Origin: Kibdelosporangium persicum
GTDB lineage: Bacteria > Actinomycetota > Actinomycetes > Mycobacteriales > Pseudonocardiaceae
Direction of reading: 5' to 3'
Assembly: GCF_013280595.1 (NCBI RefSeq)
Contig: NZ_JAAATY010000032.1
Span: 1 to 64,000, forward strand
Length of the DNA stretch: 64,000 bases
Below, piece by piece: positions 1-64,000 of the stretch. Made by a program: the position numbers and the translations under genes. Below the pieces are notes generated by a model. That model saw only the letters and a program-made list of their open reading frames with translations. It searched no databases and was not told the DNA's origin. How positions within the stretch are numbered: the stretch's first letter is position 1; the number at the start of each line of letters is the position of its first letter.

Positions 1-153
1 CAGACGGCGGCGGCCTTCTACCGACAGCGGGGCGTTACGGTGGAGCATGGACGGGTCTTTCTGCTCGGCGGACGAGTTGGTGGTACTTCTCATCCTGCCG
101 CCGAAAGACCCGTCCCCATCCTCAGGCCCTGCCCGGCGTCAACAACCTCATGA
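1..153 (+). pseudogene. Possible C-terminally cut fragment of a PLP-dependent aminotransferase
   Basis: Frame 1 is open from the window edge to a TGA at 151-153. Its first 24 residues (..AFYRQRGVTVEHGRVFLLGG..) loosely resemble the N-terminal part of class I/II aminotransferases just before the PLP-binding domain. After about residue 25 the reading becomes low-complexity and crosses an inverted repeat, so if this is a gene it has lost its C-terminal part. The upstream part is outside the window. The resemblance is from memory of the family pattern and may be chance. Confidence 0.2.
49..115. repeat. 13-bp perfect inverted repeat (stem-loop)
   Basis: GGACGGGTCTTTC at 49-61 is matched by its exact reverse complement GAAAGACCCGTCC at 103-115, with a 41-base spacer that itself contains CGGCGG/CCGCCG. 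It lies inside the doubtful reading frame at the window edge. It could be a terminator-like hairpin or the end of a decayed mobile element. No T-tract follows. Confidence 0.45.
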
Positions 154-164
154 CCCGCAACACC

Positions 165-289
165 TAGGTCGTGTTTCGGATGTCCCGGTCGATGAGAGTC
201 TGCCCCGGCCGGAGGCCGGAATCGGCTCGGTGGCGTCAGGGGCCGCATCCGGCCCGGCTATCGCGATCGGGCATTTGAAACACGACCTA
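165..289. mobile_element. MITE-like element with terminal inverted repeats
   Basis: GGTCGTGTTTC at 167-177 is repeated in exact inverted orientation at 277-287 (GAAACACGACC). The similarity continues inward with mismatches (ATGTCCCG versus ATGCCCG), and both ends are flanked by TA (165-166 and 288-289). The 121-bp body has no coding capacity. Size, terminal repeats and TA flanks fit a non-autonomous miniature element mobilised by an IS5- or IS630-type transposase. The family is inferred. It sits 58 bases downstream of the large beta-propeller gene stop. Confidence 0.5.
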
Positions 290-347
290 ACTGCGGCAAT
301 GAGTTTTGAGCGGCACAGGCCCGAGCACTGGCAAGCCGTAGCGCCGG

Positions 348-3300
348 TCACGCCAGTTCAACGTCGTAGATCTTGAACGCGGCCTTTCTGTCCGCGAGGC
401 TCAACCGGGTGGCGTCGCTGGTGCCGTTCGTGAACCGGTCGTCCGCATGATGCACAAGGGCCAGCAGGCACAGCTTGCGCGGACCGGTGCCGGCAAGGGA
501 ACCGGGCAACTGGTCAGCGGTCAGCTCGAACGCCGCGATCCGCGGAACACCCACCTTGAGTCCGTTCAGGACAACAGGTCCGGACACCGACCAGCCCGCG
601 AAACTCACCGGAGACGTCAGGATGCTCGACTCGAACCCGGCCGGCAGTGCGGGAATCGCCGTGGTCGCGTTCGCCGCCAGCAGCCACACCCTGACATCCG
701 AGGCCTGCTTCACGCCACGGTTGTGCACCTGGACGAAAACCCGCGTGACGTCCGGCGAACCCCGCCGGAAGCTCAACGGCCCCGCCGGGTCGGCGAGCTT
801 GTCGACGAACTGGTGGAAGTCGATCTCCTTGGGCAGCAGCCGGCCGCCGTCCACCTTGATGTCCGGCCCACGAGAAGGGTTCACCGGCTGGTTCTGCACC
901 GTTGGATCGAGCTTGCCGTCGTCGACCGTCGGGAACCGGCCCTGGTCCAGTTGCGTGTCTCGTACGAAAAGCTCGACAGGCGCCGCCGAAGGGCTGTCGA
1001 TCCGCCGTTCCCACACACCCCTGCCATGCGTGGACGCCCTGAGCAGCCGCCGCTCCTTGTGCAGGGCGAGGTCGAGAACCGCGGCATCCGGCAAGCCCTC
1101 CGAGTAAGGCCGCCACGTCGCGCCGTGGTCTTCGGTCACCCAGACGCCGATGTCCGCACCCGCGAACAACCTGCCGGGACAGGAGGGATCGGCCACGAGC
1201 GCGCTCGTGTGAACGTCCAGCAGGCGCCCGGGGCTGGGCTTCACCGCGTACCTGAACCTGCGGTACGAGCTCGCGTACTTCCGGGTGCCGAATGGTCCGT
1301 GGACCGTGCCGCTACGGGTGCGCAGGCTGAGCTGCAGCACGTGCTCGCGGCCGAACCACGAGCCGGTGAACCCCCAGATCTCCACCAGCGGATCGTCGGC
1401 TTGGATCGGGATGTCGGTGGCACTCCCGCCCGTGCCGCCGTGTGCGGGAAGGACCGTCGTCCCGTACGTGGCCTGAATGCAGTCGACGATGTCCCCGTGC
1501 CGCACGGTGAGCTTCGTCAACGGCCCGGCGGCCTTGGTGGCGTCCGCGTCGTCGAATGCGATGCCGTTGCCGGTCGAGCCGTATCGCTCCCCAGCAGTGA
1601 ACCCGATCGACGCTACATACGACTGGGTGCCATCCGACGAGATGGAACCGAAGAACGACGTGATCGGCGTCTCGACGGGCCCGCTCGCCGAGGACCACGC
1701 CGAGCCGTTGAAGCGCCACACGTGCCGGTAGTCTTGGTACGCGCCGAGCGCTATGAAGATCGAGGTCCCGGTGGGGTCCCACGGATCGACGGCAATCGCC
1801 GTCACCGGCCGTACCGGCGGTCGTGGACCTGGCGCGCCCGAGGTGTCCAGCCGCGTCCGCCGCCACGAACCGCCCTCATGGTCGAACCGATATACGCCGC
1901 CGTTGCGCGTGCCTACATGAAGCGTCTTCGCCGAAGCGAAAGCGAGCGACAGGATCGTGCCGTTGAGCGCGTCAGTGCGATCGTCGGCCGGGATGGACTT
2001 CCAGTTGGCACCGAATTCGCTGCTGATCCACGGCCGATCGGAGCCGAAGGCGACCAGGTCGGCCTCCGCTGGTGCGTCCGGGTTACGGGGCGCGCCGGTC
2101 AAGGGGGCGTAGAACTCGCACGGCTCCTTGTCCGCCAGGGGGACATCGACTGAGGTGTAGCTGTACCGTCTGCCTCCATCGGTCGTGAGCCTGACCCCGC
2201 CGCGAACGTAGGTCGCTAGCATCTTGTAGGGATCAGCCCAGTTGACGACGGCGTACCCGCAGTCACCGCCGGCCGAATAGAGCCAGGCCTCCTCGCCGGT
2301 GTACCGCACCGCGCCGTTGTCCTGGGTGCCTGCCAGGACGACCGCGTCCTCAAGGGGGTGCTGCCCCACGTAGTTGACGGTGAGCGTGGCCAGACCGGTA
2401 TTGCGGGACTCGAAGGCATCGTCTTTCGTGATGGGACTTTCGTTGACGAACACCCCGCCGTCACAGCCCATCCACAACTGGTCGGAGTCGCCCGGTGTGA
2501 AGACGAGCGTGTGAATGTCGCCGTGTGCCGAATTGCCGATGTAAGTCGCCTTGAGGCTCACGGACTTCTCCGACGGGGTGACCTCGCACCGGTAGACCGA
2601 TGCCGACCAGTCGCCGTTCGACGCTTTAATTGACCCGCCGAGGTAAATCCGGTTGACGTTCCCGGGATCCACCGCGATGGCCAGGTCATAGGAACCCTGG
2701 CCGACGAGGCTGTTCGGCGGACCGAACAGTTCGGGCAGCAGCCGGGGTTCCGTGGCTTCGGTTATGCCGAGCCAGTTCCCGTTCGCGATGTCGAGCCGGT
2801 AAACGCCGCGGAAGTGGTGGTTGCTCCGCTTTTCCACCAGTGCGTAGACCACCATCGGATTGCCGGCCTGCACACCGAGGCCTATTCGGCCGATGTCCCC
2901 CGCGGGAAAATCGGTACCGACCGCCACCCACGTGTCCCCGTCGAACGAGCGGTAGACCTCACCCTTATCCACGCCATTCTCGGTCCACCTGGCCGCGGCG
3001 AAGAAGGTGGTGCCGGAATCCGAAGCCGCCGCGACCACGCTCGTCCACGTCGGCCCCTGCCTCCAGTACCCCGTGCCCTTCTTCTTCTGAACCCACTGGA
3101 AACCCGGCTTGCCGTCGGCAGACCTCTCGCTGTCCGGTTCGCGGCAGTAGAGACCCGCGTGCGTGGCGGCGACGACCCGGTTGGTGTGCTTCGGATCCAC
3201 GGCGAGTGCATAGAAAGCGCTGCCCGCCAACGGATCGCTGTCCGGCGCCACCGGCTCGGTCCGCCAGGTGCGGCCGCCGTCAGCGGTGACGACCGGTCCG

Positions 3301-3920
3301 ACACCGAAGAACATGGCGGCGGCGCCCTCCCCCGTCCCCACGAACAGCCGGTCCGGATCGCCAGGGTCAAGAGCGATCGCGCCGATGGAGAGCGAATCCG
3401 ATCGACCTTGCTGCACGGCGTCGAGGTCGAACCCGTCCATCATGGACTCCCAGGTCCGGCCGGCGTCGTCCGACCGCCACACCCCGCCGTTCGCGGCTCC
3501 GATGTAGACCCGCCGCCCGCCGGGGGCCACGGCGATTCCCGGGGTTCGCCCGCTGGTCGCCGCCTGGGCGCCCGACTGGCCCTGCCGGACGACCGACGGG
3601 CCGATCGGCACCCAGTTTTCCAGCGGCGGTTCGACCGGGGCGAGCGGCATCCCGGCATCGTCGCGCACGGCCGGACGCGGTTGCTGGATCGCACGGAACT
3701 CGTTCAGCCGCCGGGTGCGAAAGTCGGGCGGGACCTGGTCCGCCGCCAGGGTGACCACCTCCTCGGCGCCCGGCTCTTCCGCATCGGCGATCAGCGGCTG
3801 GGGCGGGCTTTCCTCCGGCTGTGCCGGGATGAGCCGTGTGCTGAGAAAAGCGGCCTCGCGGGCGTACGGACCACCTTCCGGTTCGGCTGGCGGCAGGACG
3901 GGATCAGGCTCGTCTGGCAT
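348..3920 (-). CDS. BNR/Asp-box repeat beta-propeller protein (sialidase/Vps10-like fold), 1190 aa
   Basis: Large protein built of repeated BNR/Asp-box units. Visible motifs include DDAGRTWES at about residues 151-159, a second ADGGRTWRT, FGANWKS further on, and TEDHGATWR near the end of the propeller. This is the fold of sialidases and Vps10/sortilin-like proteins. A Pro/Glu-rich linker fills the first 100 residues, and the last 170 contain a CARDB-like segment (VQVHNRG..DVRVWLL). No signal peptide or membrane segment is visible, so the protein looks cytoplasmic unless exported by a non-classical route. The ATG start is supported by a strong GGAGG 6 bases upstream. It lies 30 bases after a small membrane-protein gene on the same strand, so the two are probably co-transcribed. 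Catalytic residues of true sialidases were not identified, so no enzymatic function is assigned. Confidence 0.75.
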   Translation of the reverse strand: MPDEPDPVLPPAEPEGGPYAREAAFLSTRLIPAQPEESPPQPLIADAEEPGAEEVVTLAADQVPPDFRTRRLNEFRAIQQPRPAVRDDAGMPLAPVEPPLENWVPIGPSVVRQGQSGAQAATSGRTPGIAVAPGGRRVYIGAANGGVWRSDDAGRTWESMMDGFDLDAVQQGRSDSLSIGAIALDPGDPDRLFVGTGEGAAAMFFGVGPVVTADGGRTWRTEPVAPDSDPLAGSAFYALAVDPKHTNRVVAATHAGLYCREPDSERSADGKPGFQWVQKKKGTGYWRQGPTWTSVVAAASDSGTTFFAAARWTENGVDKGEVYRSFDGDTWVAVGTDFPAGDIGRIGLGVQAGNPMVVYALVEKRSNHHFRGVYRLDIANGNWLGITEATEPRLLPELFGPPNSLVGQGSYDLAIAVDPGNVNRIYLGGSIKASNGDWSASVYRCEVTPSEKSVSLKATYIGNSAHGDIHTLVFTPGDSDQLWMGCDGGVFVNESPITKDDAFESRNTGLATLTVNYVGQHPLEDAVVLAGTQDNGAVRYTGEEAWLYSAGGDCGYAVVNWADPYKMLATYVRGGVRLTTDGGRRYSYTSVDVPLADKEPCEFYAPLTGAPRNPDAPAEADLVAFGSDRPWISSEFGANWKSIPADDRTDALNGTILSLAFASAKTLHVGTRNGGVYRFDHEGGSWRRTRLDTSGAPGPRPPVRPVTAIAVDPWDPTGTSIFIALGAYQDYRHVWRFNGSAWSSASGPVETPITSFFGSISSDGTQSYVASIGFTAGERYGSTGNGIAFDDADATKAAGPLTKLTVRHGDIVDCIQATYGTTVLPAHGGTGGSATDIPIQADDPLVEIWGFTGSWFGREHVLQLSLRTRSGTVHGPFGTRKYASSYRRFRYAVKPSPGRLLDVHTSALVADPSCPGRLFAGADIGVWVTEDHGATWRPYSEGLPDAAVLDLALHKERRLLRASTHGRGVWERRIDSPSAAPVELFVRDTQLDQGRFPTVDDGKLDPTVQNQPVNPSRGPDIKVDGGRLLPKEIDFHQFVDKLADPAGPLSFRRGSPDVTRVFVQVHNRGVKQASDVRVWLLAANATTAIPALPAGFESSILTSPVSFAGWSVSGPVVLNGLKVGVPRIAAFELTADQLPGSLAGTGPRKLCLLALVHHADDRFTNGTSDATRLSLADRKAAFKIYDVELA

Positions 3921-3950
3921 GAGTTCCCTCCGGAGGAAACAGGAAATCGA

Positions 3951-4187
3951 TCAGGACGCCGGCGCTACCCGGCGGAACTCGTACCTCGCCGCTACCGCGA
4001 GAATAATGGTCACCAAGGCGAGCACTCCGACGATCAGCCATTCGAACGCGCCGCTGCCTTGATCCGGCCCGCTATCGAAAAGGATCTCGATCCAGTCCCG
4101 CCAGAGAAGCGTGACAATCGTCATCAGACCGGTGATTCCGGCCAATACTGTCTGCACCCAGAAGCGGCGTCGCAGCGACTTTCCCAT
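3951..4187 (-). CDS. Small two-TM membrane protein, 78 aa
   Basis: Begins MGKSLRRRFW with a positively charged N-terminus. A first hydrophobic segment (VLAGITGLMTIVTLLW) is followed by the acidic loop DWIEILFDSGPDQGSG, a second hydrophobic helix (WLIVGVLALVTIILAVAARYEF) and a basic tail. This suits a small inner-membrane protein. The start at 4187 is preferred over an upstream ATG because AAGGAG lies at correct spacing in front of it. I recall similar small conserved proteins from actinomycetes but know no function. It immediately precedes the BNR propeller gene, perhaps as a membrane partner (inference). Confidence 0.65.
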   Translation of the reverse strand: MGKSLRRRFWVQTVLAGITGLMTIVTLLWRDWIEILFDSGPDQGSGAFEWLIVGVLALVTIILAVAARYEFRRVAPAS

Positions 4188-4407
4188 TTCGACTCCTTTG
4201 ACTGGCGTGAGATCCCCGCAGCGCTCGTCCCCGAACAGAATTGAGCAATGTCCGATGAGCGTGACGCGGGCGTCAGACAGAGTCAAGGGATGTAATCCAA
4301 GCGGCGTAAAGGCTCGTCATCCGGCTTTCACGGTGCCACCCATTTGTCGGCAGATCATCTACCGTTGCGATCCAATTGGCCGTCGACAAGTGCGCGAACC
4401 AGTCACG

Positions 4408-4545
4408 GCGGCAACGTCGAACCGAGCAGGCCACTACCTGCCGCCACGACCTGACCGCCCGATTCCACACCCGAGTCACGCCCGGGTTCGCCGCCGACCG
4501 ATCCTCGGCGGGTTGATCAACGAGTACGAACCCACAGCAGCCTAA
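4408..4545 (+). pseudogene. Possible C-terminal remnant of a transposase/integrase
   Basis: The 357-base stretch 4188-4544 holds no intact gene. Near its end one frame closes with ..RRRPILGGLINEYEPTAA and a TAA. That tail resembles the C-terminal end of actinobacterial integrase-core transposases, which often end GLINEY-x-x-A-A. Nothing upstream in the frame looks like the catalytic core, so at most a remnant survives. The next feature is also a gene fragment, supporting a scarred region. Confidence 0.3.
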
Positions 4546-4573
4546 TGCGCAGGTCACAGCCAGAGGGCAGACT

Positions 4574-4853
4574 TCAGATACTCCGCAGGGGCCAGGTAGA
4601 CCGTGTCGCCGCCCTAGCCGAGTTGGAGAAGCGCGGGCTGCGGCGAATCAACTATGAAGGTGGTCCACGCCTGTTCGGCAGTCTGATCGCGGCGGACCTG
4701 GTGGATGAGGTGTGCCTGGCTGTGTCTCCACGGCGTGCTGCCGGAGACGGCGGCCGGATTGTGAACGGGCCGATCCTGCCGGACCTGCGACGCTTGCAGC
4801 TGTCCTCAGTGGTCCGAGACGGCGACTTCCTGATGCTGAACTACCAGCGATGA
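4574..4853 (+). pseudogene. Truncated pyrimidine reductase / RibD C-terminal-domain protein
   Basis: The frame encodes LQILRRG..ALAELEKRGLRRI, then YEGGPRLFGSLIAADLVDEVCLAVSP and ends RDGDFLMLNYQR. This matches the C-terminal third of RibD-C / dihydrofolate-reductase-fold pyrimidine reductases, whose E-G-G-P-x-L motif is recognisable. Such proteins usually have about 230-260 residues and only about 90 remain. The N-terminal NADPH-binding half is missing, replaced by the unrelated transposase-like remnant. No ribosome-binding site fits the available ATG at 4545. I call it a broken gene left by a mobile-element event. Confidence 0.65.
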
Positions 4854-4863
4854 CCCCCTCCGG

Positions 4864-5070
4864 CTACAGCGCCCTTGTTCCCCTGGCGTTTGGTTCGGGC
4901 CTACGCGAACTACGCAGCAAACGAAAGAACGAAGAAACCTCCGCCATGATGATCGCTCCGCGTCGAGCGTGTGCGGCATCTCGCTCAGCGGCGGGGATGT
5001 CGGGAGGCAGGTAGTCGTGGTATTCGTCGTCGGTGACATTCTCATCGTCATCGTCTTCGCCGACAAACAT
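4864..5070 (-). CDS. Doubtful small acidic ORF, 68 aa
   Basis: The reading from the ATG at 5070 starts MFVGEDDDDENVTDDEYHDYLPPDIPAAER-like (strongly acidic) and ends in a basic tail. GC-rich third positions hold in the first half but fade afterwards, and no convincing ribosome-binding site precedes it. A TTG at 5127 would extend it by 19 residues but has AGAAGGA directly abutting the start. The 383-base interval 4854-5236 shows no other gene. It may be a small cargo gene of the integrase-bearing element or non-coding. Confidence 0.25.
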   Translation of the reverse strand: MFVGEDDDDENVTDDEYHDYLPPDIPAAERDAAHARRGAIIMAEVSSFFRLLRSSRRPEPNARGTRAL

Positions 5071-5236
5071 GGTGAACACCCGAAGGGGAAGGCTGGGAAT
5101 CCGCACACGACGGGATTCGGCGATCAATCCTTCTCGGAATTACCGCTCATCGTCCGCTTCGGTCAGAGAGCTGTTCTCTTCCGTGATGCGTCAGATCGCC
5201 TGAGTATCTCACCCCCGGCGTCCCATGGTCTTATCG

Positions 5237-6625
5237 TCATAAGGCTCCAGGGTGTTGCAGCCAGCCCGGCAGGATCGTCACTATTTCCACAAACTCGACC
5301 GCATGGCCGCGCGCAGTTCCTGGGCGAATGTGTGAGGAGATGCTGCGAGGTTGTGATGGCGGCACGGCATGGCGGCGGTGCTGTGGGGTGACGGCGAGCC
5401 GCAGGGGGAGGCGCTCGACGAGTTGTGTGCTGGCGCGTTGGTCGGCTTCGTTGATCCAGGCGGTGTAGGTGGTAAGGGTGGTGCTGCAGTCGAAGTGGCC
5501 GAGGCGCCCGGCGACGGTGCGCAGGTCGACGTTGGCGAGGATGAGTTCGGTGGCGTTGTAGTGGCGGAGTTTGTGCAGGGTGGTCTTGATACCCAGGGAG
5601 GCGACCAGGCGGTGAAACCGCTGGCCCAGTGACGCGGGAGCAAGACACACCGACCCATCAGGAACCAGCGAGAAAAGAAAACCGTCCGGCGCAAGCTCGG
5701 TCCCGTGCGCCGCTGCCTGCCGACGGCAATGATCACGGTACGCGACCAACAACGCCGTCGTGTCGCGATCGAGCGCGATCTCTCGGTCGTGGCCCAGTTT
5801 GGGGTTCTTTTCCACCAGGCCGAATCCGTCGTGGGCGATGCTGGCCCGAATGTGCAGGACCCGGCGGTCGGCGTCGAAGCTGGTCCAGCGCAGGGCGCAG
5901 AGTTCGCCGCGTCGTGCGCCGGTGGCGATGGCTGTCCAGGTCGCGATGCCCAGCATGGGGTCGGGTTGGTTCCAGGCGTGGGTGAGGATGCGGGTTACTT
6001 CGGTGGGTGTTGGTGGTTGGGGTCGGGGGTGTGGTTTGCGGGGTGGGTTCGCCAGGGTGGCAGGGTTGTGGGTGGTCCAGTGCCAGCGTATGGCGGATCG
6101 GTAGGCCGCGGTGATCAGGAAGTGGATCTTGCGGATCGACGCGGCGCCCAACGGTCGGCATTCATGGCTGGCATCTGCCGGAGCTGTTGTGGGGTCTGCG
6201 GTGCAGTGCTCGCGGCATCGGGCGAGTTCGCCGTAGAACTCGTCCAGCGTTTCCGCGGCGACCATGCCGCTTGAGAGATGGCCGATCAGCGGACTGATGT
6301 GGTTGCGGTGGTAGCCGCGGTAGTTGGTCTTGGTCGACGTGGCGCCGGGCATGAGGGCGATGTGCCGGGTGATCAGCTCGTCGAGGGTGGCGTGCAGGCG
6401 CAGTCCGCGTTGCTGCTCCACGATGGTGATTAGTCGTAGCCGGGCCCGTTCGGCTTCGTCATCGGCGTTAGGTCCTGATGGGACTGTCTCGGACAGGTAG
6501 CGTGGGCGCTTGGTGTCTGGGGTGAGACCGGCGTATACGCGGATGCGGAGTGATCCGCTGGGCAGGATGCCGATGCTGCCCAGGCGATCGGCACGACTGG
6601 CGGTGGCGTCTTTCGGTCGAGCCAC
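5237..6625 (-). CDS. Tyrosine site-specific recombinase (phage/ICE-type integrase), 462 aa
   Basis: Catalyses site-specific DNA strand exchange. An arm-binding/SAM-like N-terminal half (about 1-200) precedes the catalytic domain. The expected active-site residues are present: Arg238 in TGARRGEL, Lys276 in NPKLGHDR, His351/Arg354 in HKLRH, His377 in GRLGH and the nucleophile Tyr387 in STTLTTYTAW. The C-terminal 60 residues after the active site are longer and less typical than usual and may include a read-through tail. The gene points away from tRNA-Arg(CCG), whose 3' end lies 642 bases upstream of its start, the usual layout at an attachment site in a tRNA 3' end. No excisionase, replication or transfer gene is seen nearby and the left side holds only fragments, so this looks like a remnant of an integrated element. 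Confidence 0.85.
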   Translation of the reverse strand: MARPKDATASRADRLGSIGILPSGSLRIRVYAGLTPDTKRPRYLSETVPSGPNADDEAERARLRLITIVEQQRGLRLHATLDELITRHIALMPGATSTKTNYRGYHRNHISPLIGHLSSGMVAAETLDEFYGELARCREHCTADPTTAPADASHECRPLGAASIRKIHFLITAAYRSAIRWHWTTHNPATLANPPRKPHPRPQPPTPTEVTRILTHAWNQPDPMLGIATWTAIATGARRGELCALRWTSFDADRRVLHIRASIAHDGFGLVEKNPKLGHDREIALDRDTTALLVAYRDHCRRQAAAHGTELAPDGFLFSLVPDGSVCLAPASLGQRFHRLVASLGIKTTLHKLRHYNATELILANVDLRTVAGRLGHFDCSTTLTTYTAWINEADQRASTQLVERLPLRLAVTPQHRRHAVPPSQPRSISSHIRPGTARGHAVEFVEIVTILPGWLQHPGAL

Positions 6626-7221
6626 CGTCCTGACACCCCCAGACGGAGGTTCCGGCGGCGGGTTTCGAGGGGTGAGGCCATCTCCCGGGCGAAAACAACA
6701 CCTGGGTGATAGCGCGTCGACCGCGCTGCAGACCAGGCATATTCCCAGCTCGGAGCGGTGTAGCTCGTGTCATGAGCAGTCATGTCACGAAACGCTGACT
6801 TCAATCCCACCGTGACATGGCTGGCCTCCTGGCCGAAGATCAATTCAGGGACGAGCTTGGCCGCGAGCGCAGGACGGACGTCGCTGTCAGATCCGTTCTG
6901 GCTCGGACGCCGTGCCTGGAACGCGACCATGTCACCGTCGCCGCTCAAGCCGCAGAAAGATTGACCCCCCAACAGAATCGTGCCGACACCGCTACGTCTA
7001 TGTCCGCCGAGGAAGTCGGGTTCGGCTGGCAGGCAAGCCATTGGCATTGCTTCGGGACCCGGCGTGGTGACGAGGTGTACGCATCGACCGGACGATCAAG
7101 ACGATGTGAGGATCGGAATTGTGGGGGAAGACAGTTACGTCATCCGTCATGTCATGTGGCCTCTTTCTGGACCACTGGCAGTGCGGTTGACGGAGCCTCG
7201 CCGACACTCGGAAAAGAGCGG
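6626..7221. other. Integrase-to-tRNA interval without a recognisable gene
   Basis: This ~600-base stretch has open frames on both strands, but none has a convincing ribosome-binding site, codon bias or recognisable domain. A short helix-turn-helix excisionase gene is often found here in integrative elements; I could not see one. The interval probably contained the recombination directionality region and attL of the former element. Confidence 0.4.
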
Positions 7222-7248
7222 CCTACCTGCGGATTTACCGCAGGTAGG
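7222..7248 (-). terminator. Intrinsic terminator of tRNA-Arg
   Basis: A perfect 11-bp stem (CCTACCTGCGG, 7222-7232, with CCGCAGGTAGG, 7238-7248) closes a 5-base ATTTA loop. Read on the minus strand it begins 20 bases after the tRNA 3' end and is followed by CCGCTCTTTTCC, giving a short T-run. This fits transcription termination of the tRNA. Confidence 0.7.
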
Positions 7249-7267
7249 TCCTCGGCGCCCTGATGAG

Positions 7268-7339
7268 TGCCCCCGGCAGGATTCGAACCTGCGCTCCCGC
7301 CTCCGGAGGGCGGTGCTCTATCCCCTGAGCTACGGGGGC
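7268..7339 (-). tRNA. tRNA-Arg (anticodon CCG)
   Basis: The minus strand folds as a standard cloverleaf. The acceptor stem GCCCCCG (7333-7339) pairs with CGGGGGC (7269-7275), with discriminator A at 7268. The D-arm is GCTC/GAGC, and the anticodon stem CCGCC/GGCGG carries the loop CTCCGGA, giving anticodon CCG. The T-arm is GCAGG-TTCGAAT-CCTGC. CCA is not encoded. It reads CGG arginine codons, which are frequent at this GC content. Its 3' end is the probable integration target of the neighbouring tyrosine recombinase, although no second copy of the 3' end was found in the window. Confidence 0.95.
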
Positions 7340-7406
7340 TGGCCTTGCGAACAGAAGCTTAGCGTACCTGTCGTCCGGGTATTCGCGAGGGGCGTCCATC
7401 GGCGGG

Positions 7407-7435
7407 TTGCATTCATGCGCATGTCGCTATACGTT
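7407..7435 (+). promoter_or_regulatory. Candidate promoter of the CDF transporter
   Basis: TTGCAT (7407-7412) and TACGTT (7430-7435) are separated by 17 bases, close to the housekeeping sigma consensus, 22 bases before the start codon. The spacer contains the palindrome ATGCGCAT, a possible operator for a metal sensor (inference only). Confidence 0.5.
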
Positions 7436-7456
7436 GCCTGGGAGTGAGGAGGAGTG

Positions 7457-8374
7457 ATGGGGCACGGACATGGGCATGGGGTGTCGCCGGAGCAGGCGAT
7501 GTCCGCGGGGGGACGGCACCTAAGGCGGCTTTGGATCGCCGTGGGGCTGGGGCTCGTCACGTTCGTCCTTCAGCTCACGGTGGGGCTTGCCACGTCGTCT
7601 CTCGCGTTGCTGGCTGACTCCGCGCATGTCTTCACCGATGTCTTCGGGGTGGCGCTCGCCGCGGTTGCCATTGTCGTCGCGAAAAAGGCCAAGACGGGGC
7701 ACGGGCGGACGTTCGGGCTTTACCGCAGCGAGGTGTTGGCCGCGCTTGTCAACGCCGTGCTTCTCTTCGGTGTCGCGGGTTGGGTGCTCTACGAGGCCGT
7801 GGGGCGGTTCAGCGCTCCGCCTGAGGTTCCTGGGTTGCCGGTCACCATCGTCGCCGCCGTCGGCCTTGTCCTGAACGTCGTCGCTTTCCTTCTGTTGAAG
7901 GACGGCGCCCGGGAGAGCCTCAATGTCCGGGGTGCTTATCTCGAAGTCATGGCCGACATGATCGGGTCCATCGGCGTTCTGGTGTCCGGTCTCGCCACCC
8001 TCTTCTTCGGCTGGCGGTACGCCGACCCCGTCATCGGTATCGGCATCGGCCTTTTCGTTCTTCCCCGTGCGTACCGGCTTGGTCGCAGTGCGTTGCGCAT
8101 TCTCTTCCAGCACGCCCCCGAAGGCGTCGACATCAAGCAGATGACCGCCGACCTGACCCGGTTGCCTGGCGTGTGTGAGGTTCATGACCTGCACGTCTGG
8201 ACGCTCACCAGCGGCATGGAGGTCGTCTCCGCGCATCTGACCATGGTGGACGGAGCCGACCAGGCCGGCATCCTTGTCGCGGCGCAAGGTCTGCTCGCGG
8301 ACAGTTATTCGATCGACCACGCGACGCTCCAGGTCGAGCAACCTTCCGTCAAATGCCGGGAACTCAGCTGGTAG
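7457..8374 (+). CDS. Cation diffusion facilitator (CDF) metal efflux transporter
   Basis: Proton-coupled efflux of Zn2+ or related divalent metals from the cytoplasm. The protein has the His-rich N-terminus GHGHGHG, six predicted membrane segments, and a C-terminal cytoplasmic ferredoxin-like domain with HDLHVWTLTSG. The TM2 metal motif is intact (ADSAHVFTDV, H-x3-D). In TM5 the usual His of H-x3-D is replaced by Glu (LEVMADMIGSIGVL), which may shift metal specificity. The ATG at 7457 is chosen over the adjacent GTG at 7454 because GAGGAGGAG is then better spaced. Length is about 305 residues, normal for the short CzcD/ZitB class. It stands alone upstream of a ROK regulator. Confidence 0.88.
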   Translation: MGHGHGHGVSPEQAMSAGGRHLRRLWIAVGLGLVTFVLQLTVGLATSSLALLADSAHVFTDVFGVALAAVAIVVAKKAKTGHGRTFGLYRSEVLAALVNAVLLFGVAGWVLYEAVGRFSAPPEVPGLPVTIVAAVGLVLNVVAFLLLKDGARESLNVRGAYLEVMADMIGSIGVLVSGLATLFFGWRYADPVIGIGIGLFVLPRAYRLGRSALRILFQHAPEGVDIKQMTADLTRLPGVCEVHDLHVWTLTSGMEVVSAHLTMVDGADQAGILVAAQGLLADSYSIDHATLQVEQPSVKCRELSW

Positions 8375-8392
8375 TTAGGAAGATTTCCTAAC
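8374..8392. promoter_or_regulatory. Palindromic operator upstream of the ROK regulator
   Basis: GTTAGGAA-GAT-TTCCTAAC is a perfect 8+8 palindrome with a 3-base centre, starting on the last base of the CDF stop codon and lying 46 bases before the ROK gene. ROK-family (NagC/XylR-type) repressors often bind such T/A-flanked dyads, so autoregulation is likely. A TACACT -10-like hexamer follows at 8402-8407. Confidence 0.6.
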
Positions 8393-8437
8393 CCCGCCGC
8401 GTACACTCGCCTGAGGTTTCCGGCGAAGGAGTGATAC

Positions 8438-9622
8438 GTGGGCAGAACGCCGCAGGTGGGCACGCCGGCCGGAATGCGTGAGCTGAACCAACGTGCCGTG
8501 CTGGCCCGGTTGCGCACCGCGGGCCCCGCGACGCGCCCGCAGGTCGCCAAGGACACCGGCCTGTCGAAGCCCACTGTCGGCCAGGCACTGCTCGATCTCG
8601 AACGGCGCCAACTGGTCCGCGAGATCGGCCGCACGTCCACCGGACCCGGCCGGTCCGCCGTTGTCTACGGGGAGAACCCGGCCGCGGGCTTCGTGCTCGG
8701 CATCGACATCGGGCGGGAACGGCTGCGGCTCGCGGTCGCCGACCTGTCCGGTGCCATTGTGTCCAGAGTGGACGAACGCAACCGCTGTCGCAGCGCCCGC
8801 GGACTCGTCCGGCTGGTCGGCGATCTCGGCGAGCGCACGGTCGCCGAAGCCGGCATCAGCCCCGCCGACGTGGTCGCCAAAGTCGTTGGCAGCCCTGGTG
8901 TTCCGGACAAGGAGACCGGCGGACTACAGCACGCGCAGAACCTGCCGGGCTGGGGCAGGCGCGGCCTGATCGACGAACTCACCGGCGCACTGGGCGAAGG
9001 CGTCGTCGTGGAGAACGACGCGAACCTTGCCGCGGTAGGGGAATTGACCGCCGGAGCGGCACGCGGCGCCGAAACCTTCGTGTGCATCACGGTGGGCACG
9101 GGCATCGGTATGGGCATCGTCGTCAACGGCCAGCTGTTCCGCGGCGCGCACGGGGCGGCGGGCGAAATCGGCTATCTGCCGTACGGCACGGCGCAAGGCA
9201 CGCCACCGGAGCGCGGCATGCTGGAAACCGAGGTCTCCGGCGACTCCGTGGTCCGCAAGGCCCATCAGCAGGGCCTGGTGGACGTCAGGAGCGCCAAGGA
9301 CGTCTTCGAACTGGCCAGGAAAGGCAACGAGCCGGCGCTCAAGGCGGTCGGCGAAGAGGCCAAGCAGCTCGCGTTCGTCGTGGGCGCCGTCGCGGCCGTG
9401 ATCGACCCGGAACTCGTCGTCCTCGGCGGCGGCATCGGCTCCAACACCGACTTGCTCGCCGAGCCGCTCGAGCAGGCGCTGCGCGGCACGACGCCGCTGC
9501 GGCCACGGATCGTGGCCGGGGAGTTGGGGGAGACAGCCGTGCAGTCCGGTGCCATCGCGATGGGCCTGCGCTCCGCGCGCGAAGTGGTGTTCGATCGCGC
9601 GCTGGAGCTCAGGACCTCCTAG
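8438..9622 (+). CDS. ROK-family transcriptional regulator
   Basis: Sugar-responsive repressor of the NagC/XylR class. An N-terminal winged helix-turn-helix (about residues 10-65, ATRPQVAKDTGLSKPTVGQALLDLE) is fused to an ASKHA-type kinase-like domain with LGIDIGRERLRLAV, VENDANLAAVGE and TVGTGIGMGIV. The zinc-binding C-x-C-G-x2-G-C motif typical of ROK proteins is not present: the region reads GTAQGTPPERGMLE. It is therefore probably a non-enzymatic sensor or uses metal-free folding. The GTG start has GAAGGAG 6 bases upstream. Its stop overlaps the stop of the convergent DUF305 gene by four bases (CTAG). The inducing sugar is unknown. Confidence 0.85.
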   Translation: MGRTPQVGTPAGMRELNQRAVLARLRTAGPATRPQVAKDTGLSKPTVGQALLDLERRQLVREIGRTSTGPGRSAVVYGENPAAGFVLGIDIGRERLRLAVADLSGAIVSRVDERNRCRSARGLVRLVGDLGERTVAEAGISPADVVAKVVGSPGVPDKETGGLQHAQNLPGWGRRGLIDELTGALGEGVVVENDANLAAVGELTAGAARGAETFVCITVGTGIGMGIVVNGQLFRGAHGAAGEIGYLPYGTAQGTPPERGMLETEVSGDSVVRKAHQQGLVDVRSAKDVFELARKGNEPALKAVGEEAKQLAFVVGAVAAVIDPELVVLGGGIGSNTDLLAEPLEQALRGTTPLRPRIVAGELGETAVQSGAIAMGLRSAREVVFDRALELRTS

Positions 9623-10356
9623 GACCCTGGCAGCGGCTGGGCTCCGCGCTCAGCCAGCAGGCTCTTCATGTACTGCACTTCGCCGTTCTGCGACGTCACG
9701 ATCGTGCGCGCCAGGTTGCGCAACGGCGCCAGCTGCACGTGTTCCTGGCCGTACTGCGCCATCGACAGGCCGCCCTCGTGGTGGCGGATCATCAGCTGCA
9801 GGAAGTAGACGTCCAGGTCCTTGCCGGTCTTCTTGCGCAGCTGGACCAGTTCGTCCTGGCTGGCCATGCCGGGCATCAGCTGCCCAGGCTGCATGCCCGG
9901 GTGGTCCGGCATCGAGCCGTGCTGGTGCGCGCCCGAGGCGTTGGTGGACATCCAGCTCATCGCCTGCCGGCCCGGCGGACGGCTCTCCGGCTGCCCCCAG
10001 ATGTCCAGGTAGCCGGCCATCATGCCGACCTGGGCCTTCTGGGTGCCTTCGATGTCGAAGGCGAGCGTCTTGATCGTCGGGTCCTCGGTGTGGTCACGCG
10101 CCCAGCTGGCCATGGTCACGGCCTGCAGGTGATGGGTGGTCATGTCCTGCGCGAAACCGACGTCCACCGAGTCCGGACCGGGGTTGGCCGCCGTCTGGTC
10201 GGTGACGGCCAGGGTGATCAGCATCCCGATCGCGGCTCCGACGAGCAGGATGGCCAGGGCCGCGGCCGAGAAGATGAGGATCCGCTGCCCGCTCGGGCGG
10301 GGATCCTCGTCCTCGTCGACAAGAGCCTCGTCGTCCACGCGATCGTCGACGGTCAC
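9619..10356 (-). CDS. DUF305 domain protein with N-terminal membrane anchor
   Basis: About 245 residues: an acidic N-terminus (DDEALVDEDEDPRP), one transmembrane helix (ILIFSAAALAILLVGAAIGMLITLAV), then a DUF305 ferritin-like helical domain with repeated His/Met motifs (FAQDMTTHHLQAV, QLMIRHHEGGLSMAQ) and a His/Met-rich insert (GAHQHGSMPDHPGMQPG). DUF305 proteins are extracytoplasmic and often linked to copper or other metals; the H/M content here fits metal binding (inference). The GTG start overlaps the stop of the upstream DUF3105 gene by GTGA, giving translational coupling. No terminator separates it from the convergent ROK gene. Confidence 0.85.
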   Translation of the reverse strand: MTVDDRVDDEALVDEDEDPRPSGQRILIFSAAALAILLVGAAIGMLITLAVTDQTAANPGPDSVDVGFAQDMTTHHLQAVTMASWARDHTEDPTIKTLAFDIEGTQKAQVGMMAGYLDIWGQPESRPPGRQAMSWMSTNASGAHQHGSMPDHPGMQPGQLMPGMASQDELVQLRKKTGKDLDVYFLQLMIRHHEGGLSMAQYGQEHVQLAPLRNLARTIVTSQNGEVQYMKSLLAERGAQPLPGS

Positions 10357-11213
10357 TGGCTTGGCGGCTGCGAGCCGGAGGCCGGGGCGGACGGAGCCGA
10401 CGGGGCCGGCGAGCCGGAGGCCGGCGGCACTTCCTGGCCGTTGGAGACCTGGCCCTGCTGGGCGCCGGTGCCGTCCATCTTCACCGCGTCGGCGGGCGGC
10501 GGCGTGGTGTCCAGCGGCGGCGGGTTGGTCGGGTCGAAACCGGGCTGGGTGTCGCAGCGGGCACCGGGCTCCGGGTACTGGTACTCGTTGCGGCGCAGCG
10601 ACTGGATGAACTGGTCGATCCGCTCGTCGTTGACGCTGTCCAGCTTGAGCTGGTGGCCCCACGACTGCAGCGAGAGCGGCTTGTCCAGGCCCGGGTACGG
10701 CGACATCGCCATGAAGTCCTGGCCGGAGACCTTGTTCTTCAGCGCGTCGAGGTCGGCGCCCTGCACCTTGTCCGGGTTGTAGGCGATCCAGACCGCGCCG
10801 TGCTCGAGCATGTGGACCATGTTCTCGTTGCGCACCGGCGTCGCGTAGACCATGCCGTTGCAGTCCGCCCAGATCTCGTCGTGCGGCCCGCCGAACGGCG
10901 GCGACTGGTCGTACGCGACCCGCTGGGTGGCCTTGACGTGCATGGCGGCCTGGTAGTCCACCTTCACCACGCCCGGGATGTCCTCGGACGGGTCCCTGTT
11001 GCTGTCCGAGGGCCGCCACGCGGTGGCCTCGTTCACGCGCATGACCGAGTAGCCGATCACGACCACGGCCAGTACGACGAGGCCGAAGACGATCGCCACT
11101 GTGCCCCACGGCTTGGGCTTCTTGACAGCGGCCGCGGACCGTGCGGCCCTGACACTGCCCTTCGCGCCTTTTGCCGACTTGGAGCCGCCCTTGTTCTTCG
11201 TGCCGCTGGCCAT
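10353..11213 (-). CDS. DUF3105 membrane protein
   Basis: 286 residues. The first 37 residues are rich in Lys/Gly/Ser and cytoplasmic, followed by a single TM helix (TVAIVFGLVVLAVVVIGYSVM) and an extracellular DUF3105 domain. Conserved segments are VAYDQSPPFGGPHD, NENMVHMLEHGAVWIAYNP, MSPYPGLDKPLSLQSWG and a C-terminal EPGARC. The last 60 residues are a Pro/Ser/Ala-rich tail. Function is unknown; DUF3105 and DUF305 genes are recurrent neighbours in actinobacteria. It is translationally coupled to the DUF305 gene. A second, lipoprotein-type paralogue lies just upstream. Confidence 0.85.
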   Translation of the reverse strand: MASGTKNKGGSKSAKGAKGSVRAARSAAAVKKPKPWGTVAIVFGLVVLAVVVIGYSVMRVNEATAWRPSDSNRDPSEDIPGVVKVDYQAAMHVKATQRVAYDQSPPFGGPHDEIWADCNGMVYATPVRNENMVHMLEHGAVWIAYNPDKVQGADLDALKNKVSGQDFMAMSPYPGLDKPLSLQSWGHQLKLDSVNDERIDQFIQSLRRNEYQYPEPGARCDTQPGFDPTNPPPLDTTPPPADAVKMDGTGAQQGQVSNGQEVPPASGSPAPSAPSAPASGSQPPSQ

Positions 11214-11286
11214 GCCGATCTCGGACCTCGTTTCGTTACTTACCGACCACCGTGGGACAGTGTAAGGACAGTGTGTCTGCTGGGTG

Positions 11287-11952
11287 TCAACTGCCGACCG
11301 GGGCGGAGCCGTCCGGCGCCGGGGCCGGGTCGAACGGCGGCGGGTTCTCCTGGTCGAACGTCGGGTTCTCGCAGGGCGCGCCCGGTTCCGGGTGGGTGTA
11401 GCGGTTCTGCTTGAGCGCGCTGACGAACGCTTCGACGCGCGGGTCGGCCGGGTCGTCGAGCTTGAGCCGGTGACCCCACGACTGCAGCGAGACCGGCTTG
11501 TCCAGGCCGGGGTACGGCGACATCACCATGTACGGCACTCCCGTGACCCTCTTCGCCAGTGCCTCCACGCCCGCCGCCGGCAGTGTCTCCGGGTTGTAGG
11601 CGATCCACACGGCTCCGTGTTCGAGCGCGTGCACCATGTTCTCATTGCGGACCGGTTTGGTGTAGACCACGCCGGTGCACGCCGCCCAGGAGGCGTCGTG
11701 GGTTCCGCCGAACGGGGGGCTCTCGTCGTAGGCCACCCGCTGCGGCGCCCGGACGTGCTGCGGGTCGTTGTACGCCTTGATCTCGATGCCCGGGATCAGC
11801 ACCGAGCGGTCGCGCTGCTCGGGTGGCACGGCGTCCTCGGTGGCCGGCGCGGTGCTCTGGCCGGTCGCCTGGTCGCCGCCGCCGGTGCACGCGGTGGCCA
11901 GCAGGACGAGCCCGGCGGCGAGGATCGGTCGGATACGCACGGTCGGCGACAC
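11287..11952 (-). CDS. DUF3105 lipoprotein (paralogue)
   Basis: 221 residues with a lipoprotein signal (RIRPILAAGLVLLATAC, lipobox Cys near residue 22) and a DUF3105 domain sharing VAYDESPPFGGTHD, NENMVHALEHGAVWIAYNP and MSPYPGLDKPVSLQSWG with the neighbouring paralogue. It therefore displays the same domain on the outer face of the membrane by a lipid anchor rather than a TM helix. The GTG start has GAAAGG just upstream. The spacing of 73 bases to the next gene suggests a common transcript with the DUF3105 and DUF305 genes. Function unknown. Confidence 0.85.
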   Translation of the reverse strand: MSPTVRIRPILAAGLVLLATACTGGGDQATGQSTAPATEDAVPPEQRDRSVLIPGIEIKAYNDPQHVRAPQRVAYDESPPFGGTHDASWAACTGVVYTKPVRNENMVHALEHGAVWIAYNPETLPAAGVEALAKRVTGVPYMVMSPYPGLDKPVSLQSWGHRLKLDDPADPRVEAFVSALKQNRYTHPEPGAPCENPTFDQENPPPFDPAPAPDGSAPVGS

Positions 11953-12006
11953 CCTTTCGTCAGGTGGTCTGCAAGAGCCGGTTCGTCCAGGTCGGGGCGC
12001 TCTACC

Positions 12007-12012
12007 TAGACT
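12007..12012 (+). promoter_or_regulatory. -10 element for leaderless transcription of the lysine/threonine operon
   Basis: TAGACT lies exactly 7 bases before the GTG at 12020, and there is no well-spaced Shine-Dalgarno sequence. Transcription starting at the GTG itself is the simplest reading. No good -35 match is visible. Confidence 0.55.
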
Positions 12013-12019
12013 TTGCGGA

Positions 12020-12793
12020 GTGAACCCCGCCGCGCTCGCCGAGAAGGTTCGGGCCGCTGCCGTCGAGGTCCTCGCTGGTCGAGGTCTCGACAGTACCGTG
12101 CTGCCCGAATCGGTCGATTTGCGGCGGCCGCGAAACCCGGCGCACGGCGACTACTCGACGTCGCTCCCGCTGCGGGTGGGCGACCGCGCCGGGATGTCCG
12201 CACCCGACCTCGCCCGGATGCTGGCCAGCCGGTTGACCGGATGTGACGGAATCGACTCCGCCGAGGCGGCCGGGGCCGGCTTCGTCAACTTGAGGCTGAC
12301 CACGGCCGCGCTGACGAGCGTCGTCGCGGACATCGAGGCGGCGGGCGAACGCTACGGGGCCCGGCCGCACGTGCCCGGGGCGTGGCAGGACGTCCCCGCT
12401 GACCTGCGTGAACGGCGGATACGGGACAACCCGGTCTTCAATGTCCGGTACGCGCACGCGCGGATCTGCCAAGTGGTGCACAACTCGGTGAAATTCGGCA
12501 TGGATCCGGCCTGTGCCGATCTAGGGTTGTTGACGCACGAGCGTGAGGGTGCCGTGATCCGGGCCCTCGGCGAGTTCGAAGTTCTCGCGCCCGACCTGGT
12601 CGCGCGGTACCTGGAACAGCTGGCGGACGCGTTGCACGGGTGGTACGACACCCCGGAATGCAGGATCCTGCCGCAAGGCGACGAGGAGGTCGCCGCAGTG
12701 CACCTGGCGCGGCTGCGGCTGTCGCGAGCGGTGCGGCAAGTCTTGGCGAACGGCCTTGAGGCGCTCGGTGTCTCGGCCCCTGAACGGATGTGA
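12020..12793 (+). CDS. ArgRS-like protein lacking the catalytic domain (Arg-tRNA synthetase N-domain plus DALR domain)
   Basis: 257 residues. The N-terminal part (PESVDLRRPRNPAHGDYSTSLPL, then GAGFVNLRL) matches the additional domain 1 of class I arginyl-tRNA synthetase, which contacts the tRNA D-loop. The C-terminal part (NVRYAHARICQVVHN.. to LGVSAPERM) matches the DALR anticodon-binding domain. The Rossmann catalytic domain with HIGH and KMSKS is absent. The junction is clean (about residue 115-135), so this is a stable two-domain protein rather than a recent pseudogene. It sits 3 bases ahead of lysA and heads an aspartate-family operon. A role in sensing or binding tRNA-Arg for control of lysine synthesis is conceivable but not established. 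Confidence 0.8.
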   Translation: MNPAALAEKVRAAAVEVLAGRGLDSTVLPESVDLRRPRNPAHGDYSTSLPLRVGDRAGMSAPDLARMLASRLTGCDGIDSAEAAGAGFVNLRLTTAALTSVVADIEAAGERYGARPHVPGAWQDVPADLRERRIRDNPVFNVRYAHARICQVVHNSVKFGMDPACADLGLLTHEREGAVIRALGEFEVLAPDLVARYLEQLADALHGWYDTPECRILPQGDEEVAAVHLARLRLSRAVRQVLANGLEALGVSAPERM

Positions 12794-12796
12794 GAA

Positions 12797-14236
12797 GTGA
12801 GAGCCCACCCCGCTGGACCCCGGCACGCGGACGTCCTGCTGCCCGCGAACACCGCCGGGCCACGCCCGGTGACGCCCGCCGAGATCGACGAGCTGCCTGA
12901 GCAGGTGTGGCCCCGCAACGCCACGCGTGGGCAGGACGGTGCGGTCCGGTTGGCCGGTGTCGACGTCCGCGAGCTCGCCGAGAAGTACGGCACGCCGTTG
13001 TTCGTGATGGACGAGGACGACTTCCGCTCGCGTTGCCGCGACCACGCCAGGGCGTTCGGCGACCCGGCGCTGGTGCACTACGCGTCCAAGGCGTTCCTGT
13101 CGGTCGAGATCGCCAGGTGGGTCGCGCAGGAGGGGCTGAGCCTGGACGTCTGCAGCGGCGGTGAGCTGGCGATCGCGCTCAGGGCGGGATTCCCGCCGGA
13201 GCGGATCGCGTTGCACGGCAACAACAAGTCCGTCGCGGAGCTGACCGCGGCGGTCGAGGCCGGGATCGGCGCGGTCGTGCTCGACTCGTTCCACGAGATC
13301 GTCCGGCTCGACCAGATCGCCCGGGAGCGCGAGGTCGTCCAGCCCGTGCTGATCCGGGTCACGGTCGGCGTCGAGGCGCACACCCACGAGTTCATCGCCA
13401 CCGCGCACGAGGACCAGAAGTTCGGGTTCTCGCTGGCCTCGGGCGACGCGCAGGAGGCGGTGCGGCGCACGCTGAAGTCCGGCGGTCTCCAGCTCGTCGG
13501 GCTGCACAGCCACATCGGGTCGCAGATCTTCGACGTCGACGGCTTCGAGGTGGCCGCGCACCGCGTGATCAAACTGCTCGCCGAGCTGCGGGACGAGCAC
13601 GGCGCCGAGGCCATCGCCGGTCTGACCACCGTGGATCTCGGCGGCGGGCTCGGGATCGCCTACACGCCGCAGGACGACCCGCCGCCGCCCGGCTGGCTGG
13701 CCGAGCAGCTCAGGACCATCGTGTCCAAGGAGTGCGAGCACGAAGGCCTGGAGATGCCGCGGATCGCGGTCGAACCGGGCCGGGCGATCGTCGGTCCCGG
13801 CACCGTCACCGTCTACGAAGTCGGGACCATCAAGGACATCACGCTCGGCGCGGGCTCCTCGCGGCGCTACGTCAGCGTGGACGGCGGGATGAGCGACAAC
13901 ATCCGCACGGCGCTCTACGACGCGGTGTACGACGCGCGCCTGGTGTCACGCCGTAGCGACGAAGGCGCAGGCGACACGCAGGCGAAGCTCAGCCGGATAG
14001 TCGGAAAGCATTGCGAGGCAGGCGATGTGATCGTCCGGGACTGCTGGCTGCCGGACACGGTCGCGCCGGGCGATCTCGTGGCGGTCGCGGCGACGGGCGC
14101 GTACTGCTACGCCATGTCGAGCGGGTACAACCGGCTGCCGCGGCCCGCCGTGGTCGCGGTCAAGGAGGGGCAGGCGCGGCTGTTGCTGCGCCGGGAGACC
14201 GAGGACGACCTGTTCGCACTGGAGGTCCAGTCTTGA
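12797..14236 (+). CDS. lysA: Diaminopimelate decarboxylase
   Basis: PLP enzyme converting meso-diaminopimelate to L-lysine, the last step of lysine synthesis. The alanine-racemase-fold barrel carries the PLP lysine (Lys98 in VHYASKAF), the HSHIGSQ phosphate-contact motif, the Gly-rich DLGGGLGI and EPGRAIVG, and the C-terminal domain has RDCWLPDT and GAYCYAMSS. At 479 residues it matches actinobacterial LysA, including a ~50-residue N-terminal extension. The GTG start follows the upstream stop by three bases. Its TGA overlaps the TTG start of hom. Confidence 0.97.
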
Positions 14237-15510
14237 AACCGATCAGGGTCGCGCTGCTGGGGTGCGGGACCGTCGGCACCGAGGTGGTCCGGCTGCTCGA
14301 CGAGCAGGCCGGTGACCTGGCCGCGAGAGTCGGCGCGCCGGTCGAGCTGGCCGGGATCGCGGTCCGCAGGCCGGACCGGCACCGCGACGTGCCCAGGCAC
14401 CTGCTGACCGCGGACGCCGCCGGGCTGGTCGCGTCCGATGTGGACGTCGTGGTCGAGGTGATCGGCGGCATCGAGCCGGTCCGCACGCTGCTGCTGGACG
14501 CCCTGCGGGCGGGCAAGTCCGTGGTCTCGGCGAACAAGGCGCTGCTGGCCGAGAGCGGCGGCGAGCTGTTCGCCGCGGCGGACGAGTCGGGCGCGGACCT
14601 CTACTTCGAGGCGGCCGTCGCCGGTGCGATCCCGTTGCTGCGGCCGCTGCGCGAGTCGCTGGCCGGTGACCGGATCACCCGCGTGATGGGCATCGTCAAC
14701 GGCACCACCAACTACATCCTGTCGGCGATGGACGAAACCGGCGCCAACTACGGCGAAACGCTCGAGGAGGCCAGCAGGCTCGGGTACGCCGAGGCCGACC
14801 CGACGGCCGATGTGGACGGTTACGACGCCGCGTCCAAGGCCGCGATCCTCGCGTCCATCGCGTTCCACACCCGTGTCACCGCCGGGGACGTCCACCGCGA
14901 GGGCATCTCCGCGGTCACCTCGGCCGACATCGTCGCGGCGCGCACGCTCGGCCGGACGATCAAGCTGCTGGCGATCTGCGAGCGTGTCGACGACTCGGTC
15001 GCGGTCCGCGTGCACCCGGCGATGATCCCGCGGAGCCATCCGCTGGCCGGCGTCGGCGGCGCGTTCAACGCGGTCTTCGTCGAGGCCGAGGCGGCCGGTC
15101 AACTGATGTTCTACGGCCAGGGCGCCGGTGGCTCGCCGACCGCGAGCGCCGTGCTCGGCGACCTCGTCGCGGTGGCCCGCAACAAGGTGCACGGCGGTCG
15201 CGGACCGCGTGAATCCGCTTACGCCGCACTGGAAATACGCCCGATCGGCCAGGTCGAGACGCGGTACCACCTGAGCCTGGACGTGGCCGACAAGGCCGGT
15301 GTGCTGGCCAGTGTCGCCGCGGTGTTCGCCGAGCACGACGTGAGCATCGCGGCCGTCCGGCAGGAGGGCCGGACCGACGACGCCAGCCTGGTGATCGTCA
15401 CCCACGCGGCGCCGGACGCCGCCCTGAGGTCCACAGTGGACAAAGTCGCCGGGCTGCCCGCGGTGCGCGAGGTGGTCAGCGTGATGCGGGTCGAAGGCGA
15501 GGAGTCATGA
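14233..15510 (+). CDS. hom: Homoserine dehydrogenase
   Basis: NAD(P)-dependent reduction of aspartate semialdehyde to homoserine, the branch to threonine and methionine. It shows the Rossmann motif [11 protein letters not shown] at the N-terminus, the catalytic region [11 protein letters not shown] and [15 protein letters not shown], and a C-terminal ACT domain (from about residue 345, [23 protein letters not shown]) expected to mediate threonine feedback inhibition. The start is a TTG overlapping the lysA stop (TTGA), with GGAGG at 14221-14225. Length 425 residues, normal for monofunctional Hom. The next gene overlaps by four bases. Confidence 0.96.
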
Positions 15511-16580
15511 CCACATCGGTGATCTCACCCGCCTGGCCGGGCATCGTGCACGCCTATCCGGGCCGGATCGGGGTGCCGGGCGGCGCCCGGGTGGTCACCC
15601 TCGGCGAAGGCGGGACACCGCTGGTCGAGGCGCCGTACCTGGGCGAGCTGACCGGCGGCAAGGTCTACCTGAAGGTCGAGGGCGCCAACCCGACCGGCTC
15701 GTTCAAGGACCGCGGGATGACCGTGGCGATGACGTACGCGCTGGCCGAGGGCAGCAAGGCGGTCATCTGCGCGTCCACCGGCAACACCTCGGCGTCGGCC
15801 GCCGCGTACGCCGCGCGCGCCGGGCTGACCTGCGCGGTGCTGGTTCCCCGCGGCAAGATCGCGCTCGGCAAGCTGGCCCAGGCGGTGGTGCACGGCGCGA
15901 GGATCCTCCAGGTCGACGGCAACTTCGACGACTGCCTCGAGCTGGCGCGCAAGACCGCGGCCGACCACCCCGTCACGCTGGTCAACTCGGTCAACCCGGT
16001 TCGCCTCGAAGGGCAGAAATCCGCCGCGTTCGAGATCTGCGACGTGCTCGGCCGCGCGCCGGACGTGCATTGCCTGCCGGTGGGCAACGCGGGCAACATC
16101 ACCGCCTACTGGCGTGGCTACCGCGAATACGCCGACGACGGCGTGATCCCCGGCGCGCCAAGGATGTTCGGCTTCCAGGCGGCCGGGGCCGCGCCGCTGG
16201 TGCACGGCGAGCCGGTGAGCAACCCGGAGACCATCGCGACCGCGATCCGGATCGGCAGCCCGGCGTCGTGGACCGGCGCGATCGCCGCCCGCGACCAGTC
16301 GGATGGCCTGATCGACGCGGTCACCGACGAGCAGATCCTCGACGCGTACCGCTTGCTCGCGAGCCGGGAGGGCGTTTTTGTCGAGCCCGCGTCGGCCGCG
16401 AGTGTGGCCGGACTGCTGATGGTGGCGGGCGACGGCCGGCTGCCCGCCGGGTCCACGGTGGTCTGCACGGTCACCGGGCACGGTCTGAAGGACCCGGACA
16501 CCGCGTTGCTGGCGATGCACGAGGTCGAGCCGGTTCCGGTCGACGCGGGCGCCGTCGCCGCGGCCCTGGAACTGGCATGA
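15507..16580 (+). CDS. thrC: Threonine synthase
   Basis: PLP enzyme making threonine from O-phosphohomoserine. The PLP lysine lies in [12 protein letters not shown], the phosphate loop is GNAGNI and the Ser/Thr contact [10 protein letters not shown] is present. The C-terminus carries VTGHGLKDP. Length 357 residues, the short class of threonine synthase. The ATG overlaps the hom stop (ATGA) and the stop in turn overlaps thrB, so hom-thrC-thrB are translationally coupled. Confidence 0.96.
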
Positions 16581-17479
16581 CCGCCGAGGACCCGGCCGCG
16601 GGGCCGACCGGCGCGGTCCGGGTCGAAGTGCCCGCTTCCAGCGCCAACCTCGGGTCCGGGTTCGACGCGCTGGGGCTGGCTCTCGGGCTGCACGACGTGA
16701 TCGAGGCGCGGATCATCCCGCGGGGTGTGGAAATCACCGTCGAAGGTGAGGGTGCGGACGAAGTGGACCGGACCGAGGCCCATCTCGTGGTACGTGCCCT
16801 GCGTGCCGCCGGTGAGGTCATCGGATTCCGGCCGCCTGGCCTGGAATTGCGCTGTCGCAACGCCATTCCGCACTCGCGGGGGCTCGGCTCGTCCGCGGCG
16901 GCCGTCGTCGCGGGCGTCGCGGCCGCGTACGGCCTGGCGGGAATGGAACTCGACGAGCAGGCGTTGCAGGTTGCTGCGGAGTTCGAAGGCCACGCCGACA
17001 ACGCGGCCGCCAGCCTCCTTGGCGGTCTGGTGCTGGCGTGGACGGAGGGTGACCGGTACCACGCGGTCCGTCTCGAACCGCATCCGGCGATCCGGCCGGT
17101 GTTGCTCATTCCGGGTGAATCCTCGAAGACCTCGGTGACCAGGCAACTGTTGCCGGATCGTGTCCCGCACGCGGACGCGGCGTTCGCCGCGGGCCGCGCC
17201 GCGCTGGCCGTCCAGGCCGTCACGGCCGACCCGCGGTTGCTACTGCCAGCGACCGCCGACCGGCTGCATCAGGACTACCGGGAAGCGGCCTGGCCTGCGA
17301 GTTTGCGGGTGGTCAAGATCCTGCGCGAGCACGGGCTGGCCGCGACGGTCTCCGGCGCGGGCCCGACCGTGATGGTGCTCACCCAGGACGGCAAACTGCC
17401 CGATGGAGTGGACCTCACCGGGTTCGACCCGCGGGAACTGGCCGTCGACCGGCTTGGAGTGCAGGTCAGAGCCCTCTGA
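16577..17479 (+). CDS. thrB: Homoserine kinase
   Basis: GHMP-family kinase that phosphorylates homoserine for ThrC. It has the N-terminal motif [18 protein letters not shown], the ATP-binding loop [17 protein letters not shown] and the C-terminal [11 protein letters not shown]. It is 300 residues long. The ATG overlaps the thrC stop. It is the last gene of the operon; rho follows after 357 bases with its own promoter. No strong terminator hairpin is visible directly after the stop. Confidence 0.96.
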
Positions 17480-17507
17480 CCGACCTCGACGCGCCGGGGG
17501 GTGGTTG

Positions 17508-17536
17508 TTGCACGTGGCTGCGTCGCCGTCTACCCT
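17508..17536 (+). promoter_or_regulatory. rho promoter
   Basis: TTGCAC (17508-17513) and TACCCT (17531-17536) are separated by 17 bases, a good fit to the housekeeping promoter. It predicts a transcription start near 17543 and a 5' leader of about 295 bases before rho. Confidence 0.6.
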
Positions 17537-17542
17537 CGGGGG

Positions 17543-17836
17543 CGTTCAGTCACCGCGCGCGCGGGCGCCCGGTGTCGTTCCCAGGGATTTCTTCCTGGGT
17601 CGCATCTGCCGTAAAGGATGTCGGCCCCATCCAACTGGAGTCGATGTCCAAGGGTTTCCCGACAGCCGTGGTGACCGATGCTCCGTATTGGCGAATCCGT
17701 CGCACGCCTGGTCCAAGTCGTGGCCGAGGCCGTGAACAAGGTTGGCCGAAACAGGAGAGACAAGCCGTTCCGCGTTCCGTCGGGCGGCGGTCCGCTGGTC
17801 CACGTAGGAGGCGGGGACCGGTCAGGAAGGACATTA
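17543..17836 (+). promoter_or_regulatory. Long 5' leader of rho
   Basis: The stretch between the predicted rho transcription start and the GTG has several short frames without good ribosome-binding sites and a hairpin-prone segment (CCCAGGGATTTCTTCCTGGG at about 17580-17599). Long leaders that allow Rho to regulate its own mRNA are known in other bacteria. Autoregulation here is inferred from length only. Confidence 0.35.
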
Positions 17837-19801
17837 GTGAGCAACACCGATCTGTTGAGCAGCGACACGGCTGCGGGCACTTCGAGCAAGTCCCAGGTCG
17901 CCGGCTCCAACGGCGGTGCCCCGCGCCGCCGTGCAGGGCTGTCCGGCATGGTGCTGGCGGAGTTGCGCGAGTTGGCCGGCACGCTCGGCATCACCGGGAC
18001 CACCGGGATGCGCAAGGGCGACTTGATCGCTGCGATCAAGGAGCGGCAGGGCGGGTCCGGTGGGGGCACCGCGGACACGCTGCCGCTCGACAACCTGCCT
18101 CAAGTCAAGCAGCCGAGGTCTGCCAAGGAGCCCAAGCGGGCCATCGAGAAGTCCGCTCCGGCCGCTGAGAAGGCCGAGAAGCCCGCCCCGTCCGCGGACG
18201 AGGAGCAGGCGCCGACGCGTACCCGTCGCCGCCGTGCCGGCCGCCCCACGGGCAGCCCGGAGGCCGAGGCCAAGACGGCCGAGGTCAAGGCCGAGCCGAA
18301 GCCGGAGCCGCAGGCCGAGACCAAGCCGGAGCCGCAGGCCGGCCGTGAGGAGCGTCAGGAGCGCCAGGAGCGCCAGCAGGGGGACCGTCCGGGACGGGAC
18401 CGGCGCGAGCGCAACAACGACCGCGGTGACCGCAATGACCGCGGTGACCGCAACGAGCGTGGTGACCGCGGGGATCGCGGTGACCGCAACGAGCGTGGCG
18501 GCCAGGGCAGGCAGAACCAGAACCAGAGCAACGCGCAGGACGACGAGGACGACGACGAGAGGGGCGGCCGCCGCGGCCGCCGGTTCCGTGACCGTCGCCG
18601 TCGTGGCCGTGGCGAGGGTGGCACCGGTGGCGGCGGCGCCGACACCGAGGTGCGTGAGGACGACGTCCTGCTGCCCGTCGCGGGTGTGCTGGACGTGCTG
18701 GAGAACTACGCGTTCGTGCGTACCTCCGGCTACCTCGCGGGCCCGAACGACGTCTATGTCTCGTTGTCGCTCGTGCGCCGCTACGGCCTGCGTCGCGGTG
18801 ACGCGATCACCGGTCTGGTCCGTCAGCCGCGTGAGGGCGAGCAGCAGCGGCAGAAGTTCAACCCGCTGGTGCGTGTCGAGACCGTCAACGGCATGGACCC
18901 CGAGCAGGCCAAGAACCGGCCGGAGTTCACCAAGCTGACGCCGTTGTACCCGAACGAGCGGCTGCGTCTCGAGACCGAGCCGCACATCCTCTCGACCCGC
19001 GTCATCGACCTGGTGATGCCGGTCGGCAAGGGCCAGCGTGCGCTGATCGTCTCGCCGCCGAAGGCCGGTAAGACGACTGTTCTGCAGCAGATCGCCAACG
19101 CGATCGCCAAGAACAACCCCGAGTGCTACCTGATGGTGGTCCTGGTGGACGAGCGTCCCGAGGAAGTCACCGACATGCAGCGCTCGGTCGACGGCGAGGT
19201 CATCGCCGCGACGTTCGACCGCCCGCCTTCGGACCACACCATGCTGGCCGAGCTGGCGATCGAGCGGGCCAAGCGGCTCGTCGAGATGGGCACCGACGTC
19301 GTGGTGCTGCTCGACTCGGTCACCCGTCTGGGTCGTGCGTACAACCTGGCGGCCCCGGCGTCCGGCCGGATCCTGTCCGGTGGTGTCGACTCGACGGCGC
19401 TGTACCCGCCCAAGCGTTTCCTGGGTGCGGCCCGCAACATCGAGAACGGCGGCTCGCTGACCATCTTCGCGACCGCGCTGGTCGAGACCGGCTCCGCCGG
19501 TGACAGCGTGATCTTCGAGGAGTTCAAGGGCACCGGCAACGCCGAGCTCAAGCTGGACCGCAAGATCGCCGACAAGCGCACCTTCCCCGCGGTGGACGTC
19601 GACCAGTCGTCCACGCGTAAGGAGGACCTGCTGCTCTCGCCGGACGAGCTGGCCGTGACGCACAAGCTGCGCCGCGTCCTGCACGCCCTGGAGCCGCAGG
19701 CCGCGATTGAGCTGCTGCTCGACCGGCTGCGCAAGACCCGGACGAACATCGAGTTCCTGATGCAGGTGGCCAAGACCACCCCGGGCGCGGACAACGACTG
19801 A
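17837..19801 (+). CDS. rho: Transcription termination factor Rho
   Basis: RecA-type hexameric RNA helicase/ATPase that ends transcription. The 654-residue protein starts at a GTG with GGAAGG upstream. Residues ~40-75 hold the Rho N-terminal helix bundle. A ~180-residue low-complexity insert of Pro/Glu/Lys followed by Arg/Asp/Gly repeats ([20 protein letters not shown]-like, about 18413-18500) is typical of actinobacterial Rho. Then come the OSB RNA-binding domain ([12 protein letters not shown]) and the ATPase core, with Walker A SPPKAGKT (Lys412) and the secondary-channel/Q-loop motifs. Compared with E. coli Rho (419 residues) all extra length is N-terminal. A palindromic terminator follows. 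Confidence 0.97.
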
Positions 19802-19821
19802 GAAGGACTAAAGGCTCAATA

Positions 19822-19873
19822 CCCCTCGTGAGTGGTTATCCGGGTTAGAACCCTGATAACCACTCACGAGGGG
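19822..19873. terminator. Long palindromic terminator, repeat family copy 1
   Basis: CCCCTCGTGAGTGGTTATC (19822-19840) pairs with its exact reverse complement (19855-19873). The interior GGGTT/AACCC also pairs, leaving one C-T mismatch and a 2-base loop. There is no long T-tract. The same palindrome recurs at 36944 and in diverged form at 50443, always 3' of genes. Here it separates rho from rpmE. Confidence 0.8.
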
Positions 19874-20035
19874 GAGCCACGGGCGGACGGGCGGACGGGC
19901 GCGGGAACAAACCTCCCCGGGGAGGTGTTGTACTGGCTGGTCAGCGCGTCTGGCACACTAGTAGGTCGAGTCCGGCTCCGGTTCACCCCGAAGATCAAGC
20001 AGGGGACCCGGCGGCCACAACGAGAGGCGAGATCA

Positions 20036-20248
20036 GTGAAGAGCGGTATCCACCCCGAGTACGTCACCACTGAGGTGGCTTGCGGCTGCGGCAACACGTT
20101 CACCACCCGCAGCACCAAGACCTCCGGTTCCATCCACGTCGAGGTCTGCTCGAACTGCCACCCGTTCTACACGGGCAAGCAGAAGATCCTGGACACCGGT
20201 GGCCGGGTCGCGCGCTTCGAGGCGCGTTACGGCAAGCGCAAGAAGTAG
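20036..20248 (+). CDS. rpmE: 50S ribosomal protein bL31 (zinc-binding form)
   Basis: 70-residue ribosomal protein beginning [10 protein letters not shown] from a GTG. Both zinc-ligand pairs are present (CGC near residue 16 and CSNC near 37), so this is the zinc-containing C+ type of bL31 rather than the Zn-free paralogue expressed under zinc limitation. It ends in the basic GKRKK. It lies between rho and prfA, as in other actinobacteria. Weak promoter-like sequences precede it; none is clear enough to call. Confidence 0.97.
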
Positions 20249-20326
20249 CTGCGTTCACGGCGCCCGGCCCACGAGGGCTGGGCGCCGTTGTCGTGTCCGG
20301 AGTTCTTGGCGAAGGAGGGTGAAACC

Positions 20327-21382
20327 GTGGACGAGTTGCTCAGGGAATACGCCGAGCTGGAGCGTGAACTGGCCGACCCGGCCGTGCACGCCGACCAGGC
20401 GCGTGCCCGCAAACTCGGCCGCCGGTACTCGGAGCTCACCCCGATCGTGAAAACCCTGCGCGAGCTCGACAGCGCTCGTGAGGACATGACCGCCGCACGG
20501 GAGCTGGCGGCCGAGGACGAGACGTTCGCCGCCGAGGCGGAGGCGCTGAGCAAGCGCATCCCCGAGCTGGAGGAGCGCCTGTCCGAGCAGTTGCTGCCCC
20601 GCGACCCGCATGACGGTTCCGACGTGCTCGTCGAGATCAAGTCCGGTGAGGGCGGCGAGGAGTCCGCGCTGTTCGCCGGCGACCTTTTCCGGATGTACAC
20701 CCGCTACGCCGAGCGGCGCGGCTGGAAGATCGACGTGCTCGACGCGACCGAGTCGGATCTCGGCGGGTACAAGGACGTCACCCTTTCGGTGAAATCCAAG
20801 GCGGCCGACGCCGAAGGTGTCTGGGCGCGGCTGAAGTTCGAGGGCGGCGTGCACCGGGTGCAGCGCGTGCCCGTCACCGAGTCGCAGGGCCGGATCCACA
20901 CGTCCGCCGCGGGCGTGCTCGTCTACCCCGAGGTCGAGGACGTCGAGGTGGAGATCGACGAGAAGGACCTGCGGATCGACGTGTTCCGGTCGTCCGGGCA
21001 CGGCGGCCAGAGCGTCAACACCACCGACTCCGCGGTCCGGATCACCCACCTGCCCACCGGGATCGTGGTGTCCTGCCAGAACGAACGGTCCCAGCTGCAG
21101 AACCGCGCGCAGGCCATGCACGTGCTGAAGGTGCGCCTCCAGGCGCTGGCCGACGAGGAAGCGGCCAAGAAGGCCTCCGACTCGCGGCGCAGCCAGGTCC
21201 GCACCGTCGACCGGTCCGAGCGGGTGCGCACCTACAACTACCCGGAGAACCGGATCTCCGACCACCGGGTCAACTACAAGGCGTACAACCTCGACCAGGT
21301 CCTGGAAGGCGACCTCGACGGCGTGCTCGACGCGCTGGCCGAGGCCGACCGGGCCGAACGACTGGCGTCCGCGCAGGGCTGA
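20327..21382 (+). CDS. prfA: Peptide chain release factor 1
   Basis: Recognises UAA/UAG and triggers peptide release. The codon-recognition tripeptide is PVT (in [19 protein letters not shown]), which marks RF1 rather than RF2. The catalytic GGQ is in [12 protein letters not shown], the glutamine methylated by PrmC, the next gene. The GTG start at 20327 has GGAGGG at good spacing. Length 351 residues, normal. The gap to prmC is only 25 bases. Confidence 0.97.
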
Positions 21383-21393
21383 CCGCGCTGATC

Positions 21394-21399
21394 TAGGCT
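21394..21399 (+). promoter_or_regulatory. -10-like element before prmC
   Basis: TAGGCT sits 8 bases before the GTG of prmC and no Shine-Dalgarno sequence is present, suggesting an additional leaderless transcript starting at prmC. Confidence 0.4.
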
Positions 21400-21407
21400 G
21401 TGGCGCC

Positions 21408-22271
21408 GTGACCCGAACCCCGCTGCGACTGGCCATCCTCGAGGCCGAACGAATCCTCGCCGAGGCCGGTGTGGACAGTCCGCGGGTGGACGCCGAACTG
21501 CTGGCGTCGCATGTGCTTGGGGTGGAACGAAGCCGTCTTCCGTTGGTGCCGCTCGTCGATCCGTCCGTTGTGGACGCTTTCGGTGAACTCGTGACCCGCC
21601 GGGCGGCCCGTGAACCGTTGCAGCACATCACCGGCACCGGCTGGCTCGGCACCATCCCGTTGGTCGTGGGCCCTGGTGTGTTCGTGCCGCGTCCGGAAAC
21701 GGATCTCCTGCTGGAATGGGGCCTTTCCGTCGTGGGCCCGTCCCCCGTCGTGGTCGACCTGTGCACGGGATCCGGTGCTCTCGCACTGGCTTTCGCCCAG
21801 GCGCGGCCCGATGCCGTCGTGCACGCCGTCGAGCTCGACCCCGTCGCATTGTCCTGGGCCCGGCGCAACGCCGACATCCGGCGCGAGGCAGGCGACACCC
21901 CGATCCGGCTGCACTCCGGTGACGTCACCGACCCGAAGTTGTTGGCGTCCATGGAAAGCACGGTCGATCTCGTGCTGTGCAACCCGCCTTACGTCCCCGA
22001 CGACACCCCGGTCCCGCCGGAGGTGGCCGACCACGACCCCGGCATCGCGGTCTTCGGCGGCCCGGACGGGCTCGACGTCATCAGGTCCGTGATCTCCTGC
22101 GCCGCGCGGCTGCTCAAGCCCGGCGGCCGGGTCGGCATCGAACACGACGACACCCAAGGATCCTCGGTCCCGCGACTGCTGGCCGCCCGAAGTGTGCTGT
22201 CCGAAGTGGAGGATCACAGGGACCTGGCCGGCCGCCCGCGGTTCGCCACCGCGCGGCGCCGGACGTCATGA
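21408..22271 (+). CDS. prmC: Release factor glutamine methyltransferase
   Basis: SAM-dependent N5-methylation of the GGQ glutamine of RF1/RF2. It contains an N-terminal helical domain, the SAM motif VVDLCTGSGALALAFA and the diagnostic NPPY (VLCNPPYVPDD). The 287-residue length is usual. It follows prfA, which encodes its substrate. The GTG start is leaderless-like. Confidence 0.95.
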   Translation: MTRTPLRLAILEAERILAEAGVDSPRVDAELLASHVLGVERSRLPLVPLVDPSVVDAFGELVTRRAAREPLQHITGTGWLGTIPLVVGPGVFVPRPETDLLLEWGLSVVGPSPVVVDLCTGSGALALAFAQARPDAVVHAVELDPVALSWARRNADIRREAGDTPIRLHSGDVTDPKLLASMESTVDLVLCNPPYVPDDTPVPPEVADHDPGIAVFGGPDGLDVIRSVISCAARLLKPGGRVGIEHDDTQGSSVPRLLAARSVLSEVEDHRDLAGRPRFATARRRTS

Positions 22272-22372
22272 GAACAGGGATCGCACCTGGTCAGGTGACG
22301 CCGGACGGGCTGAGCCGGGGCGGCGTGTCCGTGCCATCTCGACCGGTGGGTGGCGGCGATCAGCACGAGGGA

Positions 22373-22378
22373 TAGAGT
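22373..22378 (+). promoter_or_regulatory. -10 element for a leaderless transcript of the threonylcarbamoyl-AMP synthase
   Basis: TAGAGT ends 7 bases before the GTG at 22386, and no ribosome-binding site is visible. This is consistent with transcription starting at the start codon. Confidence 0.5.
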
Positions 22379-22385
22379 CACAGGC

Positions 22386-23036
22386 GTGAGCACGCTGTAC
22401 GACTGTTCATTGCCTGAGGACCGGCAGGACGGGCTCGCGGCCGCCGCTGGGGCGGTGCGGTCCGGACGGCTTGTGGTCATCCCGACCGACACTGTCTACG
22501 GCATCGGCTGCGACGCCTTCGACGGCGGCGCGGTGCGGGCGCTGCTGGAGGCCAAGAACCGCGGCCCGGACATGCCCGTCGGCGTTCTCGTCGGCAGCTG
22601 GTCGGCCATCGACGGCCTTGTCCTTTCCGTCCCTGACCAGGCGCGCAAGCTCGTCGAGGCGTTCTGGCCGGGTGACCTCTCCCTGGTGCTGCCGCACGCG
22701 CCGAGCCTCGCGTGGGACCTGGGCGACACGCGGGGCACCGTCATGCTCCGGATGCCGCTGCACCCGGTCGCCATCGAGCTGCTGCGCGAGGTCGGCCCGA
22801 TGGCCGTGTCCAGCGCGAACCGGTCCGGCCACCCGCCCGCGTCCACCGCCGAGGAGGCCCGTGAGCAGCTGGGCGAGTCTGTCGCGGTATACCTGGACGG
22901 GGGACCGTCGGGCGATCCGGTGCCGTCGTCGATCGTCGACCTCACCGGCAACGAGCCGGTCCTGCTGCGTGAGGGCGCGGTCAGCCGCCAGGCCGTCGAG
23001 GAGGCGCTTGGTGTCGCGGTGGCCAGCCCGGCCTGA
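22386..23036 (+). CDS. tsaC: L-threonylcarbamoyladenylate synthase (YrdC/Sua5 family)
   Basis: Makes threonylcarbamoyl-AMP from threonine, bicarbonate and ATP for the t6A modification of ANN-decoding tRNAs. The YrdC fold is marked by [16 protein letters not shown] near the N-terminus, the [13 protein letters not shown] segment that replaces the usual K-R-P/K-x-R motif, and [14 protein letters not shown]. At 216 residues it lacks the extra C-terminal Sua5 domain. The position after prmC is conserved across actinobacteria. Confidence 0.92.
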
Positions 23037-23056
23037 GGCGTGAAAGGAAGCACCCG

Positions 23057-24319
23057 GTGACCTTCTGGGGTCCGGATTTCGAGGTTCTGGCCACGGCCGA
23101 TCCGGACATCGCCGACGTCCTGCTGCGCGAGGTCGACCGGCTGCGTGGCGGCCTGCAGCTCATCGCCAGCGAGAACCTGGCGAGCCCGGCCGTGCTCGCG
23201 GCCACCGGGTCCGCCCTGTCCAACAAGTACGCCGAGGGATATCCGGGCCGCCGCTACTACGGCGGGTGCGAACAGGCCGACCGCGCCGAACAGCTCGCGA
23301 TCGAACGGGCGAAGGCGCTTTTCGGCGCCGAGCACGCCAATGTCCAGCCGCATTCCGGCGCGAGCGCGAACCTGGCCGCGTACGCCGCGTTCTGCGAGCC
23401 CGGGGACACCGTTCTGGCGATGTCGCTGCCGCACGGCGGGCACCTGACCCACGGCTCGAAGGTGAACTTCTCCGGACAGTGGTTCCGGCCGGTGTCGTAC
23501 GGGGTCCGCAAGGACACCGAACTCATCGACTACGACCAGGTCAGGGACCTCGCGCTGACGCACGGCCCCAAAATGATCATCGCGGGCGGCACCGCGTACC
23601 CTAGGCTCGTCGATTTCGCGGCGTTCCGGCAGATCGCCGACGAGGTCGGAGCGGTGCTCGTGGTCGACGCGGCGCATTTCATCGGTCTGGTCGCCGGCAA
23701 GGTGATCCCGTCTCCGGTGCCGTACGCGGACGTCGTCACGTTCAGCACCCACAAAGTCCTTCGCGGCCCGCGCGGTGGCATGATCCTCGGCAAAGGGGAG
23801 CACGCCAAGGCGATCGACAAGGCTGTGTTCCCGGCGATTCAGGGCGGCCCGCTGATGCATGTGGTCGCGGCCAAGGCGGTCGCGCTCAAGGAGGCTTCGA
23901 CGCCCGCGTACCAGGCGTACGCGGCGCAGGTCGTCGCGAACGCCGCCGCGTTGGCCAAAGGCCTTGAGGCAGAAGGAATGCGTGCGGTCTCGGGCGGGAC
24001 GGACACCCACCTCGCCCTGCTCGATCTGGGCAGCCGGGTGACCGGCGCGCAGGCCGAGGAACGCTGTGGCCGGGCGGGGATCACGGTGAACAAGAACGCG
24101 ATCCCCTTCGACCCCAACCCGCCGATGGTCGCGTCCGGCATCCGGGTCGGCACGCCGTGTGTCACCACGCAGGGCATGGTCGAGTCCGACATGGCCGAGA
24201 TCGCCCGGCTGATCGGGCGGGCGGTGCGCGCCGGCAGTGACAGCGACGGGGAACTCGCCGCGATCGCCCAGGACGTCCAGCGCATGGTCGCCGACCGGCC
24301 GGCATATCCACGGAGCTGA
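23057..24319 (+). CDS. glyA: Serine hydroxymethyltransferase
   Basis: PLP enzyme interconverting serine and glycine with tetrahydrofolate. The PLP lysine is Lys233 in [23 protein letters not shown] and [15 protein letters not shown] near the N-terminus are family hallmarks. It is 420 residues long. The GTG start has AAAGGAAG upstream. The 20-base gap from the previous gene and 2-base gap to wecA indicate one transcript. A glyA between the YrdC gene and wecA is also found in Streptomyces. Confidence 0.96.
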
Positions 24320-24321
24320 AC

Positions 24322-25473
24322 GTGTCGACCGACATTCCCCTCAACGGCCTGCCGATCCGGGAGTACCTCCTGGTCGGCCTGCTCAGCCTGGCGCTGACCT
24401 TCCTGCTCACCGGCCCGGTCCGGCTGCTGGCGTTCAAGATCGGCGCGGTCGCCGTGCCGCGTTCGCGGGACGTGCACACGCAGCCGATCCCGCGGCTCGG
24501 CGGCCTGGCCATGTACCTCGGCATCTGCGGCGGCATGCTGCTGGCGCACCAGCTTCCGTTGCTGCGCAGGGCGTTCGACTACACGCTCGACCCGATCGGG
24601 GTGCTGGTCGGCGGCGGCGTGATCATGGCGATCGGCATGCTCGACGACCGGTTCGAGCTGGACGCGCTGACCAAGTTCGCCGGACAGACCATGTCCGCGG
24701 GCATCATCGTGCTGTTCGGCATCCAATGGGTGCTGGTGTGGGTGCCGTGGGGCGGCAACGACTACGGCCCGAGCGGGTCGCTGATCTCGTTCGACATGAA
24801 CCAGGGCGGTCTGCTCACGGTCCTGCTCGCGCTCGTGCTGATCAACGCGATGAACTTCATCGACGGCCTGGACGGCCTCGCCGCGGGCATCGGTGCGATC
24901 GCGTCGCTGGCCACGTGCACGTTCTCGTTCCACATGCTCGCCGAAAGCCAGAACGACGTGGTCAACTACGCGCCCGCGTTGGTGGCCGTCACGCTCGCGG
25001 GCGCGTGCCTGGGCTTCCTGCCGCACAACTTCCAGCCCGCCCGGATCTTCATGGGCGACTCCGGTTCGATGCTGATCGGCCTCACGCTGGCCGCGGCCAG
25101 CACGTCCGCCGCGGGCAAGCTCGTGCCCACGCAGCAGGGCCCGGCGGGCACCCTCGCGGTGCTGTCCCCGCTGATCGTGGTGGCCGCGGTGCTGTTCGTG
25201 CCGCTGCTCGACCTGCTGATGGCCGTCATCCGCCGGACCAGGCGCGGGCTCAGCCCGTTCCACGCCGACAAGATGCACCTGCACCACCGTCTGCTGGAGA
25301 TCGGTCACTCGCAGCGCCGGGCCGTTCTGCTGATCTACCTGTGGGCCTCCGTGCTGGCGTTCGGCGCGGTCTCGCTCAGCCTGTTCGACGGGCTCGTGGT
25401 GGTCTGGGGAATGGCGATCGGCCTCCTGGTCGCGTTGCTCGTCTCGGCCATACCTAGACTCAGGCAGCGATGA
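24322..25473 (+). CDS. wecA: Undecaprenyl/decaprenyl-phosphate GlcNAc-1-phosphate transferase (WecA/Rfe type)
   Basis: Polytopic membrane enzyme transferring GlcNAc-1-P (or a related sugar phosphate) from UDP-sugar to the polyprenyl carrier, which starts wall-linker or arabinogalactan synthesis. About 10-11 TM segments; catalytic motifs LDDRF, NFIDGLDGLA, FMGDSGS and HMHLHHRL are all present, as in the MraY/WecA family. It is 383 residues long. The GTG start has GGAG upstream. The atpI start codon overlaps its stop (ATGA). Confidence 0.93.
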   Translation: MSTDIPLNGLPIREYLLVGLLSLALTFLLTGPVRLLAFKIGAVAVPRSRDVHTQPIPRLGGLAMYLGICGGMLLAHQLPLLRRAFDYTLDPIGVLVGGGVIMAIGMLDDRFELDALTKFAGQTMSAGIIVLFGIQWVLVWVPWGGNDYGPSGSLISFDMNQGGLLTVLLALVLINAMNFIDGLDGLAAGIGAIASLATCTFSFHMLAESQNDVVNYAPALVAVTLAGACLGFLPHNFQPARIFMGDSGSMLIGLTLAAASTSAAGKLVPTQQGPAGTLAVLSPLIVVAAVLFVPLLDLLMAVIRRTRRGLSPFHADKMHLHHRLLEIGHSQRRAVLLIYLWASVLAFGAVSLSLFDGLVVVWGMAIGLLVALLVSAIPRLRQR

Positions 25474-25937
25474 GCGAGAACAGCGAGAGCTTCGAGATAC
25501 CCAAGCAGCCCGAATCCCACCGGGAGATCGTGCAGACGCTGGCCATGGCCATGTTCCGTGGCGCGATCTGGTGGACGGTCGGCACGGTCGCGATCGCTGT
25601 CGTGCTCGCCGGGGTGCTCGTCGGCTGGAACGGTGTCTTCGGCGCGCTGGTGGGCGGCGCCGTGGGCCTTTTGTCCTCTGTGGCCACTCTGGTGCTGATG
25701 CGGGTGACCGCGGGCATCAAGCCGCACATGCTGATGGCGGCTGTGCTCGGCGGGTTCGCCGCGAAGATGATCATTCTGCTGGTGGCCATGACCCTGCTGG
25801 GTGGTGTCGACGCGTTGCACCGCAACTCGCTCGCGTTCACCCTGCTCGCGACCATCGTGGTGACCGCTACGGCGGAGGTGTTCGCCTTCCAGCGAACCAA
25901 GGTCCCTACAATCATCCCGGCGAGCGACGAGGGCTGA
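25470..25937 (+). CDS. atpI: ATP synthase I-like membrane protein
   Basis: 155 residues with four hydrophobic helices (GAIWWTVGTVAIAVVLAGVLVG, FGALVGGAVGLLSSVATLVLM, LMAAVLGGFAAKMIILLVAM and LAFTLLATIVVTATAEVFAF). AtpI proteins assist assembly of the c-ring. The position directly before atpB is the normal place. The ATG overlaps the wecA stop, so the ATP synthase operon is physically joined to the upstream housekeeping run; a TAGACT hexamer 9 bases before the ATG could give a second start. It is followed by a 191-base gap. Confidence 0.88.
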   Translation: MSENSESFEIPKQPESHREIVQTLAMAMFRGAIWWTVGTVAIAVVLAGVLVGWNGVFGALVGGAVGLLSSVATLVLMRVTAGIKPHMLMAAVLGGFAAKMIILLVAMTLLGGVDALHRNSLAFTLLATIVVTATAEVFAFQRTKVPTIIPASDEG

Positions 25938-26128
25938 GCAGTACGCCCGTCCGGTTGGGTCTCGGCCGGTTGATAGTGTTCGCCCCCAAGGGCGGTGATG
26001 CCCGGTTTCGCACCGGGGAGCCCCGCTTTCGAGTGCTTGCAGTACGTCAGGTACGTTAAGTCCTGATCGTGACGATTCCCCCGGTGGTGTGACACACGGC
26101 CGGCCGGGAGAACCGGAAGGAGCCCCCG

Positions 26129-26908
26129 TTGGGCATGCCGTTGCTGGCGCAGGGCGAGTTTCAGCCGCCGGGCGTCAGAGATTTCTTCCTGCCGCCGATC
26201 TTCGGCAGCGTCACCAAGCCGATGGTGCTGGTCGTCCTGTCGGTCATCATCATCGCCGCGTTCTTCCTGCTCGCGTCGCGCAACCTCAAGATCGTGCCCA
26301 GCAAGTTCCAGTTCGCGGCCGAGAGCGTGTACGACTTCAGCCGCAATGGCATCACGCGCGAGCAGATCGGTGCCAAGGATTTCCGGCCGTACGTGCCGCT
26401 GATCCTGACGCTGTTCACGTTCGTGCTGGTGAACAACATCTTCGGCATCATCCCGATCATTCAGTTCCCGACGTTCTCGCACATCGGGTTCCCGCTGGCG
26501 TTGTCGGTCCTGGTGGTCTATCCGGTCTACCACATCGCGGGCATCCGGAAGCACGGCATCGGCGGGTACCTGAAGAAGGAACTCTTTCCGCCGGACATCC
26601 CGAAGCCGATCTACTTCCTGCTGACGCCGATCGAGATCTTCACCAAGTTCTTCATGAACCCGATCACCCTGGCGATCCGGGTGTTCGCGGCGATGTTCGC
26701 GGGACACCTCATCCTGCTGGTGTTCACCATGGGTGGCGAGTTCCTGCTGCTCGAGGCGAACGCGTGGCTGAAGCCTGCCTCCATCGTCGCCTTCCTGTTC
26801 GCCATCGCGATGACGTTCCTCGAGGCGTTCGTCCAGGTCGTCCAGGCGTACATCTTCGCGTTGCTGTCCGCTGGATACATCGGAGCCGCACTGGCCGCAG
26901 ACCACTGA
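26129..26908 (+). CDS. atpB: F1Fo ATP synthase subunit a
   Basis: Membrane stator subunit of Fo forming the two proton half-channels. 259 residues. The essential arginine lies in [18 protein letters not shown] and the [18 protein letters not shown] helix carries the C-terminal proton path. The TTG start at 26129 is chosen because GGAAGGAG lies 6-7 bases upstream; an ATG at 26135 is possible. The preceding 191-base gap holds no gene and presumably a promoter, but I could not choose between several poor matches. Confidence 0.96.
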
Positions 26909-26982
26909 GCCGGACGCCTACGGCCAGTGACAAGTTCCCGGATCCGCGTCATCGCGGACCGAACTCGAAAGGGAAAATCGAA

Positions 26983-27234
26983 GTGAGTGCAGTCGTTCTT
27001 GCGCAGGAAGCCGCGGTCAACATCAACCCGGGTCTGGCGATGATCGGTTACGGTCTCGGCGCGATCGGCCCCGGTATCGGTGTGGGTATCATCTTCGCCG
27101 CCGTCATCAGCGGCACCGCCCGCCAGCCGGAGGCCCAGGGCAAGCTGCGTGGTCTGGCCTTCCAGACGTTCATCCTGACCGAGGTGCTCGCCCTGATCGG
27201 TCTGGTTCTGTACTTCATCGCGTCGACTGCCTGA
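26983..27234 (+). CDS. atpE: F1Fo ATP synthase subunit c
   Basis: 83-residue hairpin proteolipid forming the c-ring. The glycine-rich first helix ([17 protein letters not shown]) and the proton-carrying glutamate in the second helix ([17 protein letters not shown]) are clear, with the polar loop [10 protein letters not shown] between. The GTG start follows AAAGGGA. This is the target of bedaquiline-type inhibitors in mycobacteria. Confidence 0.97.
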
Positions 27235-27265
27235 TCCAGCCCGGCGGAGATCATAGGGAGTTGTC

Positions 27266-27817
27266 GTGCTGAATCAGTTGACGCTGCTGGCGGCTGAGGG
27301 AGAACCGAGCCCGGTTCTGCCGCACACGTCCGAGATCATCCTCGGACTGGTTGCCTTCCTGCTGCTGCTCGGCATCCTCTGGAAGTTCGTCGTCCCCCGG
27401 TTCGAGAAGCTCTACCAGGAGCGGACCGAGACGATCGAGGGCGGCATCCAGAAGGCCGAGCGGATGCAGGCGCAGGCTGAGGAGAACCTGCAGAAGTACA
27501 AGGACCTGCTCGCCGACGCCAACGCAGCGGCCGCGCGGATTCGCGACGACGCCCGCATCGAGGCCGAGCAGATCCGCGAGGAACTGCGGGTCCAGGCGCA
27601 GGAAGAGGCCGCGCGGATCGTCGCGCAGGGCCGCAACCAGCTCGAGGCACAGCGGGCCCAGATCGTCGCCGAGCTGCGCGCCGACCTCGGCCGTACCGCC
27701 GTCGAGCTGGCCAGCAAGATCGTCGGTGAGTCGCTGGACGACGAGGCCCGTCGCCGCGGCACCGTCGACCGGTTCCTCGAGGAGCTGGACTCCGTTTCGG
27801 CGCCTGCCAAGAAATAG
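27266..27817 (+). CDS. atpF: F1Fo ATP synthase subunit b
   Basis: Peripheral stalk subunit of 183 residues: one N-terminal membrane helix (IILGLVAFLLLLGILWKFVV), then a long charged coiled coil (RTETIEGGIQKAERMQAQAEE onward) that reaches subunit delta. GTG start with GGGAG upstream. Order E-F-H is standard. Confidence 0.96.
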   Translation: MLNQLTLLAAEGEPSPVLPHTSEIILGLVAFLLLLGILWKFVVPRFEKLYQERTETIEGGIQKAERMQAQAEENLQKYKDLLADANAAAARIRDDARIEAEQIREELRVQAQEEAARIVAQGRNQLEAQRAQIVAELRADLGRTAVELASKIVGESLDDEARRRGTVDRFLEELDSVSAPAKK

Positions 27818-27833
27818 CAGGGGGACGGTCAAG

Positions 27834-27878
27834 ATGACGCTGCTGCTGCTGCGCACACGTAGGGGACAGCCAAGATGA
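27834..27878 (+). CDS. 14-residue leader ORF coupled to atpH
   Basis: ATG at 27834 opens a 14-codon frame (MTLLLLRTRRGQPR) with GGGGGA upstream, ending in a TGA that overlaps the atpH ATG (ATGA). Its first codons and Shine-Dalgarno region repeat those of atpH: GGGGAC..CAAGATGAC occurs twice, 41 bases apart. It is therefore probably a short tandem duplication of the translation start that now acts as a coupled leader, or an unused remnant. No protein function is implied. Confidence 0.4.
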   Translation: MTLLLLRTRRGQPR

Positions 27879-28684
27879 CCTTGTTGCACGCCGCGAGCCG
27901 CGAAGCGCTCGCGGCCGCCGAGCTGAAACTGCTCGACGTGGACGACTTCGCCGCGGTCGGCGACGACCTGTTCGCGGTCGTCGGCCTGCTCACCCGGGAA
28001 CCCGGGCTGCGCAGGGCGCTCGCGGACTCGTCGGCCGAGTCGCAACGGCGGACCGGACTGGTCCGCCAGTTGTTCGCGGGCAAGCTCTCCGCGCCCGCGG
28101 TCGAGCTGCTCGAAGCCGTGGTCTCCTCGCGCTGGTCCAACCCGCGCGAGCTGGTCGACGGCGTCGAGTCGCTGGCCCGCACCGCGCTGCTGGTCGGCGC
28201 CGAGCGCACCGGGAAGCTCGACACGGTCGAGGACGAGCTGTTCCGGCTCGGCCGGATCGTCGCGGCCGACGGTCAGCTGGAACGCCTGCTGTCCGACACG
28301 GCCGCGTCGGTGGAGGGCAAGCTCCAGCTGCTCCGGACGCTGGTCGGCAGCAAGGTCGACCCGACCACGGAGAAGCTGGCCGAGGCGCTCGTGGCCTACC
28401 CGCGCGGCCGCCGGGCCGTCGAGGGCCTGGAAGAGCTGGCCGGCCTGGCCGCCAAGCGCCGGGAGCGCTCGGTCGCGCACGTCACCTCGGTGGTGCCGCT
28501 GACCGACGCGCAGCAGGAACGGCTGGCGGCGACCTTGCAGCGCATCTACTCACGGCCGATCGCGCTGCACGTCGAGGTGGACTCCGACCTGCTCGGCGGG
28601 CTGGTCATCCGCGTCGGCGACGAAGTGATCGACGGCAGCGCCGCCGGTCGCCTCGACGACCTGCGACGCCGGATGGCCGGCTGA
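27875..28684 (+). CDS. atpH: F1Fo ATP synthase subunit delta
   Basis: 269-residue delta subunit linking the b stalk to the top of F1. Actinobacterial delta is longer than the ~180 residues of E. coli, as here. The C-terminal signature (RIYSRPIALHVEVDSDLLGGLVIRVGDEVIDGS) is intact. The start is coupled to the upstream 14-codon ORF. It is followed after 61 bases by atpA with its own GAGAGCGGGAAG-type ribosome-binding region. Confidence 0.95.
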   Translation: MTLLHAASREALAAAELKLLDVDDFAAVGDDLFAVVGLLTREPGLRRALADSSAESQRRTGLVRQLFAGKLSAPAVELLEAVVSSRWSNPRELVDGVESLARTALLVGAERTGKLDTVEDELFRLGRIVAADGQLERLLSDTAASVEGKLQLLRTLVGSKVDPTTEKLAEALVAYPRGRRAVEGLEELAGLAAKRRERSVAHVTSVVPLTDAQQERLAATLQRIYSRPIALHVEVDSDLLGGLVIRVGDEVIDGSAAGRLDDLRRRMAG

Positions 28685-28745
28685 GGTCTTCGGCGCAGCA
28701 CCCCCCAAGCATGAACTGCAGTAACGAAAGCGAGAGCGGGAAGAC

Positions 28746-30386
28746 ATGGCGGAGCTGACGATCTCGTCGGACGAGATCCGCAGTGCGATCGAGAACTACG
28801 TCTCCGGTTACACGCCGGACGTGACGAAGGAAGAGGTCGGCACCGTCACCGCGACCGGTGACGGCGTGGCCTACGTCGAGGGCCTGCCCTCGGTGATGGC
28901 CAACGAGCTGGTCGAGTTCCCCGGCGGCGTGCTCGGTGTCGCGCAGAACCTGGACGTGCGCGAGATCGGTGTCACGATCCTCGGTGACTACGAGACCATC
29001 GAGGAAGGCCAGGAGGTCAAGCGCACCGGCCGGATCCTCTCGGTGCCGGTCGGCGACGGCTTCCTCGGCCGAGTCATCAACCCGCTCGGCCAGCCGCTGG
29101 ACGGCCTCGGCGACATCGTCGCCGACGACCAGCGCGTGCTGGAACTGCAGGCCGCGACCGTGGTGCAGCGCCAGCCGGTGAAGGAGCCGCTGGAGACCGG
29201 CATCAAGGCCATCGACGCGATGACCCCGATCGGCCGTGGCCAGCGTCAGCTGATCATCGGCGACCGGAAGACCGGCAAGACCGCGGTCTGCGTCGACACG
29301 ATCATCAACCAGAAGAAGGCCTGGGAGACCGGCGACCCGAAGCAGCAGGTGCGCTGCATCTACGTCGCCGTCGGTCAGAAGGGCTCCACGATCGCGTCGG
29401 TCAAGAAGACGCTCGAGGACCACGGCGCGATGGAGTACACCACCATCGTGGCCGCCCCGGCCTCGGACTCCGCCGGCTTCAAGTGGATCGCCCCGTACAC
29501 CGGCTCGGCCCTCGGCCAGCACTGGATGTACTCCGGCAAGCACGTCCTGATCGTGTTCGACGACCTGACCAAGCAGGCCGAGGCCTACCGTGCGCTGTCG
29601 CTGCTGCTGCGCCGCCCGCCGGGCCGTGAGGCCTACCCGGGTGACGTCTTCTACCTGCACTCCCGCCTGCTGGAGCGCTGCGCGAAGCTGTCCGACGAGC
29701 TGGGCGCGGGCTCGATGACCGGTCTGCCGATCATCGAGACCAAGGCCGGTGACATCTCGGCCTACATCCCCACCAACGTCATCTCGATCACCGACGGCCA
29801 GTGCTTCCTGCAGGCCGACCTGTTCAACCAGGGCCAGCGCCCCGCCATCGCGGTGGGTGTGTCGGTGTCCCGGGTCGGTGGTGCCGCGCAGATCAAGGCG
29901 ATGCGCAAGGTGTCCGGTTCGCTGCGGATCGACCTGTCGCAGCACACCGAACTGGCCGCGTTCGCGGCGTTCGCCTCCGACCTGGACGCCACCTCGAAGG
30001 CCCAGCTCGAGCGCGGTGACCGGCTGTACCAGGTGCTGCGCCAGGCCGCGTACTCGCCGGTGCCGATCGAGGAGCAGGTCGTCTCGATCTTCGCCGGTAC
30101 CCGTGGCTTCCTCGACTCGGTGCCGACCGACGACGTCCGCCGGTTCGAGCGCGAACTGCTCGACAACCTGCGCCGCAACCACGCGGGTATCCTGCAGGAG
30201 ATCCGCGACACCAAGGATCTGTCGGACGAGCTGGTCGAGCGCATCAGCGACGCGATCAACAAGTTCAAGGAGCAGTTCACCGCGGCCGACGGCTCGTCGG
30301 TCGTGGACACGCCGGCCGACGCACTGGAGGCCGACAAGGTCGGGCAGGAGTCGGTGAAGGTGCACCGTCCCGCCCCGAAGAAGTGA
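28746..30386 (+). CDS. atpA: F1Fo ATP synthase subunit alpha
   Basis: 546-residue regulatory nucleotide-binding subunit of the F1 hexamer. The P-loop [10 protein letters not shown] and the alpha-subunit signature [17 protein letters not shown] are present. The C-terminus carries an extension of about 30 residues beyond the E. coli protein, as in mycobacteria, where it helps suppress ATP hydrolysis. The extension here ([23 protein letters not shown]..) may play the same part, which is inference. Confidence 0.97.
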
Positions 30387-30397
30387 TCGGGTAGCCA

Positions 30398-31336
30398 ATG
30401 GCCGCACAGCTTCGCGAACTACGCCAACGGATCCGCTCCACCCAGGGCCTTGCCAAGATCTTCAAGGCCCAGGAGGTCATCGCGACCACGCGGATCAGCC
30501 GGGCGCAGGCACGAGTGGAGGCCTCCCGGCCGTACGCGACGGAGATCACGAATGTGCTCTCCGCGCTGGCCGGGGCGGCGTCCAACTTGGATCACCCGTT
30601 GCTCACCGAGCGCGAGAACCCCAAGCGGGCGGGCGTGCTCATCGTGACGAGTGACCGTGGCCTGTGCGGCGGCTACAACGCCAACGTGCTGCGTGCCGCG
30701 GAGGAGCTCGTCTCGTTGCTCCGCTCCGAGGGCAAGCAGCCGGTGCTGTACCTGATCGGCCGCAAGGCGGTCTCGTTCTACACGTTCCGCAACCGTGATT
30801 TCGTCGAGTCGTGGACCGGGTTCTCCGAGACGCCGCGGTACGAGAACGCCCAGACCGCGGGTGACCTGCTGGTCAAGGCCTTCATGTCCGGGGCCGACGA
30901 CGAGGGTGACAACCCGGGCGCCGACGGCGTGCTCGGTGTGGACGAGCTGCACATCGTCTACACGGAGTTCCGCTCGATGCTCTCCCAGGTGCCGACCGTC
31001 AAGCGGATCGCTCCGATGGAGGTCGAGTACTCCGAGGAGACGCCGGACACCATCCCGCCCAGCTACGAGTTCGAGCCGGGTGCGGACCAGTTGCTGTCCG
31101 CACTGCTGCCGAAGTACATCAACACCCGGATCTTCTCCGCGCTGCTCGACTCGGCCGCGTCGGAGTCCGCGGCTCGTCGTACCGCGATGAAGTCCGCGAC
31201 GGACAACGCGAATGACCTCGTTCTCACCCTGTCGCGTGAGGCGAACCAGGCGCGCCAGGCCCAGATCACCCAGGAGATCAGCGAGATCGTCGGTGGCGCC
31301 AACGCGCTCGCCGCCGCCGCAGGAAGTGATGACTAA
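30398..31336 (+). CDS. atpG: F1Fo ATP synthase subunit gamma
   Basis: 312-residue central shaft. N-terminal [29 protein letters not shown] and C-terminal [39 protein letters not shown] coiled-coil helices are typical. Residues ~160-175 ([21 protein letters not shown]) contain an acidic loop comparable to the insert known in mycobacterial gamma. It starts 11 bases after atpA. Confidence 0.96.
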
Positions 31337-32767
<1,431 letters not shown>

Positions 32768-32789
32768 GCCGTCCGCAGCAGAACCCCGA

Positions 32790-32821
32790 CGAGGGCCGCC
32801 CGGTTCACCGGGCGGCCCTCG
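32790..32821 (+). terminator. Terminator hairpin after atpD
   Basis: A perfect 15-bp inverted repeat (CGAGGGCCGCCCGGT at 32790-32804 with ACCGGGCGGCCCTCG at 32807-32821) closes on a 2-base centre. GTGTTTC follows, so the T-tract is weak, but the stem is strong. It ends the atpIBEFHAGD transcript without atpC. Confidence 0.75.
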
Positions 32822-33160
32822 CCGTGTTTCGGTGGTGTTGGGCGAGGTTCGCGAATCGCGCTGTCCACATTTGTCCGGTGGCTCTTCGATCTTGGGTCCA
32901 GCGGTGTTTGGAGGGTGTTGGGCGAGTCGACGGTCTGTAGTAGTCCACGACTGTCCGGTGACTCTTCGAGCTTCGGTCTTGCGGTGTTTCGGTGGTGTCG
33001 GGCGAGCCGACGGTTCGTTGGCGAATCTAGTTGTGCACAGCTGTCCGGTGACTTCCCGATCTTGGGCCTTGCGGTGTTTCGGTGGTGTCGGGCGAGCCAA
33101 TGGTCCGTTCGCAAATCCAGTTGTCCACAACCGCCCGGTAACCCTCCGCTCCTGGGCCTG
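32821..33160. repeat. Four imperfect 80-90 bp tandem repeats, each with a DnaA-box-like sequence
   Basis: Units at 32821-32900, 32901-32980, 32981-33070 and 33071-33160 share GCGGTGTTTCGGTGGTGT, GGGCGAG, a CGTTCG-type segment, TGTCCGGTG and a terminal CTTGGGCC. The second half of each unit carries a DnaA-box-like 9-mer: CTGTCCACA (32861), TAGTCCACG (32941), TTGTGCACA (33031) and the exact actinobacterial consensus TTGTCCACA (33121). Unit lengths 80, 80, 90 and 90 are not all multiples of three, so this is non-coding. The block occupies most of the 634-base gap between atpD and the first protease gene. Confidence 0.75.
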
Positions 33161-33167
33161 GCGGCGA

Positions 33168-33331
33168 TAGACTGGAGCAGGGCTGTCCCCCCGGGTTGGG
33201 TGGGGGCCTGTTCTGGGGGGCGCGTTGTGAGGCGCGATCGGGCATCGCGGGCGGTCGTTGGATGTTCGCCGAGTCTGGTGGCCTGCGGATCTGCTCGCGT
33301 GATTGGTCGGTCTGCGCGAATGGCCTACTAC
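33168..33331 (+). promoter_or_regulatory. Candidate promoters upstream of protease gene 1
   Basis: Two candidates lie after the repeats. TAGACT at 33168-33173 is a good -10 but 229 bases from the gene. TTGGTC (33303-33308) is followed after 17 bases by TACTAC (33326-33331), 71 bases before the TTG start. The second is better placed. The segment 33180-33215 is a C-run/G-run hairpin resembling the sequence at 53099-53123. Confidence 0.35.
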
Positions 33332-33401
33332 TTTTGGCTGTTATGACTCTCTCATCCCGCGACAAGAATGCCTGTGAACGCGTTCTGTCAGGAGGGGTGA
33401 G

Positions 33402-36400
33402 TTGGAACGTTCCCGGTTATGGTCCAGACCCGCGAGGAGTCTGACCGCTCTCGCGATCGCCGGGCTGGCGGTCGCGCTCATGCCGGTGCTGAGCACCACG
33501 GCACCCGCCGCACCGACCAACCCGTGGACCAAAGCGGACCCGGCTTCGGTGGCGGCCCGGTCGGCCAAGCAGGCCGACATCAGGACCTCCCGGTTCGCGG
33601 GATTCACCCTCGACCGGACGCTCATGCAGGGCCAACTGGGGATGCGGGCAGCGGCGGCACAGGAAGTGCTGCTGCCGACTCCTGAAGGCACGTTCCAACG
33701 GTTCTCTCTCGTCGACGCGCCGGTGATGGAAGAGGGCCTCGCGGCGGCGCACCCGGAGATCAGGACCTACGCCGGCAAAGGCATCGACGACCCGACTGCG
33801 TCGGTGCGAGCCGATCTGACACCGCTGGGGTTCCACGCTTCCGTTCGTTCGGAGAACGGCTCCTGGTTCGTCGACCCGTACTACCACCGGGACCAGAGCC
33901 TGTACGCCAGCTACTACGGCCACGACGTGCAGAACCCGAGCGGGCCGTTGCAGGAGAAGGGCATTGTCGGCGTCGCCAAGGAAGTTCAGGCGGCCATCGA
34001 CAAGAACCCCGTCGTGAAACTGCGGACCTACCGGCTCGCGCTGATCACCGACCCGTCGTACGCGAACTACTTCGGCGCCGAGAACGTCACGGCCGCGAAG
34101 GTCACGCTGATCAACCGGGTCGCGCAGATCTACGAGGACGAGACCGCGATCCGGCTGGTGTTGATCAAGGACACCGACAAGACCAACCTGAACACCCCGG
34201 CCATGGCGTCCGAGCCGAACGGACCGTGTGGCGCGGCGCCGTGCTTCAAGCCGGAGGAGCTGGAGTTCTGTGACATCCCGACGCTGTTCGCCACGGGCAT
34301 CGCGCTCGGTCAGCTCGTCGGCGCGGACTCCTACGACGTCGGGCACATCGGGCTCGGCGTGAACGGCGGCGGTATCGCCGGTCTCGGTGTTGTCGGCGGC
34401 CAGGAGAAGGCCGTCGGGTGCACCGGTCTGCCCACGCCGGTCGGCGACTTCTACGCCGTCGACTATGTGGCGCACGAGATCGGCCACCAGTTCGGCGGTA
34501 ACCACACGTTCAACGGCACCGAATGGAACTGCTCGGCGGGCAACCGTGAGCCGACCACTTCGGTCGAGCCGGGCAGCGGTTCGTCGATCATGGCGTACGC
34601 GGGCATCTGCCAGCAGGACAACCTGCAGCCGCACAGCGACCCGTACTGGTCGCACCAGAGCTACACCGAGATCACGTCGTACATCACGTCGGATCTGCCC
34701 GCGATCAACGAACAGCAGGACGTCTCGCTGCGCGGGTTCGACGGCGACGACTCGTTCACCTTGTCCTACAAGGGACAGACGTCCGCGCCGATCGTGCGGG
34801 GCGTGAACTACACCCCGGCGGGCGTCAAGGCCGCAGTCGAGTCGATCACCGGGGCGACGGTGACCGTCGCCGGGTTCGGCGACCAGCCCGACTACCGGCC
34901 GATGCCGTTCGACGACACCGGTTTCCAGGTCACGTTCGGCGGCGCGCTGGCCGGTGTGAACGTGGATTCCCTTGGCGTCACGGTGAACGGCGGTTCCGGC
35001 TTCGCCGGTGAGTCGATCAAGGGCGGTCCGGTCGACAACAAGGGCTTCAAGGTCACCGACACCCGTAACCACGCGCCCGTGGTCAAGGTGCCGTCGTCCT
35101 ACACGATCCCGGTGCGCACGCCGTTCGCGCTGACCGGTAGCGCGAAGGACCAGGACGGTGACGCGGTCACCTACATGTGGGAGCAGAACGACCGCGGCAA
35201 GGCGACCGGCACGGCGTTGGTGGACAACGTCAAGAAGGACGGCCCGCTGTTCCGGCAGTTCGGCACGGCCGCGATCGTCTCCGACGCGGACACCCTGAAG
35301 TACTACTCGCCGGGCCAGAACGCGGTGAACCGCAACCCGACCCGGGTGTTCCCGGACATGGCGCAGATCCTGGCGAACAACACCAACGCCAAGACCGGCG
35401 CGTGCCCGCCCGCCCCGCCGAAGCCGCCGTCGGGCGGCAAGACGAACGTGCCGCCGGAGCTGATCGACTGCTACTCGGAGTTCCTGCCGACGGCGGACTG
35501 GGTCGGTTTCAACGACGACCGGACCATGCATTTCCGGCTCACCGCACGGGATGCGCGGCACGGTGGTGGCGGGATCGGTATCGGTGACACGGCCGTGAAG
35601 CTCGTGCCGACCGCGGGTCCGTTCCTGGTGACGTCGCAGGGCGCCGCCGGTGCGCTGGCCGGTGGCTCGAAGCAGACGATCACGTGGGACGTGGCGGGCA
35701 CGAACGCCGCGCCGATCAACGTCAAGAACGTGAAGATCTCGCTGTCCACCGACGGCGGCAAGACCTTCCCGCACGTGATCGCCCGCAGCACGGCCAACGA
35801 CGGCAGCGAGCAGGTGAAGATCCCGGATCTGGCGACCACCACCGCCCGGATCAGGATCGAGGCAGTCGGGAACATCTTCTTCGACGTCAACGACGCCGAC
35901 TTCACCATCAACGCCTCGCCGCGGGTGACCAGCCCGCAGAACATCGCTGTGCAGTACAGCGACGCTCTCGCGCCGGTCACGATCACCGCTGAGGACCCGG
36001 ACAGCGCCGGTTCGGTGTTGACCGCGGTCGCGGCGGGCCTGCCCGCGGGTTTGGCGGTGGCACCGGGAACCGCGGACGGCAACAAGCGGACGTGGACGAT
36101 TTCCGGCACCACCACGGACAAGCCGGGGACGTACCCGGTCGCGTTCACGGTGACCGACAACACCGGTGTGGCCAGCACGCTCACGGTGCCGATCACCGTG
36201 AAGCCGGAGGACGCCGAGGTCACCTACGCCGGGGATTCGTTGGTGTACGGCGATTCCGTGCTGTTCCGGGCGACGATCCGGGACAACACCGATGTCACTC
36301 CGGGTGACGTCAAGAAGGCGAACGTGACGTTTTCCGCCGGTGGCAAGGCATTGTGCACCGCCACTGTCGGTCTGCTCGGGACTGGCACCTCGGACGGCTC

Positions 36401-36935
36401 GGGCGGGTGCGTTGCCAAGCTGCCGCAGGGCGTCACCTCGGTGAGCGTGTCCGCCGGCGGCAACTATGCCGGTACGGCAACGACATCGGTGGACGCCCAG
36501 GCGTCGCAGAAGCGGACCGTGCTCGCGGCCGGCGTGATCACCGCGACCAAGTCCGCCGGCGCCTACCGGGCCGACCACGGCACTCCGGTCAACGTTTCGG
36601 CTCTGCTGGTGCACAACAACGCCAAGACGACCGGCCTGAGCACGGTCAGGTTCCGGTCCGGCGGCAAGGAGTACCTGGCGTTCGGCAACAACGTCGAGTC
36701 CTTCGGGGCCCGGACGTCCGGCTCGCTGGACGTGCGCGCCAAGGTTCTGCTCACCGACGTGACCAGCGGCCAGGCGATGTTCGTCGCCGCGGGCGTCACG
36801 TTGCACGTCACTCAGAACGGCCGCAACGTCGCGGTAACCCTCATGCAGGGTGACAAGTTGCTGTTCTCGTCCGACTGGACGGGCGCGAAGACACGGGAGA
36901 TCCCGCTCAACACCGGCGGATTCCTGATCGCATAA
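33402..36935 (+). CDS. Secreted M12-type (reprolysin-like) zinc metalloprotease with Ig-like domains, paralogue 1
   Basis: 1177-residue exported protease. A signal peptide (basic start, then LTALAIAGLAVALMPVLSTTAPAA) leads into a propeptide and a metzincin catalytic domain with VAHEIGHQFGGNHTF. His358, His362 and His368 are zinc ligands, Glu359 the base, and SIMAYAG the Met-turn. Cysteines in GPCGAAPCF and WNCSAGN suggest disulfides. Residues ~560-1177 form several Ig/cadherin-like and He_PIG-type domains (YMWEQNDRG, SPRVTSPQNIAVQYSD, ATIRDNTDVTPGDV). Start TTG follows AGGAGGGG. A close paralogue lies immediately downstream. Substrate unknown; likely extracellular nutrition or envelope remodelling. 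Confidence 0.88.
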   Translation: MERSRLWSRPARSLTALAIAGLAVALMPVLSTTAPAAPTNPWTKADPASVAARSAKQADIRTSRFAGFTLDRTLMQGQLGMRAAAAQEVLLPTPEGTFQRFSLVDAPVMEEGLAAAHPEIRTYAGKGIDDPTASVRADLTPLGFHASVRSENGSWFVDPYYHRDQSLYASYYGHDVQNPSGPLQEKGIVGVAKEVQAAIDKNPVVKLRTYRLALITDPSYANYFGAENVTAAKVTLINRVAQIYEDETAIRLVLIKDTDKTNLNTPAMASEPNGPCGAAPCFKPEELEFCDIPTLFATGIALGQLVGADSYDVGHIGLGVNGGGIAGLGVVGGQEKAVGCTGLPTPVGDFYAVDYVAHEIGHQFGGNHTFNGTEWNCSAGNREPTTSVEPGSGSSIMAYAGICQQDNLQPHSDPYWSHQSYTEITSYITSDLPAINEQQDVSLRGFDGDDSFTLSYKGQTSAPIVRGVNYTPAGVKAAVESITGATVTVAGFGDQPDYRPMPFDDTGFQVTFGGALAGVNVDSLGVTVNGGSGFAGESIKGGPVDNKGFKVTDTRNHAPVVKVPSSYTIPVRTPFALTGSAKDQDGDAVTYMWEQNDRGKATGTALVDNVKKDGPLFRQFGTAAIVSDADTLKYYSPGQNAVNRNPTRVFPDMAQILANNTNAKTGACPPAPPKPPSGGKTNVPPELIDCYSEFLPTADWVGFNDDRTMHFRLTARDARHGGGGIGIGDTAVKLVPTAGPFLVTSQGAAGALAGGSKQTITWDVAGTNAAPINVKNVKISLSTDGGKTFPHVIARSTANDGSEQVKIPDLATTTARIRIEAVGNIFFDVNDADFTINASPRVTSPQNIAVQYSDALAPVTITAEDPDSAGSVLTAVAAGLPAGLAVAPGTADGNKRTWTISGTTTDKPGTYPVAFTVTDNTGVASTLTVPITVKPEDAEVTYAGDSLVYGDSVLFRATIRDNTDVTPGDVKKANVTFSAGGKALCTATVGLLGTGTSDGSGGCVAKLPQGVTSVSVSAGGNYAGTATTSVDAQASQKRTVLAAGVITATKSAGAYRADHGTPVNVSALLVHNNAKTTGLSTVRFRSGGKEYLAFGNNVESFGARTSGSLDVRAKVLLTDVTSGQAMFVAAGVTLHVTQNGRNVAVTLMQGDKLLFSSDWTGAKTREIPLNTGGFLIA

Positions 36936-36943
36936 CCCATTCA

Positions 36944-36999
36944 CCTCGTGAGTGGTTATCCGGGTTCTAACCCTGATAACCACTCACGAGGGTTTTTTT
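36944..36999 (+). terminator. Long palindromic terminator with T-tract, repeat family copy 2
   Basis: CCTCGTGAGTGGTTATC (36944-36960) pairs with 36976-36992. Inner GGGTT/AACCC also pairs, and TTTTTTTA follows at 36993. This is a canonical intrinsic terminator and almost identical to the copy after rho. Only 11 bases separate its end from the GTG of the second protease gene, and they contain the ribosome-binding site. Confidence 0.88.
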
Positions 37000-37010
37000 A
37001 GAGGAGTACC

Positions 37011-40000
37011 GTGAGATCGTCGTTACCCACCCGCGGCCGCAGTCTGGCCGCACTCGCGATCGCGGGCCTGTCGCTCGCGCTGCTGCCGGTGTTCGGCACC
37101 GTGGCACCGGCCGAGTCGGAGAACCCTTGGACGAAGGTCGAAGGCAATCCGATCGCGGCGAGGTCGGCCAAGCAGGCCGACATCCGGACGGACAAGTTCG
37201 CCGGGTTCACTTTGGACCGGGAGGCGATGCAGGGCGACCTGTCGCTCGCGCCGCGCGCCGCGGCGGCGGGCAAGGAAGTCCTGTTGCCCACGCCGGAAGG
37301 CACGTTCGAGCGGTTCTCGCTCGTCGACGCGCCGGTGATGGAGGAGAAGCTCGCCGCCGCGCACCCGGAGATCAAGACCTACGCCGGCAAGGGCATCGAC
37401 GACCCGACCGCGACCGTACGCGCGGACCTGACACCACTGGGGTTCCACGCTTCCGTGCGTTCGAAGCGCGGTCACTGGTACGTCGACCCCTACTACCACC
37501 GCGACCAGAGCCTCTACGCCAGCTACTACGGCCACAACCTGCGTAACGACGCCGGGCCGTTGGTGGAGAACGAAGAGATCGAAGAGGTCCTGCAGGACGC
37601 CCTGCCCGCGGACGCCGGCCCGATCGTCAAGCTCCGGACCTACCGCCTGGCTCTCGTCACCGATCCCTCGTACGCCAACTACTTCGGCGCCGAGAACGTG
37701 ACGGCCGCGAAGGTCACGCTGGTCAACCGGGTCGCGCAGATCTACGAGGACGAGACCGCGATCCGGCTGGTCCTGGTCAACGACACCGACAAGACCAACC
37801 TGAACACGGCCGCCGAGGCGACCGGCGCGAACGGTCCCTGCGGCGCGGCGCCGTGCTTCACGACCTCGCAGCTCGCGGGTTGCAGCAGCGGCCTGTTGAA
37901 CCGCAACCAGATCGTGCTCGGCCAGCTGATCGGCGCGGGCAGCTACGACGTCGGGCACATCGGGCTCGGCCTGAACGGCGGCGGCATCGCCGGTCTCGGC
38001 GTGGTCGGTGGCAGCGGAAAGGCCCGTGGCTGCACCGGTCTGCCGACGCCGGTCGGCGACTTCTTCGCGGTGGACTACGTGGCGCACGAGATCGGCCACC
38101 AGTTCGCCGGCAACCACACGTTCAACGGTACCCAGGGCGCCTGCTCCGGCGGCAACCGCAGCGCGGCCAACTCGTACGAGCCGGGCAGCGGCTCGTCGAT
38201 CATGGCGTACGCCGGTATCTGCGGGCAGGACAACCTGCAGCCGCACAGCGACCCCTACTGGTCGCAGCGCAGCTTCACCGAGATCACCACGTTCACGTCG
38301 ACGCCACGGGCGCCGATCAACGAGGTGCAGAACATCGGCCTGCGTGACTTCGACGGCACCGACTCGTTCACCTTGTCCTACAACGGCAAGCAGTCCGCGC
38401 CGATCGTGCGGGGCACCAACTACACCGCCGCGGGCATCAAGGCCGCCATCGAGGGCATCGAGGGCTGGCCGGCGGGTGCGACCGTGGCCGTGGCCGGCTT
38501 CGGCAACACCTTGTTCAACGACACCGGTTTCCAGGTGACGTTCCAAAGTGGAGCGGTCGCCGCGGTCGACGTCCCGTCGCTCGGCTTCACCGGCACCGGG
38601 ACCACCGCGGTCGTCGGTGAGACTGTGGACGGTGGCCCGCAGGAGAACACCGGGTTCAAGGTCGAGGACACGACCAACCACGCCCCGGTCGTGACCGCTG
38701 CCGCGCAGTACACGATCCCGCTGCGTACGCCGTTCTCGTTGACCGGCACCGCGACGGACGCCGACGGCGACAAGCTCACCTACATGTGGGAGCAGAACGA
38801 CCGCGGCGGCAGCCTGGGCACGGCCCTGGTGAACAACGTGAAGAAGGACGGCCCGCTGTTCCGCCAGTTCGGCACGGCGGCGATCGTCAGCGACGAGGAC
38901 ACCCTGAAGTACTACTCGCCGGGCCAGAACGCGGTGAACGACAACCCGACGCGGGTGTTCCCGGACATGCAGCAGGTGGCGGCGAACAACACCAACGCCG
39001 AGGCGGGCGCGTGCCCGGCCGCACCGGCGCCGCCCGCGACCGTGCCGGCCGCGCTGGTGGACTGCTACTCGGAGTTCCTGCCGACGGCGGACTGGGTCGG
39101 CTTGGCCGGAGACCGCACGCTGCACTTCCGCCTGACCGCTCGTGACTACCGCGCGGGCGGTGGCGGTGTGGGCAGTGCCGACACCGCGTTGGTGCTGGCC
39201 CCGGACACCGGCCCGTTCCTGGTGACCTCGCAGAACACCGCCGGGACCACCTACCAGGGCGGTTCGGCGCAGGACATCACGTGGGACGTCGCGGGCACGA
39301 ACGCGGCACCGGTCAACGCCGCCGAGGTGAAGATCTCGCTGTCCACCGACGGCGGCGTGACGTTCCCGCACGTGCTGGCGGAGCGCACGGCCAACGACGG
39401 CAGCGAGTCGCTGGCCCTGCCGGACGTGGCGACCGAGAAGGCCCGGATCAGGATCGAAGCGGTCGGCAACGTCTTCTTCGACCTCAACGCCGTGGACTTC
39501 ACCATCCAGGCGTCGCCGCGGGTCACCGCACCGGCCGGCGCGACTGTGCAGTACAGCGACGCGGCGTCGTTCCCGGTGACCGCCAACGACCCGGACAGCC
39601 CGGTCGAGGGCCTGACCGCGACCGCCGCCGGCCTGCCCGCCGGTCTCTCGCTGACCCAGGCCGGGCCGGGTTCGTGGAACATCTCGGGCACGACCACGGC
39701 CGCGCCCGGTGACTACCCGGTGTCCGTGTCGGTGACCGACTCGACCGGTGTCGTGGGGAAGTCGTCGTTCCCCATCAAGGTCACCCCTGAGGACGCCGCG
39801 GTCACGTACACAGGGGATTCCTTGGTGGACGGTGGCTCTGTGCTGCTGCGGGCGACCGTGCGGGACAACACCGACAACACGCCCGGCGATGTCCTGAGTG
39901 GAACGTTGACGTTCACCGCGGGCGACCAGACGCTGTGCACGGCCTCCTTGGCGCCGCTGGGCACTGGCCCGGCGGACGCGTCCGGCAACTGCACGGCGCA

Positions 40001-40514
40001 GCTCCCGGCCGGTGTGCACGAGGTGACGGCTTCCGTCGGTGGCAACTACACGGGAAAAGCACCTGGGCGGGTTGAGGTCACCAACTCGCGGAACAGCCTC
40101 GTGATCGGCAACGGCTCGGTGCCGCTGAGCAAGGCGTACGGCGCCGACAACGGCACCAGGGCGGACTTCACGCTGGCGGTGACGCACGTCAACGGGCAGT
40201 CCACCGGGGCCAGCCTGGTGACGTTCACCTCGGGCGGCAAGAAGTACCAGATCCGCAGCGTCCGCGTGGACTCGTTCGGCTCGTCCCGGATGGGCACGAT
40301 CGACATGCGCGGCCGTGCCGAGCTGGTCGACGTGACCGACCACTGGCGGCCGAAGACCGTGGCCGCCGGCCTGACCCTGCGGGTGACCGGCAAGGTCAAG
40401 GAAGGCATGGCGATCACCCTGTTCGACGGCTCGAAGCTGGTGTTCTCCACCGCGTGGAACGGCGCTTCGACCGACGCGACGAAGCTGGCCAGGGGCACCC
40501 TGGTCGTGCTGTAG
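37011..40514 (+). CDS. Secreted M12-type zinc metalloprotease with Ig-like domains, paralogue 2
   Basis: 1167 residues, same architecture as the preceding gene and largely alignable along its full length. Signal peptide AALAIAGLSLALLPVFGTVAPA; catalytic VAHEIGHQFAGNHTF (zinc ligands His359, His363, His369; base Glu360) and Met-turn SIMAYAG. The same Ig-like C-terminal modules follow (YMWEQNDRGG, SPRVTAPAGATVQYSD, ATVRDNTDNTPGDV). The GTG start follows GAGGAG. Differences cluster in the linker after the prodomain (VENEEIEEVLQDALPADAG) and in the Ig modules. With a terminator just upstream and no room for a promoter, expression probably depends on read-through from paralogue 1 or on a promoter inside it. 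Confidence 0.88.
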   Translation: MRSSLPTRGRSLAALAIAGLSLALLPVFGTVAPAESENPWTKVEGNPIAARSAKQADIRTDKFAGFTLDREAMQGDLSLAPRAAAAGKEVLLPTPEGTFERFSLVDAPVMEEKLAAAHPEIKTYAGKGIDDPTATVRADLTPLGFHASVRSKRGHWYVDPYYHRDQSLYASYYGHNLRNDAGPLVENEEIEEVLQDALPADAGPIVKLRTYRLALVTDPSYANYFGAENVTAAKVTLVNRVAQIYEDETAIRLVLVNDTDKTNLNTAAEATGANGPCGAAPCFTTSQLAGCSSGLLNRNQIVLGQLIGAGSYDVGHIGLGLNGGGIAGLGVVGGSGKARGCTGLPTPVGDFFAVDYVAHEIGHQFAGNHTFNGTQGACSGGNRSAANSYEPGSGSSIMAYAGICGQDNLQPHSDPYWSQRSFTEITTFTSTPRAPINEVQNIGLRDFDGTDSFTLSYNGKQSAPIVRGTNYTAAGIKAAIEGIEGWPAGATVAVAGFGNTLFNDTGFQVTFQSGAVAAVDVPSLGFTGTGTTAVVGETVDGGPQENTGFKVEDTTNHAPVVTAAAQYTIPLRTPFSLTGTATDADGDKLTYMWEQNDRGGSLGTALVNNVKKDGPLFRQFGTAAIVSDEDTLKYYSPGQNAVNDNPTRVFPDMQQVAANNTNAEAGACPAAPAPPATVPAALVDCYSEFLPTADWVGLAGDRTLHFRLTARDYRAGGGGVGSADTALVLAPDTGPFLVTSQNTAGTTYQGGSAQDITWDVAGTNAAPVNAAEVKISLSTDGGVTFPHVLAERTANDGSESLALPDVATEKARIRIEAVGNVFFDLNAVDFTIQASPRVTAPAGATVQYSDAASFPVTANDPDSPVEGLTATAAGLPAGLSLTQAGPGSWNISGTTTAAPGDYPVSVSVTDSTGVVGKSSFPIKVTPEDAAVTYTGDSLVDGGSVLLRATVRDNTDNTPGDVLSGTLTFTAGDQTLCTASLAPLGTGPADASGNCTAQLPAGVHEVTASVGGNYTGKAPGRVEVTNSRNSLVIGNGSVPLSKAYGADNGTRADFTLAVTHVNGQSTGASLVTFTSGGKKYQIRSVRVDSFGSSRMGTIDMRGRAELVDVTDHWRPKTVAAGLTLRVTGKVKEGMAITLFDGSKLVFSTAWNGASTDATKLARGTLVVL

Positions 40515-40526
40515 TTCTTTGATGGG

Positions 40527-40556
40527 AAGGCCCCCGGTTTTGTCGCCGGGGGCCTT
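40527..40556. terminator. Bidirectional terminator
   Basis: AAGGCCCCCGG (40527-40537) and CCGGGGGCCTT (40546-40556) form an 11-bp stem with loop TTTTGTCG, followed by TCTC. It lies between the convergent protease and hydrolase genes; the hydrolase stop is three bases beyond. Confidence 0.8.
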
Positions 40557-40558
40557 TC

Positions 40559-41377
40559 TCATGCGCGCAGCGCTTTGATCACTTCCGCCGGTGCCTCCTC
40601 GGCCATGAAGTGGCCCGAGGTGACCGTGATGTGGGTGAGGTCCGGAGCCCACTTCCGCCAGAGTGCTTTGGCGTCGAAGCCGAGGACCGAGCCCCAGTCC
40701 TGCTGCATCACGGTGACGGGCATCCTGAGCTGGTTGCCCGCTCGCAGGTCCTCGGTGTCCTGCTCGATGTCCACAGTGGCCGACGCACGGTAGTCCGCGA
40801 CGATCGACGGCACGGCGTTGCGCGAAGCCTCCAGGTATGCCGCGCGGACGTCCTGGTCGAACGGGGTGCGCGACCAGATGTCGAGGAAGTAGCCGAAGAA
40901 GTCGTCCGGGGCCGCGCTGATCAGCTTCTCCGGCAGCCCGGGCGGCTGGGCCATCAGGAACAGGTGGAAGCCCACGGCCGCGGTGGCGCCGTGCATGACG
41001 TCCCACATGTCGAGGGTGGGCAGGACGTCGAGGATGGTCAGCCGGGTGATCTTGCCGGGGTGGTCGAGCCCGGCGCGGAACGCCACCAGCGCGCCCCGGT
41101 CGTGCCCGGCCAGGGCGAACTTCTCGAAGCCGAGGTGACGGGCGACCTCGACCACGTCCTGGGCCATGGTGCGCTTGTCGTAGCCGTGGTCAGGCTTGTC
41201 GCTGTCGCCGTATCCACGCAGGTCAGGGCAGATGACGGTGTGATCAGCGGCCAGATCGGCGGCCACGTGCCGCCACATCAGGTGGGTCTGCGGGAAACCG
41301 TGCAGCAGGACGATCGGGCTGCCGGAGCCCTGCACAGTGACGTTCAACTCAACGCCGTCGGCGACGGGAATCTTCAT
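40559..41377 (-). CDS. Alpha/beta hydrolase (haloacetate-dehalogenase / epoxide-hydrolase type)
   Basis: 272 residues. The oxyanion motif is HGFPQ, the nucleophile elbow is GHDRGA with Asp as nucleophile, and the catalytic His is near the C-terminus (TSGHFMAEEAP). An Asp nucleophile plus DLRGYGDSDKP places it with fluoroacetate/haloacetate dehalogenases and soluble epoxide hydrolases rather than serine esterases. The substrate is unknown. It is transcribed divergently from the SARP-type regulator (64-base shared promoter region), so the regulator may control it. Confidence 0.85.
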   Translation of the reverse strand: MKIPVADGVELNVTVQGSGSPIVLLHGFPQTHLMWRHVAADLAADHTVICPDLRGYGDSDKPDHGYDKRTMAQDVVEVARHLGFEKFALAGHDRGALVAFRAGLDHPGKITRLTILDVLPTLDMWDVMHGATAAVGFHLFLMAQPPGLPEKLISAAPDDFFGYFLDIWSRTPFDQDVRAAYLEASRNAVPSIVADYRASATVDIEQDTEDLRAGNQLRMPVTVMQQDWGSVLGFDAKALWRKWAPDLTHITVTSGHFMAEEAPAEVIKALRA

Positions 41378-41400
41378 GGGACCCAGCGTGCGGGCGGTCG

Positions 41401-41433
41401 ATCAGCGGTGAATCAGCGGCGGCTGAGTACAGT
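41401..41433 (+). promoter_or_regulatory. SARP-type direct repeats and -10 upstream of the regulator
   Basis: ATCAGCGG occurs at 41401-41408 and 41412-41419, an 11-base period, and ends exactly 8 bases before the -10 hexamer TACAGT (41428-41433). This spacing is the known arrangement of SARP operators (heptamer repeats in phase with one helical turn, 8 bases from -10). It suggests autoregulation. The -10 lies 8 bases before the ATG, so the mRNA is leaderless. Confidence 0.5.
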
Positions 41434-41441
41434 GCTGAGTG

Positions 41442-44315
41442 ATGGGTTCCTCGGTTCGGTTCGGCGTGCTCGGCCCGTTGGTGGCCTCGGCCGCCGCTGG
41501 GCCGATCGACCTCAAAGGACCCCGGCACCGGGCGGTGCTCGCGCGACTGCTCGTCGCCAGGGGCCGGGTCGTCCCGGTCGACATGCTGGTCGCCGACCTG
41601 TGGGAGGACCCGCCGGACGGGGCGGTCGGCGCGATCCAGACCTTCGTGGCGGCGTTGCGCCGAGCCCTGGAGCCCGACCGGCCACCCCGGACTCCCGCGA
41701 AGCTGCTCGTGACGTCCGGCCCTGGCTATGCACTGCGCGCGGACTCGGTGGACGCCTGGGACTTCGAGGCCGCGCTCGGCGGCTCCTTGTCCGATTTGGA
41801 CTCCGCGCTCGCGTTGTGGCGGGGCCCTGCTTACGCCGAGTTCGCGGACCAGGCGTGGGCGCGGGCCGAGATCTCCCGGCTGGACGAGCTCCGGCTGCTG
41901 GCTGTGGAGCGGCGTGCCGAGGCGCTGCTGGGGCTGGGCCGTGCCGCTGAGGCCGTGCCCGATCTTCAGGCGCATGTGGACGGACATCCGTGGCGGGAGG
42001 ACGCCTGGAGGTTGCTCGCCCTGGCTCAGTACCGCGCGGGACGCCAGGGTGACGCGCTGGATTCGTTGGACCGGGCCCGCCGGGTGCTGTCCGAGGAGTT
42101 GGGTGTGGACCCGGGGCCGGCGTTGCGCCAGCTCCAGGCCGATGTCCTGGCGCAGGTTGTTCCCGTCCGTCAGGGGCCGGTGCTGGTCGGCCGGGACGAG
42201 GAGATGGCGCACCTGTTGGACACCGCCTCGGCGGTTGTCCGATCCGGGCACCTCAAGCTGGCGTTGATCAGCGGGGAAGCGGGGGCGGGGAAGACCGCTT
42301 TGGCGTCCGCGCTGCGTGCTCGGCTGGAATCGGACGGGTGGAACGTCCGGTGGGGCGGCAACCTGGAGGACCTGCCGTCCGGCTGGGCTGACATCGTCGA
42401 TCCCGCCGTGGCGCGTTTCCAGCGGTATCAGGCTTTCCGGTCGCACCTGGCCGCGCGAGGGCGGTTGCTTGTCGTGCTTGACGACGTGCACTGGGCCGAT
42501 GAGGAAACGTTGACGCTGCTGGCTTCTGTGGTCACCGACCCAGTGGACGCACCCGTGCTGGTCGTGGCGACCTTCCGGACGACCGAGGCGCCGACCTCCT
42601 TCCTGGGCCGGGTCGCGCGGTCCGAGCCGACGCGGATTTACCTTGGCGGACTTGCCGTGTCCGATGTCCCGGCCGTCGTGCACGCCGCGGTCGGACTGGA
42701 CGTGGATGCGTCGACCGCCGAAGTGATCCATCGGCGCAGTAACGGAAATCCGTTCTTCGTCCGTGAACTCGCGCGGCTGCTCGCCGCTGACGGTGACTTG
42801 TCCAGCGTGCCTGCGGGGGTGCGGGATGTTGTGCGGTATCGGTTGTCCCAGCTGCCTTCCGATGTCCAGGCGGTTCTCCGGACGGCCTCCGTGGTCGGCA
42901 ACTCGTTCCCACTCGACGTGGCCGGCTCGTTGGACGCTGCTGAAGTCGCTGTGCGGCAAGGTTTTCTCACCGAGGTCGCGGCTGGTCAGTTCGAGTTCTC
43001 GCACGCCTTGGTCCGTGACTCGCTGTACGAGGACCTCTCGCAGTCACGCCGGGCACAACTGCATCTTGAGGTCGGACAGATCATCGAACGCGTGCGGCCG
43101 GACGACGTCGCTGCCTTGGCACACCACTTCGCGATGGCGTCAGACTCGCGGGCCGGTCGTTATGCGCGTGCCGCGGCTGCGGAGGCGGAGGTACGGTTCG
43201 CTTTCGGTGAGGCCGCACGGCTTTGGCGCGTTGCTCTGGCCGGCGCGACTGATGTCCGTGAACAGCTTGAGCTGACCATGGGCCTGGTCCGGGCGTTGTC
43301 GTTCAGCGGTTCACTCGGCGAGGCCCGGGCACTCCGGAGTTCCGCGCTCGACCTGCTCGCCTCCATCGACGACCCCGAGTTGACCGCGCGCGTGATCGCT
43401 TCCTTCGACGTGCCCGCGATCTGGCCCTCGCACGACGATCCAGCCCTGGCGGCCAGGGTGGTCGCGGTCACCGAACGTGTCCTGCCTTCGGTGTCCGCGG
43501 CTTCGCGAAGCCGGTTGCTGGCCACGATCGCCATGGAACTGCGCAGCTCAGGCGGGCCGCGTGCGGTCGAGGCCGCCGTGGAAGCCGAGTCCCTCGCGCG
43601 GTCGTTCGACGACCCTTCGATGCTCGCTTTCGCTTTGAACGCCCGGTTCATGCAGTCGTTCTCCCGTGCTGGGCTCGCTCCGGAACGCGTGCGCATCGGG
43701 TCCGAGCTGGTTTCGTTGGCGTCGAGGCATTCCCTGGTGACCTTCGAGGTGCTCGGGCACCTGATCCTGATGCAGGCCCACTCCGCGCTCGCCGAGTTCT
43801 CCGTCGCCGACGCGCATGCCGCCGCGGTGTCGCGGCTCGGTGCCGACTACCAGTTGCCGCTGGTGAGCGTGTTCACGCAGTGGTACAAGGCGCTTCGTGC
43901 CTCGGTGGCGGGCGAGGACGCTTCAGGCCTGTACCGCGACGCCGCCGCTTCGCTGGCCGCGGCCGAGATGCCCGGATTCGACGACGGAATGCTGTCTTTC
44001 GCGCTGTTCTGCCACGAGGTCCGCAACGGGCTTCCGGTCGATCTGACCAGGGATTTCGGCGGTTTCGAACCGTGGTGCAGGCCCGGCAGGACGATTCCGG
44101 AGTCACCAAGGGACCTGCTTTTCGAGGCCCGGACGTGCCTGCACGCGATGGCCGCGATCGAGGCGGGGGACCGTGCCACGATGGAACGGCTCCACGAGGT
44201 GCTGCGTCCCGCGGCAGGGGAGCTGGCCGGGGCGGGCAGCGGGTTGCTCACGCTCCGGCCGGTCGCCTTCTACCTGGACGAACTGGCACGTGCGCTGGGG
44301 CGGACTACACCGTGA
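41442..44315 (+). CDS. Large SARP/BTAD-AAA transcriptional activator (AfsR/DnrI-like with ATPase module)
   Basis: 957 residues. N-terminal OmpR-type winged helix (about 5-95: VRFGVLGPLVAS..HRAVLARLLV, VDMLVADLWEDPP, LLVTSGPGYAL) and bacterial transcriptional activation domain (100-245: WRGPAYAEFADQAWARAEISRLDELRL..LGVDPGPALRQLQ) define the SARP class. An ATPase module follows, with Walker A SGEAGAGKTAL near residue 280 and Walker B LLVVLDDVHWAD. The last 400 residues are helical/TPR-like, a layout shared with large LuxR/SARP regulators. The ATG at 41442 is preferred to the GTG at 41439 because it fits a leaderless start. Its 3' end overlaps convergent pqqB by 11 bases. It may regulate the PQQ cluster, which is context only. 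Confidence 0.87.
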   Translation: MGSSVRFGVLGPLVASAAAGPIDLKGPRHRAVLARLLVARGRVVPVDMLVADLWEDPPDGAVGAIQTFVAALRRALEPDRPPRTPAKLLVTSGPGYALRADSVDAWDFEAALGGSLSDLDSALALWRGPAYAEFADQAWARAEISRLDELRLLAVERRAEALLGLGRAAEAVPDLQAHVDGHPWREDAWRLLALAQYRAGRQGDALDSLDRARRVLSEELGVDPGPALRQLQADVLAQVVPVRQGPVLVGRDEEMAHLLDTASAVVRSGHLKLALISGEAGAGKTALASALRARLESDGWNVRWGGNLEDLPSGWADIVDPAVARFQRYQAFRSHLAARGRLLVVLDDVHWADEETLTLLASVVTDPVDAPVLVVATFRTTEAPTSFLGRVARSEPTRIYLGGLAVSDVPAVVHAAVGLDVDASTAEVIHRRSNGNPFFVRELARLLAADGDLSSVPAGVRDVVRYRLSQLPSDVQAVLRTASVVGNSFPLDVAGSLDAAEVAVRQGFLTEVAAGQFEFSHALVRDSLYEDLSQSRRAQLHLEVGQIIERVRPDDVAALAHHFAMASDSRAGRYARAAAAEAEVRFAFGEAARLWRVALAGATDVREQLELTMGLVRALSFSGSLGEARALRSSALDLLASIDDPELTARVIASFDVPAIWPSHDDPALAARVVAVTERVLPSVSAASRSRLLATIAMELRSSGGPRAVEAAVEAESLARSFDDPSMLAFALNARFMQSFSRAGLAPERVRIGSELVSLASRHSLVTFEVLGHLILMQAHSALAEFSVADAHAAAVSRLGADYQLPLVSVFTQWYKALRASVAGEDASGLYRDAAASLAAAEMPGFDDGMLSFALFCHEVRNGLPVDLTRDFGGFEPWCRPGRTIPESPRDLLFEARTCLHAMAAIEAGDRATMERLHEVLRPAAGELAGAGSGLLTLRPVAFYLDELARALGRTTP

Positions 44316-45180
44316 TGAGGGTGCCGTCGAGCGGCGCCTCCGCGCCAGCCGCCAGCACCTCTTCGTACTCCCGGGAAGCCGGGTCGAGGATCGGGTTCGT
44401 GTTGTTGAGGTGCGTGTAGATCCACCGTTTCCCCGGATGACGCGCGATCCGCGCGAGGCTGCCGTCCGGGCCCGCTATCGGGATGTGGCCCATCGCGCGT
44501 TGCGCACCGGACCCCACGCCTTTGTTGGTAGCGCCGGACATCTCGTCGGGTGAGTAGAACGTGCCATCGAGAATCACGCACGTGGCGTCCTCGATCAGCT
44601 CGTCGAAGCCGTCCGGCCACGTCTTCAAGCACGGCGCGTAGACCACACTGCCGCCGGACGGGTCGGTGATCTTGTACGCGACCACCCATGGACCGTCCGC
44701 TGTGGACCGGACATATTTGGGTTTCTTGCCGCTGACCGGGAAAACCGTCACCGACAGCCCGTCGATCGGGAAAGTTTCCGGAATCGGACGCCAATCCCAG
44801 GAACCGTAGCGGGAAACGATGCCCTGGAGCGGAAAATCCGTGCCCAGGGCGTGCAGGACGGCGGGCGGTGCCCAGACCTGTAACCCCGCGCCTTCGCGCA
44901 GCATGGCCAAGCCGAGGGTGTGGTCGAGTTCCGCGTCGGTCAGCAAGGCTCCGCGCACAGGGGTGTCGCGCGGGCCCGGACCCGCGGCCAACGCCGGTGC
45001 CGACAGGATCTGCGTGCGGATGTCCGGCGAAGCGTTGATCAGGTACCAACCGGCACCGTCCGCGCTGATCGCGACGCAGTCCTGGGTCCGGGCGGGCAGG
45101 CCCGCCGTGCACATCCGGCAGGCGCAGTTCCACTGCGGGAACCCGCCGCCCGCGGCCGTACCCAGCAGCAGGACCTGCAC
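44305..45180 (-). CDS. pqqB: PQQ biosynthesis protein PqqB
   Basis: 291-residue metallo-beta-lactamase-fold protein needed for pyrroloquinoline quinone synthesis; PqqB has been described as an iron hydroxylase of the tyrosine/glutamate precursor. It has the signature start VLLLGTAAGGGFPQWNC with C-x-C-x2-C (CACRMC), TDAELDHTLGLAMLREG, VILDGTFYSPDEM, and the C-terminal HLNNTNPIL with NTNP conserved. The gene is last in the pqqACDEB order, one base after pqqE. Confidence 0.96.
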   Translation of the reverse strand: MQVLLLGTAAGGGFPQWNCACRMCTAGLPARTQDCVAISADGAGWYLINASPDIRTQILSAPALAAGPGPRDTPVRGALLTDAELDHTLGLAMLREGAGLQVWAPPAVLHALGTDFPLQGIVSRYGSWDWRPIPETFPIDGLSVTVFPVSGKKPKYVRSTADGPWVVAYKITDPSGGSVVYAPCLKTWPDGFDELIEDATCVILDGTFYSPDEMSGATNKGVGSGAQRAMGHIPIAGPDGSLARIARHPGKRWIYTHLNNTNPILDPASREYEEVLAAGAEAPLDGTLITV

Positions 45181-45181
45181 G

Positions 45182-46291
45182 CTAGACCACCTTGATCGTG
45201 TTCTGCCGCATCACGAGCTCCGGCGGCTCGGACGGGGTGCTGGCCAGGATCGTGTCGATCAGCCCTCTGTCCGGGGACAGCGAACAGACCGGGTCCGTCG
45301 CGCCCGCGTCGCCGGTCAGCAGGAACGCCTGGCAACGGCAGCCACCGAAGTCGATGCCCTTGCGCGAGCAGCCGCGGCACGGGTCGGGCAGCCAGTCCTC
45401 GCCGCGATAGGCGTTGAACGCCGCCGAGCGATACCAGATGTCCGCCAGGTTCCTCGACCGGACGTTGTCCAGCGTCAACGTGGTGATCGACGAGGCCGCC
45501 GGGCACGGCAGCACGTCGCCGTTCGGCGCCACCGTCAACTGCCGGGAACCCCAGCCGTACATACAGGGTTTGGGGTACGGCGAGTAGTAGTCCGCGACCA
45601 CGTAGACGATCTGCATCGTGTCCCGCAGACGCTCGGTCGCGGCGCGCACGATCGGTTCGGCCTCGGCCAGTTGCTCGGCCGTGGGCATCAGCGCCGAGCG
45701 GTTGCGCAGGCCCCAGCCGTAGTACTGGGTGTTCGCCAGTTCCAGGCGATCGGCGCCCATCCGCTCGGCCAGCGCGATCAAGTCCGCGACCTGATGGTGG
45801 TTCGCGCGGTGCAGCACCACGTTCACGGTCAGCGGTATGTCGAGTTCCTTGACCGCTTGGGCGGCTTTGAGCTTGTGCGCATGGGCTTTGACGCCCGCGA
45901 TCCGGTTCGCCGTCTCGGCGTCGGCGCCCTGGACGGACAGCTGCACGTGGGCGAGACCGCGATCGACCAGGTCCGTCAGGCGTTCCTCGGTCAGGCCGAG
46001 ACCGCTGGTCACCAGGTTGACGTAACATCCGAGGTCTGCCGCTCTGCTCACGAGCACCGGCAAGTCGTGGCGGGCCAACGGTTCCCCGCCGGACAGGTGG
46101 ACCTGTAGCACGCCCAGTTCCCGCGCCTGGCCGACGACGTCGAGCCATTCGTCCGTCGACAGTTCGTTCTCCCTGGTCACGAGCTCGATCGGGTTGGAGC
46201 AGTACGGGCAGTGCAGCGGGCACCGATGGGTCAGCTCGGCGAGCATGCCCAGTGGCGGCTGTGCTGTCGGCTGGTGGGCGGTCACTTCCAT
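45182..46291 (-). CDS. pqqE: PqqA peptide cyclase, radical SAM/SPASM enzyme PqqE
   Basis: Forms the Glu-Tyr carbon-carbon crosslink in PqqA. The radical-SAM cluster ligands are Cys24, Cys28 and Cys31 (C-x3-C-x2-C in THRCPLHCPYC). SGGEPLARHDL and the SPASM region with CMYGWGSRQ, VLPCPAAS, DPCRGCSRKGIDFGGCRC and a final DPVC supply ligands for auxiliary clusters. Length 369, typical. Its start overlaps the pqqD stop, as expected for proteins that act as a complex. Confidence 0.97.
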   Translation of the reverse strand: MEVTAHQPTAQPPLGMLAELTHRCPLHCPYCSNPIELVTRENELSTDEWLDVVGQARELGVLQVHLSGGEPLARHDLPVLVSRAADLGCYVNLVTSGLGLTEERLTDLVDRGLAHVQLSVQGADAETANRIAGVKAHAHKLKAAQAVKELDIPLTVNVVLHRANHHQVADLIALAERMGADRLELANTQYYGWGLRNRSALMPTAEQLAEAEPIVRAATERLRDTMQIVYVVADYYSPYPKPCMYGWGSRQLTVAPNGDVLPCPAASSITTLTLDNVRSRNLADIWYRSAAFNAYRGEDWLPDPCRGCSRKGIDFGGCRCQAFLLTGDAGATDPVCSLSPDRGLIDTILASTPSEPPELVMRQNTIKVV

Positions 46292-46554
46292 TCGACAACC
46301 CGCCGTTCTTCCAGCCGGGTCAGCACGTTCCGGACGTCTTCGACGCGGACGCCCTCGTACCTGCGGCCGAGCTCAGCGGCGATCTCGGCGACGGTGGCAA
46401 CGCCGTCGCACAGTTCGAGCACCGCCGCGGCGGTCTTGTTGGGCACCAGAACGCCTTCGGGGAACAGCAGGACGTGCGTCTCGCGCGTCTTGTCGTACGT
46501 CAGCCGAACGCCACGGCGCAACCGTGGCGCGGAGTCCAGGCCGATCATGGACAT
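46282..46554 (-). CDS. pqqD: PqqA-binding chaperone PqqD
   Basis: 90-residue winged-helix RiPP recognition element that binds PqqA and delivers it to PqqE. Recognisable features are the PRLRRGVRLTYD..HVLLFPEGVL strand region, LNKTAAAVLELCDG-like (PNKTAAAVLELCDG) and the C-terminal DVRNVLTRLEERRVVEW. The ATG at 46554 has AAGGAG seven bases upstream; it lies four bases after the pqqC stop and overlaps pqqE by 10 bases. Confidence 0.95.
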   Translation of the reverse strand: MSMIGLDSAPRLRRGVRLTYDKTRETHVLLFPEGVLVPNKTAAAVLELCDGVATVAEIAAELGRRYEGVRVEDVRNVLTRLEERRVVEWK

Positions 46555-46558
46555 CGGC

Positions 46559-47260
46559 TCACTCCTTCCTCGCCGCGCGCTCGACCGCGTCCAACATGGA
46601 CCACAGCACGTCACACTTGAACGACAGAGCGGCGATGGCCTTCTCCTGCTCGGCACGGGTCCGGCAGTACTCGACCACGATGTCCGCTGTGGCCTGTCCC
46701 TCGCCGGACACCGCGTCGATCCGGTTGGTGAAGTACGCCAGGTCCTCACGGCGGATCCACGGGTAGTTCGCCAACATGTCGGCGACACGCTGGCGCATCA
46801 GGTGCCCGGAGAACATCTCGGTCAGGCCGGACGCGATCGCCTCGACCCACGGCTTGGTGCGTGCGAAGGTCACGTAAGCGTCGACGGCGAACCGCACGCC
46901 GGGCGCGACATGCCGCTCGTCGAGGACTTCTTCCCTGGTCAGGCCGACCGCTTCGCAGAGCCGCAGCCACCTCTCGCGTCCGCCTTCGCCCTCGGCCGCA
47001 CCGTCGTGGTAGACGATCCTGGTCAGCCAGTCACGACGGATTCGTGGCACGGGACAGTTGCTGATGATCGCCGCGTCCTTCTGCGGCAGCATGCTCTGGT
47101 AGTACCAGCGGTTGGCCGCCCACGTGCGAAGCTCGAACTCCGACAGGCTGCCGTCGTGCAGTCTGCGGTGGAAGGGATGGGTTCCCCAGTAGCGGTGCGA
47201 CAGGCCGCGTAAGGCCTCGACGAAGTCGCCGGCGGACAGCGGTGAGTCCGGAGTGGACAT
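46559..47260 (-). CDS. pqqC: Pyrroloquinoline-quinone synthase PqqC
   Basis: Cofactor-free oxidase carrying out the final ring closure and oxidation to PQQ. A 233-residue all-helical TENA/THI-4-like protein with YWGTHPFHRRLHDGSLSE, ANRWYYQSMLPQKDAAIISN, RFAVDAYVTFA and FTNRIDAVSGEGQATADIV, all conserved in the family. GGAGGAAA precedes the ATG. Upstream is a stem-loop that separates it from pqqA. Confidence 0.97.
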   Translation of the reverse strand: MSTPDSPLSAGDFVEALRGLSHRYWGTHPFHRRLHDGSLSEFELRTWAANRWYYQSMLPQKDAAIISNCPVPRIRRDWLTRIVYHDGAAEGEGGRERWLRLCEAVGLTREEVLDERHVAPGVRFAVDAYVTFARTKPWVEAIASGLTEMFSGHLMRQRVADMLANYPWIRREDLAYFTNRIDAVSGEGQATADIVVEYCRTRAEQEKAIAALSFKCDVLWSMLDAVERAARKE

Positions 47261-47288
47261 TGCGTTTCCTCCATGCGCGGGGGTGGAG

Positions 47289-47321
47289 GGGCGAGGGCCG
47301 CGGTAGGGCCGGCCCTCGCCC
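47289..47321 (-). terminator. Stem-loop between pqqA and pqqC (possible attenuator)
   Basis: GGGCGAGGGCC (47289-47299) and GGCCCTCGCCC (47311-47321) form a perfect 11-bp stem with an 11-base loop and no T-tract. It follows the pqqA stop by 9 bases on the minus strand. A partial terminator or mRNA-stabilising hairpin here would raise the peptide substrate pqqA above the enzymes, as in other RiPP operons (inference). Confidence 0.6.
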
Positions 47322-47330
47322 GTGGACCGG

Positions 47331-47429
47331 TCAGTCCATCCGTGCCGCGTAGGCCGTGATCTCCATCGGCGTTTCGTACTCGACGAAGTCCGGCGTGGTC
47401 CAGACCTCGCGCTCGGTGTTCTCGATCAT
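47331..47429 (-). CDS. pqqA: PQQ precursor peptide PqqA, 32 aa
   Basis: Ribosomal precursor from which PQQ is cut. The minus-strand frame from ATG 47429 encodes 32 residues ending ..VEYETPMEITAYAARMD. The crosslinked pair is Glu23 and Tyr27 in E-I-T-A-Y, the strictly conserved E-x3-Y. GAGGAG lies eight bases upstream of the ATG. The gene is first in the pqqACDEB order, 70 bases before pqqC. It is easily missed because of its size. No promoter with a good match to consensus was recognised upstream. Confidence 0.95.
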   Translation of the reverse strand: MIENTEREVWTTPDFVEYETPMEITAYAARMD

Positions 47430-47642
47430 CTGTGCACTCCTCGATTCCTCGGACGGTCCGGCATGGATCGTCACCAAAGGTTTGCGTCGTGCATCACGAG
47501 CGTAGGAGCTGAACGGCCGACAAGGCTAGGCCTCCCAGCGTTTCCGCACGGCGATCCCTGTCAATGGAGTACCGGCCCGCGATCCTGTCACCGAGTGTGA
47601 CGCCAGTGATCGGATGTTTCCGGGCCGGGTCGGCCCGGTCGA

Positions 47643-48965
47643 TCAGCGGGCCGCCGGGACGATCGCGGGCTCCTTGCCGGGGTACGACACCCTGATCTCG
47701 ACAGCGTCGTTCGGCACTCGCAGTGCCTCGTGCACGTTCTCCAGCCACGCACCGTCCTTTGTGGTCCGATAGCTCAGCGTCGCACCCTTGGCCACCGCCA
47801 GCTTCCCGCTCTTGTCGGGCAAGGTGACCAGCACGGGCAGTGGGCTGCCCTTCTGTGTCGGGCCAAGTGAGTACACCTCGCCGTGCTTGCCCTCGGCGGT
47901 GATGGTCACCGCGTAGAGCCGGGTCGGTCCACTGTGGAGTGTCACGTGCTCGCTGATCACGTACTGCTGCGAAGCTGTCCCCGCCACCGAGACGTACCAC
48001 GTGTGGGACCCGGAGAGATGGCGTTGCGCCGGGTCGATCACGTCCGTCTTCGCCAGTGCCTTCTGCCAGCGCTCGGACAGCCAGGGAGAGTCGTTCCAGT
48101 GCGCGGGTGGTTGCCCCGGCTGCGCCCACATCAGGTGGACCCCACCCTGTGCCGTGCCCCAGTCGAGGCCACTGTAGGTGTGCTTGAGCGCCAAGATCCG
48201 GGCCTCGTCGGCGTTGTAGGTGTCGACGATCTCGTCTTCGGTGACGCCGTCATTCGGGTCGCCCGCGATGACATTGCCGTCCATCGGGCCGGTGCCGGGC
48301 GGGAGTTCGGCCAGCAGCACGCCGTCCGCCTCGCGCATCGGGCGCCAATCCCGGTCCGCCAGGCCGTCCGGGTTGTCGTAGGTGACCTTGTCCGAGACGA
48401 ACTGCGGCTGCTCGCCTTCCAGCGCGAGCACGACGCGGTCCTCCGGCCCGAACTTGTAGGCCTTGTCCTTGCCTTCGCGCGGCATGGGTTCGTCGAGGAT
48501 CAGCAGTTCCAGCTCGCCGCTCCGCTGGCTGATGCCGACCAGCCCACGAACGGTCTCGTGGGTGGCGGTCTCCTGCATCACCACGGCCGCGCGGCCCGCG
48601 GGCGTGGTGCCCGCCCAGTACACATGCGGCTTCGTCACCACCTTGTCGACTGGTTCTCTGGGTTTGTCCTCCCACGCCTCGATCACCTCTTCGAGGAAGG
48701 CCGCGTCCTGGGCCAGATCGCCCCGAGTCGGCTTGGTCATCCTCGGGTCGGTCGCGACCTGCGTCGGCTCTGACAGGAACTGCCAGCCGGCGGACGCTGT
48801 CGTGCTGACGGCCGCGACGGCGACCAAGGTCGTGGCGGCGACGGTGATCCTGCGGACGCGCTGGCGCCGTACGCCGCCGCGCATCACGTCGGCCGTCAGC
48901 GTCGGGCGCGGTTCGAGCTCGACCGTCGCACCACGCAGCGCCGCCTTCAGTTCTTCCGTGTTCAT
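47643..48965 (-). CDS. Membrane-anchored partner of the SigE-family sigma factor
   Basis: 440 residues. Short cytoplasmic N-terminus (MNTEELKAALRGATVELEPRP..), basic RRQRVRRI before one TM helix (TVAATTLVAVAAVSTTASAGW), then a large extracytoplasmic domain of unknown fold. The ATG overlaps the upstream sigma-factor stop (ATGA), so the two are translationally coupled. That arrangement is typical of a sigma/anti-sigma pair, but no zinc-binding anti-sigma motif (H-x3-C-x2-C) is present. Anti-sigma activity is inferred from context. It lies 213 bases upstream of pqqA on the same strand. Confidence 0.7.
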   Translation of the reverse strand: MNTEELKAALRGATVELEPRPTLTADVMRGGVRRQRVRRITVAATTLVAVAAVSTTASAGWQFLSEPTQVATDPRMTKPTRGDLAQDAAFLEEVIEAWEDKPREPVDKVVTKPHVYWAGTTPAGRAAVVMQETATHETVRGLVGISQRSGELELLILDEPMPREGKDKAYKFGPEDRVVLALEGEQPQFVSDKVTYDNPDGLADRDWRPMREADGVLLAELPPGTGPMDGNVIAGDPNDGVTEDEIVDTYNADEARILALKHTYSGLDWGTAQGGVHLMWAQPGQPPAHWNDSPWLSERWQKALAKTDVIDPAQRHLSGSHTWYVSVAGTASQQYVISEHVTLHSGPTRLYAVTITAEGKHGEVYSLGPTQKGSPLPVLVTLPDKSGKLAVAKGATLSYRTTKDGAWLENVHEALRVPNDAVEIRVSYPGKEPAIVPAAR

Positions 48966-49462
48966 GGCTTGCTCCTGATGTGCTCGTCCAGCAACTCCCG
49001 CAACCTGGTCAGGCCCCTCGATGTCTGGCTCTTGACCGTGCCGACGCTGCACCCCAGCGCGCAGGCCGTGTCCGCCTCGCTCAAGTCGTCGTAGAAGCGC
49101 AGTACGAGGACCGCGCGCATGCGTTCCGGCAGGCCGCCCAGAGCGCGCACGACCTCGTCGCGGTCGAGCACCTCTTTCTCCGGGCCGTTCACCGCCGTGT
49201 GCGTCGTGTCTGTGAGCGGTGTCTCATGTACGCGCCTGGATCGTCGGCGCCATCGGTTCGCCGACGCGTTCGCCAGCGCGGCCCTCGCGTACGCCTCCGG
49301 CTCGCCCTTGATCCGTTTCCACTTCGGGTACATCCGTTCGAGCACCTCTTGCAGCAGGTCCTCGGCGGCACCCCGGTCACCCGCGCAGAGCAGGTACGCC
49401 GTGCGCAGCAGCACCGCCGACCGGCCCGCCACGAACTGCTCGAAGTCACCCTTGTCAGGCAC
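48962..49462 (-). CDS. SigE-family ECF RNA polymerase sigma factor
   Basis: 166 residues with sigma region 2 (RTAYLLCAGDRGAAEDLLQEVLERMYPKW) and region 4 (ALGGLPERMRAVLVLRFYDDLSEADTACALGCSVGTVKSQTSRGLTRLR). It belongs to the short actinobacterial SigE family. The GTG start lies behind a G-rich ribosome-binding site. It is divergent from atpC with a 111-base intergenic region. The cognate promoter and signal are unknown; the coupled membrane protein downstream is the probable regulator. Confidence 0.9.
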   Translation of the reverse strand: MPDKGDFEQFVAGRSAVLLRTAYLLCAGDRGAAEDLLQEVLERMYPKWKRIKGEPEAYARAALANASANRWRRRSRRVHETPLTDTTHTAVNGPEKEVLDRDEVVRALGGLPERMRAVLVLRFYDDLSEADTACALGCSVGTVKSQTSRGLTRLRELLDEHIRSKP

Positions 49463-49537
49463 CCGGCAACCCCCTTAACGCCATCCTTGACCCGCTTCAC
49501 ACCGGGAGGGGCGTCGAGGTTGCGAACGCCTGCCGTT

Positions 49538-49543
49538 TAGACT
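49538..49543 (+). promoter_or_regulatory. -10 element of the displaced atpC
   Basis: TAGACT (preceded by TT) lies 30 bases before the GTG of atpC in the gap shared with the divergent sigma gene. No convincing -35 at 16-18 bases. It would supply transcription to atpC, which is cut off from the main atp operon. Confidence 0.45.
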
Positions 49544-49573
49544 GGCCGCCAAGGGGACACGAAGGAGAAACGC

Positions 49574-49942
49574 GTGGCCGAGATTTCCGTTGAACTTGTC
49601 GCCGTCGAGCGCCGGCTCTGGTCGGGCAAAGCGACGATGGTCATCGCGCAGACCATCGAGGGTGAGCTCGGTGTGCTGCCCGGCCACGAACCGCTGCTCG
49701 GCCAGCTCGTCGAGGGTGGTGTCGTCAAGATCCGCACGGTGGACGGCGACACGGTCATCGCCGCGGTGCAGGGCGGCTTCCTTTCCGTCACGGGTGACGG
49801 CGTCAGCATTCTCGCCGAGAACGCCGAGCTCGCCGACGAGATCGACATCGACCAGGCGCGGGCCGAGGTAGCCGCGGCCCAGGACGCGGACGAGCGGGCG
49901 AGAGCAGAGGCCCGAGTGCGCGCCGCCGGACAGACGGTCTGA
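49574..49942 (+). CDS. atpC: F1Fo ATP synthase subunit epsilon, displaced from its operon
   Basis: 122-residue epsilon subunit with the N-terminal beta-sandwich ([47 protein letters not shown]) and a C-terminal helical pair ([25 protein letters not shown]). The sequence looks fully functional, with GAAGGAGAAACGC before the GTG. In other actinobacteria it directly follows atpD; here 16.8 kb intervenes. It is followed by DUF2550, its normal downstream neighbour, showing that the break lies on the atpD side only. Confidence 0.95.
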
Positions 49943-49967
49943 TCCGCGGGACTGGGCGGGAGCGGCC

Positions 49968-50435
49968 GTGGAGATCCTCTGGTTCATCGGAACGCTCCTG
50001 GCGGTCGCGGCCGCCACATTGATCTTGCTGGGTGTCCGCCGGGTCAGACTGATCCGGATGGGCGGCATCAACGTCGCCCTGCGTACGCACCTGGACAATC
50101 CGCGAGGCTGGCACCTCGGCGTGGCGCGGTATCACGGTGACGAGTTCACCTGGTACCGCGCGCTGAGCCTGCGTAACGGCCCGAACAGGATCATCCAGCG
50201 CGACGGCTTCGAGATCGACGACCGTCGTGAACCGGAAGCCCAAGAGCTCTACGGCGTGCCGAACGGCGCCGTCATCCTGCGCTGCCGCGCCGAACTGGAC
50301 CCGCCGCGCAGCAAGCGCGCCTACGGCGGACCGGACACTCTCGTCGAGATCGCGATGACCCCGGACGCGCTGACCGGCTTCCTCTCCTGGCTGGAGTCGG
50401 CACCTCCCGGCCGCCGCCTCCCGTACGCCTCCTGA
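49968..50435 (+). CDS. DUF2550 membrane protein
   Basis: 155 residues with an N-terminal TM helix (ILWFIGTLLAVAAATLILLGV), a basic RRVRLIRMGGI stretch, then a cytoplasmic domain (WHLGVARYHGDEFTWYRALSLRNGPNR..). The family is of unknown function and in actinobacteria follows atpC, as here (25-base gap). The GTG start is supported by GGGAGCGGCC-type upstream sequence, only moderately. It ends eight bases before the palindromic terminator shared with rskA. Confidence 0.88.
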   Translation: MEILWFIGTLLAVAAATLILLGVRRVRLIRMGGINVALRTHLDNPRGWHLGVARYHGDEFTWYRALSLRNGPNRIIQRDGFEIDDRREPEAQELYGVPNGAVILRCRAELDPPRSKRAYGGPDTLVEIAMTPDALTGFLSWLESAPPGRRLPYAS

Positions 50436-50442
50436 AAACCAG

Positions 50443-50486
50443 TCGTGAGCGTTTATCCGTGTTCTAACCCGGATAAACACTCACGA
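50443..50486. terminator. Palindromic terminator, repeat family copy 3 (diverged)
   Basis: TCGTGAG (50443-50449) with CTCACGA (50480-50486), and GTTTATCC with GGATAAAC, form a long stem with two mismatches. The interior retains TT-CT-AACCC. It lies between convergent DUF2550 and rskA and can terminate both. Sequence is clearly related to copies at 19822 and 36944 but with TTTATC in place of GTTATC. Confidence 0.75.
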
Positions 50487-50488
50487 GG

Positions 50489-51229
50489 CTAGACCAGGGA
50501 AATCGCTGCGACGATGTTCGGGCCGGGGGCCGTCGCACCGGCGGCGGGCTCGACCGAGATCGCCAGTTTGGTGGCTCCCTGAGCCGGTGTCAGGTCGTTG
50601 GACGGGATCGCGCCGTTGGAGCTCGCCAAACTTCCCGCCGGGACAGGCGGACCGTCGTCGCGGACGTACCACAGCTGGTAGACCGACGTCCCAGACAACG
50701 GCGGCGCGTCCCGCAGCATTGTCACCATGGCGTTGCGGCTCGGCGAAAGGACCGCTGTCGCTGTGCCGCCGCCCTGTAGGTCGCCCTTGACCACCTTTGA
50801 GTCCGGCGCGCTCAACAACGCCTGGAGCCGGGAAAGCTCGGTCTGGCTTTGCGCCAGCTCGTCCTGAAGGTCGTTGTTCGTGACCATCCAGCCGACGCCC
50901 AGGCCCGCCGCGGCCAGGATGCTCGCCGCCGCGGCGAACACCGCGACACGCGAAGCCCGGCGCTTCGACCGCAGCCGGGCCGGCTCGTTGACGGAGAACG
51001 GCGGAAGCTGGCGGGTGTTGCCGATCGCCGCGTGCACCTTGTGCCACAGCTGCGGCGGCGGGACAGCGGCGGCCGCGGTGCCGAGGCGCACGGTGGTCTC
51101 CCGCAGTTCGGCGACTTCCTGGTGGCAGGCGGGGCATCCGGCCATGTGGTCCTCGAACGCCCGGCGCTCCATTTCGGACAGCGCGTCCAGCACGTAGGCA
51201 CCCGTCAGGGTGTGCACATCGTTGTTCAC
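50489..51229 (-). CDS. rskA: Anti-sigma-K factor RskA
   Basis: 246-residue membrane anti-sigma factor. The N-terminal zinc anti-sigma domain has H28-x3-C32-x2-C35 (EDHMAGCPACHQE), one TM helix (VAVFAAAASILAAAGLGVGWMV) follows near residue 100, and the extracellular RskA domain carries GTSVYQLWYVRDDG. Regulated proteolysis of RskA releases SigK in mycobacteria. Its GTG overlaps the sigK stop (GTGA). Confidence 0.92.
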   Translation of the reverse strand: MNNDVHTLTGAYVLDALSEMERRAFEDHMAGCPACHQEVAELRETTVRLGTAAAAVPPPQLWHKVHAAIGNTRQLPPFSVNEPARLRSKRRASRVAVFAAAASILAAAGLGVGWMVTNNDLQDELAQSQTELSRLQALLSAPDSKVVKGDLQGGGTATAVLSPSRNAMVTMLRDAPPLSGTSVYQLWYVRDDGPPVPAGSLASSNGAIPSNDLTPAQGATKLAISVEPAAGATAPGPNIVAAISLV

Positions 51230-51816
51230 GCCGTCACCCCCATGCAGTCACGCAGCCTGATCAGCCCGTCCCGCAATCGTGTTTTGACCGTGCCAAGGGG
51301 TGAGTCAAGCAGGTGCGCGACTTCCCGATAGGTGTAGCCCTGGTAGTACGCGAGCATGACCGACTCGCGTTGCAGATCGGTGAGTGTGCCGAGACATCGG
51401 CGGACCTGTTCGCGTTCCATCCGCCCGGCCACGACCTCGGTGACCTCGTCGAAGGGACGCGCGGTCTCGGCGCGTGCGGCACGGGTGTCCCGGTCACTGC
51501 TCGCCTGCGCGGAGCGGACCCGGTCGACGGCCTTGCGGTGCGCGATGGTCATCGCCCACGACTGCACCGAACCGCGGTCCGGGCTGTAGCGGGTCGCCGA
51601 ACGCCACAGCTCGATGAAGACCTCCTGCGCGACCTCTTCCGACTGCGCGGGATCCCGCAGGACCCGCTGCACCAGGCCGAAAATCGGCGCCGAGAGGTGG
51701 CGGTAGAGCTGCTCGAAGGCGACTTCGTCCCCCCGGGCGACGCGCGGCAGCAAGTCATCCAGGGTGGCCGGTCGCGGCCCGCCGGGTTCCCGTGACCGCT
51801 GCGCCCGTTCCCGCAT
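51226..51816 (-). CDS. sigK: ECF sigma factor SigK
   Basis: 196 residues. Region 2 (AFEQLYRHLSAPIFGLVQRVL..EEVAQEVFIELWRSA) and region 4 (LTDLQRESVMLAYYQGYTYREVAHLLDSPLGTVKTRLRDGLIRLRD) are typical of the SigK/SigL group. The ATG at 51816 is chosen because GAGGAGG lies upstream; a start 30 bases earlier lacks one. It is coupled to rskA. Together with the other sigma pair it brackets atpC and DUF2550. Confidence 0.92.
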   Translation of the reverse strand: MRERAQRSREPGGPRPATLDDLLPRVARGDEVAFEQLYRHLSAPIFGLVQRVLRDPAQSEEVAQEVFIELWRSATRYSPDRGSVQSWAMTIAHRKAVDRVRSAQASSDRDTRAARAETARPFDEVTEVVAGRMEREQVRRCLGTLTDLQRESVMLAYYQGYTYREVAHLLDSPLGTVKTRLRDGLIRLRDCMGVTA

Positions 51817-52016
51817 GCCCACCCCTCCTCGTACCTCAGCCCGCACGCCAGATGATTCGCATCCGGCGCACGAACGGATTGGTAGGAGAGGCTAGTGGTT
51901 CGTTTTGGCGCCGCGGGAGCGACTCAGTCGAGTCACCCCTGCGGCAAGTCTGACACCCAGTTCCCTGATGAACGCGCGCGGACCCGAGCTGCCCTCTCGA
52001 GGCAGCACCGTGGGGC

Positions 52017-52373
52017 TCACGCGGACGCGGACAGCCATTTCGACCTGCCAGGACGGGCCGGAACCCAGCACCCGTTGACCTTCGGGACGTCCCCGGGCTC
52101 GGGATCCGGCAGGGCCAGTAATTCCTTGACGACCTCGGCGGACGAGCCGCTGGCACGCCAGAAAACCTTGTACGGGAAGAAGATGTCCATCTCGTCACCC
52201 GGGATACGGGTGGCGTCGGCATCGTGCTCACCGTAGATCTGCACTACGTCGACCACGCCATGGTGGACACGCACGCCGACGACGGCGGCCACCTCCCCCG
52301 TGGCGTCGCGCGGGTGCGCGAAGCTGAACCCTCGGGCGATCAGCTCCCTGAGTTGCGCATCGAAGTCGTCCAT
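52017..52373 (-). CDS. Hypothetical protein, 118 aa
   Basis: Acidic, soluble, no signal peptide: MDDFDAQLRELIARGFSFAHPRD.., then VHHGVVDVVQIYGEHDADATRIPGDEMDIFFPYKVFWRASG.., with a Pro-rich end. I do not recognise the family. The ATG at 52373 has GAAGGTGG upstream and lies 19 bases after the DUF397 stop, so it is probably part of the DUF397/XRE locus. The 200 bases between it and sigK show no gene. Confidence 0.6.
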   Translation of the reverse strand: MDDFDAQLRELIARGFSFAHPRDATGEVAAVVGVRVHHGVVDVVQIYGEHDADATRIPGDEMDIFFPYKVFWRASGSSAEVVKELLALPDPEPGDVPKVNGCWVPARPGRSKWLSASA

Positions 52374-52392
52374 GTCGCCACCTTCGTCAGAG

Positions 52393-52629
52393 TCACAACA
52401 GGACGTCGTCGAATTCGCCGTCCTTCGCACCCGCGAGGAAGGCGGCCATCTCGGCCCGCGTGTAGATCAGTGCGGGACCGTTGGGAAACCTGGAGTTGCG
52501 GACCGCGATCTCGCCAGACTCGAGCGTCGCGACCTCGACACAGTTACCGACCGCTCCGCTCATCCGGCTGCGTCGCCAATCGACGCCGCCTAGGCGGTCT
52601 GCGGAAACCCCGTTGTGTACAGCCGTCAT
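52393..52629 (-). CDS. DUF397 domain protein
   Basis: 78 residues, with the family core DWRRSRMSGAVGNCVEVATLESGEIAVRNSRFPNGPALIYTRAEMAAFLAGAKDGEFD. DUF397 proteins are small partners of XRE/DUF5753 regulators in streptomycetes and relatives and act in development or toxin-antitoxin-like control. The partner regulator is about 680 bases upstream on the same strand rather than adjacent. GGGAG precedes the ATG. Confidence 0.88.
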   Translation of the reverse strand: MTAVHNGVSADRLGGVDWRRSRMSGAVGNCVEVATLESGEIAVRNSRFPNGPALIYTRAEMAAFLAGAKDGEFDDVLL

Positions 52630-52694
52630 GGAGTGCTCCCACCTTTTCCCCGACTTGCCCTGGCGGCGGCACGTCTGGATCTTCGTGCACAAGC

Positions 52695-52734
52695 AAGGTA
52701 GCACGGGCCGGTGCCCGTGCGCATGCACGTGCAT
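52695..52734 (-). promoter_or_regulatory. Promoter/operator region of the DUF397 gene
   Basis: On the minus strand TACCTT (52700-52695) is a possible -10 for the DUF397 gene. At the -35 region lies the perfect 12-bp palindrome ATGCACGTGCAT (52723-52734) within a cluster of GTGCA motifs. It is a plausible operator of the XRE regulator encoded upstream. Function not shown. Confidence 0.45.
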
Positions 52735-52741
52735 CTGCACG

Positions 52742-53306
52742 TAATTCACACTTGGCCATCTCGACAGTGATCTTGGTGGATTTTGTCGACAGCGAGTAGT
52801 CGCTGGTCGCACACCGTGAGATCGATTGCATTCCTACGGCCCCGTACGGCCTAATTCGTGCCACACATAACCGTCGCGACTGCCGAACAATGATGACAGT
52901 CGGGCGTGTCGCGGGCGGACTCGGGGCCGTGATCGACGCGTCGCTGCCCGAACGTGCACACCCCTTGCACGGCTGACGTCGGCCTTTGGTTGGTCACGCC
53001 GCCATAACAGTCCGCGCGAACGGGCCGTTCGCACCGACTCGCCCCTTGTTTCCGCAGCTCACGGCCATCTTCACCGGTAGAATTGATGCTTGGGGAGTCC
53101 CCACCCCCTTGGGATGGGTGGGGGCTGGTCCGGGGATGTTGATCTTGGGGTTCGTCGGGGCTGATTTGGGCTGACCGGGTGGATGTGGTGGTGGTACGGC
53201 TTCCCGGCCGGGGTGCGAGGGCTTCGCGGCTGTGTGGAAGCGGTCCTTCGGGCTCACGCGCCAGGGCTGCACAAGACGCGGGGCCGTGTCGGCGGGCGAG
53301 GCCGGG
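52742..53306. other. Gene-free interval with dispersed palindromes
   Basis: About 560 bases between the DUF397 promoter and the XRE gene. It contains the 17-base dyad GCGAACGGGCCGTTCGC at 53016-53032, TAGAAT at 53078, and a stem of CCCCACCC (53099-53106) with GGGTGGGG (53116-53123). The AACGGGCCGTTCGCA and G-run hairpin parts resemble sequence at 33100-33215 downstream of atpD, suggesting a dispersed repeat family. No coding frame is convincing. Confidence 0.5.
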
Positions 53307-54173
53307 TTACAGGTTCTTCAGGACTTTGGAGATCGTCCTGCGGGTTTGCTCCGGCGTCTCCGCTTCGACGACCAGGCGGTGTGCGGCCTTGTTGTAGACC
53401 TCGACCTCGTCGGTCTTGTCCAGGTAGAGCGCTCCGCAGAGGTGTTCGAGGTACACGATGTCCGGGAGTTCCGGTTCGGCGAACCGCAACAGCGTGAAGG
53501 GCGTCTCCGCGGCTGATCCGCCGAGTTCGAACGGCAGGATCTGCAGTGAGATGTTCGACATCCTGGTCAGGTCGAGCAGGTGCTCCAGTTGCTCACGCAG
53601 GACTTTGCGGCCGCCCATCTGGCGGTGGATGCACGCTTCCTCGATGACCGCCCACAGCCGGGGCGCCTGCGGCGAGGCCAGCAGTCGCTGCCGCTGCATT
53701 CGCAGGGTGACTCGCCGGTCGATCTCCTCCGGTGGGGCGTCGGGCCGGCCGCGGAGCATCACCGCGCGGGCGTACTGCTCGGTCTGCAGCAGGCCCGGGA
53801 TGAACTGGACCTCGTAGGTCTGGATCCGGGAGGCCGACTCCTCGAGACCGACGAAGTCCTGGAACCAGTGCGGCATCAGGTCGTTGTAGCGCTGCCACCA
53901 GCCTGGCTGGTTCGACTCGCGGACCAGGCCGAGGAAGATCTCCCGGTCCGTCTCGTCGGTCACGCCGTAGAGCGTCAGCAGGTCCGCGACGTCGCGTTCC
54001 TTGAAGCTCACGCGGCCGAGTTCGACCCGGCTGATCTTCGAGCCGGAGCCGCGGATCGCGTAGCCGGCGTCCTCGCGTGAGATGCCCTTGGCCTCGCGCA
54101 ACCGGCGCAACTGGCTGCCCAGCACCATCCGGCGTGCGGTGGGACCACTACCGGCGGGCTCACCCGTGGGCAT
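53307..54173 (-). CDS. XRE-family regulator with DUF5753 domain
   Basis: 288 residues. N-terminal helix-turn-helix (RRMVLGSQLRRLREAKGISREDAGYAIRGSGSKISRVELGR, about residues 15-55) and a C-terminal DUF5753 ligand/partner domain (WFQDFVGLEESASRIQTYEVQFIPGLLQTEQYARAVM.., FELGGSAAETPFTLLRF). The Scr1/WhiJ-like class pairs with DUF397 proteins. The ATG at 54173 has GAGGAGGTGACC directly before it; an upstream extension lacks this. Targets unknown. Confidence 0.9.
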   Translation of the reverse strand: MPTGEPAGSGPTARRMVLGSQLRRLREAKGISREDAGYAIRGSGSKISRVELGRVSFKERDVADLLTLYGVTDETDREIFLGLVRESNQPGWWQRYNDLMPHWFQDFVGLEESASRIQTYEVQFIPGLLQTEQYARAVMLRGRPDAPPEEIDRRVTLRMQRQRLLASPQAPRLWAVIEEACIHRQMGGRKVLREQLEHLLDLTRMSNISLQILPFELGGSAAETPFTLLRFAEPELPDIVYLEHLCGALYLDKTDEVEVYNKAAHRLVVEAETPEQTRRTISKVLKNL

Positions 54174-54256
54174 GGTCACCTCCTCGCCGGTTCGCCCCTG
54201 CTGCTCGCAGCCACACACTCTAAGACCAAAAGGAACACAAAGCGCGCATGTCCCCG

Positions 54257-54835
54257 CTATTCGATTCCCGCACCACCCGGTTGCCACAGGACGTCACCGT
54301 CCGGGTTCGCCAGGCGACAGAGAATGAACAGCAGGTCCGACAGCCTGTTGAGGTACTTCGCGGCCAGCACGTTCGTCCGTTCGGCATCGACTTCGATCAA
54401 CGCCCATGTCGCGCGCTCGGCTCGTCGCGTTACCGTCCGGGCCACGTGCAGGTAGGCCGCGCCGGGCGTTCCGCCAGGCAGGATGAACGACTCGAGCTTC
54501 GGCAGCCTGCCGTTGAACTCGTCGCACCAGCCTTCGAGACGGTCGATGTACGCCTGCTTGATCCGCAGCGGCTCGTACTTCGGGTTCTCGACGATCGGGT
54601 TGCACAGGTCGGCGCCCACGTCGAACAGATCGTTCTGCACGGTGCGCAGCACTGTGCCGATCTCGTCGGGCAGATCGCCCACCGCCACCGCGACACCGAT
54701 CGCCGAGTTGGCTTCGTCGACGTCGGCGTACGCGGCCAGACGCGGGTCTGTCTTCGGCACGCGGGAGAAGTCGCCGAGTCCGGTCGTGCCGTCGTCGCCG
54801 ACCCGGGTGTAGATGCGTGTGAGGTGCACGGCCAT
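54257..54835 (-). CDS. pduO: PduO-type cob(I)alamin adenosyltransferase
   Basis: 192 residues. Transfers adenosyl from ATP to cob(I)alamin to make coenzyme B12. The ATP-binding signature YTRVGDDGTTGLGDFSRVPK at the N-terminus, YADVDEANSAIGVA and the C-terminal RRAERATWAL..YLNRLSDLLFILCR are diagnostic. A homologue sits between DUF2550 and murA in mycobacteria too. A B12-dependent mutase gene lies 3.3 kb away on the other strand and would use its product. Confidence 0.93.
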   Translation of the reverse strand: MAVHLTRIYTRVGDDGTTGLGDFSRVPKTDPRLAAYADVDEANSAIGVAVAVGDLPDEIGTVLRTVQNDLFDVGADLCNPIVENPKYEPLRIKQAYIDRLEGWCDEFNGRLPKLESFILPGGTPGAAYLHVARTVTRRAERATWALIEVDAERTNVLAAKYLNRLSDLLFILCRLANPDGDVLWQPGGAGIE

Positions 54836-55034
54836 GGTCAGCACCTTATGTGACCCGGGCATGCCGGCGGGCCGCCCGAACGGCCTCGCACGCACCACTT
54901 TGTGACTGCGGAACGTCGAAAAACTGACGATCGGGCCAGATACTGGTCCTTAACTTTCCCGGCATCTAGAGTGATCGGCGACAGCTACCCGATGGGCTAT
55001 GTTCGATGCTCGGCTGCGCAGGGAGCGTTGGACT

Positions 55035-55820
55035 TTGAGTACACGTGCGAGCGACGGGCCGTCCCTCAGACTGAGCCTCGACATGGCGCCGTCCGGCCCC
55101 ATGAAGGTCAAGTCGGCGGCCGAGCAGCTGGTGGATCGGCTGATCACGGCGATCGCGCTCGGCGCGCTGCTGCCGGGGCAGAAACTCCCGCCGGAGCGGG
55201 AGTTCGCCGCCCGGCTCAACGTCAGCCGCACCACGTTGCGTGACGCGCTGCACCAGCTGGAATCCCTGGGCTACGTGGGCATCACGCGCGGCCGCAGCGG
55301 CGGCGTGCGGGTGCACAGCACGTGGGGTCCGGAGTCCGGGGCGCACATCCGCAGCATGCTGCTGCCGCGGTGGCAGCACCTGACCTGGCTGTTCGACCTC
55401 ACCCGCTCGTTGCTGCCGATGATCGCCGGGATCGCGGCCGAACGGCGCGGGGACGAGCACATCCGCAAGATCTGGGCGGCGGTCGAGGCCTACGAGAAGG
55501 CCGAGGACCGCGACGTGATGCGGACGGCCGACCACACACTGCACTCCGCGGTCGCCGAGGCCACGGGCAACCCTTACTACGTGAGCATCGACTCGCAGCT
55601 GCGCATCCAGCTCACGTTCGGCACCGACTCGCTGCCGTACGACACCGAGATCCGCCAGCGCGCCCTGGACGACCACCGCCTGATCGCGCAGGCCATCGAG
55701 ACCGGTGACGGCGCTCGTGCCTCGGAGCTGACCCTGCACCACTTCGTCGAGCTCGCCGAGAAGCCGATGTTGCGCCTGCGGCAGCGGGTCGAGGCGGCGG
55801 GAGCCTCCCAGTCCGAGTGA
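55035..55820 (+). CDS. GntR-family (FadR/FCD subfamily) transcriptional regulator
   Basis: About 261 residues. Winged helix-turn-helix (KSAAEQLVDRLITAIALGALLPGQKLPPEREFAARLNVSRTTLRDALHQLESLGYVGITRGRSGGVRV) followed by an all-helical FCD ligand domain with candidate metal-binding His residues (DHTLHSAV, HHFVEL). The start is uncertain: TTG at 55035 has GGGAG nine bases upstream, while ATG at 54999 and ATG at 55083 have none. A TAGAGT hexamer at 54967 may be the -10. It is divergent from the adenosyltransferase. The ligand is probably a small organic acid (family knowledge). Confidence 0.87.
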   Translation: MSTRASDGPSLRLSLDMAPSGPMKVKSAAEQLVDRLITAIALGALLPGQKLPPEREFAARLNVSRTTLRDALHQLESLGYVGITRGRSGGVRVHSTWGPESGAHIRSMLLPRWQHLTWLFDLTRSLLPMIAGIAAERRGDEHIRKIWAAVEAYEKAEDRDVMRTADHTLHSAVAEATGNPYYVSIDSQLRIQLTFGTDSLPYDTEIRQRALDDHRLIAQAIETGDGARASELTLHHFVELAEKPMLRLRQRVEAAGASQSE

Positions 55821-55877
55821 CAATCGGACAGCCGTACGATTGTCGCCAATCCCAGGGTCTTCTCTTCAGGAGGGTGC

Positions 55878-57149
55878 GTGTCTGAGCACTTCCGGGTTCA
55901 CGGCGGCGCGAGACTCGTCGGTGAGGTCGAGGTCGTCGGAGCCAAGAACAGTGTGCTCAAGCTGATGGCCGCGGCGTTGCTCGCGGAGGGCACGACCACG
56001 CTGACCAACTGCCCGCAGATCCTTGACGTGCCGTACATGGCCGACGTCCTGCGCAGCATCGGCTGTGAGGTGAGCGTCGACGGCGACACCGTCGTCATCA
56101 CCACCCCGTCCAGGCTGAACCACAAACCGGACGCGGCGTCGATGGGCAAGCTGCGTGCGTCCGTGTGCGTGCTCGGCCCGCTCGTCGGCCGTTGCCGCCG
56201 TGCCGTCGTCGCGCTGCCGGGCGGTGACGCGATCGGTTCGCGTCCGCTGGACATGCACCAGAACGGCCTGCGTCAGCTCGGTGCCACGAGCGAGATCGAG
56301 CACGGCTCGGTCGTCGCCGAGGCCGAAGGCCTGCACGGTGCCCAGATCTGGCTGGACTTCCCGAGCATGGGCGCGACCGAGAACATCCTGATGGCCGCGG
56401 TCCTCGCGGACGGCACCACGGTGATCGACAACGCCGCGCGCGAGCCGGAGATCGTCGACCTGTGCACGATGCTCCAGCAGATGGGCGCCAAGATCGAGGG
56501 CGCGGGCACGTCGACGCTGACCGTGCACGGCGTCGAGTCGCTGCAACCGACCGAGCACCGCGTGATCGGTGACCGGATCGTCGGCGCGACCTGGGCCTTC
56601 GCCGCCGCCGTCACCCGAGGCGACCTGACCGTTCGTGGTGTCGACCCGCACCACCTCGACCTGGTGCTCGACAAGCTGCGTACCGCGGGCGCCGAGGTCA
56701 CGGTCTACGACGACAAGGCCTTCCGCGTGGTGATGGCCGAACGCCCGAAGTCCGTCGACTTCGTCACGTTGCCGTACCCGGGCTTCGCCACGGACCTGCA
56801 GCCGTTCGCGATCGCGTTGTGCGCGGTGTCCGAGGGCACCGCGATGATCACCGAGAACCTCTTCGAGGCCCGCTTCCGGTTCGTCGAAGAGATGATGCGG
56901 CTCGGCGCGGACGCCCGGACCGACGGGCACCACGCGGTCATCCGCGGCCTGGAGAAGCTGTCGAGTGCGCCGGTCTGGGCATCGGACATCCGCGCGGGCG
57001 CGGGTCTCGTGCTCGCCGGGCTGTGCGCGGACGGCGTGACGGAGGTATGGGACGTGTTCCACATCGACCGCGGTTACCCGGGGTTCGTGGAGAACCTGAA
57101 CCGGCTCGGCGCCCACGTCGAGCGCGTCACGGACGCGCCGACGCGTTAG
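55878..57149 (+). CDS. murA: UDP-N-acetylglucosamine 1-carboxyvinyltransferase, Asp117 variant
   Basis: First committed enzyme of peptidoglycan synthesis, transferring enolpyruvate from PEP to UDP-GlcNAc. 423 residues with [16 protein letters not shown] at the N-terminus. The catalytic-loop cysteine of most bacteria (Cys115 in E. coli) is Asp117 here ([11 protein letters not shown]), as in Mycobacterium tuberculosis, where it confers fosfomycin resistance. GTG start with AGGAGGG upstream. It closes the conserved atp-to-murA block. Confidence 0.97.
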
Positions 57150-57200
57150 ACAGCGGACCAACAGGTTATCCACAGGCGGCGCATAGCTCGTGGCGCGAGC

Positions 57201-58076
57201 ATGGTTGTCATGACCGAACCTGAACTGACCTACGAGGGCCGCCGCTTGCCCCGACCACACGACGAAGTGGTCGACCAGGGCCTCGGCTTCGACATCGCGA
57301 CGCTCTTCAGCCGCCGCCGTGCCCTGCGTTTCCTCGGGCTCGGCGCGGCCGGCGCGGCACTGGCCGCCTGCACCACTCCCGGCACTGGCGGAGGGGCGGC
57401 GTCCACCACACCGACCGGCTCGAGCGGTTCGGCGGCGGTCGGTGAGATTCCGGAGGAAACGGCGGGGCCGTACCCGGGCGACGGCTCCAACGGCCCCGAC
57501 GTGCTGGAACAGAGCGGTGTCGTGCGTAGCGACATCCGGTCCAGCTTCGGCGGGCCGAACGGCACGGCCGAAGGCGTGCCCATGACGCTGGAGTTGACGA
57601 TCGCCGACCTGGCCAAGGGCGGCTCGCCGTTCGCCGGGGTGGCCGTGTACGTCTGGCAGTGCGACCGCGAGGGCCGTTATTCGATGTACTCGCAGGGCGT
57701 CCAGAACGAGAACTACCTGCGTGGCGTGCAGATCGCCGACGCCTCCGGCCGGGTCCGGTTCACCAGCGTCTTCCCCGCCTGCTACCCGGGACGCTGGCCG
57801 CACGTCCACTTCGAGGTCTACCCCGGCCAGGCGGCCATCACCGACGCGGACAAGGCGATCGCCACGTCCCAGGTCGCGCTGCCGCAGAACGTGTGCGAAA
57901 CGGTGTACGCCCAGCCCGGCTACGAGCAGTCCGTGTCGAGCCTCCGGCGGGTGAGCCTGAGCAGTGACAACGTCTTCCGGGACGATTCGGGCGCGTCCCA
58001 GCTCGGGACCGTGACGGGCGACCTGGCCAGCGGTTACACCGTCGCGCTGACGGTCGGCGTGAACACCGCGACCTGA
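57201..58076 (+). CDS. Exported intradiol ring-cleavage dioxygenase-like lipoprotein
   Basis: 291 residues. A twin-arginine signal (FSRRRALRFLGLGAAGAALAAC) ends in a lipobox cysteine and a Gly/Ser/Thr linker follows. The intradiol dioxygenase fold supplies candidate Fe(III) ligands in REGRYSMYSQ (Tyr), NYLRG (Tyr) and RWPHVHFEVY (two His), the 2-Tyr 2-His set. Secreted members of this family are common in actinomycetes; the substrate is unknown. The ATG at 57201 or 57210 is possible and neither has a good ribosome-binding site. It follows murA by 51 bases, but co-transcription is not obvious. Confidence 0.85.
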   Translation: MVVMTEPELTYEGRRLPRPHDEVVDQGLGFDIATLFSRRRALRFLGLGAAGAALAACTTPGTGGGAASTTPTGSSGSAAVGEIPEETAGPYPGDGSNGPDVLEQSGVVRSDIRSSFGGPNGTAEGVPMTLELTIADLAKGGSPFAGVAVYVWQCDREGRYSMYSQGVQNENYLRGVQIADASGRVRFTSVFPACYPGRWPHVHFEVYPGQAAITDADKAIATSQVALPQNVCETVYAQPGYEQSVSSLRRVSLSSDNVFRDDSGASQLGTVTGDLASGYTVALTVGVNTAT

Positions 58077-58169
58077 CCGGCCGGCTTTCCCGAATTTGTG
58101 AGTCAGTCCACGATCTCGCGCGGTTACCAGCCAGTACCGTCAGGGAATCCCCGCGCTACGGAGGTTCTC

Positions 58170-60164
58170 ATGCCGTACCCGACTGACCGCGAGCGTGACC
58201 GGCCGTGGGTCATGCGGACGTACGCCGGCCACTCGTCGGCGGCGGCCTCGAACGCCCTCTACCGCCGTAACCTCGCCAAGGGACAGACAGGCCTGTCGGT
58301 CGCGTTCGACCTGCCGACGCAGACGGGATACGACCCCGATCACGAACTTTCCCGTGGCGAGGTCGGCAAGGTCGGCGTGCCGATCAGTCACGTCGGCGAC
58401 ATGCGGCAGCTGTTCGACGGCATCCCGCTGGCCGAGGCCAACACCTCGATGACGATCAACGCGACGGCCATGTGGCTGCTCGCCCTGTACGTCGCGGTCG
58501 CCGAGGAACAAGGCGCTGACATCGCCAAGCTGACCGGCACGACGCAGAACGACATCATCAAGGAGTACCTGTCGCGCGGGACCTACGTCTTCCCGCCGGG
58601 ACCGTCGCTGCGACTGATCACCGACATGGTGGCGTGGACGGTCACCAACGTGCCCAAGTGGAACCCGATCAACATCTGTAGCTACCACCTCCAGGAGGTC
58701 GGCGCCAACCCGGTGCAGGAGGTCGCGTACTCGATGTGCACCGCGATCGCGGTGCTCGACGCGGTCCGTGACTCCGGTCAGGTGCCGCAGGAGGAGTTCG
58801 GCTCGGTCGTCGCCCGGATGTCGTTCTTCGTCAACGCGGGTGTGCGGTTCATCGAGGAAATGTGCAAGATGCGGGCGTTCGCCGCGCTCTGGGACGAGAT
58901 CACGCTGGAACGTTACGGCGTGCGGAACCCCAAGCACCGCCGGTTCCGGTACGGCGTGCAGGTCAACTCCCTCGGGCTGACCGAAGCCCAGCCGGAGAAC
59001 AACGTCCAGCGGATCGTGCTGGAGATGCTCGCGGTTTCCCTGTCGCGCAACGCCCGCGCCCGCGCCATCCAGCTGCCCGCGTGGAACGAGGCGCTTGGCC
59101 TGCCCCGGCCGTGGGACCAGCAGTGGGCGCTGCGGATGCAGCAGGTGCTGGCCTACGAGACGGATCTGCTGGAATACGAGGACATCTTCGACGGCTCGCC
59201 GGTGATCGAGGCCAAAGTGGACGAGATCCTGCGCGGCGCCCGCGAGGAGATCGACCGCGTGCAGGCGATGGGCGGCGCGGTCGCCGCGGTCGAGAGCGGG
59301 TACATGAAGACCCAGCTGGTCGGCTCCCTTGCCGCGCGCAGGATGCGGATCGAGTCCGGCGAGGACGTCATCGTCGGCGTCAACCGGTTCGACACCACCG
59401 AGCCGTCGCCGTTGCAGGCCGAGGGCGCCAAGACCATCGAGCAGCTCGACCCCGCGGTCGAGAAGCAGGCGATCGCCGCGATCCAGCGCTGGCGCGCCGG
59501 TCGTGACCAGGCGAAAGTGGACGAGACACTGGGTGCCTTGCGGGCGGCCGCGAAGACCGATGTGAACCTCGTCACGGCGACGCTCGCCTGCGCCAAGGCC
59601 GGGGTGACCACTGGCGAATGGGCAGGCGCGCTGCGCGAGGTGTTCGGTGAGTACCGCGCGCCAACCGGGGTTTCCGGCGTGACGACCGGCGAAGCGGGGA
59701 CGGAACTCGCCCAGGTCCGCGCCCGTGTGCGGCAGACCGGCGCCGAGCTGGGGGAGCGGCTGCGCATGCTGGTCGGCAAGCCCGGTCTCGACGGACATTC
59801 CAACGGAGCCGAGCAGGTCGCGGTCCGGGCCCGGGATGTGGGTTTCGAAGTCGTGTATCAGGGTATCCGGTTGACGCCGGACCAGATCGTGGCCGCCGCG
59901 GTGCAGGAGGGCGTCCACGTGGTCGGGCTGTCCGTGCTGTCCGGATCACATCTGGAGGTCGTGCCCGCGGTAGTCGAGGGCCTGCGTGCGGCCGGAGCCG
60001 ACGACATTCCCGTTGTCGTCGGCGGTATCGTGCCGCCCGAAGACGCCAAAGCTTTGCTGGACAAGGGAATCGCTCGGGTCTTCACGCCGAAGGACTACGA
60101 GCTCACCGAGATCATGGCCGGAATCGTTGATCTGGTCAGGAAAACTCGCGGCCTGACCAGCTGA
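58170..60164 (+). CDS. meaA: Ethylmalonyl-CoA mutase (protein MeaA), B12-dependent
   Basis: 664 residues. Converts ethylmalonyl-CoA to methylsuccinyl-CoA in the ethylmalonyl-CoA pathway and supplies precursors such as methylmalonyl-CoA. The TIM barrel begins PWVMRTYAGHSSAAASNALYRRNLAKGQTGLSVAFDLPTQTGYD. The C-terminal cobalamin domain carries the base-off motif D-x-H-x2-G (KPGLDGHSNG), then GIVPPEDAK. The single-chain layout and RTYAGHS start match MeaA rather than methylmalonyl-CoA mutase (TiRPYAGFS). The ATG at 58170 has GGAGG five bases upstream; a GTG at 58098 would add 24 residues. No crotonyl-CoA reductase gene lies in the window. Confidence 0.92.
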   Translation: MPYPTDRERDRPWVMRTYAGHSSAAASNALYRRNLAKGQTGLSVAFDLPTQTGYDPDHELSRGEVGKVGVPISHVGDMRQLFDGIPLAEANTSMTINATAMWLLALYVAVAEEQGADIAKLTGTTQNDIIKEYLSRGTYVFPPGPSLRLITDMVAWTVTNVPKWNPINICSYHLQEVGANPVQEVAYSMCTAIAVLDAVRDSGQVPQEEFGSVVARMSFFVNAGVRFIEEMCKMRAFAALWDEITLERYGVRNPKHRRFRYGVQVNSLGLTEAQPENNVQRIVLEMLAVSLSRNARARAIQLPAWNEALGLPRPWDQQWALRMQQVLAYETDLLEYEDIFDGSPVIEAKVDEILRGAREEIDRVQAMGGAVAAVESGYMKTQLVGSLAARRMRIESGEDVIVGVNRFDTTEPSPLQAEGAKTIEQLDPAVEKQAIAAIQRWRAGRDQAKVDETLGALRAAAKTDVNLVTATLACAKAGVTTGEWAGALREVFGEYRAPTGVSGVTTGEAGTELAQVRARVRQTGAELGERLRMLVGKPGLDGHSNGAEQVAVRARDVGFEVVYQGIRLTPDQIVAAAVQEGVHVVGLSVLSGSHLEVVPAVVEGLRAAGADDIPVVVGGIVPPEDAKALLDKGIARVFTPKDYELTEIMAGIVDLVRKTRGLTS

Positions 60165-60191
60165 AACAGCGTCTGTCCACTTGAGATCGTG

Positions 60192-60220
60192 TTGACCTGG
60201 GTGGTCGAACCACCTACGGT
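60192..60220 (+). promoter_or_regulatory. Strong leaderless promoter of the ehu operon
   Basis: TTGACC (60192-60197), a 17-base spacer and TACGGT (60215-60220) give a near-consensus promoter. The -10 ends six bases before the GTG of ehuB, so the transcript should start at the start codon. Confidence 0.7.
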
Positions 60221-60226
60221 CGGCGG

Positions 60227-61114
60227 GTGGCTTCTCGACGACTGCTGCTGCACGCCGCCGCCGCAGGCGCGCTTTCGCTCGCCTTGCCCGGCTGCACCAG
60301 GGTGGATCTCTCCGCAGAGCCGAATGGGGGTTCGCTGCTCGATCGGCTCAGACGGAAAGGCGAGGTGCGGATCGGCTTCGCCAACGAGGCGCCGTACAGC
60401 TTCATCAACTCCGAAGCGGAGCTGACCGGCGAGGCCGCCGAGGTCGCCAAGGTCGTGTTCAGCCGGCTCGGCGTGCCCAACCTGGTGCCGATCCCGTCCG
60501 AGTTCGGGTCGCTGATCGCCGGGCTGAAGGTCGGTCTGTTCGACGTGATCGGCGCGGGCATGTCGATCCTGCCCAAGCGCTGCGAGCAGGTCCTGTTCAC
60601 CAATCCCGACTTCGTCGCGCCCGCGGCGTTCCTCGTGCCCAAGGGCAACCCGAAGGGCATCAGGACGTTCGCCGAGGTCGCACAGCAGAACCTGCGGCTG
60701 GGTGTGCTGATCGGCGCGACCGAGAAGGACTACGCGATCGCCAACGGCGTGCCGGAGAACCGGATCACCGCCTACCAGAACCAGCCGAGCGGCCTCGAAG
60801 CGGTGAACACCGGCCGGGAGGACGCGTTCTCGCTGACCTCGATCTCGCTGCGGGACATCCTGGCCAAGAACCCCGGCGCGCCGCTGGAGGTGACCACGCC
60901 GTTCGTGCCCGAAGTGGACGGTCGGCCGCAGTTCACCTCCGGCGGGTTCGCCTTCCTGCCGGATCAGGCCAACATCGTGGCCGCGTTCAACGAGGAGCTG
61001 GCCAAATTGAAGAAGTCCGGCGAGCTGCTGCGCATCCTGCGGCCGTTCGGCTTCACCGAGGCCGAGATGACGGACCTGACCGCGCGTGAGCTCTGCGCGG
61101 CACCGGAGGCCTGA
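60227..61114 (+). CDS. ehuB: Ectoine/hydroxyectoine-type ABC transporter substrate-binding lipoprotein
   Basis: 295 residues, periplasmic-binding-protein fold cluster F. A lipoprotein signal (RRLLLHAAAAGALSLALPGC) is followed by RIGFANEAPYSFINSEAELTGEAAEVAKVVFSRLG, IAGLKVGLFDVIGAGMSILPKRCEQVLFTNPD and GGFAFLPD, close to EhuB. Captures compatible solutes outside the cell and passes them to EhuCD. First gene of a four-gene operon; its stop overlaps ehuC (TGATG). Confidence 0.88.
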   Translation: MASRRLLLHAAAAGALSLALPGCTRVDLSAEPNGGSLLDRLRRKGEVRIGFANEAPYSFINSEAELTGEAAEVAKVVFSRLGVPNLVPIPSEFGSLIAGLKVGLFDVIGAGMSILPKRCEQVLFTNPDFVAPAAFLVPKGNPKGIRTFAEVAQQNLRLGVLIGATEKDYAIANGVPENRITAYQNQPSGLEAVNTGREDAFSLTSISLRDILAKNPGAPLEVTTPFVPEVDGRPQFTSGGFAFLPDQANIVAAFNEELAKLKKSGELLRILRPFGFTEAEMTDLTARELCAAPEA

Positions 61115-61749
61115 TGTCCAGCGCACAACTAGGCCTGCTGTTGTACGGTGCCTGGCAGACCATCCTGCTGACGCTCGGCGGGATGGCGTTGGCGCTGGTG
61201 ATCGCGTTTCCGGTGGGGCTGGCGAGGGTCAGCCGCAACAAGTTCCTGCGTGCCGTCGGTTTCGTCTACGTGGAGTTGTTCCGTGGCGCGGCAGTGCTCG
61301 TGCTCGCGTTCTGGTTCGTCTACGCGTTGCCGTCACTGGGCTGGCAACTCGAACCGGCCTTCGCGGGCATCCTCGCGCTGGGACTGAACATGGGCGCGTA
61401 CTCGAGTGAGGTCGTCCGTGGTGCGATCCAAGCCGTTCCGCCCGGCCAGGTCGAGGCGGCGACTGCGCTGAACTTCACGCCGTCACAAGGGATGCGGCGG
61501 GTCGTGCTGCCGCAGGCGGTCCGCGCGATGATCCCGTCGTTCGGCAACAACGTCATCGAGCAGCTCAAGGCGACGGCCGTGGTGGCGGTGGTATCCATTC
61601 CGGAACTGACGTTCAACGGTCAGCTGATCTGGAGCGGCAACGGCCGTGCCGCGGCGGTCTTCGGCGGGTTGCTGATCGGGTACGGCATCATGGCGTTGGT
61701 CTTCATGACGATGGTGCGGCTGATCGAGCGAAAGGTCGCGTGGTCGTGA
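61114..61749 (+). CDS. ehuC: ABC transporter permease EhuC
   Basis: 211 residues, polar-amino-acid/ectoine importer permease (HisM type) with five TM helices and the EAA loop EAATALNFTPSQGMRRVVLPQAVRAMIPSFGN that contacts the ATPase. N-terminal GAWQTILLTLGGMALALVIAFPVGL. Overlaps ehuB and ehuD. Confidence 0.88.
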   Translation: MSSAQLGLLLYGAWQTILLTLGGMALALVIAFPVGLARVSRNKFLRAVGFVYVELFRGAAVLVLAFWFVYALPSLGWQLEPAFAGILALGLNMGAYSSEVVRGAIQAVPPGQVEAATALNFTPSQGMRRVVLPQAVRAMIPSFGNNVIEQLKATAVVAVVSIPELTFNGQLIWSGNGRAAAVFGGLLIGYGIMALVFMTMVRLIERKVAWS

Positions 61750-62408
61750 ACTTCGATTGGAACTACGCGCTCGACATCCTGCCGCTGCTGCTGGACGGCC
61801 TGCTGACGGCGTTGATCGCCACCGTGGTCGGCTATGTCGCCGCGTTGGTGCTCGGGCTGGTCTTCGCGCTGGCCCGCCGCAGCAGCAAGCGGTGGATCTG
61901 CCTGCCGGTCGGCTTCTTCGTGGAGTTCATCCGCGGCACGCCCCTGCTGATCCAGCTGTTCTTCCTGTTCTTCGTGTTGCCGCAACTGGGTTTGGCGTTG
62001 TCACCGCTCGCCGCGGGCATCGTCGGGCTCGGGCTGCACTACGCGACGTACACCTCGGAGGTGTACCGGGCCGGGATCGAAGGCGTCCCGCCGGGACAGT
62101 GGGACGCCGCCGTCGCACTGCACCTGCCACGCCGTCGCGTGTGGACGAGCGTGATCCTTCCGCAGGCGGTGCCGCGATCGATCCCGGCGCTGACGAACTA
62201 CTCCATCGCGCTGTTCAAGGACGTCCCGCAGCTGGTGGCGATCACCGTCGCCGAGCCCTTCACCGTGGGGCGCGCGATCATCGCGGAGACCTTCCGCCCG
62301 TTCGAGCCGATCACCATGGCCGGCTTGCTCTACCTGGCAGTCGCGCTCGTCCTGTCCTATCTGGGCAGGATCGTGGAGCGCCGGTACAAGGGGATGGCGA
62401 CAGCATGA
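61740..62408 (+). CDS. ehuD: ABC transporter permease EhuD
   Basis: 222 residues, second permease. DILPLLLDGLLTALIATVVGYVAALVLGLVFALARR starts the membrane domain. The EAA-like loop is DAAVALHLPRRRVWTSVILPQAVPRSIPALTN, degenerate at its first positions (GQWDAAVAL), as often in EhuD. The GTG at 61740 has AAAGG five bases upstream; GTG 61746 is an alternative that would overlap the ehuC stop by four bases. Ends in ATGA overlap with ehuA. Confidence 0.88.
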   Translation: MVVNFDWNYALDILPLLLDGLLTALIATVVGYVAALVLGLVFALARRSSKRWICLPVGFFVEFIRGTPLLIQLFFLFFVLPQLGLALSPLAAGIVGLGLHYATYTSEVYRAGIEGVPPGQWDAAVALHLPRRRVWTSVILPQAVPRSIPALTNYSIALFKDVPQLVAITVAEPFTVGRAIIAETFRPFEPITMAGLLYLAVALVLSYLGRIVERRYKGMATA

Positions 62409-63175
62409 GCTTCATCGACTTCCATCAGGTCAGCAAACGTTTCGGCGACAACGTTGTGCTCGACGACCTGTCGTTCGGCGTGGCCAACGGCGAACGCGTC
62501 ACGCTGATCGGGCCGAGCGGATCGGGCAAGACCACGATCCTGCGGATGCTGATGACGCTGACCAAGCCGGACTCCGGCACGATCGCGATCGACGACGAGT
62601 ACCTGTGGCACGAGCGGCGCGGCGACGAGCTCGTCCCGGCAGGCGAGGCGCACACCCGCAAGGTCCGCAGCCGGGTCACCATGGTGTTCCAGCAGTTCAA
62701 CCTGTTCCCGAACATGAAGGTGCTCCGCAACATCACCGAGGCGCCGGTGCACGTCCTGGGCACGCCGAAGGACGAGGCCGAGGCACGGGCTCGCGACCTG
62801 CTGGAGATGGTCGGCCTGCAGAGCAAGGCGGACTTCTACCCGTCCCAGCTGTCCGGCGGCCAGCAGCAGCGGGTCGCCATCGCGCGGGCGCTGGCCGTGG
62901 AACCGGACATCCTGCTGCTCGACGAGGTCACCTCCGCGCTCGATCCGGAGATCGCCGCGGAGGTGCTCGACGTGCTGCGGGACGTGGCCAAGACGAGTGA
63001 CGTGACGATGCTGCTGGTCACGCACGCGATGCGGTTCGCGCGGGACGTCTCCAACCGGGTGCTGATGTTCAACGAGGGCAAGATCATCGAGGACGCCCCG
63101 CCCGAGCAGATGTTCAACGAGCCCCAGCACGAGCGCACCCGGGGCTTCCTGCGGTCCGTCCTCGAGGAAGTATGA
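62405..63175 (+). CDS. ehuA: ABC transporter ATP-binding protein EhuA
   Basis: 256-residue ATPase powering the importer. Walker A GPSGSGKTT, Q-loop VFQQFNLFPNM, signature LSGGQQQRVAIARALA, Walker B ILLLDEVTSALDPE and H-loop VTHAM are intact. The insertion WHERRGDELVPAGEAHTRKVRSR before the Q-loop is typical of EhuA. Gene order B-C-D-A. Only 84 bases separate it from the next gene, which may be co-transcribed. Confidence 0.92.
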   Translation: MSFIDFHQVSKRFGDNVVLDDLSFGVANGERVTLIGPSGSGKTTILRMLMTLTKPDSGTIAIDDEYLWHERRGDELVPAGEAHTRKVRSRVTMVFQQFNLFPNMKVLRNITEAPVHVLGTPKDEAEARARDLLEMVGLQSKADFYPSQLSGGQQQRVAIARALAVEPDILLLDEVTSALDPEIAAEVLDVLRDVAKTSDVTMLLVTHAMRFARDVSNRVLMFNEGKIIEDAPPEQMFNEPQHERTRGFLRSVLEEV

Positions 63176-63187
63176 GAAGGTTACTGG

Positions 63188-63290
63188 CCGGTAGTCCGAA
63201 CCGCCGGTGGTCACCGGCCCGTATGTCCCTTGCCCGGTAAGGGAAGGAAGGGCGGGACAATGGCCGATGTTGGTACGTTCGGACTACCGG
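63188..63290. repeat. 14-bp perfect inverted repeat bracketing a translation start
   Basis: CCGGTAGTCCGAAC (63188-63201) and GTTCGGACTACCGG (63277-63290) are exact reverse complements 75 bases apart. The enclosed segment contains the GGAAGGAAGG ribosome-binding region and the ATG (63260) of the downstream gene. Pairing in mRNA would place the start in a loop, or the arms could be a regulator site. Confidence 0.6.
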
Positions 63291-64000
63291 AACACGTCGG
63301 CGGGAGTGAGTCCGACGTCCGGCTGGCCGGCGAGTTGATCACGGCGTGGCGGACGGACGGCATGGCCCGGATCTCCTGCGACCGGTGGCAGGCCCGCAAG
63401 GTGCGGGACGCCGTCGAGGCGAGCGGAGGGGTGTTCCGGCAGCCCGCCCACCTCAAGTCCCGCTGCGTGAGCGACCTGACCTACGCCGGGTACTCCGCGG
63501 CGGGCGCCGTGGAGACGTTCGCGATCTTCCCGGACGTGCCGCGCGAGGACGTGCGGGTCGGCGCGCACTGGCCAGGCCACGGTCCCGTGCCGTGGCCGAG
63601 CATGGAGTACCGGCGCACGATGCGGCTGTTCACCGACGAACTCGGCCGGATCGGCGAGAAGCTCATGCGCCTGGTGTCGATCGGCCTCGAGCTGCCGGAC
63701 TTCGAGACGCTGCCCGCGCTGACCGAGGACGGCTGGCACCACATGTTCGTCCAGCGGTTCCCGTCGGGAACGCACGAGCTCAGCTCGCACGGCCTGCTGA
63801 TGATCACGGTCGAGGACGGCACGCTGACGGCCACGCCCGGCGAGCTGATGGAGTTCCTGACCGGCGGACGGCTGCGGACGACCTCGCTCGAGGCGCTGGT
63901 CCACACGGACAACGAGCTGGTCATGACGTACTTCCACGAGCCGGCGTTCGACGCGGGCCTGCGGCCGGTGCTGGACCCGGCGCACGACTACGTCCACTAC
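63260..64000 (+). CDS. 2OG-Fe(II) oxygenase / isopenicillin-N-synthase-like protein, probably inactive, 3' end outside window
   Basis: 247 codons visible from ATG 63260, with GGAAGGAAGG upstream. Start LPEHVGGSESDVRLAGELITAWRTDGMARI, middle YRRTMRLFTDELGRIGEKLMRL and ALTEDGWHHMFVQRFP, and late TYFHEPAFDAGLRPV..DYVHY all match the isopenicillin-N-synthase-like oxygenase family. Where active members have the H-x-D iron motif (GAHTDYGLL) this protein reads ELSSHGLLMI, and where the second His occurs (TPHKV) it reads TTSLEAL. A ~60-residue core segment between them is also missing. It is probably a non-catalytic paralogue. Position after ehuBCDA suggests involvement in solute uptake or regulation. 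Confidence 0.75.
   Translation, partial: MADVGTFGLPEHVGGSESDVRLAGELITAWRTDGMARISCDRWQARKVRDAVEASGGVFRQPAHLKSRCVSDLTYAGYSAAGAVETFAIFPDVPREDVRVGAHWPGHGPVPWPSMEYRRTMRLFTDELGRIGEKLMRLVSIGLELPDFETLPALTEDGWHHMFVQRFPSGTHELSSHGLLMITVEDGTLTATPGELMEFLTGGRLRTTSLEALVHTDNELVMTYFHEPAFDAGLRPVLDPAHDYVHY

Follow-up and report, generated by a model that had tools for sequence, protein, structure and literature searches.

The window analysed here is a stretch of 64,000 nucleotides from the soil actinomycete Kibdelosporangium persicum, in which the ATP synthase genes atpA (alpha; 28746..30386), atpG (gamma; 30398..31336) and atpD (beta; 31340..32767) follow one another on the plus strand, the last of them closing the upstream atp transcription unit. 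atpD was assigned by its Pfam match (ATP-synt_ab, 236.6 bits), atpA by its translation and its orthologues in relatives, and atpG by its orthologues. The gene for the epsilon subunit, atpC (49574..49942, plus strand), matches PF02823 (88.7 bits) and exceeds the cut-off of the NCBIfam F0F1 epsilon family. It is followed by a DUF2550 gene (49968..50435, plus strand), which lies 3' of atpC in the family Pseudonocardiaceae. An earlier note on this DNA had described both this neighbour and a 16.8-kb separation of atpD from atpC; the distance from the end of atpD (32767) to the start of atpC (49574) is indeed 16.8 kb. The interval contains ten genes and pqqA, unrelated to atp, and Pfam and NCBIfam profiles confirmed its proposed content of two proteases, a hydrolase, a SARP regulator, a PQQ cluster and a sigma factor/membrane-protein pair.

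Directly 3' of atpD lies a hairpin (32781..32830, plus strand) with 24-nt arms that are 88% complementary. The suggestion that the upstream genes end in a terminator thus stands with respect to the stem but not to a strong U-tract: the stem is followed by a short run of T only, and the hairpin is not listed by a generic terminator scan. Direct repeats of 80–90 bp (32814..33117) lie between the hairpin and the first of two secreted M12B-type metallopeptidases, which are encoded in tandem on the plus strand (33402..36935, Reprolysin_2, 1.6e-34; and 37011..40514) and are 66% identical to each other. Next come an alpha/beta hydrolase (40559..41377, minus strand; Abhydrolase_1, 5.4e-27) and a SARP/AfsR-type regulator with BTAD and AAA domains (41439..44315, plus strand).

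The cluster for PQQ biosynthesis is complete, with all five genes on the minus strand and above their NCBIfam cut-offs: pqqB (44305..45180; TIGR02108, 344.5 bits, cut-off 245), pqqE (45182..46291; TIGR02109, 534.5 bits, cut-off 381.35), pqqD (46282..46554; TIGR03859, 74.6 bits, cut-off 46), pqqC (46559..47260; TIGR02111, 270.7 bits, cut-off 240) and pqqA, encoding the precursor peptide of 32 aa (47331..47429; TIGR02107, 28.6 bits, cut-off 20). In six of eight Kibdelosporangium genomes a PQQ-type sugar dehydrogenase (TIGR03606, 112.6 bits, below the cut-off of 434.55) is encoded between pqqC and the site of the sigma pair. It is missing from the window, and its nearest homologue (58% identity) is encoded on another contig.

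The sigma pair is divergent from atpC. The gene for the SigE-family ECF sigma factor (48962..49462, minus strand; TIGR02983, 170.8 bits, cut-off 141.55) overlaps with its 3' end the start of a membrane-protein gene on the same strand (47643..48968). The product of the latter, p469, was characterized by alignment and a structure model (mean pLDDT 80.1, below 50 for residues 44–70) and consists of N-terminal helices, one presumed transmembrane helix and an all-beta outer part. It matches no Pfam or NCBIfam family, and its model resembles no solved fold convincingly (best probability 0.25, TM 0.10). Presumably, p469 regulates the neighbouring sigma factor. According to Pfam, a zf-HC2/RskA-type (class I anti-sigma) domain is absent from it (ORF 47646–49052). 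Such a domain is found in an RskA-like protein encoded at 50489–51229.

Between the sigma gene and atpC lie a conserved 26-nt element (49498..49523, minus strand; [GA]CAACCT-N-CCGGTGT), which we take to resemble an ECF promoter and presume to be that of the sigma gene, the presumed -10 hexamer of atpC, TAGACT (49538..49543, plus strand), 36 nt 5' of the GTG start codon, and a presumed ribosome-binding site, AAGGAG (49562..49567, plus strand). Placed so far from atpD, atpC must have a transcript of its own, in line with the earlier note, and the hexamer is a predicted counterpart of the separate atpC promoter that the note had expected close to this position. A generic sigma-70 scan, which requires a -35 element, found no promoter before atpC.

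Distribution of the split and of the inserted genes

The proposed comparison of contiguous and split taxa was carried out within the family. PF02823 matched 293 of 297 family genomes, and 94 genomes, our own included, were picked from the matches listed so as to cover all 46 genera, with Kibdelosporangium taken whole. A split of at least 1 kb was found in 38 of the 94 genomes and 15 of the 46 genera; since the sample was chosen by genus and is complete for Kibdelosporangium, these fractions do not equal family frequencies. The two halves remain near each other (1.4–24 kb apart), and in Kibdelosporangium they are separated in all eight genomes, by 10.6–23.9 kb. Outside the family, beta|epsilon splits occur in all three genomes fetched for f11 (about 1.65–4.8 kb) and in the single one fetched for f14 (about 4.6 kb). 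The outgroup stretches L165, L166, L167 and L170, kept outside these counts, are contiguous; L164, L168 and L169, from a set of 14 stretches, were left out of the analysis.

The inserted genes differ in their distribution. The atpD–atpC gap of 11 genera (28 of 96 tree rows, scored by the sigma-gene match) houses a SigE-family sigma gene next to one for a membrane protein, often as its sole content of about 2 kb. A search of 30 genomes, with 56 candidates scored in each, recovered full-length p469 (E < 1e-90) from four, every one of which has the pair at atpC; with this limit on candidates, its absence elsewhere is provisional. The tree of the pair correlates with that of atpA+G+D (Mantel r 0.75, p 2e-4, 24 genomes; r 0.36, p 0.03 with one genome for each of 11 genera), with conflicts in which g2 joins g8 and g23, and g43 joins g24. 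Three Kibdelosporangium genomes (G093, G114 and G131) have lost the pair and kept the promoter-like element, one end of which is altered in G114; stretches that look like the beginning of the sigma gene can be recognized by eye in G093 and G131. A comparable loss is seen in G152, from another genus.

The proteases and the SARP-type regulator, on the other hand, occur at this locus only in Kibdelosporangium among the sampled intervals. Of 120 family genomes, 78 have a pqqE match above the cut-off, and in all 20 stretches fetched from 18 other genera the PQQ genes lie outside the atpD–atpC gap, the nearest being 70 kb (G009) and 100 kb (G054) from atpC. In the PqqB+E+C tree Kibdelosporangium forms one clade nested within the family, the support for its closest neighbour being only 0.61. 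The PQQ cassette would thus have shifted within the genome, while the proteases, the hydrolase and the regulator may have originated from outside.

Signals at the ends of the gap

Hairpins after atpD are more stable than expected from shuffled sequences, both in split genomes (mean of the best hairpin -39.5 versus -22.6 kcal/mol) and in contiguous ones with a gap of at least 100 bp (-38.1 versus -22.8 kcal/mol). Only these means discriminate, since hairpins behind atpG attain -20 kcal/mol as well, in 76 of 90 cases. No excess is seen in the ten family genomes with a gap below 100 bp (-20.2 versus -20.0), and the best hairpin of G065, which is split, reaches only -17.1 kcal/mol. Strong atpD hairpins are not special to Pseudonocardiaceae, as outgroup genomes with gaps of at least 100 bp possess them as well (mean -35.6 versus -24.1).

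The -10 element before atpC is conserved beyond chance. TANNNT is present at -50..-20 in 37 of 38 split genomes (0/228 coding windows), in 44 of the 46 contiguous genomes whose gap measures at least 100 bp (2/276 coding windows) and in four of the ten with a smaller gap; G006, a split genome, has no -10 in the scanned window. A stricter pattern picked after the sequences had been viewed, TA[GC]A[CA]T, occurs before atpC in 80 of 94 genomes, before atpG in none of 89, before atpD in none of 90 and in 0.7% of shuffles. The -10 lies mostly 35–42 nt 5' of atpC, and nearly all inserts sit between the atpD hairpin and this hexamer. From these sequence features we infer that the hairpin terminates transcription and that the -10 of atpC is in use. 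Because most contiguous relatives display a similar hairpin and -10, the separate promoter may have preceded the split rather than merely followed it.

History of the split

We consider it likely, judging from sequence comparison, that the two atp units arose by transcriptional uncoupling and that the gap was then filled stepwise, the pair entering early and the remaining cargo later. Under this reading, most Pseudonocardiaceae would possess two units, one comprising atpI-B-E-F-H-A-G-D and ending in the hairpin, the other consisting of atpC plus the DUF2550 gene under a promoter of their own. After the uncoupling, the segment that separates the hairpin from the promoter could have become a site at which DNA enters without breaking an essential operon. 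The SigE-family sigma gene and its membrane partner would have settled there early and been inherited mostly vertically, and individual lineages would later have added further genes, in Kibdelosporangium the two proteases, the regulator, the hydrolase and the PQQ cassette. The split therefore looks old and stepwise rather than like a recent foreign insertion. The order of events, uncoupling followed by insertions, is our inference: unrooted parsimony requires at least eight changes for the split and at least 11 for the pair, counts that do not separate gain from loss, and tight-gap genera are nested in the quick tree, so that filling after uncoupling is a proposed rather than a proven order.

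The reverse order would have the pair entering the operon in the ancestor of the family, atpC gaining its promoter afterwards, and the contiguous genera losing the insert while keeping the signals. Losses of the pair in the three Kibdelosporangium genomes are real, G152 provides a similar case, and the parsimony counts are compatible with many losses. However, three genomes of f17, a family which we take to be Streptomyces-like, are contiguous and have no insert, yet carry a hairpin and TAGACT or TAGAAT at -54 to -56, so that uncoupling is possible without an insert. Moreover, among 106 pairless genomes no footprint of the 26-nt element was found outside the pair-bearing genera, all three matches to its pattern falling within them. 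Insertion before uncoupling thus appears unlikely.

Another reading concerns the present role of the pair: the sigma factor holoenzyme, by occupying or leaving the 26-nt element, might set the level of epsilon. The element lies at -76..-51 of atpC, close to the -10 at -36, and its pattern is found in 23 of 28 pair genomes against the three of 106 others. In the three pairless Kibdelosporangium species it is identical at 23 of 26 positions, compared with 12 of 94 in the upstream flank. This retention may, however, simply reflect recent loss of the pair; the pairless species keep the atpC -10 and presumably express the gene, five of the 28 pair genomes lack the pattern, and no match to it was found upstream of two paralogous pairs in G034. 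We therefore regard such regulation as distinctly improbable. Epsilon limits ATP hydrolysis in other bacteria, and in its fullest form the idea, to which we give a slim chance, would make the pair a dedicated epsilon controller: the element would act as promoter of the sigma gene in one direction and, in the opposite direction, as a control element of atpC. An envelope signal would then determine how much of the inhibitory subunit is made, separately from the other subunits. This would account for the pair staying at atpC and for the element outliving the sigma gene.

The earlier note had viewed the block as horizontally gained cargo. In the corresponding scenario a single recent island would have entered the still unbroken atp operon of the Kibdelosporangium ancestor, and atpC would have acquired its promoter later. 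The restriction of the proteases and the regulator at this locus to Kibdelosporangium agrees with such a scenario, as does the rarity of protease homologues (E <= 1e-100; nine of 120 family genomes, five of them Kibdelosporangium). The distribution of the split over 15 genera and of the pair, common to 10 other genera, does not, and neither do the similar hairpin and -10 of most contiguous relatives, the grouping of the PQQ genes with those of the family or the correlation between the pair and atp trees. The block contains no tRNA, no integrase or transposase was found among the proteins scanned in it, and its G+C content (0.655–0.704) shows no shift relative to its surroundings (0.648–0.717; 1.5-kb windows, 22000–54999). 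For the split itself, a recent island is very improbable and largely refuted, with the pair present in 11 genera and the signals in most contiguous relatives.

Finally, although the source assembly is in 89 contigs, an artefact fusing unrelated contigs has next to no probability, since the other seven Kibdelosporangium genomes, two of them single contigs (G027 and G147, 11.8 and 12.8 Mb), are also split, with proteases and pqqB-E-D-C in the gap, and a second atpC, the other objection raised, was rejected along with it, as the atpC of the locus is the only match to the PF02823 profile in the whole assembly (10.35 Mb).

Relation to known systems

ATP synthase is usually taken to be encoded by one co-transcribed set of genes, with the subunit ratios arising from a common mRNA; across most of Pseudonocardiaceae epsilon is apparently an independent gene. 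The family displays overlapping or tight genes, adjacent uncoupled ones, the inserted pair, large cargo and loss of the pair. With so many stages in one family, it offers a natural series on the break-up of an essential operon and the use of separate epsilon control. If our reading is true, a terminator and a promoter can create a tolerated docking gap within an operon.

The sigma pair is like other SigE-family (TIGR02983) ECF sigma factors with a membrane-bound partner in being an overlapping same-strand gene pair, but differs from them in that its partner belongs to no Pfam or NCBIfam family and has no convincing counterpart among solved folds.

With respect to the atp genes, the parts of PMC5709465 consulted report that atp subsets in separate predicted units are common and that 78.6% of the units in Actinobacteria are of the standard complete type. 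The likeness to our case lies in atp subsets forming separate units, and those parts name no epsilon-only unit in Actinobacteria. As the method described there joins neighbouring same-strand units when no gene interrupts them, uncoupling of adjacent atpD and atpC would be invisible to it. The portion of PMC4154653 used here lists Aquificae and Beggiatoa as having beta|epsilon splits and calls the actinobacterial atp locus unsplit, with five actinobacterial species tabled; a family-wide independent epsilon gene is described in neither of these excerpts. The split operons covered in that portion of PMC4154653 share with ours the feature that subunit genes lie apart on the chromosome, and differ in that Pseudonocardiaceae are split between beta and epsilon in 38 of the 94 genomes examined, with the halves only 1.4–24 kb apart.

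A split atp locus in Kibdelosporangium

In K. persicum atpD ends at 32767 and atpC lies at 49574–49942, where it is the only match to PF02823 in the genome; the separation of 16.8 kb described in the earlier note is therefore real. The genes it had listed in between were likewise found: two tandem secreted M12-type proteases, an alpha/beta hydrolase, a SARP-type regulator, pqqB-E-D-C with a short pqqA (47331–47429; at 32 aa below the size limit of the ORF listing), a membrane protein (p469; 47643–48968, minus strand) and a SigE-family sigma factor (48962–49462, minus strand), the last two being referred to below as the pair. Copies of an 80–90 bp direct repeat are located at 32814–33117, between the atpD hairpin and the first protease. 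A second sigma/anti-sigma system, consisting of an ECF sigma factor and an RskA-like protein (50489–51753), is located directly behind the DUF2550 gene that follows atpC, so that atpC-DUF2550 has sigma systems on both sides.

An assembly error, considered in the earlier note, was ruled out, since all eight Kibdelosporangium genomes in the search (K. persicum included) are split, two of them (G027 and G147) in single-contig assemblies. The gap measures 10.6 kb in G114, 15.8 kb in G131, 16.8 kb in K. persicum, 17.0 kb in G093 and 18.1 kb in G065, and, as worked out from coordinates, ∼18.8 kb in G027, ∼20.9 kb in G163 and ∼23.9 kb in G147. It holds the proteases and pqqB-E-D-C in 8/8 genomes, the hydrolase and regulator in six and the pair in five; a PQQ-type sugar dehydrogenase, absent from the window, is present in the gap of six. 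G065 (stretches L003/L024; JOAA01000025.1) is titled Rhodococcus rhodnii NRRL B-16535, a title that is probably wrong, as its genes are arranged as in Kibdelosporangium and it clusters with that genus.

Distribution of the split and the signals flanking it

The locus was compared across relatives using the DNA preceding atpC from 93 further genomes of Pseudonocardiaceae, representing all 46 genera of the search. Together with K. persicum, 38 of the 94 genomes, belonging to 15 genera, have at least 1 kb between atpD and atpC, while the gap is 111–389 bp in 46 and 2–97 bp in 10; a single genus, g22, contains both split and contiguous states. The split predates the genus Kibdelosporangium. The pair is the sole insert in genera g2, g17, g29, g31, g34 and g43 and in three of four g45 genomes; such inserts are mostly 2.0–2.3 kb long, with both genes directed away from atpC. 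The insert is only 1.4 kb in G055 (g17) and G192 (g8). In g8 and g23 the pair has further genes beside it (names read from sequence), for example for ABC exporters or for aromatic catabolism, the latter set comprising an IclR regulator, a hydroxybenzoate monooxygenase-like protein and an MFS transporter. Of the pair, G123 (g8) yielded only a diverged match to the sigma gene, and G023 (g24) carries a second, partial copy of the pair. The gap contains other genes and no pair in g7, g9, g32, three g22 genomes and G152 (g45). The 10.2-kb gap of G006 (g7; stretch L056) contains, by names similarly read, three tandem alkaline-phosphatase-like genes and others, without the pair.

The best hairpin following atpD has a mean energy of −39.5 kcal/mol in split genomes (−22.6 in shuffles) and −38.1 kcal/mol in contiguous genomes with gaps of at least 100 bp (−22.8 in shuffles); control means were about −17 kcal/mol after atpA and −23 after atpG. 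No hairpin excess was found after atpD in the family genomes with gaps below 100 bp (−20.2 versus −20.0 kcal/mol). A −10-like hexamer precedes atpC, most commonly at position −36; in K. persicum this is presumably TAGACT (49538–49543, plus strand). The pattern TANNNT was found in 37/38 split genomes (0/228 coding windows), 44/46 contiguous genomes with gaps of at least 100 bp (2/276) and 4/10 with shorter gaps (1/60). A stricter pattern, TA[GC]A[CA]T, picked after the sequences had been viewed, occurs before atpC in 80/94 genomes, compared with 0/89 before atpG, 0/90 before atpD and 0.7% in shuffles. TA[GA]ACT is present in 37/38 split genomes but only 22/46 contiguous ones, many of the remainder having TACACT or TAGAAT. 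Given this conservation, in nearly all split genomes of the family the insert sits between the hairpin (−20 kcal/mol or stronger in 34/35) and the −10 (37/38), the exceptions being G065, with a weak hairpin, and G006, with no −10 in the search window.

These signals most likely account for the tolerance of inserts: the atpI–D message would be terminated by the hairpin, the atpC-DUF2550 message would start from the −10, and DNA arriving between them would disrupt neither.

Other families of the class were sampled with 40 stretches: the gap is below 100 bp in 24 of them and 109–215 bp in 14, and the remaining two, from f11 and f14, are split. The strict −10 was found at the family's position in none of the 38 non-split stretches, and TANNNT in 3/14 with the longer gaps and 1/24 with the shorter; hairpins after atpD are also strong where the gap is at least 100 bp (−35.6 versus −24.1 kcal/mol). 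In f17, possibly a Streptomyces-like family, all three genomes carry one of the hexamers TAGACT and TAGAAT between −54 and −56, which suggests that uncoupling can exist without an insert. We infer that uncoupling came before the first insertion, an order which the family tree leaves unproven.

The sigma/membrane-protein pair and its promoter-like element

The pair tree is correlated with that of AtpA+G+D (Mantel r 0.75, p 2e-4, 24 genomes; r 0.36, p 0.03 with one genome for each of 11 genera). Both trees contain the groups g1+g31, g17+g34 and g8+g23; they conflict in that the pair tree places g2 with g8+g23, and g43 with g24. The pair is rare outside this locus: full-length p469 matches were found in only 4 of 30 searched genomes (56 candidates scored in each), all with the pair at atpC. 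One of the four, G034, has two more copies (G034:C1:1246800-1250200 and 2304900-2308400; L158, L159). On the atp tree (96 rows) the pair requires at least 11 state changes and the split 8, counts in which gain and loss are not separable.

Between the sigma gene and atpC lies a 26-nt element (49498–49523, minus strand), [GA]CAACCT-N-CCGGTGT on the sigma strand, which we take to resemble an ECF promoter. The pattern is present in 23/28 pair genomes (absent in three of g23 and two of g8) and in 3/106 pairless ones (66 family, 40 outgroup), all three from pair-bearing genera; it was not found before the two paralogous pairs of G034. In Kibdelosporangium, loss of the pair is seen directly in G093, G114 and G131, which lack it but retain the element; in G093 and G131 the adjoining stretch looks, by eye, like the start of the sigma gene. 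These three pairless species keep 23/26 element positions and 12/94 of the 94-nt flank, the five pair-bearing ones 25/26 and 47/94. The element ends 14 nt before the atpC −10, so that two polymerases could hardly occupy both simultaneously. That the element matters to atpC is hinted at, not proven, by such comparisons.

Origin of the PQQ cassette and relation to known splits

In the earlier note the block looked horizontally gained. For the PQQ cassette, a move within the lineage appears more likely than arrival from outside, because pqq genes lie outside the gap in other genera (20/20 fetched stretches, 18 genera, for pqqE) and Kibdelosporangium forms one clade among family sequences in the PqqB+E+C tree (nearest neighbour weakly supported, 0.61); pqqE exceeds the family cut-off in 78/120 family genomes. 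It lies ∼70 kb from atpC in G009 (G009:C4) and ∼100 kb in G054 (G054:C4), and the cassette may have moved locally into the Kibdelosporangium gap. The order is pqqC-D-E-B in 17 of the 20 stretches, and a divergent sugar-dehydrogenase homologue accompanies the pqq genes in ten. Protease homologues are rarer than pqqE (9/120 family genomes, five of them Kibdelosporangium). G+C is even over the whole block, and no tRNA was found in 22000–55000 of the window.

Beta|epsilon splits of ∼1.65–4.8 kb were also seen in two other families of the class (L160, L161 and L162 of f11; L163 of f14). Standard units constitute 78.6% in Actinobacteria according to PMC5709465. No earlier report of the present atpD/atpC split was found in open PMC papers; PMC4154653 gives the actinobacterial locus as unsplit and names Aquificae and Beggiatoa as groups in which beta and epsilon are separated. 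Here the separation affects an actinobacterial family.
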